Positions 1 to 64,000 of a DNA stretch of 64,000 bases are shown piece by piece (position 1 is the stretch's first letter; each line of letters starts with the position of its first letter). The stretch lies in assembly GCF_025143985.1 (NCBI RefSeq), contig NZ_CP083566.1, positions 1-64,000 on the forward strand, written 5' to 3'. This DNA comes from Sulfitobacter sp. W027 (GTDB taxonomy: Bacteria; Pseudomonadota; Alphaproteobacteria; Rhodobacterales; Rhodobacteraceae). Under the pieces are notes generated by a model that was given only the letters and a program-made list of their open reading frames with translations, searched no databases and was not told the origin of the DNA. The translations under genes and the position numbers were made by a program.

Positions 1-392
1 ATCTCTATGTCTGTGGCCCCAAGGGGTTGATCGAAGCGGTAAAGGCCAAAGCCGAAGCGGCGGGTATCGCGCCTGACCGCATCCATTTCGAACTCTTCGA
101 CGCGCCCCAAGAGCAAGCAGGCGACAGCGCCTTCGAGGTCGAGTTGGCCTCAAGCGGGGAGGTCTTCACCATCCCGCCCGGCCAATCCATCATCGACGTG
201 CTGGAGGCTGGGGGCGTCGATGTCATGTACGACTGCCAGCGCGGCGACTGTGGCATCTGCCAATGCGACGTCATCAGCGGCACCCCCGATCACCGCGACG
301 TGGTGCTGTCTGAGGCCGAACGCGCCGCAGGCAACGTCATGCAAATCTGCGTCAGCCGCGCCAAGTCACCGCGTCTTGTACTCGACATCTGA
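1..392 (+). CDS. Ferredoxin reductase of a Rieske oxygenase (5' truncated)
   Basis: Only the C-terminal ~129 residues are in the window; the reading frame is open from base 3 and the start lies upstream. The first visible residues contain CGPKG, the NAD-binding signature at the end of an FNR-type reductase domain. A plant-type [2Fe-2S] domain follows, with ligand Cys codons at bases 234, 249, 258 and 348 (C-x4-C-x2-C ... C). A flavin/NAD domain followed by a C-terminal ferredoxin is the class IA (phthalate dioxygenase reductase/VanB-like) arrangement, which passes electrons from NAD(P)H to a Rieske oxygenase. The oxygenase alpha subunit starts 11 bases downstream, so it is the probable partner. 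The family call is firm; the substrate pathway is inferred from neighbours. Confidence 0.88.
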   Translation, partial: LYVCGPKGLIEAVKAKAEAAGIAPDRIHFELFDAPQEQAGDSAFEVELASSGEVFTIPPGQSIIDVLEAGGVDVMYDCQRGDCGICQCDVISGTPDHRDVVLSEAERAAGNVMQICVSRAKSPRLVLDI

Positions 393-403
393 GGGAGGAA
401 CTT

Positions 404-1738
404 ATGGGACGTTACGACAGCCCGGCGGCACTGGCCGCCCTCGTGCAGCCACATCAGGTGCACCGCGATATCTACACCGATCAAGAGGTGTTCCAGCAGG
501 AGATGAAGCATCTCTTCGCCAATGCTTGGGTCTTTGTTGGCCATGAGAGCCAGACCCCGAACAAGGGCGATTATTTCAGCACCCACATAGGCACACAGCC
601 GGTCATTCAGGTGCGCCATTCGACGGGCGACATCCATGTCCTGCTAAACCGTTGCCCCCACAAAGGCACCAAGATCGTGATCGATAGGCAGGGCAACACC
701 GGCAAGTTCTTCCGCTGCCCCTATCATGCATGGAGCTTCAAAACCGACGGTTGCCTTTTGGCGATCCCGCTCAAAAAAGGCTACCAAAATACCGGGCTGG
801 AGGAGACCGACAGCGGCAAGGGCATGCGCAGCGTTGGCGATGTGAAGAACTACCGTGGCTTCATCTTCGCCCGGCTCGCCGACGAGGGCATGAGTTTCGA
901 AGAGTTCTTTGGCAAGAGCCTGTCGTCACTCGACAATATGGTTGACCGCTCCCCCGCCGGACGGCTCGAAGTCGTCGGCCCGCCGCTGCGCTACATGCAC
1001 CATTGCAACTGGAAGATGCTGGTCGAAAACCAGACCGACACCTGCCACCCGATGGTGGCCCACGAAAGCTCAGCCGGGACGGCGGTGAAGCTCTACGAAG
1101 AACTGGGCCTCCCCGAGGATGCGCCCAAACCCCCCGCGATGGAGATCATCGCCCCTTTCATGTCGCCTTACGAATTCTTCGAAGGCATGGGCATCCGCAC
1201 CTGGCCCAATGGCCACGGGCACACTGGCGTAAACCATTCGATCCACTCGGATTACGCCGCCATCCCCGGCTATTTCGAGGCGCTCTGCGAAAGCTATGGA
1301 GAGGAGAAAGCCAAGGCGATCTTGGATGAGAACCGCCACAATACGGTCTATTTCCCCAACATCATGATCAAAGGCCCGATCCAGCAGCTGCGCGTTTTCA
1401 TCCCCATCGCTGCCGATCGGACCGTGGTGGAAAGCTACATCTACCGCCTCGTCGATGCCCCGGATGAGCTGACCGCCCGCACCGCGATGTACAACCGCAT
1501 GATCAACGCGCCCACCTCCATCGTCGGCCACGACGATCTGGAAATGTACGAGCGCGCGCAGGAAGGGCTGATGGTCGACGGTTTGGAATGGGTGAACATC
1601 CAACGGCTGATCGAAGAGGACGAGGATTTCGAGGTCGAAGCGGTCGAAAACGGCACAACCGAGCGCCAAATGCGCAACCAATTTCACGCTTGGGTCAAGT
1701 TCATGACCATGTGCCAAAAGACGGAGGCGGCGGAATGA
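404..1738 (+). CDS. Rieske aromatic-ring hydroxylating oxygenase, alpha subunit
   Basis: This 444-residue protein is the catalytic subunit of a Rieske non-haem iron oxygenase that adds oxygen to an aromatic ring using electrons from the upstream reductase. The Rieske ligands are Cys84, His86, Cys105 and His108 (CPH ... CPYH). The mononuclear iron site is visible as Asp212, His215 and His220 in the segment NQTDTCHPMVAH. The start follows a GGAGG ribosome site. The last four bases overlap the beta subunit start (ATGA). Length and motif order are typical of benzoate/anthranilate-type alpha subunits. From the operon partners (CoA ligase, Cys-less thiolase, isatin hydrolase-type cyclase) the substrate may be indole-3-acetate or an oxindole derivative, but benzoate-like acids cannot be excluded from sequence alone. 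Confidence 0.93.
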   Translation: MGRYDSPAALAALVQPHQVHRDIYTDQEVFQQEMKHLFANAWVFVGHESQTPNKGDYFSTHIGTQPVIQVRHSTGDIHVLLNRCPHKGTKIVIDRQGNTGKFFRCPYHAWSFKTDGCLLAIPLKKGYQNTGLEETDSGKGMRSVGDVKNYRGFIFARLADEGMSFEEFFGKSLSSLDNMVDRSPAGRLEVVGPPLRYMHHCNWKMLVENQTDTCHPMVAHESSAGTAVKLYEELGLPEDAPKPPAMEIIAPFMSPYEFFEGMGIRTWPNGHGHTGVNHSIHSDYAAIPGYFEALCESYGEEKAKAILDENRHNTVYFPNIMIKGPIQQLRVFIPIAADRTVVESYIYRLVDAPDELTARTAMYNRMINAPTSIVGHDDLEMYERAQEGLMVDGLEWVNIQRLIEEDEDFEVEAVENGTTERQMRNQFHAWVKFMTMCQKTEAAE

Positions 1739-2214
1739 GTGTGACGCGCGAAACCCTGATCGACTTCATTTATGACGAAGTGCGCATGTTGGGCGAGGGG
1801 CGCTATACCGAATGGCTCGACCTCTGGCTGCCAGATGGGCATTACTGGATGCCGCTGGACTATCAACAGACCGATCCGATCAATCAGACCTCGTTGATGT
1901 ATGAGGATATGTTCATGCTGAAACTGCGCGTCGAACGGCTTAACGGCGCACGAACCTTCAGCCAAAAACCCAAAAGCCGCTGCCATCATGTGATCCAGCG
2001 TCCCTTCGTGGATGAGATGGACACGGAAGCCGGGCGTTTCGTCACGACCACCTTCATGCACTACGTCGAGACGCGGCTGGACGAGCAGCAACTGCTCGCC
2101 GTCACCGCGCGGCATGAGTTGGCGCTGGTCGAGGGGCGGTTGCGCATCGCCAACAAACGGGTCGATATCGTCAACTGCGACGCGGCCTTCCGCAACATCC
2201 AGTTGCTGCCATGA
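1735..2214 (+). CDS. Rieske aromatic-ring hydroxylating oxygenase, beta subunit
   Basis: This 159-residue protein is the small structural subunit of the oxygenase encoded just upstream. It has the NTF2-like cone fold pattern of the family, with an N-terminal helix (FIYDEVRMLGEGRYTEW), an aromatic-rich W-P-D-G-H-Y-W segment, and a C-terminal half typical of SnoaL/ring-hydroxylating beta subunits. The frame is open further upstream (to 1588), but the ATG at 1735 gives the expected length and overlaps the alpha stop codon, so it is the likely start. The end overlaps the CoA ligase start at 2211. Beta subunits of this family support hexamer assembly and do not carry metal. Confidence 0.9.
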   Translation: MSVTRETLIDFIYDEVRMLGEGRYTEWLDLWLPDGHYWMPLDYQQTDPINQTSLMYEDMFMLKLRVERLNGARTFSQKPKSRCHHVIQRPFVDEMDTEAGRFVTTTFMHYVETRLDEQQLLAVTARHELALVEGRLRIANKRVDIVNCDAAFRNIQLLP

Positions 2215-3836
2215 TCGGGGCGGAGACTGAGACGGTCTTCGCGGCCTTTGAAGACACCGCCGCGCGGTATCCCGAACGGGGATTTCTGAATGTCCTGCCG
2301 GAAACGGCGGACATCTACGGCATCGCGGCGGGGGAGGTGACTTATGCTGAAGCCGCGCGTGAGGTTGCGGCCCTGCGCAAGCGCATCTCGGCGGCGGGTT
2401 ATCTGCCCGGGCAACGCGTGATGCTGCTGATGGAGAACCGCCCTGCGTTTTTCCTTTGGTGGCTGGCGCTGAACGGCTTGGGCCTGTCGGTCGTGCCGGT
2501 GAACCCCGACCTGCGGGCGACGGAGCTCAGCTATATGATCGACCATGCCGAGCCGGTCTTGGCCATGGCGATCCCTGCACGGGGCAATGATCTGCGTGCG
2601 GCAGCAGAGCAAGCCGGGCGCGACATGCCCGTGATTGCACCGGGCGACCCTCTCCCTATGCCGGTCACGACCACGGCCATCGCGGCGAGGGAGGGCGGCG
2701 CGGAGGAGGCGGAAGCCGCACTTCTCTACACCTCCGGCACCACGGGCCAGCCCAAAGGCTGCATCTTGACCAACACCTATTTCCTAGATGCCGGACGCTG
2801 GTACGCAGACACCGGCGGGCTCTGCGCCCTGTCGCGAGACCGCGAGCGCATGATCACGCCGCTGCCGATCTTCCACATGAACGCGATGGCCTATTCCTTC
2901 ATGGCGATGATTGCCGTGGGCGGCTGCCTGACCGCGCTTGACCGCTTCCACCCGCGCAGTTGGTGGGCTTCGGTCCGGGCTTCGGGCGCGACCTGTCTGC
3001 ACTACCTCGGCGTGATGCCGTCGATGTTGATGGGGGCCGAAGCAAGCGAAACCGACCGTGACCATTCCGTGCGCTTTGGCTTCGGCGCGGGGGTGGACCC
3101 GAAATTGCACGCCGCCTTCGAGGCGCGTTTCGGTTTTCCGCTGGTCGAGGCTTGGGCTATGACCGAAACCGGCGCGGGTGCCGTGATCTGCGCCAATCGC
3201 GAACCGCGCCGCGTGGGGGAAAGCTGTCTCGGCGCGCCCGAAGGGGGGCTGGAGGTCCGGCTGCTCGACGATGTCGGGCAAGAGGCCGATCAAGGCGAGC
3301 TGCTGGTGCGCCGCGCCGGTGCCGACCCGCGGCGCGGGTTCTTCGCGGGCTACTTCAAGAATGCCGAAGCCACGGATGAGGCTTGGACAGATGGTTGGTT
3401 TCACACCGGCGACATCGTGCGCCGCGCCCCCGATGGTGCGATGTATTTCGTCGACCGCAAGAAAAACGTCATCCGTCGCTCGGGCGAAAACATCGCGGCG
3501 GTCGAGGTGGAATCGACCCTTATGCGCCACCCCGCCGTGGCCAGTGCCGCCGTGGCGGCCGTGCCCGATGCCGTGCGGGGGGATGAGGTTTTTGCCTGTA
3601 TCGTGCCGAAGGACGCAGGCGCTGACCCGGCAGCCCTTGCGCAGGACATCACCCGCTGGTGCCTCACCCAACTTGCCTATTACAAAGCCCCCGGCTTCAT
3701 TGCTTTTGTCGAAGCGCTGCCGCTGACCGCGACGCAGAAACTTCAACGCGGGGTGCTGAAAACGCTGGCCGCCGACCTGCTAAACGATCCCGCCACGCAG
3801 GACCTGCGCGGGATGAAGAAACGGACGGCGGCATGA
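2211..3836 (+). CDS. Acyl-CoA synthetase (AMP-forming)
   Basis: This 541-residue member of the ANL superfamily activates a carboxylic acid with ATP to an acyl-adenylate and then to the CoA thioester. The phosphate-binding motif YTSGTTGQPKG lies near residue 172. The A8 hinge region FHTGDIVRRAPDG is near residue 400, followed by VDRKKNVIRRSGENI. The A10 catalytic Lys (TATQKLQRG) is near residue 510. It overlaps both neighbours by ATGA, so translation is coupled. Its place after a ring oxygenase and before a thiolase-type enzyme implies that the oxygenated product is made into a CoA ester before side-chain cleavage. The substrate is not determined by the sequence. Confidence 0.92.
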   Translation: MIGAETETVFAAFEDTAARYPERGFLNVLPETADIYGIAAGEVTYAEAAREVAALRKRISAAGYLPGQRVMLLMENRPAFFLWWLALNGLGLSVVPVNPDLRATELSYMIDHAEPVLAMAIPARGNDLRAAAEQAGRDMPVIAPGDPLPMPVTTTAIAAREGGAEEAEAALLYTSGTTGQPKGCILTNTYFLDAGRWYADTGGLCALSRDRERMITPLPIFHMNAMAYSFMAMIAVGGCLTALDRFHPRSWWASVRASGATCLHYLGVMPSMLMGAEASETDRDHSVRFGFGAGVDPKLHAAFEARFGFPLVEAWAMTETGAGAVICANREPRRVGESCLGAPEGGLEVRLLDDVGQEADQGELLVRRAGADPRRGFFAGYFKNAEATDEAWTDGWFHTGDIVRRAPDGAMYFVDRKKNVIRRSGENIAAVEVESTLMRHPAVASAAVAAVPDAVRGDEVFACIVPKDAGADPAALAQDITRWCLTQLAYYKAPGFIAFVEALPLTATQKLQRGVLKTLAADLLNDPATQDLRGMKKRTAA

Positions 3837-5002
3837 GGCGCAGGGGCTACGACCGCGTCGTCCTCGCGGTGCCGACCTCGGTGCCCTACGCCCGCTATAG
3901 CAATGAGACCGCCCATTGGTGGATCGCCCGCGCGCTGCGCGCGATGCTGGGCAAGGCCGGGATCGCGCCGGGCGAGCTAGACGGTTTCTCGGTCTCCAGC
4001 TTCTCGCTCGCGCCCGACACGCCGGTCGGGCTGACCCAGCATCTGGGGCTTAGTCCACGTTGGCTTGATACCGTGCCCACGGGCGGGGCCAGCGGGGTGG
4101 TCGCCCTGCGCCGTGCGGCGCGGGCGGTGCAAGCGGGCGACGTGGATGTGGTCGCCTGTGTGGCGGGAGACGCGAACCGGATCGACAGCTTTCGCAGCCT
4201 GCTCAGCGGCTTCTCGCGCTTTTCGATGGATGCGACCTTTCCCTATGGCTTCGGCGGCCCCAACGCGAGTTTCGCCCTGCTGATGGACCGCTATATGCAG
4301 GAATACGGCGCCACGCGAGAGGACTTTGGCCGCATCGCCGTGGCCCAACGGGCCAATGCGCTGCACTACCCCAATGCACTGATGAAGACCCCGCTCACCC
4401 TCGACCAATACCTTGACGCGCGGATGATCTCTGACCCTATCGCTCTTTTCGACTGTGTGATGCCCTGCGCCGGGGCCGAGGCGTTTCTGGTCATGCACGA
4501 AGACGAAGCCCTGCGCCGCGACCTGCCCTTTGCGCGGATCAGCGGCACAATCGAGCGGCACAACGCCTATCCCGAAGACCCGATGCAACTGCGCGGCGGC
4601 TGGGGCGTGGATATCAGTGAACTCTACGACATGGCGGGTCATGGGCCGGAGGATGTCGACCTGCTGCAAACCTATGACGACTATCCGGTGATCTCGATGA
4701 TGCAGTTCGAAGACCTTGGATTTTGCGCGAAGGGGGAGGGGGCGGGATTTGTCCACCAGCGCGATCTGACCATCACCGGGGACTTCCCGCATAACACCTC
4801 TGGCGGGCAGCTGTCGGTTGGCCAAGCCGGTGCTGCGGGCGGCTATCTGGGACTGGTTGAGGCGATCCGGCAGGTGACGGGGCAGGCTGAAGGCACGCAG
4901 GTGGCGAACGCCCGGCGGGCGTTGGTTTCCGGCTTTGGCATGATCAACTACGACCGGGGCGTCTGTTCCGCGGCGGCGATTATCGAAGGGGGCGAAGCAT
5001 GA
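3833..5002 (+). CDS. Thiolase-superfamily protein without the catalytic Cys (putative acyl-CoA retro-aldolase)
   Basis: This 389-residue protein has the SCP2/nonspecific lipid-transfer thiolase fold. The frame is open from 3659, but the ATG at 3833 overlaps the ligase stop and gives the right N-terminus. Where thiolases have the nucleophilic Cys (family pattern N-C-S/A-T/S-G) this protein reads PTGGASG, with Gly85 at the Cys position. The C-terminal GHP motif is VGQAG, with Gln331 replacing His. The remaining scaffold is intact (YDDYPVISMMQFEDLGF, NTSGG). Known relatives lacking the Cys and paired with a DUF35 protein, such as actinobacterial Ltp2, are retro-aldolases that split a beta-hydroxyacyl-CoA into a ketone plus a short acyl-CoA. 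The next gene carries that DUF35 domain. Aldolase activity is therefore favoured over thiolysis, but this is inference. Confidence 0.85.
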   Translation: MRRRGYDRVVLAVPTSVPYARYSNETAHWWIARALRAMLGKAGIAPGELDGFSVSSFSLAPDTPVGLTQHLGLSPRWLDTVPTGGASGVVALRRAARAVQAGDVDVVACVAGDANRIDSFRSLLSGFSRFSMDATFPYGFGGPNASFALLMDRYMQEYGATREDFGRIAVAQRANALHYPNALMKTPLTLDQYLDARMISDPIALFDCVMPCAGAEAFLVMHEDEALRRDLPFARISGTIERHNAYPEDPMQLRGGWGVDISELYDMAGHGPEDVDLLQTYDDYPVISMMQFEDLGFCAKGEGAGFVHQRDLTITGDFPHNTSGGQLSVGQAGAAGGYLGLVEAIRQVTGQAEGTQVANARRALVSGFGMINYDRGVCSAAAIIEGGEA

Positions 5003-6246
5003 CCGAACCCCTGAAGACGCCGCAAAAGAAGAACCCGCAAAAGCGCAGCACCGTCCCGACCCTGCCGCCTGCACAACGCTCACGCGCCGCACTCGGGGTG
5101 GCGATTGCCGCAGGGCGCGGGCAGTTTGCGCTGCAACACTGCGCCGACTGCGGGGCGGTGCAATATCCGCCGCGTGATGCCTGCTGCAAATGCCTGTCGG
5201 TAGCACTCAATTGGCGCGAGACTGATCCGACTGGCGAGGTGTTGGCCGAAACGACAATCCGGGTCTCACCCGACCCCTACTTCCGAGAACGACTGCCTTG
5301 GCGGATCGGCACGGTGCAACTCGCCGCCGGGCCGGTGGCGGTGTGCCATTTACACGGCGATGTCGGGCGCGGCGATCCCGTCCGTTTGGTGCTCAAGTTG
5401 GACAGGGCCGGGCAGGGGGTCATGGTGGCCTTGCCGCAAAAGGAAAGCGAATTCATGCAAGACGATCCCATGCTGCGCGCGATGTCGAGTGACCCAAAGC
5501 ACCGCCGGGTGCTGATCACCGATGCCCGCTCCCCCTTAGCCCCGCCACTGGCCCAAGCGCTTCTGAAAGCGGGGGCGGCGCAGATCTTCCTTGGTGAGCC
5601 GGAGCACTGGCGGCGATGGGACGGCCGCGCGGTGTTAGAGGAGATGGAGAACGTCAGCCTCATGCCGCTTGACGTGACCGATGCCGCCTCCGTTTCGCGC
5701 CTCGCGGCAGAGATCGGCGGCAAGGTCGATATCCTGATTAACACCGCGCAGTTCATCCGTCCCGGCGGGGTGCTGGGCGGCGATACGATCTCTGCCCGCG
5801 ACGGGATGGAGACCAATGTGCTGGGCCTGTTGCGGCTCGCGCAGGGCTTTGGCCCGGCGATGGCGTCGCGTACAGCGGACGGGGTAAATTCAGCGGTGGC
5901 CTGGGTGAACCTTTTGTCAGTGGGGGCGCTGGCACCTGCAGCCGGATTTGGCGGCTTTGATGCCTCGCAGGCGGCGGCGCGGTCGCTCAGCCAGACTCTT
6001 CGCGCAGAGTTTTCTGGTTCCGGATTGCGGGTGATGAATGTCTATACCGGGCCTGTGGATGATGAATGGCACCAGCCTTTGCCGCCGCCCAAAGTCTCCC
6101 CCCGCGTGCTGGCGCGGACGGTGGTGAGTGGCTTGATCAACGGGCTGGAGGAGGTTGCTTGCGGTGATGTGGCCAAAGATGCTCTGGCCCGCTGGCTGGA
6201 CGATCCGGCGCTGATGGAACGCGAGATGCGGGGGAACGGGTCATGA
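4999..6246 (+). CDS. DUF35 zinc-ribbon/OB-fold protein fused to a degenerate short-chain dehydrogenase domain
   Basis: This is a 415-residue two-domain protein. Residues ~30-150 form a DUF35 domain: a zinc ribbon with Cys48, Cys51, Cys62 and Cys65, then an OB-fold. DUF35 proteins bind thiolase-fold partners and help accept acyl-CoA, and the preceding gene is such a partner. Residues ~168-400 resemble an SDR Rossmann domain, but the active site is broken. The dinucleotide loop reads TDARSPLA instead of TGxxxGIG, and the NNAG motif reads INTAQ. The catalytic Tyr and Lys are Phe320 and Gln324 (GFDASQ), while Ser307 is kept. The SDR part is thus probably structural or CoA-binding rather than a dehydrogenase. 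The first 30 residues are Lys/Pro-rich and probably disordered. Overlaps the cyclase gene by ATGA. Confidence 0.85.
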   Translation: MTEPLKTPQKKNPQKRSTVPTLPPAQRSRAALGVAIAAGRGQFALQHCADCGAVQYPPRDACCKCLSVALNWRETDPTGEVLAETTIRVSPDPYFRERLPWRIGTVQLAAGPVAVCHLHGDVGRGDPVRLVLKLDRAGQGVMVALPQKESEFMQDDPMLRAMSSDPKHRRVLITDARSPLAPPLAQALLKAGAAQIFLGEPEHWRRWDGRAVLEEMENVSLMPLDVTDAASVSRLAAEIGGKVDILINTAQFIRPGGVLGGDTISARDGMETNVLGLLRLAQGFGPAMASRTADGVNSAVAWVNLLSVGALAPAAGFGGFDASQAAARSLSQTLRAEFSGSGLRVMNVYTGPVDDEWHQPLPPPKVSPRVLARTVVSGLINGLEEVACGDVAKDALARWLDDPALMEREMRGNGS

Positions 6247-7025
6247 GCGATGCAATCACAGCACTGGTCGATGCGCTGGCAAGCGGCGCGGCGCGGGTCA
6301 TCGATCTGACCCATCGGCTGGACCCTGATTTCCCGGTCATCGTCTTGCCGCCAGAGTTCGGCCAATGTGCGCGCTTCCGGATGGAAGAGGTCTCGGCCTA
6401 TGACCATCGCGGCCCGGCGTGGAAGTGGCATAACCTGACGCTTAATGAACACACCGGCACCCATTTCGACGCGCCGATCCACTGGGTTTCGGGCAGGGAC
6501 GTGGCGAATGGTGCAGTCGATGAAATCCCACCCGAGGCCTTCATCGGCCCGGTGGTTGTGATCGACTGCTCAGAGGGGGTACGGCAGGACGATGACTTTG
6601 AACTAACGCCCGAGATCATCCGCGATTGGGAAGCCAAGCATGGCACGATCCCGGCAGACGTTTGGGTGCTTATGCGCACCGACTGGTCAAAGCGTAGCGG
6701 CGCGGATTACCTGAACATGCGCGAGGACGGTGCCCATTCGCCAGGCCCCACACCCTCTGCCATCGAACTGCTGCTAGAGCGCGGCATTCGCGGCTTTGGC
6801 ACCGAGACCGTCGGCACCGACGCGGGGCAGGGGATGCATTACGACCCGCCATTCCCGGCGCACTACCTGCTGCATGGGGCGGGCAAATACGGGCTGCAAT
6901 GTCTGTGCAACCTCGACCAACTGCCGCCCACGGGGGCCATGCTGATTGCACCGCCGCTCAAGATTAAAGGCGGGACCGGCAGCCCCTTGCGGGTGCTGGC
7001 GCTGATACCGGGAGAGAGACCATGA
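6243..7025 (+). CDS. Cyclase-family metal hydrolase, isatin hydrolase/kynurenine formamidase type (copy 1)
   Basis: This 260-residue member of the cyclase (Cyclase_2) superfamily hydrolyses cyclic or N-acyl amides using Mn or Zn. The metal motif HxGTHxDxPxH is complete: His70, His74, Asp76 and His80. The C-terminal block with TDAGQ and PPFPAHYLLH resembles isatin hydrolases, which open the lactam ring of isatin to isatinate. A paralogue with the same layout is encoded at 29801-30592. It sits in the oxygenase operon with 4-bp overlaps on both sides. Isatin or a related oxindole is the favoured substrate; N-formylkynurenine or another lactam is possible. Confidence 0.85.
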   Translation: MSDAITALVDALASGAARVIDLTHRLDPDFPVIVLPPEFGQCARFRMEEVSAYDHRGPAWKWHNLTLNEHTGTHFDAPIHWVSGRDVANGAVDEIPPEAFIGPVVVIDCSEGVRQDDDFELTPEIIRDWEAKHGTIPADVWVLMRTDWSKRSGADYLNMREDGAHSPGPTPSAIELLLERGIRGFGTETVGTDAGQGMHYDPPFPAHYLLHGAGKYGLQCLCNLDQLPPTGAMLIAPPLKIKGGTGSPLRVLALIPGERP

Positions 7026-7747
7026 GCCATTACACCGCCGTCATCACCGGGGGCAGCAAGGGCATCGGTGCCGATTTGGCGCAGCGTCTGCTGGAGCGCG
7101 GCTATCGGGTGGTTTCCATCGCGCGCGGCAAGCCGGAATGGGAGGCCGAGGGCGTTGAGCATATCGAAGCCGACCTGCTCGATCCCGCCTCCGTCGCTGC
7201 CGTGGCCGCCGACATCGCCGCGCGTTATGACGTGACCCATCTGGTGCATAACGCCGGGTTGATCTGGCCCAATCTCATCGAAGACGCCAAGCCCGAGGAC
7301 ATCACTGGACTTGCCCAACTGCACCTCGGCTCGGCCCTGACGCTGCTGCAAGCCTTCCTGCCCGCCATGAAAGAACGCGGTTTTGGCCGGGTGATGTTCA
7401 ACGCCTCGCGCGCCGCCTTGGGCGCCCCGACGCGCACCGCCTATTCGGCGTCGAAAGCCGGGATGATCGGCATGGCGCGCACCTGGGCGCTGGAGCTTGC
7501 GCCGCATGGGATCACCGTAAATGTCGTGGCCCCCGGCCCGGTGCAGACTGACAACTTCTGGGGCATCATCCCGAAAGAAAGCGAACGCGAAGCGGAGCTT
7601 GCAAAACGCATCCCGGTGGGCCGTTTGGGGCAGGTGGAGGACGTGACCAACGCCTTTCTCTTCTTCTGCGATCCGGCCAGTAGTTTCGTCACCGGCCAGA
7701 CGCTTTTCGTTTGTGGCGGTTCGAGCATCGGGACGCTGACGCTCTGA
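7022..7747 (+). CDS. Short-chain dehydrogenase/reductase
   Basis: This 241-residue classical SDR is complete. It has the dinucleotide motif TGGSKGIG near residue 9, HNAG near residue 78, and the catalytic YSASK with the upstream Ser in NASRAALG. The product-side loop PGPVQTD and C-terminal VTGQTLFVCGG are typical of 3-oxoacyl reductase-like SDRs. It overlaps the cyclase gene and is the last gene of the operon, since the next gene is convergent only 9 bases away. In an indole-acetate route it could interconvert a hydroxy and keto oxindole (for example dioxindole and isatin), but the substrate cannot be read from sequence. Its intact active site contrasts with the degenerate SDR domain two genes upstream. 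Confidence 0.9.
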   Translation: MSHYTAVITGGSKGIGADLAQRLLERGYRVVSIARGKPEWEAEGVEHIEADLLDPASVAAVAADIAARYDVTHLVHNAGLIWPNLIEDAKPEDITGLAQLHLGSALTLLQAFLPAMKERGFGRVMFNASRAALGAPTRTAYSASKAGMIGMARTWALELAPHGITVNVVAPGPVQTDNFWGIIPKESEREAELAKRIPVGRLGQVEDVTNAFLFFCDPASSFVTGQTLFVCGGSSIGTLTL

Positions 7748-7756
7748 CGCTGATCC

Positions 7757-8629
7757 TCAGTCCTTGCGGAAATGCTGAACCAGCTCAGGCACATAGGCGT
7801 CGCCCGCGCCCTTTTCGACGACCTTAGACAAGGCGCTGTAAACCCCGTCGGCAATCTCGACCTGCGCGCCGGCTTGGGCGGACATCTGCCGATAATAGTC
7901 GAAATCCTTCAACGCGTTGCTGATCGCAAAGGGCAGCGCCTTGCGGTCGCCGTTTACGATGAAGGGCGACAGCCGATCAAGCGCGACACTGGCCCCGCCG
8001 CCACCCGCCAAGACATCCACGAAACTCTGCGGATCAATACCCGCATCGGCCGATTGCGCGGCGGCTTCGGCGAGCAGCGACATAAAGCCAACCGAAACGT
8101 AGTTGTGCAGCAGTTTCAGGCGGTGGCCTGCGCTGACCTCACCCACATGTTTCACCTCTTCGGTGAAGGAGGCGAGAACCGGAGAGACCTTCTCAACAAC
8201 AGCGGCATCACCCCCGACCAGCAAGTTCAGCTTCCCCTCATGGGCGAATTGCGCGGTCCGGGTCATCGGTGCGTCAACGAAATCGCCCCCCGCCGCCTTG
8301 ACCGCTTCGGCCATCTTCAGCGTCGAGGCGGGCAAGGAGGTTGAGCAATCGACGACTACCGTGCTGGGCTTCAGCCTCGCGATTACGCCGCTCTCGCCAG
8401 TCAGGATCCCTTCGACCTGGGGCGAGCCGGTAACGCAGAGGATGATCACATCTGAGGCTGCCGCAAGGTCCGATAGACTGTCGAAGGCCGTGGCTCCAAG
8501 CCCGTCCAACTCATCGGTCGGCTGGTTGCCGGGGTGATCGAAATAGCCAAGCGCAAAACCCCCGCGCCGCATCACGTTGCGGGCAATTCCGTGGCCCATC
8601 AGGCCGACACCGATCATACCGATTTTCAT
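7757..8629 (-). CDS. NAD-binding beta-hydroxyacid dehydrogenase (3-hydroxyisobutyrate dehydrogenase family)
   Basis: The 290-residue protein begins MKIGMIGVGLMGHGIARN, a Rossmann GxGxMG motif. The family substrate motif is DAPMTR (DxPVxG-like), and the catalytic Lys lies in GHRLKLLHNY. The open frame extends to 8857, but the ATG at 8629 has a GGAGGAAA ribosome site and starts exactly at the Rossmann fold. Family members oxidise 3-hydroxyisobutyrate, tartronate semialdehyde-type or other beta-hydroxyacids. It is divergent from the aldehyde dehydrogenase at 8810, a pairing that fits oxidation of a hydroxyacid to a semialdehyde and then to an acid. The DAPMTR variant suggests a substrate other than 3-hydroxyisobutyrate. 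Confidence 0.87.
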   Translation of the reverse strand: MKIGMIGVGLMGHGIARNVMRRGGFALGYFDHPGNQPTDELDGLGATAFDSLSDLAAASDVIILCVTGSPQVEGILTGESGVIARLKPSTVVVDCSTSLPASTLKMAEAVKAAGGDFVDAPMTRTAQFAHEGKLNLLVGGDAAVVEKVSPVLASFTEEVKHVGEVSAGHRLKLLHNYVSVGFMSLLAEAAAQSADAGIDPQSFVDVLAGGGGASVALDRLSPFIVNGDRKALPFAISNALKDFDYYRQMSAQAGAQVEIADGVYSALSKVVEKGAGDAYVPELVQHFRKD

Positions 8630-8809
8630 GGATTTTCCTCCGCTTGCCACCGCCACTCCTGCGCGCGGTTCCCTTGGGGAAAGTTCTACCGTGCGGCCCG
8701 TCACGGCGCAACGCGGGTGGGGCGGATTTTCTCGGCCAAACAGGGCTTTGTATATTTGAAACCGACACGGCGCTTGATAGGAATGGCGCATTGATTGAAT
8801 GAGGCTAAT

Positions 8810-10306
8810 ATGACTTTGACCTTCGACCCCCACCAGATCGCCGAGACCCTTTATCACGGGCAGTTCTGCCCAATGTTCATCGACGGCAAGGATGTGCCCG
8901 CGCGTTCGGGTGAGGTGCTGAACGTGGTCGATCCCGCCTCAAACCGGGCGCTGGCGACGGTGCCGCGTGGCGGGGCCGAGGATGTCGATGCCGCCGTCGC
9001 TGCCGCGCGTCGGGCATTCGAGGGGGAGTGGTCGACCTTCACGCCCTATGACCGGCAAGAGGTGCTTTTGCGCATTGCCGATGTGATGGAGCGCGATTGG
9101 GAAAAGCTCTGTGTGTCGGACACCGCCGATATGGGTCTGCCGCTGGCGCGGACCATGGGCAACAAACGCCGGGTGATCGGGATGCTGCGGTTCTACGCGG
9201 GGCAGGCCGTGGCGCTGCATGGCGATGTGATCGAAAACTCGGTCTCGCAATCGATGTTCTCTTTTACTACGCGCGAGCCGGTGGGCGTGGTGGGGGCGAT
9301 TATCCCTTGGAACGCCCCGACCGCCGCCTCAATCTGGAAAATCGCGCCCGCACTGGCGACGGGCTGCACCGTGGTGTTGAAGCCCTCCGAAGACGCGCCG
9401 CTGACGCCCTTGATGATCGCGAAGTTGATGCAAGAGGCAGGCGTGCCCGATGGGGTGGTCAACGTGGTCACCGGCACGGGCCGCGAAGCGGGCGCGCGTC
9501 TGGCCGAACATGAGGACGTGAACAAAGTGGTCTTCACCGGTTCGACTGCCACGGGCAAGACGATTGCCCGCGCTGGCGTTGAAAACCTCAAGCGGATCAC
9601 GTTGGAGTTGGGCGGGAAATCTCCGCTGATCATTTGCAAGGATGCGGATATTGATAAGGCCGTGCCGGTAGCGGCGATGGCGGTCTACGCGCATTCGGGG
9701 CAGATTTGTATTGCTGGTTCGCGGCTGTTCGTGGCGCGCGAAATTCAGGATGAGTTCATCGAGAGGCTCGCCGCTTTCGCGCGGGGGCTAAAGATTGGGC
9801 ATGGCTTGGATGAGGGCACGGACCTTGGCCCGCTGATCAACCGCGTGCAGACTGAAAAGGTCGAGGGCTATATTGCTGCGGGCAAGGCCGAAGGCGCCCG
9901 GCTGGTCACGGGCGGGGCACGGCCCGAGGGGGAGAGCTATGACGGCGGTAACTTCCTTGAGCCGGTGATCTTTGCCGATGTGACCGACGACATGACTATC
10001 GCGCGGGAGGAGATTTTCGGCCCCGTGATCTCGGTCCTGCCATTCGACACAATGGAAGAGGTGATCGAGCGCGCCAATGCCACGCCCTACGGTCTGGCGG
10101 CAGGCATCTTTACCCGCGATCTGAGCACTGCGCATCGGACGGTGAAACGGCTGAAAGCAGGCTCGGTCTGGGTGAACATGTACCACGCGATTGATCCGGC
10201 GGTGCCTTTTGGGGGCTTGAAGATGTCGGGCTATGGCAAGGAAGGCGGGATCGAGCATCTTCACGCCTATCTGGATACCAAGGCGGTTTGGATCCAAACG
10301 GAATGA
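8810..10306 (+). CDS. Aldehyde dehydrogenase family protein
   Basis: This 498-residue NAD(P)-dependent aldehyde dehydrogenase has the coenzyme motif FTGSTATGK, the catalytic Glu segment LELGGKSP and the nucleophilic Cys in GQICIAGSR. Further family landmarks are EEIFGPV and the C-terminal PFGGLKMSGYGKEGG. A TTG at 8795 is in frame, but the ATG at 8810 has GAGG five bases upstream and is preferred. It is transcribed divergently from the hydroxyacid dehydrogenase and is convergent with the TRAP operon. It resembles betaine/aromatic aldehyde dehydrogenases of class I/II type. The exact aldehyde is unknown. Confidence 0.92.
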   Translation: MTLTFDPHQIAETLYHGQFCPMFIDGKDVPARSGEVLNVVDPASNRALATVPRGGAEDVDAAVAAARRAFEGEWSTFTPYDRQEVLLRIADVMERDWEKLCVSDTADMGLPLARTMGNKRRVIGMLRFYAGQAVALHGDVIENSVSQSMFSFTTREPVGVVGAIIPWNAPTAASIWKIAPALATGCTVVLKPSEDAPLTPLMIAKLMQEAGVPDGVVNVVTGTGREAGARLAEHEDVNKVVFTGSTATGKTIARAGVENLKRITLELGGKSPLIICKDADIDKAVPVAAMAVYAHSGQICIAGSRLFVAREIQDEFIERLAAFARGLKIGHGLDEGTDLGPLINRVQTEKVEGYIAAGKAEGARLVTGGARPEGESYDGGNFLEPVIFADVTDDMTIAREEIFGPVISVLPFDTMEEVIERANATPYGLAAGIFTRDLSTAHRTVKRLKAGSVWVNMYHAIDPAVPFGGLKMSGYGKEGGIEHLHAYLDTKAVWIQTE

Positions 10307-10314
10307 TTTGGAAG

Positions 10315-10338
10315 CCGCCCGGCCTCACCGCCGGGCGG
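10315..10338. terminator. Bidirectional hairpin between convergent genes
   Basis: A perfect 9-bp stem (CCGCCCGGC / GCCGGGCGG, loop of 6) lies in the 38-base gap between the stop codons of the aldehyde dehydrogenase and the TRAP large permease. It lacks a long T run, but its position between convergent genes makes a terminator the likely role. Confidence 0.55.
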
Positions 10339-10344
10339 TCCGCT

Positions 10345-11628
10345 TTAGAAGCCGCTGATTTTCGGCAACCATGTGCTCAGCACTGGCACGAAGGTCAGCA
10401 GCATCAACACGACAAAGTTCGCCAGAAAGAACGGTGGCATCTCGCGGATCAGCGCTGCGGGACGCAGGTTCACCGCCGAGGACACCACGAAGATCAGGCT
10501 TCCCACCGGCGGTGTCGTAAGCCCCAGAGTGAGGTTCACGATCACGACGATGGCGAAATGATCCGGCGCAATGCCGAGGGCGTGGCTGATAGGAGCCAAG
10601 ATCGGCACCAAGATCATCACTCCTGGCAGCGGATCCATGAACAGTCCGAATAGCAGCAGCAGCACGTTGACCGCCAAAAGGAACAGGATTGGCGACAGCT
10701 CCCATGAGATGATCGTTTCGGCCAGAAACTGTGGCACGCCTTCGATCACCAGCACCCATGCAAAGGCCCGCGCCGCCCCGAGGATCAACAGCACCGCCGA
10801 AGAGATCAGCGCGGCGCGTAGGATCAGTCCCGGCAGATCCCGCAGACGCAGCGCGCGGTAGACAAAGAACCCGCAAAAGAGCGCATAGAAAACCGCGATG
10901 ACTGAGGCCTCAGTCGGGGTAAAGATACCGCCCCGAATGCCGCCGACGATCAACACGATCAGCCCAAGCGCTGGCAGCGCCATGAGAGTATTGCGCCACA
11001 TCTGCGCCCGCGCGGGGCGGGCATCTTCGCTGCGGTAATCGCGCTTCCAGCTGACCCAACCATTGGCGGCAAGGCTCCCCGCGGCCAGCAAAAGCCCCGG
11101 AACGACACCCGCCATGAAAAGCGACCCGACCGATACCTCCTGATCCTGCAGCGCGTAGATAATCATCACGATGGACGGCGGAATGATCGGCCCAACGACA
11201 GCAGACGAAATCGTCAGCGCTCCGGCGTATGAGCGATCGTAGCCGCCTTTCTCCATCATGCGGATCATCATCGCCCCCGGGCCCGCTGCATCGGCCAAGG
11301 CCGAGCCGGAGATGCCCGCGAACATGGTGGAGGAGATCACATTGGCATAGCCCAGCCCCCCGCGCAGATGCCCGACGAACTGAGCGGCAAAGCGAAGCAG
11401 CGTGTGCGTGATTGCCCCGCCGGTCATGATCTCGGCGGCGAGGATGAAGAAAGGGACCGCAAGCAACGGGAAACTGTCGAGGCCCGAGAACATCTCTTTC
11501 ACCACGACGATTTGCGGATAGGAACTGCCCAAGCCAATCGCCGCGAAAACCGAGATGGCCATGGCAAAGGCCACGGGCAGCCCCAGCACCATAAGCACGA
11601 AAAGCGAGACGAAGAGGATCTCAGCCAT
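10345..11628 (-). CDS. dctM: TRAP transporter large permease (DctM/TRAP-T 12-TM subunit)
   Basis: This 427-residue protein is a multi-span hydrophobic protein of the TRAP large permease family, which drives uptake with an ion gradient. Typical segments are the N-terminal helix beginning MAEILFVSLFVLMVLG, the GGAITH/SALADAAGPGAM region and the C-terminal TPPVGSLIFV motif. The frame is open to 11661, but the ATG at 11628 begins the first membrane helix and overlaps the DctQ stop by 8 bases. It forms the membrane channel with the DctQ protein encoded upstream and takes substrate from DctP. The substrate is not known. Confidence 0.93.
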   Translation of the reverse strand: MAEILFVSLFVLMVLGLPVAFAMAISVFAAIGLGSSYPQIVVVKEMFSGLDSFPLLAVPFFILAAEIMTGGAITHTLLRFAAQFVGHLRGGLGYANVISSTMFAGISGSALADAAGPGAMMIRMMEKGGYDRSYAGALTISSAVVGPIIPPSIVMIIYALQDQEVSVGSLFMAGVVPGLLLAAGSLAANGWVSWKRDYRSEDARPARAQMWRNTLMALPALGLIVLIVGGIRGGIFTPTEASVIAVFYALFCGFFVYRALRLRDLPGLILRAALISSAVLLILGAARAFAWVLVIEGVPQFLAETIISWELSPILFLLAVNVLLLLFGLFMDPLPGVMILVPILAPISHALGIAPDHFAIVVIVNLTLGLTTPPVGSLIFVVSSAVNLRPAALIREMPPFFLANFVVLMLLTFVPVLSTWLPKISGF

Positions 11629-12139
11629 TGGCGGCTCCCGGCATGTTTTCGGTTTGACCATCGGGCTGATGATAGTGGCCCGCCATGATAAAGGGCCGCG
11701 CGATCAGCAGCAGATGCACGATCAGCAAGGTGAACCCGACCGGCATAGCTGCATAGACATAGCGAAACGACAGGCGCATCGCCGGGGTCATCTGGTACTG
11801 CGCGCGCTGCATATAGTCCCAGCCGACCTTGACCATGAAGGCAAAGAAAAACAGCAGCACCAGCACGATGACAACGCGCAGAATGCGCTGCACCCGGGTG
11901 CTCATCACGTCATGCAGATTGGTGATCGCCACATGACCGCCTTGGCGCAGGGCCAGCCCGGCCCCGAGGAACGCCATCCAGATCATCAGATAGCGGGCGG
12001 ATTCATCAGACCATGACAGCGAATGATTGGTGCTGAACCGCAGGGCGACATTGGCCCCGACGACCAAGACCATCCCCGTCAGGCAGGCGATCACCACAGC
12101 GGCGTTCACATTGACGAATAGCTGTTCCAATCTGCGCAT
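11621..12139 (-). CDS. dctQ: TRAP transporter small permease (DctQ)
   Basis: This 172-residue protein has four predicted membrane helices, with the family motif WSDESARYLMIWMAFLGAGLALRQGGH split across helices 2 and 3. The DctQ subunit scaffolds the large permease in the inner membrane. It lies between the binding-protein gene and the large permease gene, overlapping the latter by 8 bases. A hairpin upstream (12157-12185) separates it from the binding-protein gene. Confidence 0.92.
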   Translation of the reverse strand: MRRLEQLFVNVNAAVVIACLTGMVLVVGANVALRFSTNHSLSWSDESARYLMIWMAFLGAGLALRQGGHVAITNLHDVMSTRVQRILRVVIVLVLLFFFAFMVKVGWDYMQRAQYQMTPAMRLSFRYVYAAMPVGFTLLIVHLLLIARPFIMAGHYHQPDGQTENMPGAANG

Positions 12140-12156
12140 GGTTTCCCCTCCCGTGC

Positions 12157-12185
12157 AAAACGGCCGGAAGCGCTGCTTCCGGCCG
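12157..12185 (-). terminator. Attenuating terminator between TRAP binding protein and permeases
   Basis: An 11-bp perfect stem (left arm 12161-12171, right arm 12175-12185) with a 3-base loop is followed on the minus strand by GTTTT. It lies in the 67-base gap between dctP and dctQ, so readthrough would give less permease than binding protein, as is common in such operons. Confidence 0.7.
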
Positions 12186-12206
12186 CCTTTTCTTTTAACG
12201 ACGTGA

Positions 12207-13190
12207 TTACTCAGTCGCGGCGATTTGGTCGATCAGCTCTTTACCGTAGGTCTCATAGTAGCCTTCATAGGCGCTCTCGATGGAGGCGCGGAAGGTTGCT
12301 TTTTGCTCTTCGGTGAGCTCATTCACTTCCATGCCGCGCTCTTTCAGGGTCGCGACGCCGCTCTGCTCCACATCATCCACAAAGGCGCGCATGGCGGCGA
12401 CGGCCTCGGTCGCACCCTTCTCAAAGGCGGCTTTGTCTTCGTCAGACAGGCCTTCCCAGAACGGCTTGGAAACCAACAGCATAGCGGGCGAATAGACGTG
12501 GCCCGAAAGCGTCAGGTACTTCTGCACTTCGTCCAGTTTCACCGAGACAATCACCGACAGCGGGTTTTCTTGCCCGTCGATGGTGCCCTGCTGGAGCGAG
12601 CTGATCACCTCGGGCCATGCCATCGGGGTGGGGGCGGCACCGGCGGCGTTGAAAGCATCAAGGTGCACCGGGTTTTCCATGGTGCGCAGCTTCATGCCCG
12701 CGATGTCTTCGGGAGTTTCAATCGCGTTGCGGTTGTTGGTGATGTGGCGGAAGCCCTGCTCACCCCAAGCCAGTGCCACCATGCCCGCGCTGTCGAATTC
12801 AGCAAGGATGTCCTGACCGATTGGGCCGTCGAGCACGCGGCGCGCGTGGTCAAGGCTGCGGAACAGGAAAGGAATGTCGGTCACGCCGGTGGCGGGGACA
12901 AAGTTGCTGAGCGTGCCAGTGGAGACGATGGTCGCCTCAACGGTGCCAAGCTGCAGGCCCTCGACGACCTCGCGCTCACCGCCCAGACCCGAGGATGGGA
13001 AATGGCGGAAGGTGAACTTGCCGTCGGTCTCAGCCTCGACGACTTCCTGCCACTTCTGCGCCGCGACGCCGTAGTGGCTGTCGGGGGCGAGGGCGTAGCC
13101 GATCTTGACTTCGGTTTCGGCGCTCAGTGCTCCCCCGGTGAGCGCGGCCAAAGTGGCGAAAATTGCCGTGGGCGTGGTGATTTTGAACAT
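12207..13190 (-). CDS. dctP: TRAP transporter solute-binding protein (DctP family)
   Basis: This 327-residue periplasmic binding protein has an N-terminal signal peptide (MFKITTPTAIFATLAAL, cleavage near ALSAE). Family landmarks are SSGLGGEREVVEGLQLG, and GMKLRTMENPVH, whose Arg normally forms a salt bridge to the substrate carboxylate. WPEVISSLQQGTIDGQE is the dimer/hinge motif. It captures an organic acid and hands it to DctQM. The proximity to the aromatic operon makes an aromatic or side-chain acid possible, but the gene is on the opposite strand, so the link is only suggestive. The 114 bases upstream contain the promoter and a TGTGGA-N7-TCCACA inverted repeat at 13276-13294. Confidence 0.93.
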   Translation of the reverse strand: MFKITTPTAIFATLAALTGGALSAETEVKIGYALAPDSHYGVAAQKWQEVVEAETDGKFTFRHFPSSGLGGEREVVEGLQLGTVEATIVSTGTLSNFVPATGVTDIPFLFRSLDHARRVLDGPIGQDILAEFDSAGMVALAWGEQGFRHITNNRNAIETPEDIAGMKLRTMENPVHLDAFNAAGAAPTPMAWPEVISSLQQGTIDGQENPLSVIVSVKLDEVQKYLTLSGHVYSPAMLLVSKPFWEGLSDEDKAAFEKGATEAVAAMRAFVDDVEQSGVATLKERGMEVNELTEEQKATFRASIESAYEGYYETYGKELIDQIAATE

Positions 13191-13304
13191 TTTGTATCCT
13201 CCAGCGATCTTATTAACAAGGTCATGAAAACTGCTAGCGATGGATGGTTAAAATGGCAATGGGGTGCAGGTGCTTTGTGGACAATGTTTCCACAGCCTTT
13301 CGGG

Positions 13305-14210
13305 TCAGATCTTGCTGACGATATAATCGGGCGCGATACCAGAGTCCTTGATCGCCGCGCTTACATCCAAACCTAAGAGAGAGCCGTGCCCGGTGACTAA
13401 TGCCGTGGCAAAACCCGCCTGCGCACTGCCAAGGATATCGGTGTGAAGCGTGTCGCCCACCATTAGCACGCGAGCAGGGTCGATGGCGCTGCATCGCGCG
13501 AGAGCGAGATCGAAAATATCCGGGAAAGGCTTTCCGCAGAAGTGCACCGAGGCGCCGGTTGCGTCGATCAGGCCATGCGCGAACCATCCGGGTTCGAGCG
13601 ACAGACCATCCTCGCGCGGGGCGACGAGATCGGGGTTGCCGACGAAAACGGGCCGGGAGTGGCGGGCTAGGCTCGCTTCCAACATCTCTTGCCGCGCAGC
13701 CGTCCATCCGTCCGCCCCGACCAGAAGGAATCCTTCGGCCCGATCATAGACCGCTGGGTCATCGGCCAGAACGGTCGCGCCAAGGTCAGCAATTTCGCCC
13801 ATGTCTTTATCGGGGTTCAACATCACGCCCCAGTGGCGCGTAGGCTCTTGCGCAACGTGGTGCAAGAGCGCTTCGCGGCTGGTGACCACCTCATCAAGCG
13901 TGAAATCAAAGCCAAGGCGGGCGTAGCGGTCCATCATATGCGCCTTGGGGTAGGCGGCGGAGTTGCTAACGACCATGACCGATTTGCCCATATCGCGCAG
14001 GGCGGCGATGGTCTGCGCGGCTCCATCAATGGCAGTCTCGCCGACGTTAAGCACGCCGTAGGCGTCGAACAAGATAAGGTCATAGGGAGCGACGATATCG
14101 AGAAAGCGTGCCGCAACTCTTCCCGCGCCTTGCGTATCGCAGGCGGGCAAGCGGGGGCGCAGGCGCTGGTATTCGGCCAGCGCCCGCGCGGGGTCAATCG
14201 CGGCGCTCAC
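13305..14210 (-). CDS. HAD-superfamily class IIA phosphatase (TIGR01459-like)
   Basis: This 301-residue protein has the HAD nucleophile motif as LILFDAYGVLN, the Ser motif VVSNSA, and the Lys/Asp motifs CGKPFPDIFDLALAR and MVGDTLHTDILG. These place it with NagD/4-nitrophenylphosphatase-like class IIA enzymes. The GTG start at 14210 overlaps the PhnE stop codon (GTGA), although the frame is open further upstream. It is the last gene of the phosphonate-type uptake operon, which suggests that it removes phosphate from an imported or derived phosphoester. No C-P lyase gene is present nearby. Confidence 0.85.
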   Translation of the reverse strand: MSAAIDPARALAEYQRLRPRLPACDTQGAGRVAARFLDIVAPYDLILFDAYGVLNVGETAIDGAAQTIAALRDMGKSVMVVSNSAAYPKAHMMDRYARLGFDFTLDEVVTSREALLHHVAQEPTRHWGVMLNPDKDMGEIADLGATVLADDPAVYDRAEGFLLVGADGWTAARQEMLEASLARHSRPVFVGNPDLVAPREDGLSLEPGWFAHGLIDATGASVHFCGKPFPDIFDLALARCSAIDPARVLMVGDTLHTDILGSAQAGFATALVTGHGSLLGLDVSAAIKDSGIAPDYIVSKI

Positions 14211-15016
14211 AGGATGCGGCGGCGCAGGAAAGCCGAGATGACCTCGCCAATAATCACAAGCACGATGATCGCGATGAGGATCGTGGCGACCTCGGGCCAG
14301 TTGAAGGTGTCGATGGCCCCCTGCAGGATGATCCCGATGCCGCCCGCGCCGACGAGGCCTAGAACGGTGGATTCGCGCAGGTTGATGTCCCACCGCAGAA
14401 TAGAGACCGCCCAGAAGGTCGGCATGACCTGCGGGACGATGGCATAGGCGATGACCTTGAAACGCGAGGCGCCTGTGGCTTCGAGTGCTTCGACGGGGCG
14501 TTTGTCGATCTCTTCAATCGCCTCGCCCAGCAATTTGCCGACAAAGCCGATGGAGCGGAACATGATCGCGAGGATGCCCGCCACCACGCCGGGGCCAAAG
14601 ATCGCGACGAAGAGCAGTGCCCAGATGATCGTGTTCACTGAGCGCGAGGTCACGAGGATCAGCCGCCCGAGCCAGAGCGTGGCGCGGTTCGGTGTGGTAT
14701 TCTGCGCCGCGATATAGGCGACTGGCAGCGATAGCAGCACCGCAAAGGTGGTGGCGAAAGTGGCGATGTTCACCGTGTCCCAAAGCACCTTGAGAATGGT
14801 TTCGAGGTTGCTGGGGTCAGGCGGATACATGCGGCCGAAAAGGTCGCCGATCTGCTCTGGCGCGCCCCAGACCCAAGCCCAGATGACCTCGATCGAGGTC
14901 AGCGCCCAAGCGATGCCGAGCGCGCAGCCAAAGATCACGCCGTAGCGCGTCATGCGCTGGCGCAGGGTGAAGCGGGTCCAGTCGTCGCGGCCGAATTTCT
15001 CTGCAAGGGTCGTCAT
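14207..15016 (-). CDS. phnE: Phosphonate-type ABC transporter permease (PhnE, second copy)
   Basis: This 269-residue inner-membrane permease has about six helices, with the EAA-type loop EAIEEIDKRPVEALEATGASRF that contacts the ATPase. It matches the PhnE family and is paired with a second PhnE immediately upstream (4-bp overlap); two PhnE-like permeases are common in these transporters. An N-terminal soluble stretch (DDWTRFTLRQR) precedes the first helix. It imports phosphonates, phosphite or phosphate esters together with PhnC and PhnD. Confidence 0.92.
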   Translation of the reverse strand: MTTLAEKFGRDDWTRFTLRQRMTRYGVIFGCALGIAWALTSIEVIWAWVWGAPEQIGDLFGRMYPPDPSNLETILKVLWDTVNIATFATTFAVLLSLPVAYIAAQNTTPNRATLWLGRLILVTSRSVNTIIWALLFVAIFGPGVVAGILAIMFRSIGFVGKLLGEAIEEIDKRPVEALEATGASRFKVIAYAIVPQVMPTFWAVSILRWDINLRESTVLGLVGAGGIGIILQGAIDTFNWPEVATILIAIIVLVIIGEVISAFLRRRIL

Positions 15017-15807
15017 TGGATGCGCTTTCTGATCACGCCGCTGACGGCTTCGGAGACAAGGATCACACCGACGATGACCATGGTGATGGCCAGCGCAAAG
15101 TCATAGTCATAGCGACCAAAGGCATTGGCCAGCGTCGCGCCAATGCCGCCGGCACCGACGATGCCGACCACGGCCGAAGCGCGCAGGTTGCTGTCAAGCT
15201 GGTAGATCGTGAGACCGATTTGGCGTGGCATGATCTGCGGGAAGATTGCGTAGCTCAGCGTCGAGAAATAGGGTGCCCCGGCGGCGCGCAGGGCTTCGAC
15301 TTGGCCGAAGTCGATCTCCTCAATCCGCTCGGCCAGCATCTTGGCGACGAAGCCCACGGAGTAGACGATCAGCGTCAGCACCCCGGCGAAGGGGCCGAAG
15401 CCCACGGCCTTGACGAAGAGGATCGCGACGATCACCGGGTGAAAGCTGCGCGCCACGATGATGATGGCGCGGCCGAGGTAGAAGATCGGCTTCGGCGCCA
15501 CGTTGCGGGCTGCCATGAAGGCGATGGGGATCGACAGAAGCACGCCGCCCGCGGTGGCGAGGATGGCGATTTTCAGGCTTTCGAGAAAGCCGTCGATCAG
15601 CAGGCCCGACCGTTCGAAACTGGGCGGGAAGGCCCCGCCAAAGATGCGCCCGGCGCGGCCAAAGCCTTCGACGACGCGGTTCCAGTCGACCGGCATGGTG
15701 GTGCCGACCCAGACGAAATAGGCCACAGCGCCGAGGATCACCGCCCACCGCAGAGCCGGGTTGGCGATGAAGGGCGGTTTTTTCCAAGTGTCGCGGGGGG
15801 CGCTCAT
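15013..15807 (-). CDS. phnE: Phosphonate-type ABC transporter permease (PhnE, first copy)
   Basis: This 264-residue permease is homologous to the next gene. Its EAA loop is LAERIEEIDFGQVEALRAAGAPYF, and the C-terminal half VVGIVGAGGIGATLANAF matches PhnE. About six membrane helices are visible. Translation is coupled by 4-bp overlaps with phnC upstream and the second phnE downstream, so the two permeases probably form a heterodimeric channel. Confidence 0.92.
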   Translation of the reverse strand: MSAPRDTWKKPPFIANPALRWAVILGAVAYFVWVGTTMPVDWNRVVEGFGRAGRIFGGAFPPSFERSGLLIDGFLESLKIAILATAGGVLLSIPIAFMAARNVAPKPIFYLGRAIIIVARSFHPVIVAILFVKAVGFGPFAGVLTLIVYSVGFVAKMLAERIEEIDFGQVEALRAAGAPYFSTLSYAIFPQIMPRQIGLTIYQLDSNLRASAVVGIVGAGGIGATLANAFGRYDYDFALAITMVIVGVILVSEAVSGVIRKRIQ

Positions 15808-16586
15808 GCTGCGGCCCCACTGTCCGCGCCTTGGGCGCGGTCGGCATGCGGGCTGCCGGCATAGATCTTGTCCATCGCCTCTTGGTCAAGCTTGGCGGGT
15901 ACGTCGTCGAAGATGATCCGGCCATAGCGCATGCCGACGATGCGGTCGGTGTATTCCTTGGCCTCGGTCACGTTATGGATGTTGATCAATACCGGCAACT
16001 TCAGCTCACCGGCGAGATCGCGCAGCAGGCCCATGATCTGCTCGGATGTCTTGGGGTCGAGCGAGGCGGTCGGCTCATCGGCCAGCAGAATGTCGGGGTC
16101 TTGCATCAGGGCGCGGACCACGCCGACACGCTGGCGTTCACCGCCCGACAGCTGGTCGGCGCGGGTGTTGGCGTATTGCGCGATGCCGACGCGTTCCATT
16201 AGCTCATAGGCGCGGCGGATGTCGGCCTTGGGGTAGCGGCGGGTCACGGCGGCCCATGTCGAGATATAGCCCAAGCGGCCGGACTGGACGTTCTCCATCA
16301 CCGTGAGACGGTCGACGAGGTTGAAGCCCTGAAACACCATGCCGATCTTGCGGCGCGCGGCGCGCAGGTTGCGGCCTCGCAGGCTGGTCAGTTCGGTGCC
16401 GTTGAGGTTGATCGACCCCGTGTTCGGCTCCACCAAGCGGTTGATGCAGCGCAGCAATGTGGATTTGCCCGCGCCGGAGGAACCGATGATCGAAACGACG
16501 CTTTCGCCCTCGATCGTCAAGTCGAGGTTTTTCAGCACCGGATCACCGCTGCCATAGCGCTTCACGAGGTCGGTAATTTTCAACAT
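15804..16586 (-). CDS. phnC: Phosphonate-type ABC transporter ATP-binding protein (PhnC)
   Basis: This 260-residue ABC ATPase has Walker A GSSGAGKST near residue 37, the signature LSGGERQRV near residue 150 and Walker B ILLADEPTASLD. The segment MVFQGFNLVDRLTVMENVQSGRLG is characteristic of PhnC. It energises the two PhnE permeases. It follows phnD after a 54-base gap that contains a GC hairpin. Confidence 0.94.
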   Translation of the reverse strand: MLKITDLVKRYGSGDPVLKNLDLTIEGESVVSIIGSSGAGKSTLLRCINRLVEPNTGSINLNGTELTSLRGRNLRAARRKIGMVFQGFNLVDRLTVMENVQSGRLGYISTWAAVTRRYPKADIRRAYELMERVGIAQYANTRADQLSGGERQRVGVVRALMQDPDILLADEPTASLDPKTSEQIMGLLRDLAGELKLPVLINIHNVTEAKEYTDRIVGMRYGRIIFDDVPAKLDQEAMDKIYAGSPHADRAQGADSGAAA

Positions 16587-16603
16587 GTAGGATACCTTGT
16601 GTG

Positions 16604-16629
16604 CAGGGCCGACTTGTTTGCCGGCCCTG
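16604..16629 (-). terminator. GC hairpin between phnD and phnC
   Basis: An 8-bp inverted repeat (CAGGGCCG at 16604-16611 and CGGCCCTG at 16622-16629) lies in the 54-base gap between phnD and phnC. It has no T run, so it more likely stabilises the phnD transcript end or gives weak attenuation. Confidence 0.4.
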
Positions 16630-16640
16630 ACGTTAAACGA

Positions 16641-17621
16641 TTATTCAGCCGCTAGACCTTGGGGCGTGTACTCGACACCGTTCGCCTTTTGGATCTGACG
16701 GATCACGGCCCACTGATCCTTGTAGGTGATCGGGATGAACTTGCTCACGCCCGCGAATTCTTCACCCAATGCGGTGCCCTCGAAGTCGAAGGAGAAGAAG
16801 GCTTCCTTGATCTTGTCCTTCAGCTCGGGCGCGAGGTCATGCGCGACACCGTAAGAGGTTGTCGGGAAGGGATCGCTTTCCCAGACGATGCGCACGTCTT
16901 CAGGGTCATAGAGACCACGCTCAGCCATACGGTCGACCACTTCGGAGGCCACAGGCGCCGCGTCATAGTCGCCCGCGACAACACCCAGCATGGACTGGTC
17001 GTGGCTGCCCGAATAGGTCACTTCGTAGTCTTCATCGGGCACAACGCCCAGATCGGGGAACAGCGCGCGGGGCGCTTGGTTGCCGGAGTTCGACGTGGGC
17101 GAGGTATGCGCGATGCGCTTGCCGGCGAGGTCCTTCATCTCTTTGATGTCGCTGTCGGCTTGTGTGTAGACCTGCAGCTTGTAGCCAAACTGGCCGTCAT
17201 CCGCGCCCATGATCGCAAAGGGCTCAACGCCCGCGAGGTTCACCGCGAAAGGTGTCGGCCCGGTGGAGAAGCCCGCGATGTGCAGACGGCCCGAGCGCAT
17301 GGCTTCGACCTCGGCTGAGTTCGACTGCACGGCGAAGAACTGCACGTCTTTGCCGGTGACCTCTTCGAGATGCTCGATAAAGGGAGTCCAGATGTCTTCG
17401 TAGATCGCCGGGTCTTCGACGGGGGTATAGGCGAAAACCAGTGTCGAAGGATCTTTCAGCATTTCGGGATCAGTGGGCGCGTCGGCGACCAGATCACCGT
17501 CGACATCGCAGAACATCTTGTCCAGCTGGCCGCGCTCGCAGTCTTCTTGCGCGAAGGCAAAGCTGCCCGTGAGTGTGAAGGCCGCGGTGAGACCGGCGGC
17601 GAATAGGTATTTATGAGACAT
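16641..17621 (-). CDS. phnD: Phosphonate-type ABC transporter substrate-binding protein (PhnD)
   Basis: This 326-residue periplasmic protein begins with a signal peptide (MSHKYLFAAGLTAAFTLT, cleavage after FAFAQ). Family landmarks are VFAYTPVEDPAIYEDIWTPF near residue 55 and HTSPTSNSGN, the loop that holds the phosphonate or phosphate group. The frame is open to 17798, but the ATG at 17621 has a GGGAGGAG ribosome site and starts the signal peptide. It is the first gene of the phnD-phnC-phnE-phnE-HAD operon. A PHO-box-like element lies ~113 bases upstream. The ligand may be a phosphonate, phosphite or phosphate ester. Confidence 0.93.
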   Translation of the reverse strand: MSHKYLFAAGLTAAFTLTGSFAFAQEDCERGQLDKMFCDVDGDLVADAPTDPEMLKDPSTLVFAYTPVEDPAIYEDIWTPFIEHLEEVTGKDVQFFAVQSNSAEVEAMRSGRLHIAGFSTGPTPFAVNLAGVEPFAIMGADDGQFGYKLQVYTQADSDIKEMKDLAGKRIAHTSPTSNSGNQAPRALFPDLGVVPDEDYEVTYSGSHDQSMLGVVAGDYDAAPVASEVVDRMAERGLYDPEDVRIVWESDPFPTTSYGVAHDLAPELKDKIKEAFFSFDFEGTALGEEFAGVSKFIPITYKDQWAVIRQIQKANGVEYTPQGLAAE

Positions 17622-17733
17622 TGCGTTCTCCTCCCTGAGAAAACCGCGCATGTGGCGCGGAATACAATAATGCGCGGATACGAACATCGAACAGTTTCGT
17701 TTGCAAGCTATTCCGGCGCGCGCACCAACAGTT

Positions 17734-17751
17734 TTGTCATATAGCTGTAAC
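17734..17751 (+). promoter_or_regulatory. PHO-box-like direct repeat upstream of phnD
   Basis: The plus strand reads TTGTCAT-ATAG-CTGTAAC, two 7-base units 11 bases apart, close to the PhoB consensus CTGTCAT-N4-CTGTCAT. It lies 113 bases upstream of phnD, but the repeat is on the strand opposite to the phnD transcript. It suggests control by phosphate starvation; the orientation is unusual. Confidence 0.5.
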
Positions 17752-17819
17752 AACCCACCCCAAAGCAAGGCAAGCGTCACCGCGATTGAACGTAACATAA
17801 GATAGGGCGCGCGTGCCGC

Positions 17820-18533
17820 TTAAAGATCGAGTTCGATCTTACGCACCCGGTCGCGCAGCAGGGTTTTGGACACGGTCAGCAGATGCTGCTCCATCGCCGA
17901 AGCCGCGCCGAGGGAGTCGCGCCGGGCGATGGCGTCGTTCAGCGTCATATGCTGCTCGCCGAGGACCTGCAGCGTTTCAGGCGCGTGATAGGTGCGGCGG
18001 CGGGAGGTCCAAGCCACTTCGCGTCGCACAGCGCGGATGGATTCGTAGACCGTGAGGAACAACGGATTCCGCGCCATTTCAGCAATCTTATAGTGAAACA
18101 TGTCATCCGCCGCCTCATAGGCGTCCGGGTCACTGAGGTTCAGCGTGGCGCGCATCAACTGGTCCAGCCGTTCGATCTCTTGCGGGCGAGCGCGGTCGGC
18201 AGCGAGGGCGGCAAGGGCAGGTTCAACCTCAAGGCGCACTTCCATCACATCGCTTGGCGTCACCTGCCGCGCGAGATGGCGCAGGCTGTCGGCATTGGTG
18301 GCGGGCGGCGGTGTGGCGAATGTGCCTTGGCCGTGGCGGCGGTAGATCGTGCCGTCTTCTTGCAGAAGGCCGAGGGCCAGCCGCAACCGCGCACGGCTCA
18401 CGCCCAGATGCTCAGCCAGTGTTCGTTCGGGCGGCATGCGCCCATCGTTAAGAATATCCCCCTGCCGGATCGCGCTGCGCAGCCGCTCGGCCAACTCGTC
18501 TTCTCTTGGGGCAGGCTGGGGATTCTGGGTCAT
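17820..18533 (-). CDS. GntR-family regulator with FCD domain (FadR subfamily)
   Basis: This 237-residue protein has an N-terminal winged helix (DELAERLRSAIRQGDI ... PPERTLAEHLGVSRARLRLAL, residues ~12-65). A C-terminal all-helical FCD domain follows, with metal-site residues in VRLEVEPALAAL, DDMFHYKIAEMARN and LGEQHMTLNDAI. Such proteins are ligand-responsive repressors, often of organic-acid genes. The start overlaps the TauE-type exporter stop (ATGA), so it is the last gene of the long operon starting at 27528. It may report on a metabolite of imported peptides or amino acids. Confidence 0.9.
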   Translation of the reverse strand: MTQNPQPAPREDELAERLRSAIRQGDILNDGRMPPERTLAEHLGVSRARLRLALGLLQEDGTIYRRHGQGTFATPPPATNADSLRHLARQVTPSDVMEVRLEVEPALAALAADRARPQEIERLDQLMRATLNLSDPDAYEAADDMFHYKIAEMARNPLFLTVYESIRAVRREVAWTSRRRTYHAPETLQVLGEQHMTLNDAIARRDSLGAASAMEQHLLTVSKTLLRDRVRKIELDL

Positions 18534-19372
18534 GACTTGGAAAACACTTCGAATAGATCAAACAACATACGCAAAGACGTTATCATTAGGAAAATTCCGA
18601 AGGCAAACCGAAGCGCACGGCGCGGGATGCTATGTGCCAATTTCACACCGACATGGGCAAAGCTGGAGGTCAGCGGGATGATGATCGCCGCAGCGGCAAG
18701 GTTCACATAGCCAAGCGAGAAGGGCGGCAGCCCCTCGGCACCAAGCCCGGTCAGCGCATAGACCACCGCACCGGGCAGCCCAATGATAAAGCCGATCGCG
18801 GCAGAGGTGCCAACGGCGCGGCGGATGTCATAGCCCAGAAAGTTTAGCAACGGCACGCCGATGGTGCCGCCTCCGATGCCCATCATCGCCGACAGCCCGC
18901 CCGTCACAACGCCCAGCACTGCCCAGATCGGCTTGGCAAAGCCACGCGGCGTCGGGTCGTCCTTGGTCTTGCGAAGGATCATGTCGAGGGCGACGAGGGC
19001 TGCAACGGTGGCAAAGACCGCAACGAGAATCAGCCCTGAGACATAGCCCCCCAAAAGCGCGCCGATGACAACGCCAACCAAAAGCGACGGCGCCCAGAGT
19101 TTCAGCAAGTCCATATCAATCGCGCCGCGTTTGAAGTGACCATAGCCCGAGGAGAGAGAGGTAAAGACGATAGTTGCCAGCGACGTACCCACAGCCACCT
19201 GCATGGTAATTGCCGGGTCCATCCCCGCCGTCGACAGGGCCAGATAGAGCGCCGGCACAATCACAATACCGCCGCCCACGCCAAGCAGGCCCGCAAGGAT
19301 ACCGCCGAAAATACCGGCGGTCACCGCAATGGCGAGGAGGGGCAGAAGCTGGCCGAGGTCTAGCGCGTTCAT
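18530..19372 (-). CDS. TauE/SafE-family sulfite or organosulfur exporter
   Basis: This 280-residue integral membrane protein has about eight helices and the two internal repeats of the TSUP family, seen as GGILAGLLGVGGGIVIVP (residues ~20-40) and GGLSAMMGIGGGTIGVP (residues ~160). Known relatives export sulfite, sulfoacetate or related anions. It lies 4 bases after the DUF1028 gene and overlaps the GntR gene. Within an operon containing gamma-glutamyltransferase it could remove sulfite formed from cysteine of glutathione-like peptides. That role is inference. Confidence 0.9.
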   Translation of the reverse strand: MNALDLGQLLPLLAIAVTAGIFGGILAGLLGVGGGIVIVPALYLALSTAGMDPAITMQVAVGTSLATIVFTSLSSGYGHFKRGAIDMDLLKLWAPSLLVGVVIGALLGGYVSGLILVAVFATVAALVALDMILRKTKDDPTPRGFAKPIWAVLGVVTGGLSAMMGIGGGTIGVPLLNFLGYDIRRAVGTSAAIGFIIGLPGAVVYALTGLGAEGLPPFSLGYVNLAAAAIIIPLTSSFAHVGVKLAHSIPRRALRFAFGIFLMITSLRMLFDLFEVFSKS

Positions 19373-19376
19373 CGAT

Positions 19377-20138
19377 TTAATCTTTCTTTGTCTCTAAATC
19401 TGTCGCCTGCGACCGGCTGGGTTTCCCCGCGGCGCGGCGCGCCTCTTCGGCCCGCGCAATCGCGGCATCAATCGGCGCGCGATCAGAGGTGCCCGAGAAA
19501 TTGTCGAGGCTTGGCATCGCTTCGGCCACATGGAGGTAGCGCTCTCCTGCGACTTCAAGCAGCCGGTCAAGTTCGCTGAGCGGATCGCCGTGATCGTCGA
19601 CGCGCAGGTCGAGATAGGCATGGTCCTGCCCGCGGTGGATCACCAGCCCCGCCGCCTGACGCCCGCGTTTGTCACCGCCCGCCTCTTCGCCCGCGCGCAT
19701 GGCGGCGAGCAGGCGTTCGGCCATCGGCAAGTCACTGCGCGCGGCATAGGTTTCAAACGTGGCCTCCACAACCTCCGGCCCGGTCAGCATATTGCCCGCA
19801 ACCGAATGAATGGTCCCTACGCGGTGCCCGGCCCAATCGACACAGCCCGTGCCGGTATGCGCGGCAAAATTGCCCTTGGCGTCAAGCATGTGGCACTGGC
19901 GGATGTCGCGCCCCGCGTCGCGTGCGGCGAATTCCTTCAGCAGAGCTTCGGCCGGGTCGCCGCTTTCCAACATGCGCCGTCCTTCGGTCCCCCAAAGCGG
20001 GTTGACGAAAGCCTGCGTGGCCACGGCGACCCGCCGCCCGATGTAAGGCACGACGGCACCGCAGGCGAAAAAGCGGCTGGCGACGGCGATGCCAATCTCA
20101 TGGGTGTCAGGATCACGGGCGATGATGGAATAGGTCAT
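19377..20138 (-). CDS. DUF1028 family protein (Ntn-hydrolase-like)
   Basis: The 253-residue protein begins MTYSIIARDPDTHEIGIAVAS, the conserved start of the DUF1028 family, and keeps the VATQAFVNPLWG and HSVAGNMLTGPEVVEA blocks. DUF1028 proteins have an Ntn-hydrolase-like fold and often occur with peptidase or gamma-glutamyltransferase genes. The residues after ~220 are Ala/Arg-rich and probably disordered. It follows the gamma-glutamyltransferase gene by 3 bases and precedes the TauE-type exporter by 4. A role in hydrolysing an amide or peptide product is plausible but unproven. Confidence 0.87.
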   Translation of the reverse strand: MTYSIIARDPDTHEIGIAVASRFFACGAVVPYIGRRVAVATQAFVNPLWGTEGRRMLESGDPAEALLKEFAARDAGRDIRQCHMLDAKGNFAAHTGTGCVDWAGHRVGTIHSVAGNMLTGPEVVEATFETYAARSDLPMAERLLAAMRAGEEAGGDKRGRQAAGLVIHRGQDHAYLDLRVDDHGDPLSELDRLLEVAGERYLHVAEAMPSLDNFSGTSDRAPIDAAIARAEEARRAAGKPSRSQATDLETKKD

Positions 20139-20141
20139 GGG

Positions 20142-21935
20142 TTAACGTCCTACGGCATAGGCCTGCATGAGGCGGGGGGTCGCGGCGGCCTGAAGGCTGC
20201 CATCGGGGTGGCGCAGCGCGGCGGTCATCCGCCCCACTGACCAAGGCTCGGCCACGGTGACGATATGGCCCCGTGCGCGCAGCCCATCGATTACGGCAGG
20301 CCCGACATTGGGTTCGATCATCATCTCGCCGGGCAGGGCTTGGCGGGGGTAGAAGCTGCTTTGAAAATGCATGGTGTGGAACAGCGGCGCGTCCATGCCT
20401 TCTTGCAGGTCGAGCCCGTGATGCACAAAGCGCAGGAACCAGATCAACTGCCATTGATCCTGCTGGTCGCCACCCGGTGTGCCAAAAACCAACTGCCGCC
20501 CGTCCGAATGTTCGGCAAAGGAGGGGGTCAATGTGGTGCGCGGACGCCGACCGGGGGCGAGGGAGGTGGGCAAACCGCGCTCAAGCCAAAACATTTGCGC
20601 GCGCGAGTTCAACGGAAAGCCAAGCCCCGGCACGACCGGATTGCTTTGCAACCACCCGCCCGAAGGCGTGGCCGAGACCATATTGCCCCAACGGTCGATC
20701 ACATCAAGATGCACGGTATCGCCGCGTTTTTCGGTCAGATGGGCCATCGTCGGCTCTTGGGGGGCGGCGTTCTTGATGCCGAAATCACGGGCAGCCCGTT
20801 CGATATAACGCTCGGCCAGATGCTCTAGTCCCGCAATCACGCCGGGGCGTTGCTCTAGCGAAGCCTTTCCGTTGACCAGTTTCGCGCGCTCAGCGTTATA
20901 GGCGTCAGAGAGCAGTTCTTCCATCGGGATGATGCTCTGTTCGGGGTCGCCGTAATAGGCCTCGCGGTCAGCATAGGCAAGTTTCATCGCCTCGATCACC
21001 GTATGGGTGAAAGAGGCCCCCATCGGGTCCATTCCGGCAAGATCGAAATGTTTGAGGATGGCGAGGGTTTGCAAAAACACTGGCCCCTGCGACCATGCAT
21101 GGGTCTTGTGCACCGTCCAGCCGTGGTATTCGTAAGTGAGCGTGTCTTCATAGCTGGCCTGCCAATTGGCCATGTCTTGGCGCGCCAAGAGGGCGCTGTT
21201 CTTTTGCTCTGACACGTCATGCACGCAGGCGTCTTCGAGGTAGTCGAAAATTGCATCGGCCACGAACCCTTCGGACCAGATTTTGCGCGCTGCCTCGATC
21301 TGCGCGTTGCGGTCCTCACCTGCGGCTTCGGCCTCGCGCAGAATCCGTTCATAGACGGCGGCCAGATCGGGGTTTTTGAAGTTGGCATTCGGCTCTGGCG
21401 CTTCGCCGCCCGGCGTCCAGACGGCGGCGGAGCTGGGCCATTCGGCGGCGAAATATTCGGCCAGCCCCTTAATGGTGTTCGACACGCGCGGCAGCACCGG
21501 ATGCCCGTCGCGGGCATAGTCGATCGCGGGCTGCAGCACGTCGCGCAGGCCCATGGTGCCATGGTCGCGCAGCATCAGCATCCAGCCGTCAAAGGCACCG
21601 GGCACCACTGTCGACAGAAGCCCCGAGCCGGGGATTAGCTTAAGCCCGAGTTCCTCAAAATGCTCCAGCTTGGCGGCGGCGGGGCTGACCCCTTGGGCGC
21701 AGACGACCTTGGTCGCCTTCTTCTCCGCGTCGTGAAAGATGATCGGCAGATCGCCCGCCGGGCCGTTCAGATGCGGCTCGACCACCTGCAAAACGAAACC
21801 CGCAGCCACGGCGGCGTCAAAGGCATTGCCGCCTTTTTCGAGGATGCCAAAACCCACGGTCGAGGCGATCCAATGAGTTGAGGTGGTGACACCGAAGGAG
21901 CCGCGGATCTCGGGGCGGGTGGTGAAGGTGGTCAT
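20142..21935 (-). CDS. ggt: Gamma-glutamyltransferase (copy 1)
   Basis: This 597-residue Ntn-hydrolase cleaves gamma-glutamyl bonds such as that of glutathione. The autoprocessing and catalytic Thr407 lies in GDTVHLDVIDRWGN. Landmarks of the large subunit are GGNAFDAAVAAGFVLQVVEPHLNGPAGD and SMGLRDVLQPAIDYA-like helices. The small-subunit SGGW and PGRRPRTTLTPSF segments are also present. No signal peptide is evident, so the enzyme may be cytoplasmic, in keeping with uptake of intact peptides by the ABC transporter encoded immediately upstream (11-base gap). A second, more distant copy is at 54250-55839. Confidence 0.92.
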   Translation of the reverse strand: MTTFTTRPEIRGSFGVTTSTHWIASTVGFGILEKGGNAFDAAVAAGFVLQVVEPHLNGPAGDLPIIFHDAEKKATKVVCAQGVSPAAAKLEHFEELGLKLIPGSGLLSTVVPGAFDGWMLMLRDHGTMGLRDVLQPAIDYARDGHPVLPRVSNTIKGLAEYFAAEWPSSAAVWTPGGEAPEPNANFKNPDLAAVYERILREAEAAGEDRNAQIEAARKIWSEGFVADAIFDYLEDACVHDVSEQKNSALLARQDMANWQASYEDTLTYEYHGWTVHKTHAWSQGPVFLQTLAILKHFDLAGMDPMGASFTHTVIEAMKLAYADREAYYGDPEQSIIPMEELLSDAYNAERAKLVNGKASLEQRPGVIAGLEHLAERYIERAARDFGIKNAAPQEPTMAHLTEKRGDTVHLDVIDRWGNMVSATPSGGWLQSNPVVPGLGFPLNSRAQMFWLERGLPTSLAPGRRPRTTLTPSFAEHSDGRQLVFGTPGGDQQDQWQLIWFLRFVHHGLDLQEGMDAPLFHTMHFQSSFYPRQALPGEMMIEPNVGPAVIDGLRARGHIVTVAEPWSVGRMTAALRHPDGSLQAAATPRLMQAYAVGR

Positions 21936-21946
21936 GTCGTCTCCGG

Positions 21947-22846
21947 TCAGTGTTCGCGCGGGTCCAGCGCATCGCGCAGACCATCGCCGAGAAGGTTAAA
22001 GCCAAGCACGACCATAAAGATCGCAATGCCGGGCCAGAGCGCCATCCAAGGCGCTTGATTGAGGAAGTTTTTCGCCGTGTTCAGCATCGAGCCCCAAGAG
22101 GGCGCAGGGGGCTGCTGGCCGAGGCCAAGGAAGGACAGGGAGGCTTCGGCGATGATCGCAGTGGCGACGGTCAGCGTGGCCTGCACAAGCACGGGCGGCA
22201 GCACGTTGGGGAAAATATAGCGGCGCAGGATGCGTGGGGTCGACAGGCCAATGGCACGCGCGCTCTCGACGTAATCCTCGGCGGCGACGCTCAGCACCTG
22301 ACCGCGGGTCAGGCGGATGAAGATCGGCGTGGCAGAGATGCCGATGGCAATCATAGCGTTGGTCAGGCTGGGCCCCAAAAACGCGGCCAGCGCGATGGCG
22401 AGGATAAGGAAGGGCGCAGCCAGCAGGGCCTCGGTGCAGCGCGAGATCACCGCATCCGTCCAACCACCGAAATAACCCGCAACGATGCCAAGGGGCACGC
22501 CAAGCCCTAGCGCGATGGCGACAGAAACGACACCCGCAAGAAGGGATGCCTGTGCCCCCCAGATCAGACGGCTCAGCACATCGCGGCCCAGCTCGTCGGT
22601 GCCCATCCAATGCGCGGCGGACGGCCCTTTGCGCACCGCGCCCCAGTCGGTAGCAGACGGGTCGGGGATCGGCAGCAGCGGTGCCAGCAAAGCGATGGAG
22701 CAGAAGAAAACCACCAGCACCCCGCCCAGCATGGCGCTGCGGTGGTGGCGGAATTTCTTCCAGACCCGGTTCTCGGGACGGGCCGAGAGAACGGGATCAG
22801 CCGCACTTTCGGCGTCGATGGTGATGGGTGTGGCAGGTTGGGCCAT
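21947..22846 (-). CDS. Peptide-type ABC transporter permease (DppC family, system 1)
   Basis: This 299-residue permease has an N-terminal cytoplasmic stretch and OppC/DppC landmarks: MGTDELGRDVLSRLIWGAQ near residue 85, then the EAA loop EDYVESARAIGLSTPRIL. It ends GFNLLGDGLRDALDPR, the family C-terminus. It abuts the DppB gene (1-base overlap) and precedes gamma-glutamyltransferase. It forms the channel with the DppB-type protein for import of di- or oligopeptides, glutathione or related compounds. Confidence 0.93.
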   Translation of the reverse strand: MAQPATPITIDAESAADPVLSARPENRVWKKFRHHRSAMLGGVLVVFFCSIALLAPLLPIPDPSATDWGAVRKGPSAAHWMGTDELGRDVLSRLIWGAQASLLAGVVSVAIALGLGVPLGIVAGYFGGWTDAVISRCTEALLAAPFLILAIALAAFLGPSLTNAMIAIGISATPIFIRLTRGQVLSVAAEDYVESARAIGLSTPRILRRYIFPNVLPPVLVQATLTVATAIIAEASLSFLGLGQQPPAPSWGSMLNTAKNFLNQAPWMALWPGIAIFMVVLGFNLLGDGLRDALDPREH

Positions 22847-23790
22847 TATTGCTTCCTCAGGCGGGGGTTCAGCAGCACATAGGCGACATCGGCCAGCAGG
22901 TTCATGAAGATGAAGCCGACGGCGGTGACCAGCACGATCCCCTGCACCACGGCGTAATCCCGGTTGAACACCGCATCGACCACAAGCTTGCCAAAGCCGG
23001 GGATGGTGAAAATCTGTTCGGTCAGCACCGCGCCCGCGATCAACTCACCAAAGAGCAGGGCGGTCAGGGTAACGATCGGCGTCAGCGCGTTGCGAAAGGC
23101 GTGTTTAAGGATGACTTTGCGCTCAACCAACCCTTTGGCGCGGGCGGTGCGGACATAGTCACTGCTCATCACGCTCAACATGGCGGAACGGGTGTGGCGC
23201 ATCAGCGTCGCGGCAAGCGCGGTGCCCAGCACGAAGGCGGGCATCAGCATGACGGTGATGGAACGCACAGGGTCTTCGCTCAGCGGCACATAGCCCGAGG
23301 CAGGCAACAGCTTCCATTTCACCGAGACCAGCAAGATCAGCATGATGCCGAGCCAGAAGTTCGGGATTGAAAGGCCAGACAGCGCTACGACATTCGCGAT
23401 ATAATCGGTCAGCGTGCCCTTCTTAACCGCCGAAAAGATGCCTGCGGGAATGCCGATCAGCATGGCAAAGATCATCGCCATGGTGGCCAATTGAATGGTT
23501 ACGGGCAGTTTCTGCCCGATCAGTTCCAGCACCGGCTGGTTGGTGCGCAGCGAGATACCAAGATCTCCGGTCAGCGCGTTGCCGATCCAAGTGAAATACT
23601 GCACCGGGATGGGATCGTTCAGCCGGTATTTTTCACGCAGGAACTCTAGCACCTGCGGGTCGCGTTCCTCGCCGGCCATGGCCAGCACCGGGTCGCCCGG
23701 CAGCAGCTTTTGCAAGGTGAAGACAAAAACCGAGATCAGGATGATCGTCGGAATCGCGATCACCACACGGCGCAGGATGAAGGACAGCAT
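22846..23790 (-). CDS. Peptide-type ABC transporter permease (DppB family, system 1)
   Basis: This 314-residue permease begins MLSFILRRVVIAIPTI, the usual DppB start. Other landmarks are LLPGDPVLAM and the EAA loop SDYVRTARAKGLVERKVI. A GTG at 23805 is in frame and would add five residues, but the ATG at 23790 fits the family better. About six helices are visible. It pairs with the DppC-type permease downstream. A GC hairpin (23822-23840) separates it from the binding-protein gene. Confidence 0.93.
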   Translation of the reverse strand: MLSFILRRVVIAIPTIILISVFVFTLQKLLPGDPVLAMAGEERDPQVLEFLREKYRLNDPIPVQYFTWIGNALTGDLGISLRTNQPVLELIGQKLPVTIQLATMAMIFAMLIGIPAGIFSAVKKGTLTDYIANVVALSGLSIPNFWLGIMLILLVSVKWKLLPASGYVPLSEDPVRSITVMLMPAFVLGTALAATLMRHTRSAMLSVMSSDYVRTARAKGLVERKVILKHAFRNALTPIVTLTALLFGELIAGAVLTEQIFTIPGFGKLVVDAVFNRDYAVVQGIVLVTAVGFIFMNLLADVAYVLLNPRLRKQ

Positions 23791-23821
23791 GTTGAAATGT
23801 CTCACTCAGAGGGAGGGGCAC

Positions 23822-23840
23822 CGCCGGGACCGGCCCGGCG
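23822..23840 (-). terminator. GC hairpin between binding-protein and permease genes (system 1)
   Basis: A 7-bp stem (CGCCGGG / CCCGGCG) with a 5-base loop lies in the gap after the solute-binding protein gene. It has no T run and may be an mRNA-stabilising or weak attenuating structure. Confidence 0.4.
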
Positions 23841-23858
23841 ATGCGTATGGGGAAGGTT

Positions 23859-25373
23859 TTACCCTTCTTCTTTTTTCATGCCCGCAAGGCGGATCATGCC
23901 ATCAGGATAGGGGGTGAAACCGGTGATGTCGGAATCCAGCGCCCAGATCCATGTCTGGTGGTAAAGGTACACGATCGGCAGCTCTTCGTTCAGGATCGCA
24001 CGGGCCGCGGTATAGCTTTCGCGACGCACGTCTTGATCGTTGGATTTGCGCGCTTTGTTCAGCAGCTCATCCACTTCCGGGTTCGAGAACTTGGAATCGT
24101 TGATGCCGCCATCGGAGGTCATGAACTGGTGGATGTTGCCATCGGGGTCCACACGGCCCGACCAGCCGATCTGGCTCGCCTGATAGTCCCCCGCCGATTG
24201 GTCGGCCAGCAGCGTCGCGAATTCCTTGGAGGTGATCGAGATGTTGATCCCCGCCTCAGCCGCCATGGACTGTACGACCTGCATCAGTTGCAGCGGGATC
24301 GTGGTGTTAGGCACCTGTACCTCAAGGTCGATGCCATCGGCAAAGCCCGCTTCGGCGAGCAGTTCCTTGGCCTTTTCTACGTCACGCTCGGGCACGGGGA
24401 AGTCGGTGCTGTACCAAGGCGAGTTCGGCGGGAAGGGCTGGTTGCCCGCGGCGAAGGCACCGTTGAAGACGACCTGATTGATTGCTTCGCGGTCGATGGC
24501 ATAGCTCAGCGCCTGACGCAGACGTTTGTCGTTGCCCCAAGGGTTGTCGCCCTTTTCGCCATTGGCGACATTGATGGTGATGCCTTGATAGCCCAGCGAC
24601 ACGGCGCTTTCGACCTTGATGCCGTCGTCACCTTCGGCCTGCGCCAGATCGGTCGCGGCCAGACGCTCCAGCATGTCGATGTCGCCCGATTGCAGGTTCG
24701 CCAGACGCACGGTGGTGTCGGGGATCGGCAAATAGGTGACGGTGTCGAAGTGGTATTCGTCGGCGTTGTAATAGTCGGCGAATTTCTCCAGCACGATGCG
24801 GTCTTGCGCGACGCGCTCTTTGAACTGATAGGGGCCGGAACAGACCGGCTCGAGGCCAAAGTCATCGCCTGCCGCTTCGGCGGCGGTGGGGGAGACCATC
24901 ATGCCCGCGCGGTCGGCCAGTTGGGCCATCAATGTGGCGTCGGCATCGGCCAGGTCAAAACGGATTTCGTGGCTGCCCAGCACTTCGACACCGGTGATCG
25001 AGCTCAGCTCGGATTTGCGGCGTGAGGTTTCCAGGTTCTGGCTGCGGTCGATGTTGGCGGCCACGGCCTCGGCGTCGAAGGGCGTGCCGTCATGGAACAC
25101 CGCGTCATCGCGCAGCTTCATCGTCAGTTGCTTGCCGTCCTCAGAAAAGGACCATTCGGTCGCCAGTTGCGGGATAATTTCAAGATCGGGGGTGATGTCC
25201 ACCAGCTTGTCGCAAAGCGAGGTATAGACGATCCGCCCCACAAAGGTGCGCGACTGGTCGGGGTCCAGCACATCGGCGTCAGATTGCAGCGCGATGCGCA
25301 GGTCAGCCGCCTGAGCGCCGAGGGTCGTGGCCCCAAGTAGCGCGGCGGCGAGGGTCATTTTGGTCAGTGTCAT
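23859..25373 (-). CDS. Peptide-type ABC transporter substrate-binding protein (system 1)
   Basis: This 504-residue family 5 extracellular binding protein has a signal peptide (MTLTKMTLAAALLGATTLG, cleavage after AQA). Family landmarks are LRDDAVFHDGTPFDAEAVAANIDR near residue 95, LRQALSYAIDREAINQVVFNG and YLYHQTWIWAL near the C-terminus. It binds peptides, glutathione or other solutes in the periplasm and delivers them to the DppBC-type permeases. The gene precedes the permeases and follows both ATPases, an order shared within this operon. The ligand is unknown; the linked gamma-glutamyltransferase suggests a gamma-glutamyl compound. Confidence 0.93.
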   Translation of the reverse strand: MTLTKMTLAAALLGATTLGAQAADLRIALQSDADVLDPDQSRTFVGRIVYTSLCDKLVDITPDLEIIPQLATEWSFSEDGKQLTMKLRDDAVFHDGTPFDAEAVAANIDRSQNLETSRRKSELSSITGVEVLGSHEIRFDLADADATLMAQLADRAGMMVSPTAAEAAGDDFGLEPVCSGPYQFKERVAQDRIVLEKFADYYNADEYHFDTVTYLPIPDTTVRLANLQSGDIDMLERLAATDLAQAEGDDGIKVESAVSLGYQGITINVANGEKGDNPWGNDKRLRQALSYAIDREAINQVVFNGAFAAGNQPFPPNSPWYSTDFPVPERDVEKAKELLAEAGFADGIDLEVQVPNTTIPLQLMQVVQSMAAEAGINISITSKEFATLLADQSAGDYQASQIGWSGRVDPDGNIHQFMTSDGGINDSKFSNPEVDELLNKARKSNDQDVRRESYTAARAILNEELPIVYLYHQTWIWALDSDITGFTPYPDGMIRLAGMKKEEG

Positions 25374-25414
25374 TTCGGACTCTCCTGTCGTTTCATTAAG
25401 TCTGGTTCAGCCTG

Positions 25415-26524
25415 TTATTCTTGGTCTTGGCGGGGGCGGAGCGTTGTCCGATCCCGCATGGCGTCTTGGTAAAGCGCAAAGCGCGCAGCCGCGCCGGGGG
25501 CACGTTCGGGCGCATCGGCAAGGCCGAGGTCCGGCGTGGCGGCGGCGATCTCTTCGAAAAAGTGGCAGGCGGCGATATGGCCGTCGCCTGCATCGGTTTC
25601 GCGCAAGGCAGGCGGCTCACTCGCGCAGCGTTCTTTGGCATAGGGGCAACGGGTGTGGAAACGGCAGCCCGCAGGCGGATTGGCCGGGCTTGGCATCTCA
25701 CCCTCAAGCGCGGTCTGCGGCGTGCGCGCACCATGGGCGGCAACCGGAATGGCCGAGAGGAGCGCCCGGGTATAGGGGTGACGCGGGTGGTTGTAGACCG
25801 TATCGACAACGCCCTGTTCGACGATCTGGCCCAGATACATCACCGCCACACGGTCGCTCATATGGCGGATCACAGCGAGGTCATGGGCGATGATGACCAG
25901 TGTGAGCCCCAATTCATCGCGCAGATCGCCGAGCAGGTTAATCACCTGCGCCTGCACTGAGACGTCGAGTGCCGAGACAGGCTCATCCCCGATCACCAGT
26001 TTCGGGGCCGAGGCCAGCGCGCGGGCAATCCCGATCCGTTGGCGCTGGCCGCCCGAAAATTCATGTGGGTAGCGTTCCGCGTGCTCGGGGCGCAGGCCGA
26101 CTTTGGCCAGCAGTTCCGCCACTTTGCCGCGCCGCTCAGAGGCGGACATCTTGGGGAAATGCGTTTCCAGCGGTTCGCCGACCAGCTTGCCGACACTCAT
26201 CCGCGGGTTCAGCGAGGAAAAGGGGTCCTGAAAAATGAACTGCATGTCGCGGCGCAGCGCCGTGAGATCACGCCCGGCAAGGCTGCGCACATCAGCGCCG
26301 TCAAATTGCACATTACCTTCGGTCGGCGTCAGCAGCCGCATCAAAAGCCGCGCGAGGGTGGATTTACCGCAGCCGGACTCGCCGACGATGGCAAATGTCT
26401 CTCCACGCCGCACATCAAAGGAGACACCATCGACGGCCTTCACCGTGCCACTTGCAGCCAACATGCCGCCGCCAGTCTTGAAGTGCTTTTTCAGCGCACG
26501 CGCTTTGAGGATATGGTCGCTCAT
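25415..26524 (-). CDS. Peptide-type ABC transporter ATP-binding protein (DppF family, system 1)
   Basis: This 369-residue ATPase has Walker [10 protein letters not shown] near residue 50, the signature FSGGQRQRIGIARAL and Walker B LVIGDEPVSALD. The C-terminal oligopeptide transporter extension HTRCPYAKERC, with its Cys-rich cluster, is present. The tail after residue ~330 is longer than usual and Asp/Ala-rich. It overlaps the DppD-type gene by ATGA, and the two ATPases form the motor for the permeases encoded downstream. Confidence 0.93.
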   Translation of the reverse strand: MSDHILKARALKKHFKTGGGMLAASGTVKAVDGVSFDVRRGETFAIVGESGCGKSTLARLLMRLLTPTEGNVQFDGADVRSLAGRDLTALRRDMQFIFQDPFSSLNPRMSVGKLVGEPLETHFPKMSASERRGKVAELLAKVGLRPEHAERYPHEFSGGQRQRIGIARALASAPKLVIGDEPVSALDVSVQAQVINLLGDLRDELGLTLVIIAHDLAVIRHMSDRVAVMYLGQIVEQGVVDTVYNHPRHPYTRALLSAIPVAAHGARTPQTALEGEMPSPANPPAGCRFHTRCPYAKERCASEPPALRETDAGDGHIAACHFFEEIAAATPDLGLADAPERAPGAAARFALYQDAMRDRTTLRPRQDQE

Positions 26525-27528
26525 GCGCTCTGCTCCAGATGTGTTTCCAGCGGGGCGAAGTGACAGGCCACAGCGTGCCCACTCTCTAGCGGAGCAAGCG
26601 GCGGCTCCTTGGCGCAGATCGGCTGAGCAAAGGGGCAGCGCGTGGCAAAGCGGCAGCCTTTGGGCATGTTCTGCGTCGTCGGCACCATGCCCGGTACGGT
26701 GGCCAAACGCCCGCGCGGACCGCTCAACTGCGGGATCGAAGACATGAGGCCGATGGTATAGGGGTGCTGCGGATCGTTAAAAATACGCTCCGCCGGACCA
26801 GTCTCGACGATGGTGCCCGCATACATGACGGCCACGGTATCAGCGATTTCGGCCACGACACCCAAATCATGGGTGATCATGATCGTGCCCATGTCGGTCT
26901 CGGCCTGAAGGTCGCGGATCAACTCGAGGATTTGCGCCTGAATGGTCACATCAAGCGCAGTGGTCGGCTCATCCGCGATCAGCAGCGCGGGGTCGTTCAC
27001 CAGCGCCATGGCGATCATCACCCGCTGGCGCATACCGCCTGACAGTTGGTGCGGGTAATCCCGCATCCGCTTTTCCGCCGCCGGAATACCGACCCGCTTG
27101 AGGATCGCCAGCGCCTTATCCTCGGCCTCGGCTTTGCTGGCATCGCTATGGGCTAGCACGGCCTCAACAATCTGATCGCCGATGCGGAAGGCGGGGTTGA
27201 GGGATGTCATCGGCTCTTGAAAGATCATGGTCATCCGGCTGCCGCGCAATTTGCGCATTGCAGTGTGATCGGCGAGATCGAGCTTTTGCCCCTCAAAGAT
27301 CATCTCCCCTGATCCGATCGTCGCCGCACCTGCAGGCAATAGCCCCATCATCGCAAGTGAGGTCACGCTCTTGCCGCAGCCGCTCTCCCCGACAACGCAG
27401 AGCGTTTTGCCCGGGCTGACCGAAAAATTGACGTGATTGATCTGGTCGCTCGGCGCGCCACGAAAACGCAGGCTGAAGTCACGCACTTCGAGCAAAACCT
27501 TGTCGGAACCGGTGTCAGGGCTGGGCAA
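26521..27528 (-). CDS. Peptide-type ABC transporter ATP-binding protein (DppD family, system 1)
   Basis: This ATPase has Walker [10 protein letters not shown], signature [15 protein letters not shown], Walker [13 protein letters not shown] and the C-terminal [12 protein letters not shown] extension. The homologous part starts at [11 protein letters not shown]. The frame stays open to 27705, but bases 27550-27705 are AT-rich and contain promoter-like elements, so a TTG start at 27528 (335 residues) or 27549 (342 residues) is more likely than the 394-residue form. No strong ribosome site is visible for either, so the exact start is uncertain. It is the first gene of the operon running down to 17820. 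Confidence 0.88.
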
Positions 27529-27833
27529 TGGACCGCTTTCTTGAACCAATATAAGATTGGTCGAGTATGCGGTTGCAAATTTCTTCCTGTCAATCCGGAG
27601 AAATGAGATTATACGAATTGTCTTATTATTCAGTTGGTTAAGTGTAAAGTCTGCTGGCATTTTGGCATCTATGCCCATCTTTTGTGCGTTCTGAAAACAG
27701 CGCATTTGCCCAAACCACTTGGTTTTTGGTCGTCGCAGCGCACTTCCCGGTCCGGGCGCACTATTGTAGGACCGCCGAATTCTTGCTTTACCCAGAAAGA
27801 GCGGTAAATTCCTAATCAGAGCGGCATAACCCC
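27529..27833. other. Divergent AT-rich intergenic region between the peptide ABC operon and a GntR gene
   Basis: These 305 bases separate two divergent transcripts and are clearly more AT-rich than the flanking genes. They contain a candidate promoter for the ABC operon (27564-27593) and a second TATAAT box on the minus strand (27608-27613) without a good -35. On the plus strand, TTGCTT (27783-27788) and TAAATT (27805-27810) with a 16-base spacer could drive the GntR gene. No small gene with a convincing ribosome site was seen. Confidence 0.5.
27564..27593 (-). promoter_or_regulatory. Candidate sigma70-type promoter of the peptide ABC/ggt operon
   Basis: On the minus strand a perfect TTGACA (27593-27588) is followed after 18 bases by CATACT (27569-27564). 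The predicted transcript would begin near 27557, only a few bases before the TTG candidates at 27549 and 27528. This supports the shorter start of the first ATPase. Confidence 0.4.
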
Positions 27834-28532
27834 ATGACCAGCAAACCTAAATCGGCAGAGCGCAAGCGCGGGTCCGGGGCGCAATTTGTCTATTCGATCC
27901 TGCGCGATGAAATCTTAGACCTGACTCTGCTCCCCGGCAGTCCCATCGACGAGATTCGCCTCTCCGAGCGGTTGTCGATGTCGCGCACCCCAATCCGTGA
28001 GGCATTGGTGCGACTGGCAAGCGAAGGGCTGGTGACCACGCTGCCCAACCGCTCGACCGTGGTGTCGAACATCGACTTCATGAACCTGCACACCTTTTTC
28101 GATGCGATGACCCTGATGTACCGCGTCACGACCCGCCTCGCGGCGCAGTTTCATACCGCGGCAGATATGGCCCGCATCCGCGCGCGTCAGGCGGAATTTG
28201 CCAAGGCGGTGGCGGCGCAGGACGCGCTGTCAATGATTGCCACAAATCGAGAGTTCCACGCCGAGATCGCCCGCGCGGGGCGTAACCCCTATTACGAATC
28301 GCTCTGCCTGCGGCTTTTGGATGAGGGGCGGCGGCTTTTGCGGATGTACTACCAGTCCTTCGACGACCAGCTTCCAAATGAGTATGTGCAAGAGCATGAA
28401 GACCTGATCGCGACCATTGAAACCCGCGATATCTCCCGTGCGGATTCTCTGGCCGAAACCCATGCCGACCAGATTGTACGGCAGATTCAGGCACTGATTT
28501 CACGCGACCGACGGCAACATATCGATCTCTAA
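27834..28532 (+). CDS. GntR-family regulator with FCD domain
   Basis: This 232-residue protein has an N-terminal GntR winged helix (VYSILRDEILDLTLLPGSPIDE ... LSMSRTPIREALVRLASEG split over residues ~18-65). An FCD-type helical ligand domain follows, with metal-site-like residues in NREFHAEIARAGRNPYYE. It is divergent from the peptide ABC operon and lies 131 bases upstream of the DHDPS-family gene, so it could control either or both. Its paralogue closes the ABC operon at 17820-18533. Ligand unknown. Confidence 0.91.
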   Translation: MTSKPKSAERKRGSGAQFVYSILRDEILDLTLLPGSPIDEIRLSERLSMSRTPIREALVRLASEGLVTTLPNRSTVVSNIDFMNLHTFFDAMTLMYRVTTRLAAQFHTAADMARIRARQAEFAKAVAAQDALSMIATNREFHAEIARAGRNPYYESLCLRLLDEGRRLLRMYYQSFDDQLPNEYVQEHEDLIATIETRDISRADSLAETHADQIVRQIQALISRDRRQHIDL

Positions 28533-28534
28533 GT

Positions 28535-28553
28535 TACTGTAAAAATACTGTAA
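28535..28553 (+). promoter_or_regulatory. TACTGTAA direct repeats upstream of the DHDPS-family gene
   Basis: Two identical octamers TACTGTAA at 28535-28542 and 28546-28553 are exactly 11 bases apart, so they face the same side of the helix. They start just after the GntR stop codon. Such phasing suggests a regulator-binding site, but no known protein is assigned. Confidence 0.35.
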
Positions 28554-28584
28554 TTCGGAAGACATGAACTACGTCTTGTTTTTA

Positions 28585-28592
28585 TGTCGACA
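28585..28592. promoter_or_regulatory. TGTCGACA palindrome, possible GntR operator
   Basis: A perfect 8-base palindrome TGTCGACA is flanked by TTGTTT (28576-28581) and AAACAA (28592-28597), giving a wider dyad. GntR-family operators often have a GT-N-AC core, which this fits. It lies 72 bases upstream of the DHDPS-family start and just downstream of a GntR gene. Confidence 0.35.
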
Positions 28593-28663
28593 AACAAAAT
28601 ACAATCACTAAGATGCAGCTAAGCCCGGCAACATCGCAGCCGGTTTCTAAGATGGAGAGATAA

Positions 28664-29626
28664 ATGAACCCTTCGATTTTTTCCGGCTGCATCCCGGCCC
28701 TGATGACCCCCTGCACTGAAGACCGCAAACCCGACTTCGACGCGCTGGTGCGCATGGGCAAAAAGCTGATCGCCGATGGTATGAGCGCGGTCGTTTACTG
28801 CGGTTCAATGGGGGATTGGCCGCTGCTGACCGACGCAGAGCGGATGGAAGGCGTTGAACGCTTGGTCAACGCGGGCGTTCCGGTCGTTGTTGGTACGGGT
28901 GCTGTGAACACCAAGCTGGCCGCGGCGCACGCAGCCCATGCGCAGAAAGTTGGCGCAAAAGGGTTGATGCTGATCCCGCGCATCCTGTCGCGCGGTACTT
29001 CGGTCGCTGCACAAAAGGACCATTTCAAAGCTGTCCTTTCCGCTGCTCCAGAGCTTCCGGCCGTGATCTACAACAGCCCCTATTATGGTTTTGCCACCCG
29101 CGCTGATCTCTTCTTTGCGCTGCGGGCCGAGCATTCGAATCTCGTCGGCTTCAAAGAGTTCGGCGGCGCGGATGACCTGCGCTATGCGGCGGAAAATATC
29201 ACCAGCCGCGATGATGACGTGACGCTGATGATTGGCGTCGACACCACCGTTTTCCATGGTTTCGTCAACTGCGGAGCCACGGGCGCCATCACCGGCATCG
29301 GCAACGTGCTGCCGCGCGAAGTTTTGCATCTGGTCGCCCTAAGCCAAGCAGCGGCGGCGGGCGATGCCGAAGCGCGCCAACGGGCGCAGGAGCTCGACGC
29401 GGCGCTTGGTGTTCTTTCCTCCTTTGATGAGGGTCCCGATCTCGTGCTTTATTATAAGCATCTGATGGTACTCGAAGGCCATGCAGAATATGCGCTGCAT
29501 TTTAATGAGACCGACGCGCTGAGCGACAGCCAGCGCGGCTATGCCGAGGCGCAGTATAAACTGTTCCGCACATGGTATGCCGATTGGAGCCAGCAAGGCG
29601 GCGCGGTCGCCAAATACGCGGCCTAA
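28664..29626 (+). CDS. Dihydrodipicolinate synthase/N-acetylneuraminate lyase family protein
   Basis: This 320-residue (beta/alpha)8 class I aldolase-type protein has the Schiff-base Lys in VGFKEFGG (near residue 165) and the catalytic Tyr in IYNSPYYG (near residue 140). The GSMGDWPLLTDAER segment replaces the usual GTTGE...L..E.R phosphate/pyruvate loop. Family members condense, cleave or deaminate pyruvate-derived ketoacids. The GSMGDW variant suggests a catabolic lyase or deaminase rather than lysine biosynthesis. It stands alone with its GntR regulator, has a GGAGAG ribosome site and is followed by a strong terminator. The substrate is unknown. Confidence 0.87.
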   Translation: MNPSIFSGCIPALMTPCTEDRKPDFDALVRMGKKLIADGMSAVVYCGSMGDWPLLTDAERMEGVERLVNAGVPVVVGTGAVNTKLAAAHAAHAQKVGAKGLMLIPRILSRGTSVAAQKDHFKAVLSAAPELPAVIYNSPYYGFATRADLFFALRAEHSNLVGFKEFGGADDLRYAAENITSRDDDVTLMIGVDTTVFHGFVNCGATGAITGIGNVLPREVLHLVALSQAAAAGDAEARQRAQELDAALGVLSSFDEGPDLVLYYKHLMVLEGHAEYALHFNETDALSDSQRGYAEAQYKLFRTWYADWSQQGGAVAKYAA

Positions 29627-29653
29627 CCTCCCCCAACCTCTCCCCGGCTGGGC

Positions 29654-29683
29654 AGGCCCGTCGCTTCTGCGGCGGGCCTTTTG
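29654..29683 (+). terminator. Rho-independent terminator after the DHDPS-family gene
   Basis: An 11-bp stem (29654-29664 with 29669-29679, one T-G wobble) and a TTCT loop are followed by TTTT. It lies 28 bases after the stop codon and separates this gene from the cyclase operon. Confidence 0.8.
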
Positions 29684-29714
29684 CGTTTCCTGACAGCGCT
29701 TTCAAAGAAGATAA

Positions 29715-29743
29715 TTGCAAACGCATATAAATTTGACTAGCAT
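29715..29743 (+). promoter_or_regulatory. Candidate promoter of the cyclase-marR-oxidoreductase operon
   Basis: TTGCAA (29715-29720) and TAGCAT (29738-29743) are 17 bases apart, ending 57 bases before the cyclase start. The spacer is AT-rich. Overlapping CAAA/TTTG half-sites could serve the MarR regulator encoded in the operon, but the match is weak. Confidence 0.35.
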
Positions 29744-29800
29744 CTTCTCAGGGATCAACGCACCGGGAGTGGGTGCGCCAATTTGGGGAGAAAAATTGAG

Positions 29801-30592
29801 ATGAGTGCAACAGATTTAATGCGTGATTTCGGGGCGATGCTCGCCTCTGGCGGGGTCGAAGTGGTGGACTGTTCGGGCGTTTTGGGGCCAGATACGCCGA
29901 TCCTGCAACTGCCAGCCGATTTTGCCAAGCCGACACCGAAAGTCGAAATCCATAAGATCAGCGAATATGACGAAGACGGCCCGTTCTTTGCGTGGAACTG
30001 GATGGTCTTGGGCGAACATTCCGGCACCCATTTCGACGCGCCGCACCATTGGATCACCGGCAAGGATTACGAAGACGGGTTCACAGATACGCTTGACGTG
30101 CAACGCCTCGTCGCGCCGGTCAACGTGATCGACTGCTCGCAGCAATCTCAAGAAGACCCCGACTTTTTGCTCGACGCCAAAGGCATTAAGGAATGGGAGG
30201 CCGAGTATGGCGAGATTGGCGAGGGCGAATGGGTCGTCATGCGCACCGATTGGGACAGCCGTGTAAATGACGAAGCGCGGTTCCTCAACGCGGATGAAAC
30301 CGGACCCCACAGCCCCGGACCGACCCCGGATGCGATCGAGTATCTGATGAGCAAAAAGATCGTCGGTTGGGGCACCCAATGCATCGGCACCGATGCGGGT
30401 CAGGCCGGCGGGATGGAGCCGCCGTACCCGGCGCATAACCTGCTGCATAAGAACAACTGTTTCGGTCTGGCAAGCCTTGCCAATCTCGACAAACTGCCGC
30501 CCAAGGGCGCGATCCTGATTGCGGCGCCGCTGAAGATTAAGAATGGCACCGGCAGCCCCATTCGGGCGCTGGCGCTGGTGCCGAAGGGCTGA
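29801..30592 (+). CDS. Isatin hydrolase-type cyclase-family metal hydrolase (copy 2)
   Basis: This 263-residue enzyme carries the complete metal motif HSGTHFDAPHH with His73, His77, Asp79 and His83, the positions used for Mn in characterised isatin hydrolase of Labrenzia. The C-terminal block TDAGQAGGMEPPYPAHNLLH also matches that enzyme as I recall it. Isatin hydrolase opens isatin to isatinate. A TTG at 29783 is in frame, but the ATG at 29801 with GGGGAG upstream is preferred. The operon continues with a MarR regulator and an indolepyruvate oxidoreductase-type pair, which fits a route using isatinate, a 2-oxoacid. Copy 1 at 6243 is clearly diverged. Confidence 0.88.
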   Translation: MSATDLMRDFGAMLASGGVEVVDCSGVLGPDTPILQLPADFAKPTPKVEIHKISEYDEDGPFFAWNWMVLGEHSGTHFDAPHHWITGKDYEDGFTDTLDVQRLVAPVNVIDCSQQSQEDPDFLLDAKGIKEWEAEYGEIGEGEWVVMRTDWDSRVNDEARFLNADETGPHSPGPTPDAIEYLMSKKIVGWGTQCIGTDAGQAGGMEPPYPAHNLLHKNNCFGLASLANLDKLPPKGAILIAAPLKIKNGTGSPIRALALVPKG

Positions 30593-30595
30593 TCG

Positions 30596-31075
30596 GTGAC
30601 AGATACACCACTCACCAAGGCGGAGAATGCGCCGCTCGATCAGATGGGGCTCGATAACTTCGCGCCCTATCTGATGAACCGGATCATGGGGCGGTATAAT
30701 GCCGCCCTGTCAGCCGAGATGGCGGCGCTTGGCTTGACCACGCCACAGATGCGCTCCTTGGCGGTGCTTTCGGTCACAGATGGGATCTTGATCCGTGAAT
30801 TGGCCGTCTATGCGGTGGTTCAGCAATCTACGCTGAGCCGCGCGCTGGACGCGCTGGTGCGCGACGGTTTGGTGCGGCGTGAGACTGACGCAACCGACAG
30901 CCGCGCCACCCGCGTCTATCTGACCGACAAGGGGCGAGAGGCCTATGCAAGGCTCTGGCCGCATATGGCCGAGGCCTATGGCGCGATGTTCAAGGGCATC
31001 GACGCCGCCGAGAAAGAGGCCTTTGTGGCCACGCTGCGCACCATGCTGCGCAACATCCGAAAACACGATTTTTAA
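30596..31075 (+). CDS. MarR-family transcriptional regulator
   Basis: This 159-residue winged-helix protein starts with GTG three bases after the cyclase stop. The DNA-binding part is LTTPQMRSLAVLSV ... VVQQSTLSRALDALVRDGLV, and the wing DSRATRVYLTDKG is typical. MarR proteins usually bind aromatic carboxylates, and MarR regulators (IacR type) control known indole-acetate catabolic loci. Its position inside the operon suggests autoregulation and control of the cyclase and oxidoreductase genes. Confidence 0.92.
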   Translation: MTDTPLTKAENAPLDQMGLDNFAPYLMNRIMGRYNAALSAEMAALGLTTPQMRSLAVLSVTDGILIRELAVYAVVQQSTLSRALDALVRDGLVRRETDATDSRATRVYLTDKGREAYARLWPHMAEAYGAMFKGIDAAEKEAFVATLRTMLRNIRKHDF

Positions 31076-31084
31076 GAGGGTCTC

Positions 31085-33235
31085 ATGGCCGAGCGTTCGT
31101 TTAAGGCAGAGGTGGAACACCTGCGCAAAGGAGACGGTGACGTCTTCACAGGTGAGGGTATCCTCGCGATTACCAAAGCCCTTCTGGAAAACGGGGTCGG
31201 CTATGTGGGCGGCTATCAGGGTGCGCCGATCTCGCATCTGATGGACGTGCTGGCGGATGCCGAAGAGCTCATGGCCGAACTTGGCGTGCGGTTTGAGGCG
31301 AATGCGTCTGAGGCGGCGGCGGCGGCAATGCTGGCGGCGAGCGTGCATTACCCCATTCGTGGCGCGGTGACTTTTAAGGGGCCGGTGGGGGTTAACGTGG
31401 CTTCTGATGCGCTGGCCAACCTCAGTTCTTCGGGCGTCACCGGTGGCGCGCTGGTGATCGTGGGCGAGGACTACGGCGAAGGCTCGTCGATCATGCAGGA
31501 ACGCAGCCACGGCTTTGCCATGAAATCGCAGTTCTGGATGCTCGACCCGCGCCCGAACCTGCCTTGCATTACCAAAGCGGTGAAAGACGGGTTTGAACTT
31601 TCGGAGGCCAGCAACACCCCCGTGATGCTCATGGTGCGCATCCGGTCCTGCCATGTGACCGGCAGTTTCGAGACCCGTGACAACCAGCGTCCGCCGCTCA
31701 CCGTGGCCGAAGCGGCCGCCAACCCGCGCTCGGATTTCAACCGTGTGGTGCTGCCGCCGATGTCCTATCTGCATGAGAAGGACAAGATCGAGAACCGCTG
31801 GCCTGCGGCGGAAAAGTTCATCCGCGACAATAAGCTAAACGAGTTCTTCGGCCCGGAAGAAGCCCCATTGGGCATCGTTGTCCAAGGCGGCATGTACAAC
31901 TCCGTCATCCGTGCCCTGCAACGGCTGGGCCTTGCGGATATCCACGGCCAGACCGAGGTGCCGCTCTATGTGCTGAACGTCACCTATCCGCTGCTGCGCG
32001 ATGAGTTCGACGACTTCTGCAAAGGCAAGGATCACGTGTTGGTGGTCGAAGAGGGCCAGCCGGATCATATCGAACAGCAGCTTGGCTCCTACCTCTACAA
32101 ACTCGAACGTAAGGTGAAGCTGCACGGCAAAGATGTGTTGCCGATGGCGGGGGAATACACAGGTCAGGTGCTGCTCGACGGTGTGACGGATTTCCTCAAG
32201 GTCGCGGCGCCCGAGATGCTGCCCGGCAAGGTCCGCGCCCCCAACGCCGAAGCGCCCGCAATCCCCGATCTGTCCGACACCGTGCCGATCCGCCCGCCCG
32301 GTTTCTGCACCGGCTGCCCGGAACGCCCGATCTTTGCCGCGATGAAACTGACCGAGCAGGAGTTGGGCAAACACCAGATCACTGGCGACATTGGCTGCCA
32401 CCTGTTTGGCTGTCTGCCGCCCTTTGAAATTGGCGGCTCGACCATGGGCTACGGCCTCGGCCCCGCCTCTAACGCGGCCTTTGACGGGGGTGGCGACAAA
32501 CGGGTGATCTCGATTCTTGGGGATGGCGGTTTCTGGCATAACGGGTTGTCGACTTCGATCGGGAACATGGTGTTCAACAAGTCCGACAGCGTCGCAGTGA
32601 TCGTCGACAACTACTATTCCGCCGCCACGGGCGGGCAGGACGTGATGTCCTCGCGGGCGCATAACGACACCAAGAGCACCAACAATCCGATCTCCAAGGC
32701 GCTCAAGGGCGTGGGCGTCGAGTGGGTGCGCCAGATCGACCGGACCTATGACGTGGGCAAGCTGCGTGAGGTGCTGCGCGAGGCGCTGACCACCGATTAT
32801 AAGGGGCCGAAGGTCATCGTGGCGTCTTCGGAATGTATGCTGAACAAGCAGCGCCGTGAGAAGCCCCTGCGCAACAAGGCGATCAAGGAAGGCCGCCGCA
32901 TGGAGGTGCCGCGCTTTGGCGTCGATGCGGATGTTTGCACCGGGGATCATGCCTGCATCCGGCTCTCGGGCTGCCCGTCGCTGTCGCTCAAGCGGCTGGA
33001 CGATCCACTGCGCGACGATCCGGTGGCGCATATCGATCAGACCTGTGTGGGCTGCGGCAACTGCGGCGAAGTGGCCGATACGGCGGTGCTCTGCCCGTCG
33101 TTCTATCAAGCCGATGTGGTGCATAACCCCACCCGTTTCGAGCGGTGGCGTGCCGAGAAAACCAGCCAGATCATCTCTTGGCTACAAAGACGGCGCGACG
33201 CAAAGCGGCTGCGCAGCGAAGGAGTGACGACGTGA
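31085..33235 (+). CDS. Indolepyruvate:ferredoxin oxidoreductase-type alpha subunit (TPP-dependent)
   Basis: This 716-residue protein is an IorA-like 2-oxoacid:ferredoxin oxidoreductase. The N-terminal half is the pyruvate-oxidoreductase domain I/II. The TPP domain contains CTGCPERPIFAA (near residue 408) and LGDGGFWHNGLSTSIGN with DNYYSAATGGQ. The C-terminus (from ~residue 615) is a modified ferredoxin domain. Its second cluster motif, CVGCGNC ... CP, is normal, but the first reads CTGDHACIRLSGC, without the usual CxxCxxC spacing. It would convert an aryl 2-oxoacid plus CoA to an acyl-CoA, CO2 and reduced ferredoxin. With an isatin hydrolase in the same operon, isatinate (2-aminophenylglyoxylate) is an attractive substrate, giving anthraniloyl-CoA. 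RBS GAGGG. Confidence 0.9.
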   Translation: MAERSFKAEVEHLRKGDGDVFTGEGILAITKALLENGVGYVGGYQGAPISHLMDVLADAEELMAELGVRFEANASEAAAAAMLAASVHYPIRGAVTFKGPVGVNVASDALANLSSSGVTGGALVIVGEDYGEGSSIMQERSHGFAMKSQFWMLDPRPNLPCITKAVKDGFELSEASNTPVMLMVRIRSCHVTGSFETRDNQRPPLTVAEAAANPRSDFNRVVLPPMSYLHEKDKIENRWPAAEKFIRDNKLNEFFGPEEAPLGIVVQGGMYNSVIRALQRLGLADIHGQTEVPLYVLNVTYPLLRDEFDDFCKGKDHVLVVEEGQPDHIEQQLGSYLYKLERKVKLHGKDVLPMAGEYTGQVLLDGVTDFLKVAAPEMLPGKVRAPNAEAPAIPDLSDTVPIRPPGFCTGCPERPIFAAMKLTEQELGKHQITGDIGCHLFGCLPPFEIGGSTMGYGLGPASNAAFDGGGDKRVISILGDGGFWHNGLSTSIGNMVFNKSDSVAVIVDNYYSAATGGQDVMSSRAHNDTKSTNNPISKALKGVGVEWVRQIDRTYDVGKLREVLREALTTDYKGPKVIVASSECMLNKQRREKPLRNKAIKEGRRMEVPRFGVDADVCTGDHACIRLSGCPSLSLKRLDDPLRDDPVAHIDQTCVGCGNCGEVADTAVLCPSFYQADVVHNPTRFERWRAEKTSQIISWLQRRRDAKRLRSEGVTT

Positions 33236-34776
33236 ATCTGGTTCTGCCGCAAAAGACACCCGACGCGCGTGTCGGCGAAATCACCAAACTCGCGGTCATG
33301 GCCGTGGGCGGGCAGGGCGGTGGCGTCTTGACTGGCTGGATTGAATCCATGGCCCGGGCCGAAGGCTATGTCTGTCAGGCGACCTCGGTCGCCGGCGTGG
33401 CGCAGCGCACCGGGGCCACGATCTATTACGTCGAAATGGCCCCGAAAAGCGCGTTGGAGCCGGTCTTTGCCCTCGCCCCTGCGGCGGGCGATGTCGACGT
33501 GTTGATCGCGGCTGAGATGATGGAGGTTGGCCGCGCCGTGATGCGCGGTTTCGTGACGCCAGACCGCACCACGCTGATCGGCTCGACCCACCGCGCCCTT
33601 GCGGTGAGCGAGAAGATGGCGCCCGGCGATGGCATTGCCGATGCGGATGAGGTTCGCGCCGCTGCCGAAATCGCCGCGCAGAAACTGGTGTTGGAGGATA
33701 TGGAAGGGCTGGCCGTCGGCGCAGGCTCGGTCATTTCCGCTTCGCTCTTTGGCGCTTTGGCCGGGTCCGGGGCGCTGCCGTTCCGGCGGGAGGCCTATGA
33801 GGACGCGATCCGCGCAGGGGGCAAGGGGGTGGAGCCTTCGTTGCGTGCCTTCGCCGTGGGCTTTGATGCAGCGCAGGGCCGTTTGCCCAACAGCGCGCCC
33901 GCCACGATAGACGAGCCTGAAACTCCCTTCCGCCTCGCCGGACCAGAGGCGTTGCAAAGCCAATGGGACGCCCTGGTCGCCCGCGCCGACGCGCTGCCTG
34001 AAGCGGTGCATGATTTGGCATTCGCGGGCCTGTCTAAAGTGGTAAACTTCCAAGACTGCGCCTACGGCACGCTCTATCTGGATCGGCTCGATACCGTGTT
34101 GGCCCGTGACAGCGCCGCGCAGGACTGGCGGCTCTCGGCGGAAGCGGCGAAATACATCGCCAATGCCATGGCCTATGACGACATCATCCGCGTTGCTGAC
34201 CTGAAAACCCGCGCGCCGCGCTTTACCCATATCCGGCAGGAAATGCGCGCAGGCGATGCGAACCTGATGCAGTTGACCGAATACTTCCACCCCCGCGCCG
34301 AAGAAATCGCAGGGCTGATGCCTGCGCGTCTTGGGGCCAAGGTGGAGGCGAGCGACAAATGGATGACCCGGCTGAACCGTTGGTTCGACAAGGGCCGTCG
34401 CCTGCGCACGGATCGCTTGCCCGCGTTCTTAATGTTGCACGTGCTAGGGGGGCTCAAGAGTTACCGTTTGAAAACCCACCGCCATGCCATCGAAGTGGCT
34501 CATCTTGAGGATTGGCTGTTGCGCTGTCTGGCCGAGGTCGAGGCCGATTACGACGTCGCGGTCGAACTGGTGAAATGCCGCCGGCTTATCAAAGGCTATT
34601 CCGACACCCACGCGCGGGGATTGGGGAAGTTCGACAAGGTGATGGATGCCGCCGACTTGCTGCGCGGGCGCGAAGATGCGGCGCAATGGATTGCGCGTCT
34701 GCGGGAGGCGGCCTTGCAAGATGCCGAAGGCGAAGCGCTTGATGGGGCCATCGCGACAGTGCGTTCTTTCGTTTAG
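33232..34776 (+). CDS. Indolepyruvate:ferredoxin oxidoreductase-type beta subunit with DUF6537 extension
   Basis: The start is the GTG at 33232, which overlaps the alpha stop (GTGA) and follows GAAGGAG; the ATG at 33145 lies inside the alpha gene. The 514-residue protein begins with the gamma/IorB domain (VGGQGGGVLTGWIESMA; SVAGVAQRTGATIYYVEM). The C-terminal ~280 residues form the helical DUF6537 extension seen in IorB homologues of aerobic proteobacteria. It completes the oxidoreductase with the alpha protein. The usual archaeal enzyme lacks the extension; its role is not known. Confidence 0.88.
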   Translation: MNLVLPQKTPDARVGEITKLAVMAVGGQGGGVLTGWIESMARAEGYVCQATSVAGVAQRTGATIYYVEMAPKSALEPVFALAPAAGDVDVLIAAEMMEVGRAVMRGFVTPDRTTLIGSTHRALAVSEKMAPGDGIADADEVRAAAEIAAQKLVLEDMEGLAVGAGSVISASLFGALAGSGALPFRREAYEDAIRAGGKGVEPSLRAFAVGFDAAQGRLPNSAPATIDEPETPFRLAGPEALQSQWDALVARADALPEAVHDLAFAGLSKVVNFQDCAYGTLYLDRLDTVLARDSAAQDWRLSAEAAKYIANAMAYDDIIRVADLKTRAPRFTHIRQEMRAGDANLMQLTEYFHPRAEEIAGLMPARLGAKVEASDKWMTRLNRWFDKGRRLRTDRLPAFLMLHVLGGLKSYRLKTHRHAIEVAHLEDWLLRCLAEVEADYDVAVELVKCRRLIKGYSDTHARGLGKFDKVMDAADLLRGREDAAQWIARLREAALQDAEGEALDGAIATVRSFV

Positions 34777-34901
34777 GAACAGTGCCTATTTTCTGTGCAA
34801 ATCCGGCGTGACTTTTGACAGGACGCGTAGGTTGCTCGTATCCCAGTTGACCGGCCTCCAAAGCCGCGCATAGCTGATGCTGAACAACCGGGGTCACCAC
34901 C

Positions 34902-35504
34902 ATGGAACTTTCGCATCTCATCGCCTTTAACATCGCGCTCATCGCGTCGATCCTTAGCCCCGGCCCGGCCTTCCTGATCGCGCTGAAAACCACGCTGAGT
35001 TCAGGACGGCAGGCGGGCGTTGCCGTAGGGCTTGGCCTCGGCCTCGTTGCCTCCTTCTGGACCCTTGCCGCTCTCTTTGGGTTGGAGGCGGTATTCCTTG
35101 CTTTCCCATGGGCCTATGCCCTCGTTAAAGGGGTCGGCGCGGTCTATCTTCTCTATGTCGGCTATGGGATGTGGCGCGGCGCGCGTGAACCTGTGACCGC
35201 GACCGTGAAACCTGCCCGCCACGCATTTCGACAAGGCATGATGATCAACATCCTGAACCCCAAATCGGTGCTTTTCGCCGCGGCGGTGCTGGTGGTGATC
35301 TTTCCCGAAGGCATGCGCCTGACCGAGAACCTATTGATCGTCGCCAACCACCTAATCATCGAAGTGACCTTCTACACCACACTCGCTTTCGGCATGAGCC
35401 GCCCATCGGTTAGCCAAGGCTACCTGCGCGCGAAGGTATATTTAGACCGCGTTGCGTCGGTTGTGCTGGGGCTCTTGGGACTGCGGCTGCTGTTTTCGCG
35501 CTAA
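34902..35504 (+). CDS. LysE/RhtB-family amino-acid exporter
   Basis: This 200-residue membrane protein has about six helices. Family landmarks are the N-terminal SPGPAFLIALKTTLSSGRQAG and the central GMMINILNPKSVLF. Relatives export amino acids such as lysine, homoserine or threonine, or other metabolites. The gene lies 125 bases after the oxidoreductase pair and its stop overlaps that of the convergent GH15 gene by 3 bases. Export of an aromatic amino acid such as anthranilate is conceivable but unsupported. Confidence 0.9.
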   Translation: MELSHLIAFNIALIASILSPGPAFLIALKTTLSSGRQAGVAVGLGLGLVASFWTLAALFGLEAVFLAFPWAYALVKGVGAVYLLYVGYGMWRGAREPVTATVKPARHAFRQGMMINILNPKSVLFAAAVLVVIFPEGMRLTENLLIVANHLIIEVTFYTTLAFGMSRPSVSQGYLRAKVYLDRVASVVLGLLGLRLLFSR

Positions 35505-37276
35505 AGCTCGGCCTCCCACCGTTTCGACAGACGCATTGCGCCGTTGATGATACCGACCATCGAATAGGTTTGCGGGAAGTTGCCCCAGCCCTCGCCGGTG
35601 GCGAATGCCGTGTCTTCCGACATGAGGCCAAGGTGATTGCGCGCTTCCAGCAATTCTTCGAAGAGCTTGCGGGCCTCTTCCTCGCGGCCAATCCGGGCCA
35701 ACGCGTCGATCCGCCAAAAGGCACAGACATTAAAGCCCACCTCCGGGACACCGAAATCATCCGCCTCCTCATAGCGCAGCATGAAGGGGCCACGGCCCAG
35801 CACTTCGGACAACCGCTCAACCGTCGCGATGAACCGCGGGTCTTTTGGTGGCAGGAAGCCAACCTCTCCCATGAGCAGAACACTCGCATCCAAGGTGCTG
35901 CCGCCAAAGCTCTCAACAAAGGCACCGCGGTCCTCTGACCAAGCGTTGTCTAGGATTTTGTCGCGGATCACCGCGGCGCGGTCGGCCCAGTAGGTGGCGC
36001 GGTCTTCCAATTCCAAATGGCGCGCGATCTTGCCCAGCCGGTCGCAGGCGGCCCAGCACATCAGTGACGAGGACGTGTGTATCCGCGCGCGACTGCGCAG
36101 CTCCCAAATCCCTGCGTCGGGCTGATCGTGTAACTCCCAAGCCTGCTCGCCCAAAGGCTCTAGCTGTTCAAAGGCCGTACGCCCGGTGTTCATCGGCAGG
36201 CGGTGGTCAAAGAACGCCGGGGCCGCCCCGAGGATGATATTGCCATAGGTGTCATGCTGAAAATGCTCATGCGCCTGATTGCCGATCCGCACCGGCCCCA
36301 TGCCACGAAAGCCTTGCAGGCTGGGTGAAATGCACTCAGTCAACGCCGTCTCAAGCCCCAATCCCAGCACTGGCTGGATATGTCCGCCTTCGGCATCGGC
36401 CACGGCATTCATCAGCCATTGGAAATAATGCTCCAGCGTGCGGGTCGCGGCGAGACTGTTGAGCGCGCGGACGGTGAAAAACGCATCGCGCACCCAACAA
36501 TAGCGGTAGTCCCAGTTGCGCCCGGAATCCGGCGCTTCGGGCAGGGAGGTGGTGATTGCGGCAATGACACCGCCCGTGGCTTCATAGCTGCAGAGTTTCA
36601 GCGTGATTGCGGCGCGGATGACGGCCTCTTGCCATTCGAAAGGGATCGCCAAACGCTGGGTCCATCGCTGCCAATAGCGGGTGGTTTTGGTACGAAAGGT
36701 GGTGCCAATCTGCTCAGGACTGTCCGACAGCGTCTCGTCGGGGCCAAGGATGAATGTCATCTCGCCTTCAAGATTAATCAACCGCGCGTCCAGCACATGG
36801 TCAATCGGTGCATCGGTGGTCAGGCGCATGTTCTGCTCAGGCCCTACAAAACGCACATGGTTGGAGCCACGGGTGAGGGTTGGGGAAACTTCACCCCACT
36901 GAAACCGAGGGCGCAAGCGCGTCCTCACGCGAGGCGAACCCTCAATGCGCCGCACCTGCCGGACCAGCATCTGCGGGCGGAAGCTGCGGCCATAGGCGGT
37001 GAAACGGGGGCAGAAATCGACGATTTCAACCGCGCCCTTGGGGCTGCGCAGCACTGTGCGCAGGATCGCGGTATTGGGTAGATAGCTCTGTTCGCTTTCC
37101 GTCATGCCCTCAAGCTCAACGGCAAACTCGCCGTCACCCTCTTCGCCTGCACCGTGGCCCATGAGGCTGTGAAAGACCGGATCGCCGTCAAAGCGCGGCA
37201 GACAAAACCAGTTAATCGCCCCTTCGCGACTGACCAGCGCCGCGACCGCGCAGTTCCCGATAACACCCAGATCCAT
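35501..37276 (-). CDS. Glycoside hydrolase family 15 protein (glucoamylase/trehalase type)
   Basis: The 591-residue protein begins MDLGVIGNCAVAALVSREGAINW-like (family start; N-terminal beta domain). The (alpha/alpha)6 catalytic barrel carries NWDYRYCWVRDAFFTV near residue 260, the general-acid region DAGIWELRSR and the C-terminal base region SEDTAFATGEGWGNFPQ. The frame is open to 37345, but the ATG at 37276 has GAGGGA upstream. Bacterial members hydrolyse alpha-glucosides, and several are trehalases. It lies 44 bases after otsB on the same strand, so hydrolysis of trehalose or a related disaccharide is likely. No signal peptide, so it is cytoplasmic. Confidence 0.9.
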   Translation of the reverse strand: MDLGVIGNCAVAALVSREGAINWFCLPRFDGDPVFHSLMGHGAGEEGDGEFAVELEGMTESEQSYLPNTAILRTVLRSPKGAVEIVDFCPRFTAYGRSFRPQMLVRQVRRIEGSPRVRTRLRPRFQWGEVSPTLTRGSNHVRFVGPEQNMRLTTDAPIDHVLDARLINLEGEMTFILGPDETLSDSPEQIGTTFRTKTTRYWQRWTQRLAIPFEWQEAVIRAAITLKLCSYEATGGVIAAITTSLPEAPDSGRNWDYRYCWVRDAFFTVRALNSLAATRTLEHYFQWLMNAVADAEGGHIQPVLGLGLETALTECISPSLQGFRGMGPVRIGNQAHEHFQHDTYGNIILGAAPAFFDHRLPMNTGRTAFEQLEPLGEQAWELHDQPDAGIWELRSRARIHTSSSLMCWAACDRLGKIARHLELEDRATYWADRAAVIRDKILDNAWSEDRGAFVESFGGSTLDASVLLMGEVGFLPPKDPRFIATVERLSEVLGRGPFMLRYEEADDFGVPEVGFNVCAFWRIDALARIGREEEARKLFEELLEARNHLGLMSEDTAFATGEGWGNFPQTYSMVGIINGAMRLSKRWEAEL

Positions 37277-37320
37277 AAGTCCCTCTTTTCTATTCCTGTT
37301 GCGTCCTCCGGGCAGGCCGG

Positions 37321-38088
37321 TCAGCGCAAAATCTCTTCCAGCCAATCGGCAAAACCGGCCACATCTGCGATGCGATGCTGCGCTTCCGTCGGCCCTTGGC
37401 CGATCTTGATGCCAAAGCCGCCCATGGCCTGCGCCGCGCGGAAGCCGTCTTCATCCGTCACGTCGTCGCCGACCATTACCGGCGATCGCTCCGCAAACGC
37501 GGGGGCGGCCATAAAACGTTCAACCGCGCCGCCCTTGTCGACACCCTTCAGCGCGACTTCGCTGACCATTTTGCCATGCAGACTACGCAGGCTGGGGTCT
37601 TCGCCGACCAGCGTATCGACAAAGGCGCGGCAGGCGTCGCCTTGATCGGGTGCCTTGCGGTAATGCAGTGCAATCGCACCCGGTTTTCGCTCGGAGGTGA
37701 CACCATGCAGCACGGCAAATTCCTCGACCCGGTCGATCACGGCAGTGGGGACGCCTGCGCTCTGCATCGGTGCATCCTCTCTCGCAGCGCTCAGGCGAAA
37801 CTCCAGCCCATGAGACCCCGACACCGGCAAATGTAGCGCGCCCAAAATGCGGTCTACATCCGCCAGCGCCCGGCCAGAGATCACCGCCACCGCCCCATCA
37901 GTCGCCTTGACCAACCGGGCCAACAGATCGCGTGTCTGCTCGGGCAGGCGGGCGTCTTCGGGGTTGTCGACGATGGGGGCCAGCGTGCCGTCAAGATCAA
38001 CGAAAAACGCATGGCGCCGGGCCGGGATCACGGGCGGTAAGCTGCTGTGCGGCAAGGTGGTGCTATCCATAGGCTCTGGTCTATCCAT
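37321..38088 (-). CDS. otsB: Trehalose-6-phosphate phosphatase
   Basis: This ~255-residue HAD-family phosphatase has the nucleophile motif FFVDLDGTLAPI near residue 33, VISGR near residue 75 and the metal motif GDDVTDEDGF near residue 210. It removes phosphate from trehalose-6-phosphate made by OtsA (40111-41514). The frame is open to 38220; ATGs at 38088 and 38070 are both possible starts and neither has a strong ribosome site. It is followed by the GH15 gene, so synthesis and breakdown genes for trehalose lie together. Confidence 0.91.
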   Translation of the reverse strand: MDRPEPMDSTTLPHSSLPPVIPARRHAFFVDLDGTLAPIVDNPEDARLPEQTRDLLARLVKATDGAVAVISGRALADVDRILGALHLPVSGSHGLEFRLSAAREDAPMQSAGVPTAVIDRVEEFAVLHGVTSERKPGAIALHYRKAPDQGDACRAFVDTLVGEDPSLRSLHGKMVSEVALKGVDKGGAVERFMAAPAFAERSPVMVGDDVTDEDGFRAAQAMGGFGIKIGQGPTEAQHRIADVAGFADWLEEILR

Positions 38089-38260
38089 CTCATTGCACGG
38101 GCGTTCCTCAAGAAACCTATGCGCAGTTGCAGCGAAATCAACGCATTTATGCTGCGACTGCGCAGAGATGCGCGACACAGGCCGCGGGAACCCAGTCCAC
38201 GGAGCGGCGTTTAACCGCACAAGAGGCCCTCAGGCTGAGCGCCTTCGCGCCACCCCGTAA

Positions 38261-39256
38261 ATGTCGAACCCGGAACCCCAGATGAACGCACCCTCAACGC
38301 TAAGGTACTACCCCGACAGCAAGCCCGGCATCGCCCGGCGCCGCTGCGGGCGGGGGTTTTCCTATCATGCGCCCGATGGCCGCTGCATCAAGGACAAAGT
38401 CGAACGCGAGAGGTTGGTGAAACTGGCGGTGCCCCCGGCTTATGAGCAGGTCTGGATCAGCCCTCATGTTAACGGCCATCTACAGGCAACCGGGTTCGAC
38501 GCGCGCGGGCGCAAGCAATACCGCTATCACCCGCTCTGGTCCGAAGCACAGGCGCAGGAGAAATACGCGGGTCTGCCGGAATTTGCCGAAACCCTGCCAC
38601 GTATCCGCCGCCGCGTGCGCCGCGACCTCAAGGAAGAACTGGGCGAGCGTACCTTCGCGCTCGCTGCCGCCGTGGCAATGATCGACCGCCTGTCGCTGCG
38701 CGTGGGCAACCAAATATACGCCAAGACCAACCGTACCTACGGCACGCTGACCCTGAAGCGGCGGCATCTGGTGCTGCGGGATGGTAAGTTGCAGGCGTCT
38801 TTCATGGCGAAGGGCGGCAAACGCTTGCGCCGTCAGATCGCCAACCGCACCCTCATGCGCGCGCTTGAGAAAATCCGTGATCTGCCGGGCGCCGATCTGC
38901 TAACCTGGCTTGATGATGAGGGGGAGCCGCGTACCCTGACATCCTCGGCCCTGAATGAGTATATCGCCGAGGCCGCGGGTGCCGAAGGCTTTTCCGCCAA
39001 GACCTTTCGGACATGGGCAGGCTCTGTTGCTGCCTTCGAGGTGGCGCTGTCGGAGGAAAAACCGACCATCAAAGCCATGGCCGAAGCCGCCGCCGAGCGG
39101 CTGCACAATACCCCCACCATCGCCCGCAACAGCTATATTCACCCGGAGGTCATCGACCTCTGCCAGCATCCTCAGGACCTGCCGGACCCCCCGGAGATTG
39201 ACGATATGACCCAAGCCGAACGCGGACTTTTGGCATTTTTGCGCGCAAAGGCTTGA
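38261..39256 (+). CDS. DNA topoisomerase IB (poxvirus-like bacterial type)
   Basis: This 331-residue protein is a bacterial type IB topoisomerase that relaxes supercoils through a 3'-phosphotyrosine. An N-terminal domain (YYPDSKPGIARRRCGRGF) is followed by the catalytic domain, with active-site Arg/Lys in RVGNQIYAKTNRTYG and LRRQIANRTL, RTWAGSVAAFE, and the nucleophilic Tyr in IARNSYIHPEV near residue 293. It is divergent from otsB (172-base gap). Such enzymes occur widely in alphaproteobacteria and often near stress genes. Confidence 0.93.
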   Translation: MSNPEPQMNAPSTLRYYPDSKPGIARRRCGRGFSYHAPDGRCIKDKVERERLVKLAVPPAYEQVWISPHVNGHLQATGFDARGRKQYRYHPLWSEAQAQEKYAGLPEFAETLPRIRRRVRRDLKEELGERTFALAAAVAMIDRLSLRVGNQIYAKTNRTYGTLTLKRRHLVLRDGKLQASFMAKGGKRLRRQIANRTLMRALEKIRDLPGADLLTWLDDEGEPRTLTSSALNEYIAEAAGAEGFSAKTFRTWAGSVAAFEVALSEEKPTIKAMAEAAAERLHNTPTIARNSYIHPEVIDLCQHPQDLPDPPEIDDMTQAERGLLAFLRAKA

Positions 39257-39349
39257 GCCCTATTTTAGGCGCTGCGCGAACTTTAGCCGCGCTCATGCAT
39301 TGTTAACATGAATAGCGTTTTCGCCCGGCTTTAGAAGGAACCGATTTTC

Positions 39350-39946
39350 ATGAGTGATACAGACGGGCCAACCCTAAGCGGTGTCCTTGATCAGATGGAG
39401 CACCTTTCCGGCGGCGCTGACCGGCAAATTACGGTCGAAGAAATCATCAACTGTCTTGGCAAACATTCCTTTGCGTCCACCATTCTTGCGTTCAGCCTGA
39501 TCTCCACATCGCCCGCCAGTGGCATCCCTGGAGTAACGGCTTTCGTTGGTCTGGTCGTCATGTTCTTGGTCGTTCAGATGATCTTTGGCCGCGACAGTCT
39601 GTGGCTACCGGGGTTCATCATGCGCCGCGATATTGCCGCCAAAAAGCTGCGCGAAGGGGTCCGGTGGCTGCGCCGCCCGGTGGCCTTCGTGGATCGATTC
39701 TTGCATGAGCGGACGACCTTTCTGCTGCATCGTCCGTGGATTTACCTGCCGCTGATCATGGTGCTATTGCTGACGATGTTCATGCCCTTCATGGAGGTCG
39801 TGCCGACCTCCGGTTCCATCGCCTCGGCCATGATCGCCATCTTCGCGGCGGGCTATCTGATGCGCGATGGGAAGGTGGTAATCCTGTCGATGGTGCTTAT
39901 GTCATTGCTGCCGGTGGGGGTTGCTTGGTTCATTCTTGAGCGCTGA
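39350..39946 (+). CDS. ExoD-family membrane protein
   Basis: This 198-residue protein matches the exopolysaccharide synthesis ExoD family. An N-terminal amphipathic region (LSGVLDQMEHLSGG) leads into about four membrane helices, with a TSPASGIPGVTAFVG segment and a C-terminal hydrophobic pair. In Sinorhizobium, exoD affects exopolysaccharide and alkali tolerance; the biochemical role is unknown. It lies alone between topoisomerase IB and otsA. Confidence 0.85.
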   Translation: MSDTDGPTLSGVLDQMEHLSGGADRQITVEEIINCLGKHSFASTILAFSLISTSPASGIPGVTAFVGLVVMFLVVQMIFGRDSLWLPGFIMRRDIAAKKLREGVRWLRRPVAFVDRFLHERTTFLLHRPWIYLPLIMVLLLTMFMPFMEVVPTSGSIASAMIAIFAAGYLMRDGKVVILSMVLMSLLPVGVAWFILER

Positions 39947-40110
39947 AAGAATAATTACGCCGGATCGCCATGCTGCATTTGCAAAAGGTTTGACCCGAGG
40001 CGCTCAAGCTGGGAACCTTTACCAAACTAGACCATTAAACCGTTAGTGGTGGTCGGCGTTCCGTCTATGCAGGCTCGGCGGCCGAAAATGATTGTTCCCG
40101 GGGCATAACA

Positions 40111-41514
40111 ATGGCTGGCAGATTAATTGTAATCTCAAATCGTATCCCATCAGAGGCCGCCCCCTCTGGCGGATTGGTTTTTGCGTTGCATGAAACCCTG
40201 CGTAAGATCGGTGGCATTTGGATCGGATCACACCCCGAAACCACCGAAACCCCCGCCGAAGGGTTGAGCGCATACGGGGATCAGGGCACCTACACGCGGC
40301 TCAGCTTTAGCCTAAGCCCCGACGATTATCAGAATTTCTACCTCGGCTTTTCCAACTCCGTCCTTTGGCCGGTCTGCCACCGTCGCGGCGATCTGGTGAA
40401 GCTCGACCGAGGGTTTGAGCGTGGTTACAAAGCTGTCAACGCGCGTCTCGCTCGGCAGGTGATGAAGGTTGCCGAACCTGAGGATATGATCTGGGTGCAC
40501 GACTACCACTTCTTCCCCCTCGCGGCAGAGCTGCGCAAGCTCGGCTTTACCGGCAAAATCGGGTTTTTCCTGCATATCCCTTTCCCGGCCTTGGGCGATA
40601 TGGGGGCCCTGCCGAAGGAGGCCAATCTGGCGCGTTGGCTGGCCGATTATGACCTTGTTGGGCTGCAGACCCGCGCTGATGTGGCCCGCTGTCTTGAGAT
40701 GTTCCGCGCCGAGACGGATTCCGAGTTCCTGATGAACGGCACGATCAAATGCGGCGCGCGGGCAGTTGCGGTGCGGTCCTTCCCCATCGGCATCGATGTC
40801 GAAACCTTCGTGCAAGCCGCGCAGGGTGCCAGTGAGCAGGACCGCTTGGCTGATGACATGGCAGGCGACATCGTGATTGGCGTTGACCGGTTGGATTACT
40901 CCAAAGGGCTGCCCAACCGTTTCCGCGCCTTTGGCCGCTACCTTGAAACCCGAGATGAGCGAGAGCGCCGCGTGAGCATGGTGCAGATCGCCCCGCCAAG
41001 CCGTGAGGAAGTCGCCGCCTACCGCGAACTGCGTTACGAGTTGGAGGAACTGGTTGGCCGCGTGAATGGCGAGCACGGCGAGATTGACTGGACCCCGCTG
41101 CGCTATATTCACCGAAACCTTGACCGCAATCTCCTCGCTCGGCTCTACCGTCGCGCGCGGGTAGGGATTGTGACCCCCTTTGCGGATGGGATGAATCTTG
41201 TGGCGAAGGAATATGTCGCTGCACAAGACCCCGAAGACCCCGGCGTGCTGATCCTGTCTCATATGGCGGGCGCCGCCGAAGATCTGACCGATGCTATTTT
41301 GGTCAATCCCTACGACATTGAGGACATGAGTGAAGCGCTGAAAACCGCGCTTGCCCTGCCGCTGGAAGAACGCAAGCGCCGCCATGCCAACCTCATGGCG
41401 CAGGTCCGCGCAACCGATGTGAACCGTTGGAGCCAGACCTATGTCCAAGCACTCAAGAACTGCGCGCCGACATTGGTGCTTAACCCCCCGGCCCGGGAAT
41501 GGTCAGAGGCTTAA
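40111..41514 (+). CDS. otsA: Trehalose-6-phosphate synthase
   Basis: This 467-residue GT20 enzyme joins UDP-glucose and glucose-6-phosphate. Family motifs are ISNRIPSE with GGLVFAL at the N-terminus, HDYHFFPLAAELR near residue 130, FLHIPFP, GVDRLDYSKGLPNR near residue 255 and GMNLVAKEYVAAQ near residue 360. The 164-base region upstream is AT-richer than the genes and probably holds the promoter. Together with OtsB it makes trehalose as a compatible solute. Confidence 0.95.
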   Translation: MAGRLIVISNRIPSEAAPSGGLVFALHETLRKIGGIWIGSHPETTETPAEGLSAYGDQGTYTRLSFSLSPDDYQNFYLGFSNSVLWPVCHRRGDLVKLDRGFERGYKAVNARLARQVMKVAEPEDMIWVHDYHFFPLAAELRKLGFTGKIGFFLHIPFPALGDMGALPKEANLARWLADYDLVGLQTRADVARCLEMFRAETDSEFLMNGTIKCGARAVAVRSFPIGIDVETFVQAAQGASEQDRLADDMAGDIVIGVDRLDYSKGLPNRFRAFGRYLETRDERERRVSMVQIAPPSREEVAAYRELRYELEELVGRVNGEHGEIDWTPLRYIHRNLDRNLLARLYRRARVGIVTPFADGMNLVAKEYVAAQDPEDPGVLILSHMAGAAEDLTDAILVNPYDIEDMSEALKTALALPLEERKRRHANLMAQVRATDVNRWSQTYVQALKNCAPTLVLNPPAREWSEA

Positions 41515-41521
41515 CCCCGCG

Positions 41522-42319
41522 CTATCCTTCGGGGGCAAAGACCACCTCAGTCTCCCATTGGCTGCATTTTTCTGAGAGGCCAGCAGGCAGGGGCAGATCG
41601 GTAAAGAACATATCCACCTCCCGCGCCGAGGCGATGCGCGCAGGGGCGGAACGTTTGAATTTGGAGTGATCGGTCACCAGATAGGTCTTGCGCGACTGCG
41701 CGATGATACATTGGCTGACACCCACCTCTTCGATGTCAAAGTCCAAAAGATCGCCATCCGCATCCATTGCCGAACAGCCAATCACCGCGATGTCGAATTT
41801 GAACTGACGGATCGTCTCGATCGTCAGATTGCCGACCAACCCGCCATCCATTCGGCGCAGCGCACCGCCGGTCAACACGATGCGGCATTCAGGATTGTCG
41901 ACCAGAATATTGGCCACATTCATATTGTTCGTCACGACCATCAGGTCGCGGTGATGCAGCAGCGCACGGGCCACGGCCTCGGTGCTGGTGCCGATGTTGA
42001 GAAAGACCGAGCAGCCATCAGGGATATGTTCGGCACAGGCGCGGGCGATGCGGTTCTTGGCGTCTTCGTGCAGGTTGCGCCGCTCGGCATAGCCAATATT
42101 GCTGGCGCCCGAGGGCAGTACCGCGCCGCCATGTACTCGCTCCAGCTTGCCGCTATCGGCTAGTTCCGTCAGGTCACGGCGGATGGTCTGATGGGTCACG
42201 CCGAAATGCTCGGCCAGCCCATCGACGGTGACTTTGCCTTCGCGCCGGGCGATTTCGAGAATGTCGGGATGACGGAATGTCTGTGAAATAGGGGTCGCTC
42301 CTGCCTGCTGTTGGCGCAT
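41522..42319 (-). CDS. glpR: DeoR-family repressor of glycerol genes (GlpR)
   Basis: This 265-residue DeoR regulator has an N-terminal helix-turn-helix (RHPDILEIARREGKVTVDGLAEHFG followed by VTHQTIRRDLTEL, residues ~15-60). A C-terminal sugar-phosphate sensor domain has NIGTSTEAVARAL and TGGALRRMDGGLVG. A TTG at 42349 is in frame, but the ATG at 42319 with GGAG five bases upstream is preferred. It is divergent from glpD, with operator-like repeats between, so it is expected to repress the glp operon until glycerol-3-phosphate is present. Its stop is 8 bases from the otsA stop (convergent). Confidence 0.9.
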   Translation of the reverse strand: MRQQQAGATPISQTFRHPDILEIARREGKVTVDGLAEHFGVTHQTIRRDLTELADSGKLERVHGGAVLPSGASNIGYAERRNLHEDAKNRIARACAEHIPDGCSVFLNIGTSTEAVARALLHHRDLMVVTNNMNVANILVDNPECRIVLTGGALRRMDGGLVGNLTIETIRQFKFDIAVIGCSAMDADGDLLDFDIEEVGVSQCIIAQSRKTYLVTDHSKFKRSAPARIASAREVDMFFTDLPLPAGLSEKCSQWETEVVFAPEG

Positions 42320-42372
42320 TATCTCCAGTGTTTCGGCTAACGCAAGCAATCGCGTGCTTGGTTGCGCTTAAC

Positions 42373-42410
42373 ATGTTCGCTATGCCGCAAAAACGAACAT
42401 AAACGAAAAT
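42373..42410. promoter_or_regulatory. GlpR-type operator repeats between glpR and glpD
   Basis: An inverted repeat ATGTTCG (42373-42379) and CGAACAT (42394-42400) overlaps a tandem direct repeat AAACGAACAT/AAACGAAAAT (42391-42410). TTCG/CGAA half-sites match the known GlpR operator core (ATKTTCG type). A further GTTTCG lies at 42433-42438. Position in the 166-base divergent gap supports control of both directions. Confidence 0.6.
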
Positions 42411-42485
42411 AAAACTTGTGCAGATAAGAGTCGTTTCGTATCACTGCCCCTGAATTGGACAGTCTGAGCTGGGGAGGGCCGGATC

Positions 42486-44099
42486 GTGAACCAACAGCCC
42501 GATAGCCATAAGGCGACGGCCCCGGTCGATCTTTTTGTCATCGGTGGCGGTATTAACGGTGCTGGTATCGCGCGCGACGCCGCCGGGCGGGGTCTAAGCG
42601 TGACCTTGGCCGAGATGAACGATCTTGCCTCCGCTACCTCTTCGGCTTCGACCAAACTGTTCCACGGCGGGTTGCGCTATCTTGAGTATTTCGAGATCGG
42701 CCTCGTGCGTCACGCGCTGACCGAGCGCGAAGTGCTGCTGAAAGCCATGCCGCATATCTCTTGGCCGATGCGCTTTGTTCTGCCCTATCACCGCGACATG
42801 CGGTTTGAAGGGGACACGCCGACTTCCAAACTGTTGCGGCTTTTCATGCCGTGGATGCGCGGCCGTCGTCCAGCTTGGCTGATCCGATTGGGCCTTTTTC
42901 TCTATGACAACCTCGGCGGGCGCGAAATCCTGCCCGCTACGCGCAGCCTGTCGCTGCGTGGCACGCCCGAAGGGGCGCCGCTTGAGGATCGCTTCGAGAA
43001 AGCGTTTGAGTATTCCGACTGCTGGATTGAGGACTCGCGCCTTGTGGTGCTGAACGCGCGCGATGCCCAGATGCGCGGTGCGAGGATCATGACGCGGACC
43101 AAGGTTCTGTCGGCAGACCGCACGCCAGAGGGATGGGCGGTCACCGTCGCATATGGCGCGGATGGCCAGCGCGAAGTGATCCGCGCGAAGATGCTGGTCA
43201 ACGCGGGCGGCCCATGGGTGGGTGACATTATCCACAACACCGCGCGGCTGAACTCCTCCGAGGGGGTCCGGCTGGTGCGCGGCAGCCATATCGTGACCAA
43301 GCGGCTCTACGATCACGACAAATGCTATTTCTTCCAAGGTACCGATGGGCGGATCATCTTCACGATCCCTTATGAGCAGGATTTCACTCTGATCGGCACC
43401 ACCGACGCGGATCACCCTGATCCATCCGTTACCCCGGAATGCACCCCCGAAGAGCAGGATTACCTGATCAACTTCGTGAACGGCTATCTCAAGCAGGACA
43501 TCACCCGAAAAGACGTCGTCTGGACCTACTCCGGCGTGCGCCCGCTCTATGATGACGGGGCCAGCAGCGCCACGGCGGCCACGCGGGATTATACGCTCAA
43601 GGTGGACGAAACCGGCGGTGCACCGATCCTCAATGTCTTTGGCGGCAAGATCACCACTTACCGCAAACTGGCCGAAGATGCGCTGGAGTTGATCGCCCCG
43701 CATTTCGGCGGGCTGTCGGGCCATTGGACCGCAGGCGTTGCCTTGCCGGGCGGTGATTTCCCGGTAGACGGGGTAGCGCAACTGATCGCGCGGCTGAATG
43801 CGGATTACGGCTTTCTAGATGAAAGCTGGGCAGCACGGCTGATCCGGGCCTATGGTACAGATGCATGGGCGCTGCTGGGTGAGTCCAAGACGCTCGCGGA
43901 CATGGGGGAGCATTTCGGCGCGACCCTCACGGCGCGTGAGGTCGCTTGGCTGATGAACAAAGAGTATGCTCTCAGCGCAGAGGACGTCGTCTGGCGCCGC
44001 AGCAAGCTGGGCCTGCGAATGGATGAGGCGCAGATCGCGCGTCTTGATGAATGGATGCAGATGCGTGCGGCGAAACAGGCCGCCTCTGCAGCGGAATGA
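42486..44099 (+). CDS. glpD: Aerobic glycerol-3-phosphate dehydrogenase
   Basis: This 537-residue FAD enzyme oxidises glycerol-3-phosphate to dihydroxyacetone phosphate and passes electrons to quinone. The FAD-binding motif FVIGGGINGAGIARDAAGRG (starting near residue 17), the SSASTKLFHGGLRYLE motif and the C-terminal helical domain with SAEDVVWRRSKLGL are all typical. The start is GTG at 42486 after GGGAGG. It is the first gene of the glp operon, followed after 13 bases by glpS. Confidence 0.95.
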   Translation: MNQQPDSHKATAPVDLFVIGGGINGAGIARDAAGRGLSVTLAEMNDLASATSSASTKLFHGGLRYLEYFEIGLVRHALTEREVLLKAMPHISWPMRFVLPYHRDMRFEGDTPTSKLLRLFMPWMRGRRPAWLIRLGLFLYDNLGGREILPATRSLSLRGTPEGAPLEDRFEKAFEYSDCWIEDSRLVVLNARDAQMRGARIMTRTKVLSADRTPEGWAVTVAYGADGQREVIRAKMLVNAGGPWVGDIIHNTARLNSSEGVRLVRGSHIVTKRLYDHDKCYFFQGTDGRIIFTIPYEQDFTLIGTTDADHPDPSVTPECTPEEQDYLINFVNGYLKQDITRKDVVWTYSGVRPLYDDGASSATAATRDYTLKVDETGGAPILNVFGGKITTYRKLAEDALELIAPHFGGLSGHWTAGVALPGGDFPVDGVAQLIARLNADYGFLDESWAARLIRAYGTDAWALLGESKTLADMGEHFGATLTAREVAWLMNKEYALSAEDVVWRRSKLGLRMDEAQIARLDEWMQMRAAKQAASAAE

Positions 44100-44112
44100 G
44101 GGGAGGACGAAC

Positions 44113-45198
44113 GTGAGTTTGATCCTAAAAAACGTGTCGAAAACGGTGGGCGGTCAAACGCATATCCACCCGACCGACCTGACCTTGGAAAAGGGCACGA
44201 TGAACGTGCTCTTGGGGCCAACGTCTGCGGGCAAGACCTCGCTGATGCGGCTGATGGCCGGGCTGGATGTGCCCAATACTGGCCAAGTGATCTGGAACGG
44301 CGAAGATGTCACCGGGATGCGGGTGCAAGACCGCAAAGTGGCGATGGTCTATCAGCAGTTCATCAACTACCCCTCGATGACCGTCTATGACAACATCGCC
44401 TCGCCGATGAAGCTGGTGGGCAAGTCGAAAGGTGAGATCGACCGCGCCGTGCGCGAAACCGCCGAGTTGATGCAGCTGACCCCGATGCTTGACCGCAAAC
44501 CGCTGGAGCTTTCGGGCGGCCAGCAACAGCGCTGCGCTTTGGCGCGGGCATTGGTGAAAAACGCCGGGTTGGTGCTGTTGGATGAGCCGCTGGCGAACCT
44601 TGATTATAAACTGCGCGAAGAACTCCGCGCCGAGATCCCGCGAATTTTCGAACGCGCCGGGTCGATCTTTGTCTATGCCACGACCGAACCCGAAGAGGCG
44701 CTGCTTTTGGGCGGCAACACCGCAACGCTTTGGGAGGGCCGCGTCACGCAGTTCGGCCTGACGCCAAGCGTCTACCGTCGGCCTGAGAATGCCACGACGG
44801 CACGTGTCTTCTCTGATCCGCCGATGAATTTTCTGAGCATGACAAAGGCGGGCAGCACCTTGCGATTTGACGGCGGCGAGATGCCCGCGCCTGCCACGAT
44901 GGCAAGTCTGAAGGATGGCGAATACACCGCTGGCTTCCGCCCCAACCACCTGACACTCGCAGCGCAGACCCCCGGCGCGATTGGTTTTGACGCGAAGCTG
45001 AACGTGACCGAGATCACCGGGTCGGAAACCTTCATCCACCTCGACTACCACGGCGCAAAATGGGTCGGGCTGGTGCATGGCATCCAGCACCTGAAACCGG
45101 GGCAGCCGCTGCCGGTCTACCTCGATCCGGCGCATATTTACCTGTTTGACGCGAACGGGGCCCTCGTCTCTGCCGCGCCCTATGCGGAGGCGGCATAA
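44113..45198 (+). CDS. glpS: Glycerol ABC transporter ATP-binding protein GlpS
   Basis: The 361-residue ATPase starts at the GTG at 44113 after GGGAGGA; the open frame continues into glpD but that part is a shadow. Walker A is GPTSAGKTS near residue 35, signature LSGGQQQRCALARAL near residue 133 and Walker B LVLLDEPLANLD. A TOBE/OB-fold regulatory tail follows. Gene order glpD-S-T-P-Q-U-V matches the glycerol transporter of Rhizobium leguminosarum. It pairs with GlpT (1-base overlap) as a heterodimeric motor. Confidence 0.92.
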   Translation: MSLILKNVSKTVGGQTHIHPTDLTLEKGTMNVLLGPTSAGKTSLMRLMAGLDVPNTGQVIWNGEDVTGMRVQDRKVAMVYQQFINYPSMTVYDNIASPMKLVGKSKGEIDRAVRETAELMQLTPMLDRKPLELSGGQQQRCALARALVKNAGLVLLDEPLANLDYKLREELRAEIPRIFERAGSIFVYATTEPEEALLLGGNTATLWEGRVTQFGLTPSVYRRPENATTARVFSDPPMNFLSMTKAGSTLRFDGGEMPAPATMASLKDGEYTAGFRPNHLTLAAQTPGAIGFDAKLNVTEITGSETFIHLDYHGAKWVGLVHGIQHLKPGQPLPVYLDPAHIYLFDANGALVSAAPYAEAA

Positions 45199-46283
45199 TG
45201 GCCAAGATCACGCTTGATAACCTTGCGCATTCCTATTTGCCGAACCCCGGCCATGAGGATGATTTTGCCCTCAAGGAGTTGAACCACGACTGGATCGACG
45301 GCGAAGCCTATGCCCTCCTCGGCGCTTCGGGCTGTGGGAAATCCACCCTCCTTAACATCATCTCGGGCCTGTTGCAGCCGTCGCAGGGCCGCATCCTGTT
45401 CAACGATGTCGATGTAACCAACGCCCCCACGGCAGAGCGCAACATCGCGCAGGTCTTCCAGTTCCCGGTCGTCTACGACACGATGACCGTGCGCGATAAC
45501 CTCGCCTTTCCGCTGCGCAACCGGGGCGCGGATGCCTCCTATATTGCAGAGCGCGTGCAGCAGATCGCGCAGATGATCGGCATGGAAGACGAGTTGAACC
45601 GCAAAGCGCGCGGCCTCACGGCGGATGCCAAGCAGAAGATTTCGCTGGGCCGCGGCATGGTGCGCGAGGACGTGAACGCGCTGCTCTTTGACGAGCCGCT
45701 GACAGTGATCGACCCACATATGAAGTGGGAGCTGCGCACGCAGCTGAAATCGCTGCACCATGAATTCGGCCACACGATGATCTATGTGACCCATGACCAG
45801 ACCGAGGCGCTGACCTTCGCGGATAAAGTAGTGGTGATGTACGATGGCCGTGTGGTGCAGATCGGCACGCCGCAGGAATTGTTCGAACGGCCCGCGCATA
45901 CCTTCGTGGGCTATTTCATCGGCTCGCCGGGGATGAACCTTTTCGATGCGCAGATTTCGGGCAATGCCGCGCAGGTCGCGGGCACAAACATCGACCTGAC
46001 CAAAAGCTACGCCCCCAAGGGCGGCAAGACCCAATTGGGCGTCCGGCCCGAGTTCATCCGCCTCAATGGCGAAGGCTTGGGCCTGCCCGCCAAGGTAACC
46101 CGCGTCGAAGACGTGGGCCGTCATAAGATCATCCGCCTCGATGTAGCAGGTCAGCCGGTCAGCGCCATCGCCGAGGAAGGCGCGTCCGTGCCGAGCGAAA
46201 ACACCGCGATCAGCTTCGATCCGGCGGGCATCAATGTCTATGCCGACGATTGGCGCGTCCGCGCAGAGGGAGAAGCCGCATGA
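45198..46283 (+). CDS. glpT: Glycerol ABC transporter ATP-binding protein GlpT
   Basis: This 361-residue ATPase has Walker A GASGCGKST near residue 45 and Walker B ALLFDEPLTVID. The signature region is altered: it reads RGLTADAKQKISLGRGMV, where LSGGQ is replaced by LTADAK. The C-terminal TOBE domain includes LGVRPEFIRL. The degenerate signature means that one of the two composite ATP sites is probably inactive, as in other asymmetric ABC motors. Not to be confused with the E. coli glycerol-3-phosphate antiporter of the same name. Confidence 0.92.
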   Translation: MAKITLDNLAHSYLPNPGHEDDFALKELNHDWIDGEAYALLGASGCGKSTLLNIISGLLQPSQGRILFNDVDVTNAPTAERNIAQVFQFPVVYDTMTVRDNLAFPLRNRGADASYIAERVQQIAQMIGMEDELNRKARGLTADAKQKISLGRGMVREDVNALLFDEPLTVIDPHMKWELRTQLKSLHHEFGHTMIYVTHDQTEALTFADKVVVMYDGRVVQIGTPQELFERPAHTFVGYFIGSPGMNLFDAQISGNAAQVAGTNIDLTKSYAPKGGKTQLGVRPEFIRLNGEGLGLPAKVTRVEDVGRHKIIRLDVAGQPVSAIAEEGASVPSENTAISFDPAGINVYADDWRVRAEGEAA

Positions 46284-47151
46284 ACAAGACCGTCAACCAA
46301 AAGGCATGGTTCCTTGTCCTGCCCGTTCTGATCCTCGTGGCGTTTTCGGCCGTGATCCCGCTGATGACCGTCGTGAATTACTCGGTGCAAGACACCTTTG
46401 GCCGGAATGAGTTCTTCTGGGCCGGGCTTGAGTGGTTTTCCGACATGCTCGACAGCGACCGGATGTGGGACGCGCTTGGCCGTCAGTTGATCTTCTCGGG
46501 CGTCATTTTGGCGATTGAAATCCCCCTCGGCATCTTCGTTGCGCTGAACATGCCCAAAAACGGGTTCTGGGCCAGCTTCTGCCTCGTCCTCATGTCCCTG
46601 CCGCTGCTGATCCCGTGGAATGTGGTTGGCACGATCTGGCAAATCTTTGGCCGCGTCGACATTGGCCTTCTGGGCTATACGCTCGACAAGCTCGGCATCA
46701 CCTATAACTACACCCAAGACATCACCGCTGCGTGGATCACTGTTGTGGTCATGGACGTCTGGCACTGGACCTCTCTGGTGGCGCTTCTGGCCTATGCCGG
46801 GCTCCAGTCCATCCCGGACGCTTACTACCAAGCCGCCAAGATCGACCAAGCCAGCCGTTGGGCCGTGTTCCGCTACATCGAGCTGCCCAAGATGGCGGGG
46901 GTGCTGATGATCGCGATCCTGCTGCGTTTCATGGATAGTTTCATGATCTATACCGAGCCGTTCGTCGTGACGGGCGGCGGGCCGGGCAATGCCACGACCT
47001 TCCTGTCCATCGACTTGGTGAAAATGGCCATTGGCCAGTTTGACCTCGGCCCCGCGGCGGCGTTCAGCCTGATGTATTTCCTCGTTATCTTGTTGATTTC
47101 ATGGGTGTTCTATACCGTAATGGTCAACCTCGACAAAAGGGATGGTGTCTG

Positions 47152-47152
<1 letters not shown>
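46280..47152 (+). CDS. glpP: Glycerol ABC transporter permease GlpP
   Basis: This 290-residue MalF-type permease has six helices, beginning MNKTVNQKAWFLVLPVLILV. The EAA loop is IPDAYYQAAKIDQASRWAVF, and YTEPFVVTGGGPGNATTFLS is the conserved MalF-like segment. The ATG at 46280 overlaps the glpT stop. It forms the membrane channel with GlpQ. Confidence 0.93.
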
Positions 47153-48039
<887 letters not shown>

Positions 48040-48053
48040 AAGGGAGACCGCTC

Positions 48054-48326
48054 ATGTCTTGGATGGCTTGGACCATGCCCACCGCGATCTTCTTCGGTGT
48101 CATCGCGCTGTTACTCGTGACCTTCACGATCCTCGCGATCAAATTCCCCGAGACGCCACGCACCGGCATTCTCAGGATCGAAACAACCCGTGGTGACCGT
48201 CTGTTCATCACGCTTCTCGGCTCGGCCTTTATCAATTTGATTTGGCTGGGTTTCGAGGCGGGTCCACAGCCCTATGCGCTGCTGGTCTGCCTTGCCTATG
48301 CCGCAGCCGTATTTCGCTGGGTCTAG
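48054..48326 (+). CDS. glpU: Small membrane protein GlpU (DUF2160)
   Basis: This 90-residue protein has two to three hydrophobic helices (TPTAIFFGVIALLLVTFTIL-like near residue 10, an internal helix near residue 50 and a C-terminal one). It corresponds to the DUF2160 protein found in the same place in glycerol transporter operons of rhizobia and roseobacters. Its function is unknown; it probably assists the transporter complex. It follows glpQ by 14 bases with GGGAG upstream. Confidence 0.85.
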   Translation: MSWMAWTMPTAIFFGVIALLLVTFTILAIKFPETPRTGILRIETTRGDRLFITLLGSAFINLIWLGFEAGPQPYALLVCLAYAAAVFRWV

Positions 48327-48396
48327 GCGCTATCACGGCTGATCCCGGTTAATCGGGGCAGCCATACGACACGACCAAATGTCTAGGGAGGACATA

Positions 48397-50109
48397 ATGA
48401 AACGATCTGTCATGAAATCGAGTACCGCACTTGCGGTCACGCTCGGTCTGCTCGCCGGGCCAGCATTCGCGGATATGGAAGCCGCGAAGAAATTCCTCGA
48501 CGAGGAAATCGAACGCTCCGCGCTGAGCCGCGAAGAGCAGGAAGCGGAGATGCAATTCTTCATCGACGCCGCTGAGCCGTTCAAGGGAATGGACATCAAA
48601 GTCGTGTCCGAGACCATCACCACCCATGAATACGAGGCCAACGTGCTGGCCCCGGCCTTCACCGCGATCACCGGCATCAACATCACCCACGATCTGATCG
48701 GCGAAGGTGATGTGGTCGAAAAGCTGCAAACGCAGATGCAGTCGGGCGAGAACATCTATGACGCCTATATCAACGACTCTGACCTGATCGGCACCCATTG
48801 GCGCTACAAGCAGGCGCGCAGCCTGACCGACTGGATGGCGAATGAAGGCAAGGACGTGACCAACCCTGGTCTCGATCTGGAAGATTACATCGGCCTCGAC
48901 TTCACCACCTCGCCCGATGGCGAGCTGTATCAGCTGCCCGACCAGCAGTTTGCGAACCTTTATTGGTTCCGTCAGGACTGGTTCACCGATCCTGAGTTGA
49001 TGGCCGAGTTCAAAGAGAAGTACGGCTATGAACTGGGCGTACCGGTCAACTGGTCCGCTTACGAAGATATCGCCGAATTCTTCACCGGCCGCACCATCGA
49101 CGGCGTCGAAGTCTACGGCAACATGGACTACGGCAAGAAAGACCCGTCGCTTGGCTGGCGCTATACCGATGCGTGGATGTCCATGGCTGGCATGGGCGAT
49201 GTAGGTGAACCCAACGGCCTGCCGGTCGACGAATGGGGCATTCGGGTTAACGAAAACTCGCAGCCCGTCGGGTCCTGTGTGACCCGTGGTGGTGCCACTA
49301 ACGATGCCGCCGCAGTCTATGCGATCACCAAATCCATCGAATGGCTTGAGAAATACACGCCCCCCGCAGCCGCTGGCATGACCTTTGGCGAAGCTGGCCC
49401 GGTTCCTGCACAGGGTGCGATTGCCCAGCAGATGTTCTGGTACACCGCCTTCACCGCGGACATGGTGAATGATGCCGCCAAAGCCGTGCTGAACGAAGAC
49501 GGCACACCTAAGTGGCGCATGGCCCCCAGCCCGCACGGCGCCTATTGGAAAGAAGGCCAGAAGGTCGGCTATCAGGACGTGGGCAGCTGGACGCTGATGG
49601 AGAGCACCCCCGTCGACCGCGCCAAGGCTGCATGGCTCTACGCGCAGTTCGTGACCTCGAAAACCGTTGATGTTGAAAAGGCCCACGCCGGTCTGACCTT
49701 CATCCGCGAGTCGACCATCCAGCACGAAAGCTTCACCGAACGTGCGCCGAAACTCGGCGGTCTGGTGGAATTCTACCGCTCCCCTGCGCGCACCGCATGG
49801 TCGCCCACCGGGACGAACGTGCCGGATTACCCCAAGCTGGCGCAGCTGTGGTGGCAGAACATCGGCGACGCAATGTCCGGTGCGAAAACCCCGCAAGAAG
49901 CGCTCGACAGCCTCTGCGCCGAGCAGGAAAAAGTGCTGGAACGGCTTGAGCGCGCAGGCGTCCAAGGTGATCTGGGTCCGAAGATGAACGAAGAGCAGGA
50001 AGCCTCCTACTGGCTGGAGCAAGAGGGTTCGCCCGTTGCCAAGCTCGACAACGAAGACCCAGAGCCTGAGACCATCAGCTATGAAGAGTTGATCAAGTCC
50101 TGGCAGTAA
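48397..50109 (+). CDS. glpV: Glycerol ABC transporter substrate-binding protein GlpV
   Basis: This 570-residue periplasmic protein starts at the ATG at 48397 after GGGAGGA (an upstream in-frame start at 48379 is less likely). It has a signal peptide [22 protein letters not shown] cleaved before ADMEAA. It is a large family 1 extracellular binding protein with a Trp/Tyr-rich binding region. It binds glycerol or a related polyol and delivers it to GlpPQ. A strong terminator follows, before glpK. Confidence 0.91.
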
Positions 50110-50121
50110 GCCAACCTTTGG

Positions 50122-50156
50122 GGGGCCGGGGCGCAAAAGCGTCCCGGCCCCTTTTT
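50122..50156 (+). terminator. Rho-independent terminator between glpV and glpK
   Basis: A 13-bp stem (50122-50134 with 50139-50151, one G-T wobble), AAAA loop and TTTTT run lies 12 bases after the glpV stop. It would limit readthrough into glpK, which may need its own promoter or partial readthrough. Confidence 0.85.
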
Positions 50157-50185
50157 CGTTTCATCCAACAACCGGGGGCCGCGCC

Positions 50186-51682
50186 ATGACCCATATCCTC
50201 GCCATTGATCAGGGAACCACCTCTTCGCGGGCGATCATTTTTGACGGCAACATGTCGGTGACGGCCACGGCCCAAGAAGAATTCCCGCAGCATTTCCCCC
50301 GCTCCGGCTGGGTTGAGCATGATCCCGGCGATCTATGGTCCACCACCGCGGGCACCTGCCGCGCGGTGATCGAAAAGGCTGGCCTGCGCCCCGATGACAT
50401 CACCGCCATCGGCATCACCAACCAACGCGAGACGACGCTGGTCTGGGACGCCAAGACCGGCCAGCCGGTGCATAACGCCATCGTCTGGCAAGACCGCCGC
50501 ACTGCTGACTTTTGCCGCGAATTGCGCGAGAGCGGTGACGACAAGATCATCACAGAGCGCACCGGGCTGCTGGCTGATCCTTATTTCTCTGGCACTAAGC
50601 TGAAGTGGATCCTCGACAACGTCGAAGGTGCCCGTGACCGGGCGCGGGCGGGCGATCTACTTTTCGGCACGGTCGACAGCTTCCTGATCTGGAAGCTCAC
50701 CGGCGGCGCGCGCCATGTGACCGACGCCACCAACGCCGCGCGCACCATGCTCTATGACATTCACAAAGGCCGCTGGAGCACGACGATCTGCAAAATGTTC
50801 GACATTCCGGTCGAGATGCTCCCCGAGGTACAAGACTGCGCCGCCGATTTCGGCACCACGCGCCCCGATCTCTTTGGCCGCGAGATTCCCATCCTTGGCG
50901 TGGCGGGCGACCAGCAGGCCGCGACCATTGGCCAAGCCTGTTTCCAGCCCGGCATGATGAAATCGACCTACGGCACTGGTTGTTTTGCGCTGCTGAACAC
51001 AGGCGACACGGCGGTAACCTCGACCAACCGCTTGCTCACGACCATCGCCTATCAACTGGACGGCAAGCCGACCTATGCGCTGGAAGGGTCGATCTTCGTT
51101 GCCGGAGCCGTGGTGCAATGGCTGCGCGACGGGCTGAAAATGATCCGCGAAGCAAGCGAGACCCAAGGGCTGGCCGAACAGGCCGATCCGCACCAAAACG
51201 TGGTGTTGGTGCCTGCTTTCGTCGGGCTCGGCGCGCCTTACTGGAATGCGGAATGTCGCGGTGCGATCTATGGGCTGACGCGTAATTCCGGCCCTGCCGA
51301 ATTGGCCCGTGCGGCGCTGGAAAGCGTGGGCTATCAGACCCGCGATCTGCTGGAGGCGATGCAGGCCGATTGGGCCGCGCAGGGCCAATCCGGTGAAATC
51401 GCCACTCTGCGCGTGGATGGCGGGATGAGCGCCAGTGATTGGGCGATGCAGTTTCTGTCCGACGTAATCGGTGCTTCGGTCGACCGGCCTGACGTGCTGG
51501 AAACCACGGCGCTTGGCGCGGCATGGTTGGCAGGGCAACGGGCGGGGATCTACCCTGACATGGAAGGCTTCGCCTGCGAATGGGCGCTGGATCGGCGGTT
51601 TGAGACGCAGATGGATGCGGCGACGCGTGACGAGAAATACGGCGCATGGAAGAGCGCCGTAAACGCCACGTTGCAGTTCTGA
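50186..51682 (+). CDS. glpK: Glycerol kinase
   Basis: This 498-residue FGGY kinase phosphorylates imported glycerol to glycerol-3-phosphate. Motifs are [13 protein letters not shown] near residue 6, QNRR-type substrate region [26 protein letters not shown] near residue 238 and [16 protein letters not shown] near residue 410. The product is used by GlpD. Its stop overlaps the start of the iron-type alcohol dehydrogenase gene. Confidence 0.96.
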
Positions 51683-52818
51683 TGGAAGTGATCGCGCCTT
51701 TTAGTTTCGCCACTGCCGGACGCATCCGCTTTGGCCGTGGTGTTGCAGGGGACGCCGCTGATGCCGCGCGCGCCTATGGCCGCCGGGTGCTGATTTTGCG
51801 TGGCGGGTCGGTCGCTTGGGTGGATGAGTTGTGCCGCGAGCTAACGGCAGCAGGATGTGACGTGACCGAAGTCCGCAGCAGCGGCGAACCTTCTGTTGAC
51901 GATGTCCGCTCTGCCGTTGCCGCGGGGCGTGGGGCGCAGGTGGTGCTGGGCGTCGGTGGCGGTGCGGTGATTGACTTGGCCAAGGCCGCAGCGGCGCTGA
52001 TCCCTTCTGATTGCGACGTGATGGAACACCTCGAAGTCGTAGGCGCAGGCAAGCCGTTGCAAGCCGATCCGCTGCCGATGATCGCGGTCCCTACCACCGC
52101 AGGCACAGGCGCCGAGGTCACCAAAAACGCCGTCATCGCCGTGCCAAAGGCAGCGCGAAAGGTGAGCCTGCGCGATGACCGGATGCTGCCGCGTCTAGCC
52201 TTGGTCGATCCCGCGCTGACAGATGGTGCACCGCGCGGGGTGACCTTGGGGTCGGGCCTCGACGCGCTGGTGCAGGTGATTGAGCCTTACCTTTCTAACA
52301 AAGCCAGCCCGCTGAGCGACGCGCTTTGCCGTGCCGCGATCCCTCAAGGTATCGCCGCGCTCAAACGTCTTGCGCATGGCGAAGACAAAGCCGCGCGGGA
52401 TGCAATGGCCTATGTCAGTCTTTCGGGCGGTCTGGCGCTGGCAAATGCGGGCCTTGGCGCGGTGCATGGGCTGGCCGGTGTGATCGGCGGGCGTTTTGGC
52501 GCCCCACATGGGTTGATCTGTGGGCGTCTGTTAGGCCCGGTACTGGCGGCCAATAGCAACGCGCTCGGCGCATCCGTGCGGTTTTCTGAAGTGCAAAGGT
52601 GGCTGGTAGAGGGCTTTGATCTACCGAAGACCGGGACATTTGACGCCCTCGCGGCACTGCCCGACGACTGGGGGCTGGATCGTTTGGGCCGCTGGATTCC
52701 TGAGGGGACCGACCTTGGCGAGACTGCGCATGAGGCAGCAGCGTCTTCTTCGATGCGCGCGAACCCCTGTGTCCTCAGCCAAGACGCGCTCGAAACCTGC
52801 ATCCGGGCAGCACTTTAG
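51682..52818 (+). CDS. Iron-containing alcohol dehydrogenase family protein
   Basis: The start is the ATG at 51682, which overlaps the glpK stop; the frame is open slightly upstream. The 378-residue protein has the NAD motif GVGGGAVIDLAKA and the metal site DALVQVIEPY with Asp194, plus His262 and His276. The fourth usual ligand (His of DALxH) is Gln198, a variant seen in a subgroup of the family. Relatives reduce or oxidise glycerol, 1,3-propanediol, lactaldehyde or maleylacetate. Coupling to glpK suggests a polyol or aldehyde substrate. A GC hairpin follows. Confidence 0.88.
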   Translation: MEVIAPFSFATAGRIRFGRGVAGDAADAARAYGRRVLILRGGSVAWVDELCRELTAAGCDVTEVRSSGEPSVDDVRSAVAAGRGAQVVLGVGGGAVIDLAKAAAALIPSDCDVMEHLEVVGAGKPLQADPLPMIAVPTTAGTGAEVTKNAVIAVPKAARKVSLRDDRMLPRLALVDPALTDGAPRGVTLGSGLDALVQVIEPYLSNKASPLSDALCRAAIPQGIAALKRLAHGEDKAARDAMAYVSLSGGLALANAGLGAVHGLAGVIGGRFGAPHGLICGRLLGPVLAANSNALGASVRFSEVQRWLVEGFDLPKTGTFDALAALPDDWGLDRLGRWIPEGTDLGETAHEAAASSSMRANPCVLSQDALETCIRAAL

Positions 52819-52819
52819 G

Positions 52820-52847
52820 ACGGGCAGGGCCAGAAGCCCCCGCCCGT
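52820..52847. terminator. Hairpin between convergent alcohol dehydrogenase and M20 genes
   Basis: An interrupted stem (ACGGGC...GGG with CCC...GCCCGT) fills the 34-base gap between the two convergent stop codons and is followed by ATTTTC on the plus strand. Confidence 0.55.
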
Positions 52848-52852
52848 GATTT

Positions 52853-54247
52853 TCACCCGGCCCGTGGCGGTGTATCGCCGTCGCCCAAGTCCCAGAACAC
52901 GCCCGCCATCACGCGCAGCGCATCACGGCAAACGGGTTTCAGCACGTGCTCATCCGGTGCGTGCTGCGAACAGCTGCGGTAGGAATGCGGCACCCAGACT
53001 GTCGGCAGACCCAAAATATCGCTGAAACTGTCGTTTGGCAGCGAGCCTGCAAGGTTCGGCAGGATGTGCGGCGCTTTACCTGCGCTTTTCGTCAGAGAGG
53101 CGGCCACGAACTTCACCCACGGATGATCCGCATCAAGCCGCGTTGCGCGGAAGAAACCGCGGTCGTGCGGCTCAATCCGAACTTCCTCAAACCCGTGTTT
53201 GTCGAGGTGACGGCGCAGCGCGGGCAGGATGTCTTCGGGATCGGTGCCCACCACATAGCGCAGCTGGCAGGTCGCGCGTGCATGGGCCGAGATCGCGTTA
53301 ACGGGCGCTTCAGGCACGCCGCTTTTCATCGCCAGAATGGCAAAGCTGTTCCAGCCATAGGCACGCTCGACCGGGGTCAGGTCTTCCTCGCCCCAGTCGC
53401 TGTCGATGGCGGGGCCATCATCGCTCTCAATCGGCAGGTTTTTAAGTGCGTCGCGGACCGACGGTGTCAGACTGTCAGGACGCCATTCGGCAATTTGGAT
53501 TTGCCCGCGTTTGTCGGTGATCGTCGCAAGCGCCTGCGCCAAAATCATCGCCGGATCGGCCAGCAGACCACCCCAGTTGCCCGAGTGATGTGCGCCCTCG
53601 CGTTTCTCGACGATCAGATCAAAGGACACCCCCCCGCGCGAGCCCATGAACATCGTCGGCACTTCGGGTTGCAGGCGCGGGCCGTCTGAGGCAATCAGCA
53701 CATCCGCCGTCAGCTTGTCGCGGTGTTCGGTGAAGAACTCAGGCAGGCCTGCGCTGCCGGTCTCCTCGCTCATCTCGATCACGATGCGGCAGTTGAAACC
53801 AAGCTTGCCCCGGGTCTTCAGCACCGCTTCCATCGCGGTGATGTTGATCAGATGCTGGCCCTTATTGTCGGCGGTGCCACGGCCGTAGAGCTTCTCGCCC
53901 TCCTCGACCAGTTTGAAGGGATGCAGCCCCTCGCGCCACTGGTCGGTCTGGGCGCGGATCACGTCGCCGTGGCCGTAGGTCAGCACGGTGGGGAGGTCGT
54001 CACCTTCGCGGCGTTCGCCCACCAATAGCGGCCCGCCGCGCGGGTCGGGGTTGTCGTGGAGCGAACAGGCAAAGCCCATGGCCGAGAGGCGCGGCTCCAT
54101 CGTCTCGGTCAGATAGCGCATGAGTTCCGGCGATTGGTCGGGGTTCTGGCTTTCGGTCTCATAAGAGACGAGGTTGGCGAGGTCCGATTGAAAAGTACCC
54201 TCGTCGAAATAGGCGGTGATCGTCTCGATCGCTTGATCGCGGCTCAT
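52853..54247 (-). CDS. M20-family metallopeptidase
   Basis: This 464-residue zinc peptidase or amidase has the M20 metal motifs in order: LTYGHGDVI near residue 89, GRGTADNKG near residue 122, MSEETGSAG near residue 158, SDGPR near residue 190, and HAPDEH near residue 435. The lid domain lies between. Relatives cleave dipeptides such as carnosine or Cys-Gly, or N-acyl amino acids. The start at 54247 is 2 bases after the gamma-glutamyltransferase stop, and the start overlaps no other gene. In an operon with gamma-glutamyltransferase and a peptide ABC transporter it probably completes peptide hydrolysis, for example of the dipeptide left after the gamma-glutamyl bond is cut. Confidence 0.92.
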
Positions 54248-54249
54248 GC

Positions 54250-55839
54250 TCAAATGTCCTTTGTCATATCTTCGGAAACGGCGTCGCCCCAAGGCGACAT
54301 AATCTCGGTGCAGCCGGAATTGCGCGTGCCATCACGCATCACACCTGCGGGGCAGGCAAAGGCGTAAGGAAAGATCGTGCGTTTTGTCTCTGCCACCTCA
54401 TTGTCCTCACGCAGACGGTCCAGCACGTCGCGCGGCAGGCTGTCGTCGGCGATAAGCTGGTTGGCATCTGAGGCATCAATTCGGGGGGCGTGAAAACTGT
54501 CTTCGAGAGACATGTCGAAATCGGTCACGAAAGACGAAAGCTGTGCCACGGCGCCGAGGATCTTGCGCCCGCCGGATGCGCCGAAGGCAAAGAGTTTGTC
54601 ACCCTGTTCGCCGATCACCGGGCAGACGTTCATCAGGCAGCGCTTGTTGGGGCCGAGCGAATTCGGGCGGCCCTGCACCGGGTCGAACCACATGATGCCA
54701 TTGTTCATCAGAAATCCGGTAGAGGGGGAGACGACTCGAGAGCCGAAGATCGACAGCAGTGTTTGGGTCTGCGCGACCATATTACCGTCGCGGTCCACGA
54801 CCGAGAAATGCGTGGTGCAGCCGGGGGCCGCGGGGCTCTCACCAGTGTCGCCCATCGAGCCCAAGCGGCGGGCATAGGCGCCTTTCAGCGCGGCGGCCAT
54901 CGCGGCATAGCTGTCAGGGCCGGGGCCGGGGGCGGAGCCGAGGTCTTCGGTTTCCAGTGCAGCGAAGGTATCGCGGAAGGTCGGCCCAGCGGTCAGCCCC
55001 GGCACGACATGGAAACGTGCGTCGCGGTAGGCGAAATCAAGCGGGGCGTGGAACTCGGCGCGGTAGGCTTGCAGGTCTGCGACCGACAGGCTGCCGCCCT
55101 TGTCCTGAACGTCCTTTGCCATGGCGGCCCCGAGGTCACCGTCATAGAGCGTGCGCGCGCCGTGGCGGGCGATCTGGTCGAGGCTGTCGGCCATGCGTGA
55201 CTGGTCCAAACGTTTCTCGGCCAGCGCGGTCCAACCGCTGATCGTGGGCCATTGACCGTCTTCGAGAAAGAGCGCGGCGGCGTCGGGATCCTTGGCCAAC
55301 TCGCGGGTGCAGGAGGCGATGACGAGCGCGGCGAACCAATCCACGGTCAGCCCGCTGCGGGCGTGGTCGATGGCAGGGGCAAGCAGCTCACCCCATGGCA
55401 TCTTGCCGAAGCGCTCGTGCGCCTGACCGAGCCCGTCGACGACGCCTGGCACGGCAATCGCCGTCGCACCCTGCACATTTCGGTCGCCTTCGACATGCTC
55501 CCACGGGAATAGATCGCCCGCCTTGCCCCGCCCGCTCAGCGGATAGTCCGCCGGATCGAGCGCGCCGGGGCTGCGCATGCCGTGGTTCAGCGCATGGGCT
55601 TGGCCCTCTTCTGCGCGCCAGAGCATCATCGCCCCGCCGCCCGCCGGGCCGCTCATCCACGGCTCCAGCACGCCGATCACGAAGGAGGTGGCGACGGCTG
55701 CGTCTACGGCATCGCCGCCCGCCGCCAGCACCTCGGCTCCGGCAAGAGCCGCCAGACGGTGCTGGGCGGCCACGACGCCGTGCTCGGTTTCAATGACGTG
55801 TTTGCGGGTTTGACTGCTGTGCGACAGGTTCTGCGACAT
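54250..55839 (-). CDS. ggt: Gamma-glutamyltransferase (copy 2)
   Basis: This 529-residue enzyme has the autoprocessing Thr342 in [13 protein letters not shown], followed by [22 protein letters not shown], the usual small-subunit segment (substrate pocket). The large subunit carries [29 protein letters not shown]. The frame is open to 56019, but the ATG at 55839 has GGAG upstream. No signal peptide is evident. It differs in length and many blocks from copy 1 (597 residues), so the two are distant paralogues rather than a recent duplication. It is flanked by the ABC ATPase (4-base gap) and the M20 peptidase. Confidence 0.93.
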
Positions 55840-55843
55840 GGGG

Positions 55844-56835
55844 TTACTCCTGCTCGTACATGGGGGTTTGCGGATCGTGCAGATGGCAGGCGACATGGCC
55901 CTGCGGGATCGCGATATGCCGTGGCGCATCGGTCTTGCACAGTTCTGTCGCACTCGGGCAGCGCGGGTGGAAATGGCAGCCCGGCGGCGGCGCGATGGGA
56001 TTGGGGTAGGCCATGCCAAGCTGGGTGTCCGGCACGCCCAGGCCCGGCTCGGGCGTCAGCACCGATTTCAGCAACGCCTGTGTGTAGGGGTGCCGGGGCG
56101 CGTCAAAGAGGCCTGCGACCGTGTTTTGCTCGACGATCTCGCCCAAATACATCACCGCCACGCGTGTGGCGAGGTGTTCGACAACCGCGAGGTCATGGCT
56201 GATGAAGAGATAGGTGAGGCCGAACTCTTCGCGCAGCTCGCCCAGCAGGTTGAGAATCTGGCTCTGCACCGAGACATCCAGCGCCGAAGTCGGTTCGTCG
56301 CAGATCACCACCTCGGGCCTCATGATGAGCGCCCGGGCGATGGCGACGCGCTGACGCTGGCCGCCGGACATCTGGCTGGGATAGGTGTTCATCACCCGCT
56401 GCGGCAGGCCGACAACGTCGAGGATTTCCTTCACCTTCTGTTTGCGGCTGGCCTCATCGCCGATTCCATGCACCCGCAGCGGCAGGGAGATCACGTCATA
56501 GATGCTCTTGCGCGGGTTGAGCGAGGAGTAGGGGTCTTGGAAGATCGGCTGGATGCGCCGCGCCAGCGCCAACCGGCCCTGTTGCGTGATCTCTTCACCG
56601 TCGATCTTGACGTGACCAGCGGTGGGTTGTTCCAGCCCCAAGAGGATCTTGGCGAGGGTGGATTTACCGCAACCGGATTCACCAACCAGCCCCAGCACTT
56701 CGCCTTTGCCCAGTTGCAGCGATACGTCGTTCACAGCCGTCAGCGGTTTGACCTTGCCGAACATGCCCTGTTTCACCCGGTAGGTCTTGCTGACACCGGA
56801 AAGCTCCAGCACCGGGGGGGTGTTCACGCTGTCCT

Positions 56836-56839
<4 letters not shown>
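55844..56839 (-). CDS. Peptide-type ABC transporter ATP-binding protein (DppF family, system 2)
   Basis: This 331-residue ATPase has Walker [10 protein letters not shown], signature MSGGQRQRVAIARAL, Walker B VVICDEPTSALD and the C-terminal HPRCPSATELC extension. The ATG at 56839 overlaps the upstream ATPase stop (ATGA). It forms the motor with the DppD-type protein. Confidence 0.93.
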
Positions 56840-57834
<995 letters not shown>

Positions 57835-57837
57835 GGG

Positions 57838-58740
57838 TCAGCTCCGGTTTTCGGGGGCGGTGACGTCGCGCAGACCGTCACCCATCAGGTTGATCGCCAG
57901 CACCAGCACAAAGAGCACGGCACCGGGGATCAGCACGAGCCAAGGCTCGAAGAGCATCATGTTCTTGCCTTCGGAGACCATCAGACCCCAGCTTGGTGTC
58001 GGCGGCTGCACCCCGAGGCCGAGGAAGGAGAGTGCTGCTTCGAGCAGGATCGCATGGGCCATCTCCAGCGTCACGACAACGATCAGGTTGTTGGCGATGT
58101 TGGGCATGATCTCGGACAGCAGGATGCGCGGGGTGGAGGCGCCGATGACTTGTGCCGCGGCCACGTATTCGCGCCGCCGCACCTGCATGGTCGAGGCGCG
58201 CATGACCACGGCGAACCGGTCCCACAAGAGCAGCCCCAGCACCACGATCACCACCTGCAATGACCCGCCAAGAATCGCCACCACGGCCAGGGCCACCAGC
58301 ACCACCGGCATCGCCAGACGCACATTAATTAGGAAGGTGACAACCGCGTCGACCTTGCCGCCGAAATAGCCCGCGGCCACGCCCATGGCGGTGCCGATCA
58401 CGCCCGAGATCAGTGCGGCCACCACGCCGATCAGCAGCGAGATGCGCGCGCCGTAGATCAGACGCGACAGGTAATCGCGGCCCAGATGGTCAGTGCCCAA
58501 GGGATGCTCCCAGTCGCCGCCCATGAAGACCGGCGGCTCCATGCGGGTCATCAGGCTTTGCGCATAGGGGTCATGCGGGGCGAGCCAAGGGGCGAGGATT
58601 GCTACGATGGTTAGCAAGATCAGGACGATGGCACCGATCAGGAAACCCTGATGCCCAAAGATGCGCTTGCGCAGCATCTGTGCCGGAGTCGGGCCGGTGA
58701 TTTCGTCCAGAAGACTGTCATGGGTGCTGGCGGTGATCAT
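57838..58740 (-). CDS. Peptide-type ABC transporter permease (DppC family, system 2)
   Basis: This 300-residue permease has the landmarks LGTDHLGRDYLSRLIYGARI near residue 80, the EAA loop REYVAAAQVIGASTPRIL and the C-terminus INLMGDGLRDVTAP. About six helices are visible after a cytoplasmic N-terminus. One base separates it from the DppB-type gene. Confidence 0.93.
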   Translation of the reverse strand: MITASTHDSLLDEITGPTPAQMLRKRIFGHQGFLIGAIVLILLTIVAILAPWLAPHDPYAQSLMTRMEPPVFMGGDWEHPLGTDHLGRDYLSRLIYGARISLLIGVVAALISGVIGTAMGVAAGYFGGKVDAVVTFLINVRLAMPVVLVALAVVAILGGSLQVVIVVLGLLLWDRFAVVMRASTMQVRRREYVAAAQVIGASTPRILLSEIMPNIANNLIVVVTLEMAHAILLEAALSFLGLGVQPPTPSWGLMVSEGKNMMLFEPWLVLIPGAVLFVLVLAINLMGDGLRDVTAPENRS

Positions 58741-58741
58741 G

Positions 58742-59659
58742 TCAGCTGCTCCTCATGCGGGGGTCGAGCCATGCGTTGAGCACGTCGGCCAGAAAGGTGA
58801 AAACGATGTAGAACATCGAGAAGATCAGGATCAGCGCCTGCACCGTGGGCAGGTCGTTGCGGGCGATGCTCTCCCACGCCAGATAGCCCGCGCCGTGCAG
58901 CGCGAAGATCGACTCAACCACGATGGAGCCGCCCAGCATGAAGCCCATCTGCACGGCGGCAAGGCTCACCACCGGGATGATCGCATTGCGCAGCGCGTGG
59001 CGGAACAGCACGCGGGTCTCGTTTGCACCCTTGGCCCGGGCGGTGCGAATGTAGTCAGAGTTCAGCACGTCCAGCATGCCGGCGCGCGTGAGGCGCATGA
59101 TCGCGGGCATCGCGTAGTAGCCCAGCACGATGGTCGGCAGAATGAAATGACGCCAAGTTTCGGTGCCCGAAGGCGGCAGCCAACCCAGTTGGATCGCAAA
59201 GACCACGATCAGGATCAGGCCGAACCAGAAGCTTGGCATCGCTTGCCCGGCGACCGAGATGAACAGCGCCACGCGGTCAATGATCGAATTGGGGCGGATC
59301 GCGGCGACCACGCCAAGCGGCACGGCAGTGAGCAGCGCGAAGGTGATGCCGCAGACGCCGAGGGTCATGGTGACACTGAGACGGTCGGCAATGAGTGAGG
59401 CAACCGGCAGGCGGAAATAGTAACTTTCGCCGAAATCGCCCTGCATGGCCGAGAACAGCCATTCGCCATATTGCACCAGCATCGGACGGTCAAAACCGTA
59501 GAGGCGGCGCAGGGCCTCGACATCTTCGCCACTGGCGGTTTCACCGGCCAGCGCGGCGGCGGGGTCGCCCGACAGGAACAGCAGGCTAAAGCTGATAAAC
59601 GACACGGTGAAGGCCACGAGAATGGCCAGTCCCAATCGTTTGAGAATGAATTGAAGCAC
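58742..59659 (-). CDS. Peptide-type ABC transporter permease (DppB family, system 2)
   Basis: The 305-residue permease begins MLQFILKRLGLAILVAFTVS, with the FLSGDPAAALAG segment and the EAA loop SDYIRTARAKGANETRVL. About six helices are present. It is separated from the binding-protein gene by 114 bases that contain a terminator-like hairpin. Confidence 0.93.
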   Translation of the reverse strand: MLQFILKRLGLAILVAFTVSFISFSLLFLSGDPAAALAGETASGEDVEALRRLYGFDRPMLVQYGEWLFSAMQGDFGESYYFRLPVASLIADRLSVTMTLGVCGITFALLTAVPLGVVAAIRPNSIIDRVALFISVAGQAMPSFWFGLILIVVFAIQLGWLPPSGTETWRHFILPTIVLGYYAMPAIMRLTRAGMLDVLNSDYIRTARAKGANETRVLFRHALRNAIIPVVSLAAVQMGFMLGGSIVVESIFALHGAGYLAWESIARNDLPTVQALILIFSMFYIVFTFLADVLNAWLDPRMRSS

Positions 59660-59726
59660 GGGTGCAACTACCTTGAGGCTGCGCCGCAGACGAATGGCCT
59701 GCCGCGTGGGTCTGGGTGGGGTGCGG

Positions 59727-59765
59727 AAAAAAGCCGGGCAGGGGCACCGAACATGGCGCCCCTGC
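59727..59765 (-). terminator. Attenuating terminator after the system 2 binding-protein gene
   Basis: On the minus strand an 11-bp stem with one mismatch (59765-59755 with 59748-59738) is followed after CCGGC by TTTTTT. It lies between the substrate-binding protein and DppB-type genes and should favour higher binding-protein expression. Confidence 0.65.
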
Positions 59766-59773
59766 GGGTTGGT

Positions 59774-61291
59774 TTACTTCCAGCTGGCCGTGGTGAAGCG
59801 CAGAACTTCGTCGGATGTGGGCGTGTATTCCACCTCATTGGTGGTCACGTAGTTGGTGTTGTAGGAGAACATCGGTGCCCAATAGGCTTCCTCGGTGATG
59901 CGCTCAATCGCCTTGGAGTAGTTCTCTTTGCGCACGGCCTCATCGGTCGAGCTGTCAGCGATGTTGAGGTATTCCAGCGTCTCATCGTCCATCGCATAGT
60001 CAAGAGAGCCGTGCTTGAAGAACTGGCTGACCATCGCAGAGGCGTCGTTGATCGAATAGCTACCCCATGTCTGGAACGACACGGCTGTCTCGCCCTTCAT
60101 GTTCTGCTCGCGCAGGGCGGAATACTGCAACATCTTGAAGTTGGTATCGATGCCCACGGCGTTGAGATAGCTGGTGATCGCCTCGGCATATTCACGGTCG
60201 CGGTAGGCATAAAAGTCGATGGTCAGACCGTCTTCATAGCCCGCCTCGGCCAGCAGTTCCTTGGCTTTCTCGGGGTTGTATTCATACTCGACCGCCGCCT
60301 CTTCGTCGCAGCCGAACTGGCTGGGGAAGCAGGGCGTGTAGACGACCTTGGACTTACCCTTGAGCAGTGCGTCAACCAGTTCCTGACGGTTAATCGCGTA
60401 GTTCACGGCCTTGCGCACGCGGATGTCGGTGAAGGGACTGTCTTCCGAACGGCCCGCCGCATCCAGCGTCAGATAACCGACGCGCATGGTGGATTCGTTG
60501 GAAACTTGGAACTCGTCCCGCTCGGCCAGCTTTTCGGCCTGATCCGCGGGCACTTGCCAGATCATATCGAGCGAGCCGCTGAACAGTTCCGCCATCTGGG
60601 TGTTCACATCCGGGATCGTGCGGATGTCGACGTTCTTGATGCTGGGCTTGCCCTTGGGGCTGTCGTGGTAGCCTTCATAGGCTTCCAGTTTGAAGTGCTG
60701 GCCGGGCACGACTTCGGTCACTTTGTAGGGGCCGGTGCCGACGGGTTTGAGGCCCATGCCTTCGGGGCCGGCTTCTTCGTAGTAGTCGCTGGGGTACATC
60801 GACACGGGGCCGGACAGGAATTCGATGGCCGCCGGGAATTTTTCCTTCAGCATGATGCGGACGGTATAGTCGTCAACCTTCTCAGCTGATTTCATCCAGT
60901 TCACGTTGCGCTGCGTTTTCACGCCATTGGCCTCATCGGCGACGTAATTCACGGTGAACACCACGTCATCGGCGGTGAAGTCGGAGCCGTCGTGGAATTT
61001 TACACCTTCGCGCAGTTTGAATTCGATGGTCGTGTCGTCAATCCATTCCCATTCGGTGGCGAGGTTGCCCATGTATTCGTTGCTGACCGGATCGCGGTAG
61101 ATCAACCCGTCCCAGACCGCGCGCTGCAGCACAACGCCTTCGCGCGATGAGTTGAAGTAGCTGTCGACGTTCTCAAGCTCTTTGGTGAAGGCGACGTTCA
61201 GCGTGTCGTCTGCCTTGTCCGCCCAAGCAGCACCCGTGGCGGCGGCAAGGACAAGCCAGGTGATGGTAGATTTCAGGACCGTGGATTTCAT
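59774..61291 (-). CDS. Peptide-type ABC transporter substrate-binding protein (system 2)
   Basis: This 505-residue family 5 binding protein starts at the ATG at 61291 after GGGGAG. The signal peptide MKSTVLKSTITWLVLAAATG is cleaved after AWA. Landmarks are KLREGVKFHDGSDFTADDVVF near residue 80, VRKAVNYAINRQELVDALLKG and the C-terminal YWAPMFSYNTNY region. It is the first gene of the operon running down to 52853 and is divergent from an IclR regulator. The ligand is unknown; gamma-glutamyl peptides are a reasonable guess from the operon. Confidence 0.93.
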   Translation of the reverse strand: MKSTVLKSTITWLVLAAATGAAWADKADDTLNVAFTKELENVDSYFNSSREGVVLQRAVWDGLIYRDPVSNEYMGNLATEWEWIDDTTIEFKLREGVKFHDGSDFTADDVVFTVNYVADEANGVKTQRNVNWMKSAEKVDDYTVRIMLKEKFPAAIEFLSGPVSMYPSDYYEEAGPEGMGLKPVGTGPYKVTEVVPGQHFKLEAYEGYHDSPKGKPSIKNVDIRTIPDVNTQMAELFSGSLDMIWQVPADQAEKLAERDEFQVSNESTMRVGYLTLDAAGRSEDSPFTDIRVRKAVNYAINRQELVDALLKGKSKVVYTPCFPSQFGCDEEAAVEYEYNPEKAKELLAEAGYEDGLTIDFYAYRDREYAEAITSYLNAVGIDTNFKMLQYSALREQNMKGETAVSFQTWGSYSINDASAMVSQFFKHGSLDYAMDDETLEYLNIADSSTDEAVRKENYSKAIERITEEAYWAPMFSYNTNYVTTNEVEYTPTSDEVLRFTTASWK

Positions 61292-61346
61292 GGTCAACTC
61301 CCCTGTTGGTTTACGAATTCGGTTCCGTATCGTTTTTGACTTGCGG

Positions 61347-61377
61347 AGCGTATCATATAGTAATACTTGATATCGCT
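61347..61377. promoter_or_regulatory. Imperfect inverted repeat between divergent ABC operon and IclR gene
   Basis: AGCG-TATCA (61347-61355) and TGATA-T-CGCT (61368-61377) form a dyad with a one-base bulge in an AT-rich 165-base gap. TTGACT at 61336-61341 on the plus strand could be a -35 element. The dyad is a candidate operator of the IclR protein. Confidence 0.4.
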
Positions 61378-61456
61378 ATACGATTAGTAAACGCAATGAG
61401 CTTGGCATACGTCAAGCCCCGGTTTGAGCAATTGGGCCGGTTTCAGGGGTAGGTGA

Positions 61457-62239
61457 TTGGAAAAGAAGCAAAATACGCTCTATGTGGGATCACTGGCCAA
61501 GGGGCTGCGACTGCTCCGCGCTTTTGATGAATCGCATACGGAATTGTCACTGGTAGAGCTGGCCGCGCGCAGCGGGCTGGACAAAAGTGCCGTGCAACGC
61601 CTTGCGAATACGCTGCATATCGAGGGCATGTTGGAGAAGGATCCAGTCACTCGGCGCTATCGCCCCTCGCATGCGTGGCTCGAACTGGCCTATGCCTATT
61701 ACTGGTCAGATCAACTGGTCGGGCAGGCGATTCCCAAGCTCATCGACCTCAGCCAAGAGATCGGTGAGACGGTGAATCTGGCCGAACTTTCCAAGGACCA
61801 TATCATCTACGTTAGCCGCTTGCCCTGTCAGCGGACCTATTTCGCGGCCACGGTCATCGGACGGCGGCTGCCTGCGCTTTCGACATCGGCGGGGCGGGCG
61901 ATCATCTCGACCTTCTCGCCCGAGGATCGGGAAGAGGCGATTGAGACTTGGCCGCTCAAAGCCTTCACCGCGCGCACCACTCTGGACCGCGCGACGATCC
62001 GCAACAGCATCGATGAGGCGGTGCAGCAGGGCCATGCGATCTCCAGCGATCAGATGATCCTGTCTGAGATTGGCGTGGCATGCCCAATCACCGGCCCCGA
62101 CGGGCGTGCCTTTGCGGCGGTGCAATGCTCGGTCTCGGCCCATACATGGACGCGTGAGCGGATCAGGGCGGAGATCTTGCCGCGGCTGCAAGACACTGCG
62201 AATGCCATCTCGCCCTCGTCACAGGTACACAGACGTTAA
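61457..62239 (+). CDS. IclR-family transcriptional regulator
   Basis: This 260-residue protein starts with TTG at 61457 after GGGGTAGG. The winged helix is GLRLLRAFDESHTELSLVELA ... GLDKSAVQRLANTL (residues ~14-55), and the C-terminal effector domain has LSTSAGRAIIS and VACPITGPDGRAFAAVQCSV. It is divergent from the system 2 ABC operon and likely controls it. A bidirectional terminator separates it from the catalase gene. Confidence 0.92.
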   Translation: MEKKQNTLYVGSLAKGLRLLRAFDESHTELSLVELAARSGLDKSAVQRLANTLHIEGMLEKDPVTRRYRPSHAWLELAYAYYWSDQLVGQAIPKLIDLSQEIGETVNLAELSKDHIIYVSRLPCQRTYFAATVIGRRLPALSTSAGRAIISTFSPEDREEAIETWPLKAFTARTTLDRATIRNSIDEAVQQGHAISSDQMILSEIGVACPITGPDGRAFAAVQCSVSAHTWTRERIRAEILPRLQDTANAISPSSQVHRR

Positions 62240-62264
62240 AAAGCCGGGGCTATGTGGCCCCGGC
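62238..62264. terminator. Bidirectional terminator between IclR and catalase genes
   Basis: An 8-bp perfect stem (GCCGGGGC 62243-62250 and GCCCCGGC 62257-62264) has TTTTT on the minus-strand exit and TTTTC on the plus-strand side, between convergent genes. Confidence 0.8.
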
Positions 62265-62274
62265 CAATGTTTTC

Positions 62275-64000
62275 TTATTCCCAGTTCAGCTTTTCTTCGC
62301 GTTCCCAGAACCGCAGCTTGCGGCAGGACTTCAGAAAATCTCCGGCATTGTCGGCGGTGATCTCCGTGGTGCCCTCGTCCTTCTCAACACCGGCGGCTTT
62401 GAGCAGCGGATCGGCGGCCTTTGTCCACGCGATGAACTTGTTATGCGCGAAAGCGTCCGAGACGAAATCCTGCGAGGGTTTGTTCTTGGCGATCTTGTCG
62501 GCTTTCTCATCGCCAAAGACCAGTGCCACGGCATCAAACACAACCGACGGCCCACCGTCGATCTTTTCATCCCCCGCGCGGGTGCTGCCGTCCGACAGGG
62601 TGACCCCTTGGATATGAGGCGTCACGATGGCCACCATCGCGCCCTCATCGGCACAGGCTTTCTCCAGCGCTTCGACCACAGAAGCATCGGCACCATCAGT
62701 CAGATACAGACCCAATTTGCGCCCCGCAAATGTGTTTGGCGGGTTCTTCAGAATGCTCAGCGCATCAGAGGCAGGCAGATCGGTAATCGGCTTGCGCGCC
62801 GGGATCGCAGGTTCGGGCATCTCGGTTACGCCAAGGCCTTCGGCCACTTGTTTGGCCAGGTCGTCATGCACATTCAATAAATGCGACAGCATGCGAAGAC
62901 GAATGCGCTCCTCCTGACATTTGGACAGCTCGAACGTATAGGCCGCCGCGATATGCTGCTGTTCGATCTCGGTCTGGCTGATGTAGAACTGCCGGGCTTG
63001 GCTGTAGTGGTCGGCGAATGTCTCAGAGCGCACGCGCTGCTTGGTGCCGCTGACCTCTTCGGGGTAGCTTTTGAACCCAATCTCGGGGTTTTCACGCGGG
63101 CCGCCATCGTCGCTCCAACTGTTCGGCTCATAGTTCACCCGGCCCTTGGGATTGTGCATCGCCATATGGCCGTCTTGCTGAAAATGGTGGAACGGGCATT
63201 TCGGCGCGTTGATCGGAATATGGGTGAAGTTCGGCCCGCCGAGGCGTTTGATCTGCGTGTCGAGATACGAGAAGTTCCGCCCCTGCAGCAGCGGGTCGTT
63301 GGTGTGGTCGATCCCACGCACGATGTTCTGGGTGCAAAAGGCGACCTGCTCGGTCTCGGCAAAGAAGTTGTCCACGTTTGCATCCAGCGTCAGCGTGCCG
63401 ATGATGCGTACCGGCACCTGTTCCTCGGGGATCAGCTTGGTCGCGTCGAGGATGTCGAACTCAAAGTTATCGGCGAATTCATCGTCAAAGACCTGAATGC
63501 CCAGATCCCACTGCGGGAAATCGCCCGCGTCGATCGCATCCCACATGTCGCGGCGGTGGAAATCCGGGTCCGCGCCGTTGATCTTGAGCGCTTCGTTCCA
63601 GACCACCGATTGAACGCCCTGCTTTGGCTTCCAATGGAACTTAACGTAATGGGACTTTCCTTCAGCATTGACTAGCCGGAAGGTATGCACGCCAAAGCCT
63701 TCCATGAAACGGAAGGAACGCGGGATGGCCCGGTCGGACATTTGCCAAACCGTCATATGCATTGCCTCGGGTGAGAGCGAAATGAAATCCCAAAAGTTGT
63801 CATGCGCCGATTGCGCCTGTGGGAAGCCCCGGTCGGGGGCGGCTTTGACGGAGTGGACGAGATCGGGGAATTTGATTGCGTCCTGGATGAAGAACACAGG
63901 GATGTTGTTACCAACCAAATCCCAGTTGCCCTCTTTGGTGTAGAATTTGGTCGCAAAGCCACGCACGTCACGGGCCAGATCGAAGGACCCTTTGTTGCCC
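62275..64000 (-). CDS. katE: Large-subunit catalase with C-terminal class I glutamine amidotransferase-like domain (5' truncated)
   Basis: The gene runs off the right edge; 575 C-terminal residues are visible. They begin within the conserved region [15 protein letters not shown], followed by [21 protein letters not shown] split over the haem pocket, and the haem-ligand Tyr in [15 protein letters not shown]. After residue ~430 of the visible part a flavodoxin/GATase1-like domain follows ([16 protein letters not shown]), which is diagnostic of large HPII-type catalases. It removes hydrogen peroxide. The active-site His lies upstream of the window. Confidence 0.93.

Follow-up and report, generated by a model that had tools for sequence, protein, structure and literature searches.

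An iad auxin-catabolism locus on a Sulfitobacter plasmid, with comparative evidence for a proposed retro-aldolase and a proposed isatinate oxidoreductase

Indole-3-acetate (IAA) is degraded by iad loci through isatin, isatinate, and anthranilate, a route that is already in print (PMC12633357, PMC9613470). In the Variovorax system, the Rieske enzyme is reported to be a monooxygenase, and the SDR enzyme IadJ finishes oxidation to dioxindole-3-acetate (PMC12633357), which places the last gene of the operon at an early step of the pathway. The indolepyruvate ferredoxin oxidoreductase genes iadA/iadB (iotA/iorB) serve as exclusive markers of iad loci in PMC9613470. A first-pass annotation of DNA from Sulfitobacter sp. 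W027 had proposed a single CoA-dependent IAA route encoded by two gene clusters, A and B, in which retro-aldol cleavage releases isatin and a ferredoxin-linked oxidoreductase forms anthraniloyl-CoA. Because the locus type and the isatin route have been published, neither the substrate nor the pathway is new, and MarR control and iadA/iadB have also been described; what stands of the claimed novelty is the retro-aldolase and the ferredoxin step. Among the listings and passages returned by full-text searches of open-access PMC, we found no paper that assigns an aldolase function to IadG or an isatinate oxidoreductase function to IadAB.

The window analyzed here is the first 64 kb (64,000 nucleotides) of contig C3, which is 215,221 bp long. 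The gene content previously described for clusters A and B held, as every gene was found as an open frame in place (Table 1). The cluster A genes all lie on the same strand, with the iadC stop 11 bases 5' of iadD and, from iadD onward, 4-base start/stop overlaps between successive genes (taking 3833 as the iadG start). The bounds first drawn for cluster A, 1–7747, enclose the right genes but cut the operon short, as it extends past the contig start into iadC, upstream of which lie a divergent MarR gene and a TRAP transporter (named via the aligned plasmid L029). Joined across the contig ends, iadC forms a single 324-aa frame from 214639 to 392; the gene is thus truncated by the contig start alone, and closure of the frame fits a circular plasmid. 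On this plasmid, 22 kb from cluster A, cluster B has the order cyclase–MarR–IorA–IorB and a different MarR. As in published iad loci, the iadC–J genes of this plasmid are orthologous and identically ordered, iadA/iadB are present, MarR control is probable, and a route through isatin is predicted. Unlike them, it is a marine plasmid with a TRAP transporter upstream of iadC, it carries iadAB, an isatin hydrolase B gene, and a separate MarR as a second cluster, and the 2-aminobenzoyl-CoA monooxygenase/reductase (ACMR) of this genome is encoded on the chromosome.

Table 1. Features of clusters A and B, with the basis for each assignment.
Feature	Position	Strand	Basis
iadC, 3' end of oxygenase reductase	1..392	+	Fer2 (2Fe-2S) domain
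iadC, 5' end	214639-215221, opposite end of contig C3		frame spanning contig ends
iadD, Rieske oxygenase alpha	404..1738	+	9o71 (Variovorax IadD), E 2.2e-169
iadE, Rieske oxygenase beta	1735..2214	+	top solved match 7yls/8h2t/9o71, E 1.1e-43
iadF, acyl-CoA synthetase, proposed dioxindole-3-acetate:CoA ligase	2211..3836	+	AMP-binding, AMP-binding_C
iadG, thiolase-fold, putative retro-aldolase	3833..5002	+	YDDY, Gly at nucleophilic Cys position; 9myr
iadH, DUF35 (zinc ribbon + OB fold)–degenerate SDR fusion	4999..6246	+	zf-ChsH2, OB_ChsH2_C
iadI, isatin hydrolase A type (GLQC)	6243..7025	+	5nnb/5nna isatin hydrolase A, E 6.4e-146
iadJ, SDR dehydrogenase, proposed dioxindole-3-acetate former	7022..7747	+	SDR domains; role as reported in PMC12633357
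isatin hydrolase B type (GLAS)	29801..30592	+	cyclase domain; HxGTHxDxPxH, GLAS
cluster B MarR	30596..31075	+	top solved match 3cjn, E 1.5e-53
iadA (IorA), 2-oxoacid:ferredoxin oxidoreductase alpha, TPP, 716 aa	31085..33235	+	TPP_enzyme_C; IOR_alpha
iadB (IorB), beta subunit, 514 aa	33232..34776	+	POR + DUF6537; NF006179

By sequence, cluster A corresponds gene for gene to the known iadC–J auxin locus described for Variovorax in PMC12633357. A sequence search of solved structures identified its IadDE as orthologous to the proven Variovorax IadDE (9o71; 7yls/8h2t), the genes run in contiguous iadC-D-E-F-G-H-I-J order, and iadD is the sole PF00848 match genome-wide, with no other ring-hydroxylating alpha subunit. 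The megaplasmid of R. pomeroyi DSS-3 carries the same eight genes in identical order, and PMC9613470 reports that every tested strain with IAA loci, R. pomeroyi among them, degraded IAA. The MarR beside iadC has 3cdh of R. pomeroyi as its top sequence match (E 8.4e-46), the tightest IAA binder among the MarR proteins measured in PMC9613470. The IadD and MarR matches support IAA as the substrate of cluster A, as originally suggested, and the plasmid as encoding aerobic, iad-type IAA catabolism. Rieske oxygenation to dioxindole-3-acetate had also been suggested; the product agrees with that published for Variovorax, but the enzyme is reported to be a monooxygenase that leaves completion to IadJ. 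CoA activation, the proposed role of IadF, is likewise supported.

The locus recurs in relatives. Twelve of the 25 plasmid records matching positions 1–9000, all 12 from Sulfitobacter, cover at least 80% of that segment at 88–91% identity, and of the 479 IadD relatives detected in a genome scan, the best 80 were kept as loci. In 62 of these best 80, iadD–J were complete within 10 kb; these two results argue that cluster A is not a chance assembly. Neighbors, assigned by tblastn with identity and coverage thresholds, included a divergent MarR in 71/80 loci, iadA/iadB in 11/80, and 2-aminobenzoyl-CoA cluster genes in 6/80, all lower bounds, as several loci stop early at contig ends. Some loci had no F-G-H-I genes beside iadDE (for example L043 and L068; neighbors were listed for L043, L068, and L109). 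One locus, L057, holds the ACMR cluster, iadC–J, and iadAB within 21 kb, with an ACMR match that is not one open frame. In Azospirillum thermophilum, iadAB-CDE-F-J leads directly into ACMR, and the plasmid also has matches to iadG (in two pieces), iadH, and iadI at a distance of ~15–25 kb.

IadG had been flagged as a thiolase without its cysteine, and Gly indeed occupies the position of the nucleophilic Cys. Among 71 orthologues (one of 72 sequences was removed by a length filter), every one has this Gly, YDDY in place of HDxF, and Gln at both positions of GGQxxxGQ, the second in place of the GHP His, so that SCP2/ketothiolase residues are absent and Sal-type glutamines present in 71/71. Counted from the Met at 3833, the first and third residues of YDDY are Tyr281 and Asp283. 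The steroid side-chain aldolases Sal (CtSal, with its DUF35 partner CtShy) and Ltp2–ChsH2 share with IadG the thiolase fold, replacement of the nucleophilic Cys by Gly, a catalytic Tyr in a YDxx motif, a DUF35 partner gene, and both Sal-type glutamines. The closest solved relative of IadG, by sequence and by predicted fold, is 9myr (the CtSal aldolase), and Sal residues Tyr302, Gln347, and Gln352 occupy matching places in IadG (the glutamines mapped by alignment and spacing). Several features differ. The IadG motif is YDDY rather than the YDCY or YDHF of the Sal/Ltp2 aldolases, its DUF35 partner carries a degenerate SDR domain as fusion in place of the MaoC hydratase of the Sal partner, and its proposed substrate is an oxindole. 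In all 71 sequences, neither Sal's catalytic Cys304 (Asp in YDDY) nor Ltp2's Tyr344 (Gln at this second place) is present, and thus IadG would work like these enzymes without being either one. The IadG model has a mean pLDDT of 74.9, with values below 50 at residues 115–140, 196–213, and 324–332; as the last segment is part of the active-site loop, no geometry was taken from the model. IadG is best read, from these residues and relatives, as a Sal/Ltp2-like retro-aldolase rather than the published "ketothiolase", in agreement with the retro-aldol rather than thiolytic cut first envisaged.

IadH, encoded next to IadG, retains the zinc cysteines in 68/68 sequences, and its DUF35 domain is the proposed partner that holds IadG. 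Active SDR enzymes carry Tyr-x-x-x-Lys and TGxxxGxG motifs. In the SDR domain of IadH, the Lys was found in 0/68 sequences, the Tyr in 5/68, and the first Gly of TGxxxGxG in 0/68; no intact Tyr-x-x-x-Lys occurs in 71 IadH sequences (68 counted, with L132, L135, and L168 inspected by eye). As a control, orthologues of IadJ retained the SDR Tyr in 65/69 and the Lys in 66/69. Length filters removed 3 of 71 IadH and 5 of 74 IadJ sequences, and the IadH of L137 was excluded. A fold search with IadH returned SDR-type structures only among the top 50, a result that speaks to the SDR part and not to DUF35.

Two rival readings bear on cluster A. One holds that a benzoate-like acid is the Rieske substrate and that the cluster does not serve IAA. 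The top NCBIfam names for the enzyme are indeed benzoate, phenylpropionate, and anthranilate dioxygenases, but all six scores fall far under their cut-offs, as against matches to IadD structures at E ~1e-169, and the operon order and R. pomeroyi, a species among the IAA degraders whose strain DSS-3 has the same eight genes, also argue against this reading, which we rejected on the scores and the structure match and regard as extremely improbable. The other rival is the published one, in which IadG as a ketothiolase and IadH as an alcohol dehydrogenase remove the side chain reductively to give dioxindole, on which IadI then acts. It draws support from metabolites, as both the iadI deletion and the iadCDEFGH_JK2 strain accumulate C8H7NO2, the formula of dioxindole (PMC12633357). 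Against it, the nucleophilic Cys and thiolase His are replaced in all 71 IadG sequences, and the substrate would be a tertiary alcohol rather than a 3-ketoacyl-CoA, so that thiolysis would have no carbonyl to attack. The broken Tyr-Lys pair of IadH extends to L132, whose IadD scores 970 bits over 429 residues against the solved Variovorax IadD and whose IadH has Phe for the Tyr. We rejected IadG as a working thiolase and IadH as a working dehydrogenase on these residues, and we consider the published reading unlikely.

Isatin released by IadG could be opened by either of two hydrolases. Both plasmid cyclases carry HxG[T/A]HxDxPxH, with GLQC in cluster A and GLAS in cluster B, and among 70 IadI sequences the metal motif was found in 67, GLQC in 63, and GLAS in 2. 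The isatin hydrolases A and B of Labrenzia aggregata have the same metal-site motif, the same GLQC/GLAS signatures, and both types in one genome; we saw no difference from them, and the plasmid enzymes appear to be ordinary members of the family. The isatin hydrolysis step proposed at first is supported by the close IadI match. A third PF04199 protein of this genome (C1:2767138) sits amid genes judged by eye to be of acyl-CoA type.

IadAB resembles indolepyruvate:ferredoxin oxidoreductase (IorAB) in its TPP domain and its POR domain with DUF6537; it differs in that its neighbors point to isatinate, an aryl 2-oxoacid, and in that the alpha subunit scores below the curated cut-off. IadB reached 657 bits against NF006179 (cut-off 348), IadA reached 285 bits against IOR_alpha (TIGR03336; cut-off 651), and a sequence search matched no solved structure to IadA. 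We examined co-occurrence in 384 family genomes, approximately one per genus, as plain counts that ignore phylogeny. With iadD called at E up to 1e-100, 34 genomes had iadD, 90 had IorB, and 137 had ACMR. IorB was split by bits per position into high (81 genomes) and low (9 genomes) groups, a division set after the scores were seen. High-group IorB was present in 34/34 iadD genomes versus 47/350 without iadD, and ACMR was present in 73/81 high-group genomes versus 64/303. The second association persisted among iadD-negative genomes, where ACMR accompanied high-group IorB in 43/47 versus 64/303, and in the low group ACMR was found in 1/9 and iadD in 0/9 genomes.

Gene neighborhoods show the same pattern. 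In 19 genomes IorB and ACMR are no more than 20 kb apart, and 13 of these genomes lack iadD. The same distance limit pairs IorB with iadD in 10/34 iadD genomes and iadD with ACMR in 4. An isatin hydrolase gene adjoins IorAB in 26/33 iadD-negative loci, 7/18 iadD-positive loci, and 0/8 low-group loci; IadI can serve instead in the iadD-positive loci, where fewer such neighbors were seen. The 51 high-group loci were selected rather than random, comprising 19 with IorB near ACMR, 20 further iadD-negative loci, and 12 iadD-positive loci drawn from the 24 iadD genomes that have no IorB within 20 kb of iadD. Seven iadD-negative loci have no isatin hydrolase; two of these, L164 and L165, are cut near the genes. 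One order recurs, with isatin hydrolase B followed by an amine-oxidase-like flavoprotein, MarR, iadA, and iadB, often with the ACMR cluster; the flavoprotein gene was present in 20/39 loci (with its domain assigned from L151 only).

The plasmid-bearing genome encodes one ACMR above cut-off (NF006101, 1304 bits versus 1078), chromosomal and away from iad, in contrast to some relatives in which it adjoins iadAB. It is a full-length match to the 2-aminobenzoyl-CoA monooxygenase/reductase / salicylyl-CoA 5-hydroxylase family, a fusion of FAD-monooxygenase and old-yellow-enzyme parts whose candidate substrate is anthraniloyl- or salicylyl-CoA, and its neighbors are kynureninase, CoA ligase, acyl-CoA dehydrogenase, and hydratase genes. 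With one ACMR and no second ring-hydroxylating alpha subunit, anthraniloyl-CoA would be a usable product here. IadAB most likely oxidizes isatinate to anthraniloyl-CoA, as gene association suggests, and the association of high-group IorB with ACMR and isatin hydrolase thus backs the role first assigned to the oxidoreductase. The genome survey suggested earlier as a check bears out co-occurrence, but the idea that the two clusters form one IAA route stands in part only: cluster B has its own MarR and 47/81 high-group genomes have no IadD match, features that favor reading it as a general isatin module.

The role of IadAB also has competitors. The enzyme might act on indole-3-pyruvate or another arylpyruvate, passing tryptophan carbon toward IAA, unrelated to isatinate. 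The family names (IOR_alpha, albeit below cut-off, and the indolepyruvate oxidoreductase beta family) favor this assignment, but genomes with no IadD match also combine this IorB subfamily with isatin hydrolase and ACMR, and the low-scoring group, perhaps the arylpyruvate enzymes, mostly has neither. We rejected the arylpyruvate role on this association and give it little credence. Alternatively, anthranilate may be the real end product, reached by decarboxylation of isatinate to 2-aminobenzaldehyde and its oxidation, with cluster B an unrelated isatin detoxification system. Two isatin hydrolases in this genome would suit detoxification, and Variovorax strains without iadAB contain C7H7NO and anthranilate (PMC12633357). 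High-group IorB is nevertheless kept in every iadD genome of the sample, close to iadD in some, and in Bradyrhizobium IAA raises iorB 7.6-fold and iorA 30.7-fold (PMC3788728); we judge the detoxification account improbable. The Variovorax metabolites can be read in another way. Metabolites with the mass of isatinate, as well as C7H7NO, are reported in PMC12633357 to build up only in iadC-K2 overexpression strains, which were made in the HS33 deletion background, and the HS33 deletion range in PMC9613470 spans iadA (gene 72) and, judged by position between iadA and iadC (gene 70; PMC10374108), iadB as well. Isatinate build-up is the pattern expected from loss of an isatinate-consuming enzyme, and overexpression alone could explain it too. 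Anthranilate is still made in strains lacking iadAB, and thus a second route exists.

Putting these results together, we propose that IadCDE would oxygenate IAA and IadJ complete oxidation to dioxindole-3-acetate, as published for Variovorax, and that IadF would form the CoA thioester. Held in place by the IadH DUF35 domain, IadG would cleave the 3-hydroxy thioester by a retro-aldol reaction to isatin and acetyl-CoA; the YDDY Tyr would act as base, and the second Asp would probably replace Sal's catalytic Cys. IadI or the cluster B hydrolase, both close relatives of enzymes of known activity, would convert isatin to isatinate, IadAB would decarboxylate isatinate oxidatively to anthraniloyl-CoA with electrons passing to ferredoxin, and the chromosomal ACMR cluster would process this thioester. 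Cluster B would be a separately controlled isatin module recruited to the IAA pathway. We consider this whole route, from IAA through retro-aldol release of isatin and IadAB to anthraniloyl-CoA, likely. A broader proposal, toward which we lean only slightly, is that aerobes widely use an isatin hydrolase–MarR–oxidoreductase–ACMR module to conserve isatinate decarboxylation as anthraniloyl-CoA, without the ATP cost of a CoA ligase, and that in auxin degraders the module is supplied by a thiolase-fold retro-aldolase of a third kind, which has a YDDY motif and a dead-SDR DUF35 partner.

The plasmid locus itself is a typical and well-preserved iad family member, and comparative evidence supports the two mechanistic guesses about IadG and IadAB. 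If correct, these assignments would close two iad steps, removal of the acetyl side chain and the role of iadA/iadB, change the step published as "reductive", and link the catabolism of auxin, isatin, and anthranilate by a single CoA thioester; they would also provide defined substrates for direct assay. Marine, alga-associated relatives of Sulfitobacter have been cited for auxin production (PMC9873259), and if the route is right such relatives are probable auxin consumers.

Control of clusters A and B by one MarR is not supported, as the two MarR proteins top-match different solved proteins (3cdh and 3cjn). A different ligand, perhaps isatin or isatinate, probably controls cluster B.

Directly beyond the auxin locus (cluster A), the plasmid of Sulfitobacter sp. 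W027 continues with a 3-hydroxyisobutyrate-dehydrogenase-like gene and an aldehyde dehydrogenase gene, and both are likewise present on a Sulfitobacter dubius plasmid (L029). Part of the stretch that separates cluster A from cluster B probably encodes a phosphonate-type ABC transporter, a name assigned solely by comparing position and ORF size with the phnE-phnE-phnC-phnD genes annotated in L029. A chromosomal stretch (L034) that includes the 2-aminobenzoyl-CoA monooxygenase/reductase (ACMR) gene probably serves a route from tryptophan through kynurenine to anthraniloyl-CoA.

Features inside and outside the window
Feature	Location	Genes
Genes immediately past cluster A	window 7757-10306	3-hydroxyisobutyrate-dehydrogenase-like; aldehyde dehydrogenase
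Candidate transporter between clusters A and B	window 14207-17798	phosphonate-type ABC transporter
Chromosomal stretch L034	G000:C1:1939000-1958999	kynureninase; CoA ligase; acyl-CoA dehydrogenase; hydratase; SDR; ACMR

Among the loci fetched for comparison, the block of iadF ligase, iadG thiolase-fold, iadH DUF35-SDR, and iadI isatin hydrolase genes did not adjoin the Rieske oxygenase genes iadDE in L043, L047, L068, L071, L083, and L090. A Pantoea sp. plasmid (L136) carries an IadD relative (55% identical), which is perhaps an oxygenase acting on a different indole; an FAD oxidoreductase, an amidase, and an aromatic amino acid transporter accompany it. In Rhodobacteraceae without an IadD match (L150-L152, L154, L157, L159, and L160), the isatin hydrolase B gene has two flanking flavoprotein genes, whose products of ~520 residues are amine-oxidase-like by their Pfam domains in L151. 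These flavoproteins could produce isatin from a different indole and mark a distinct pathway.
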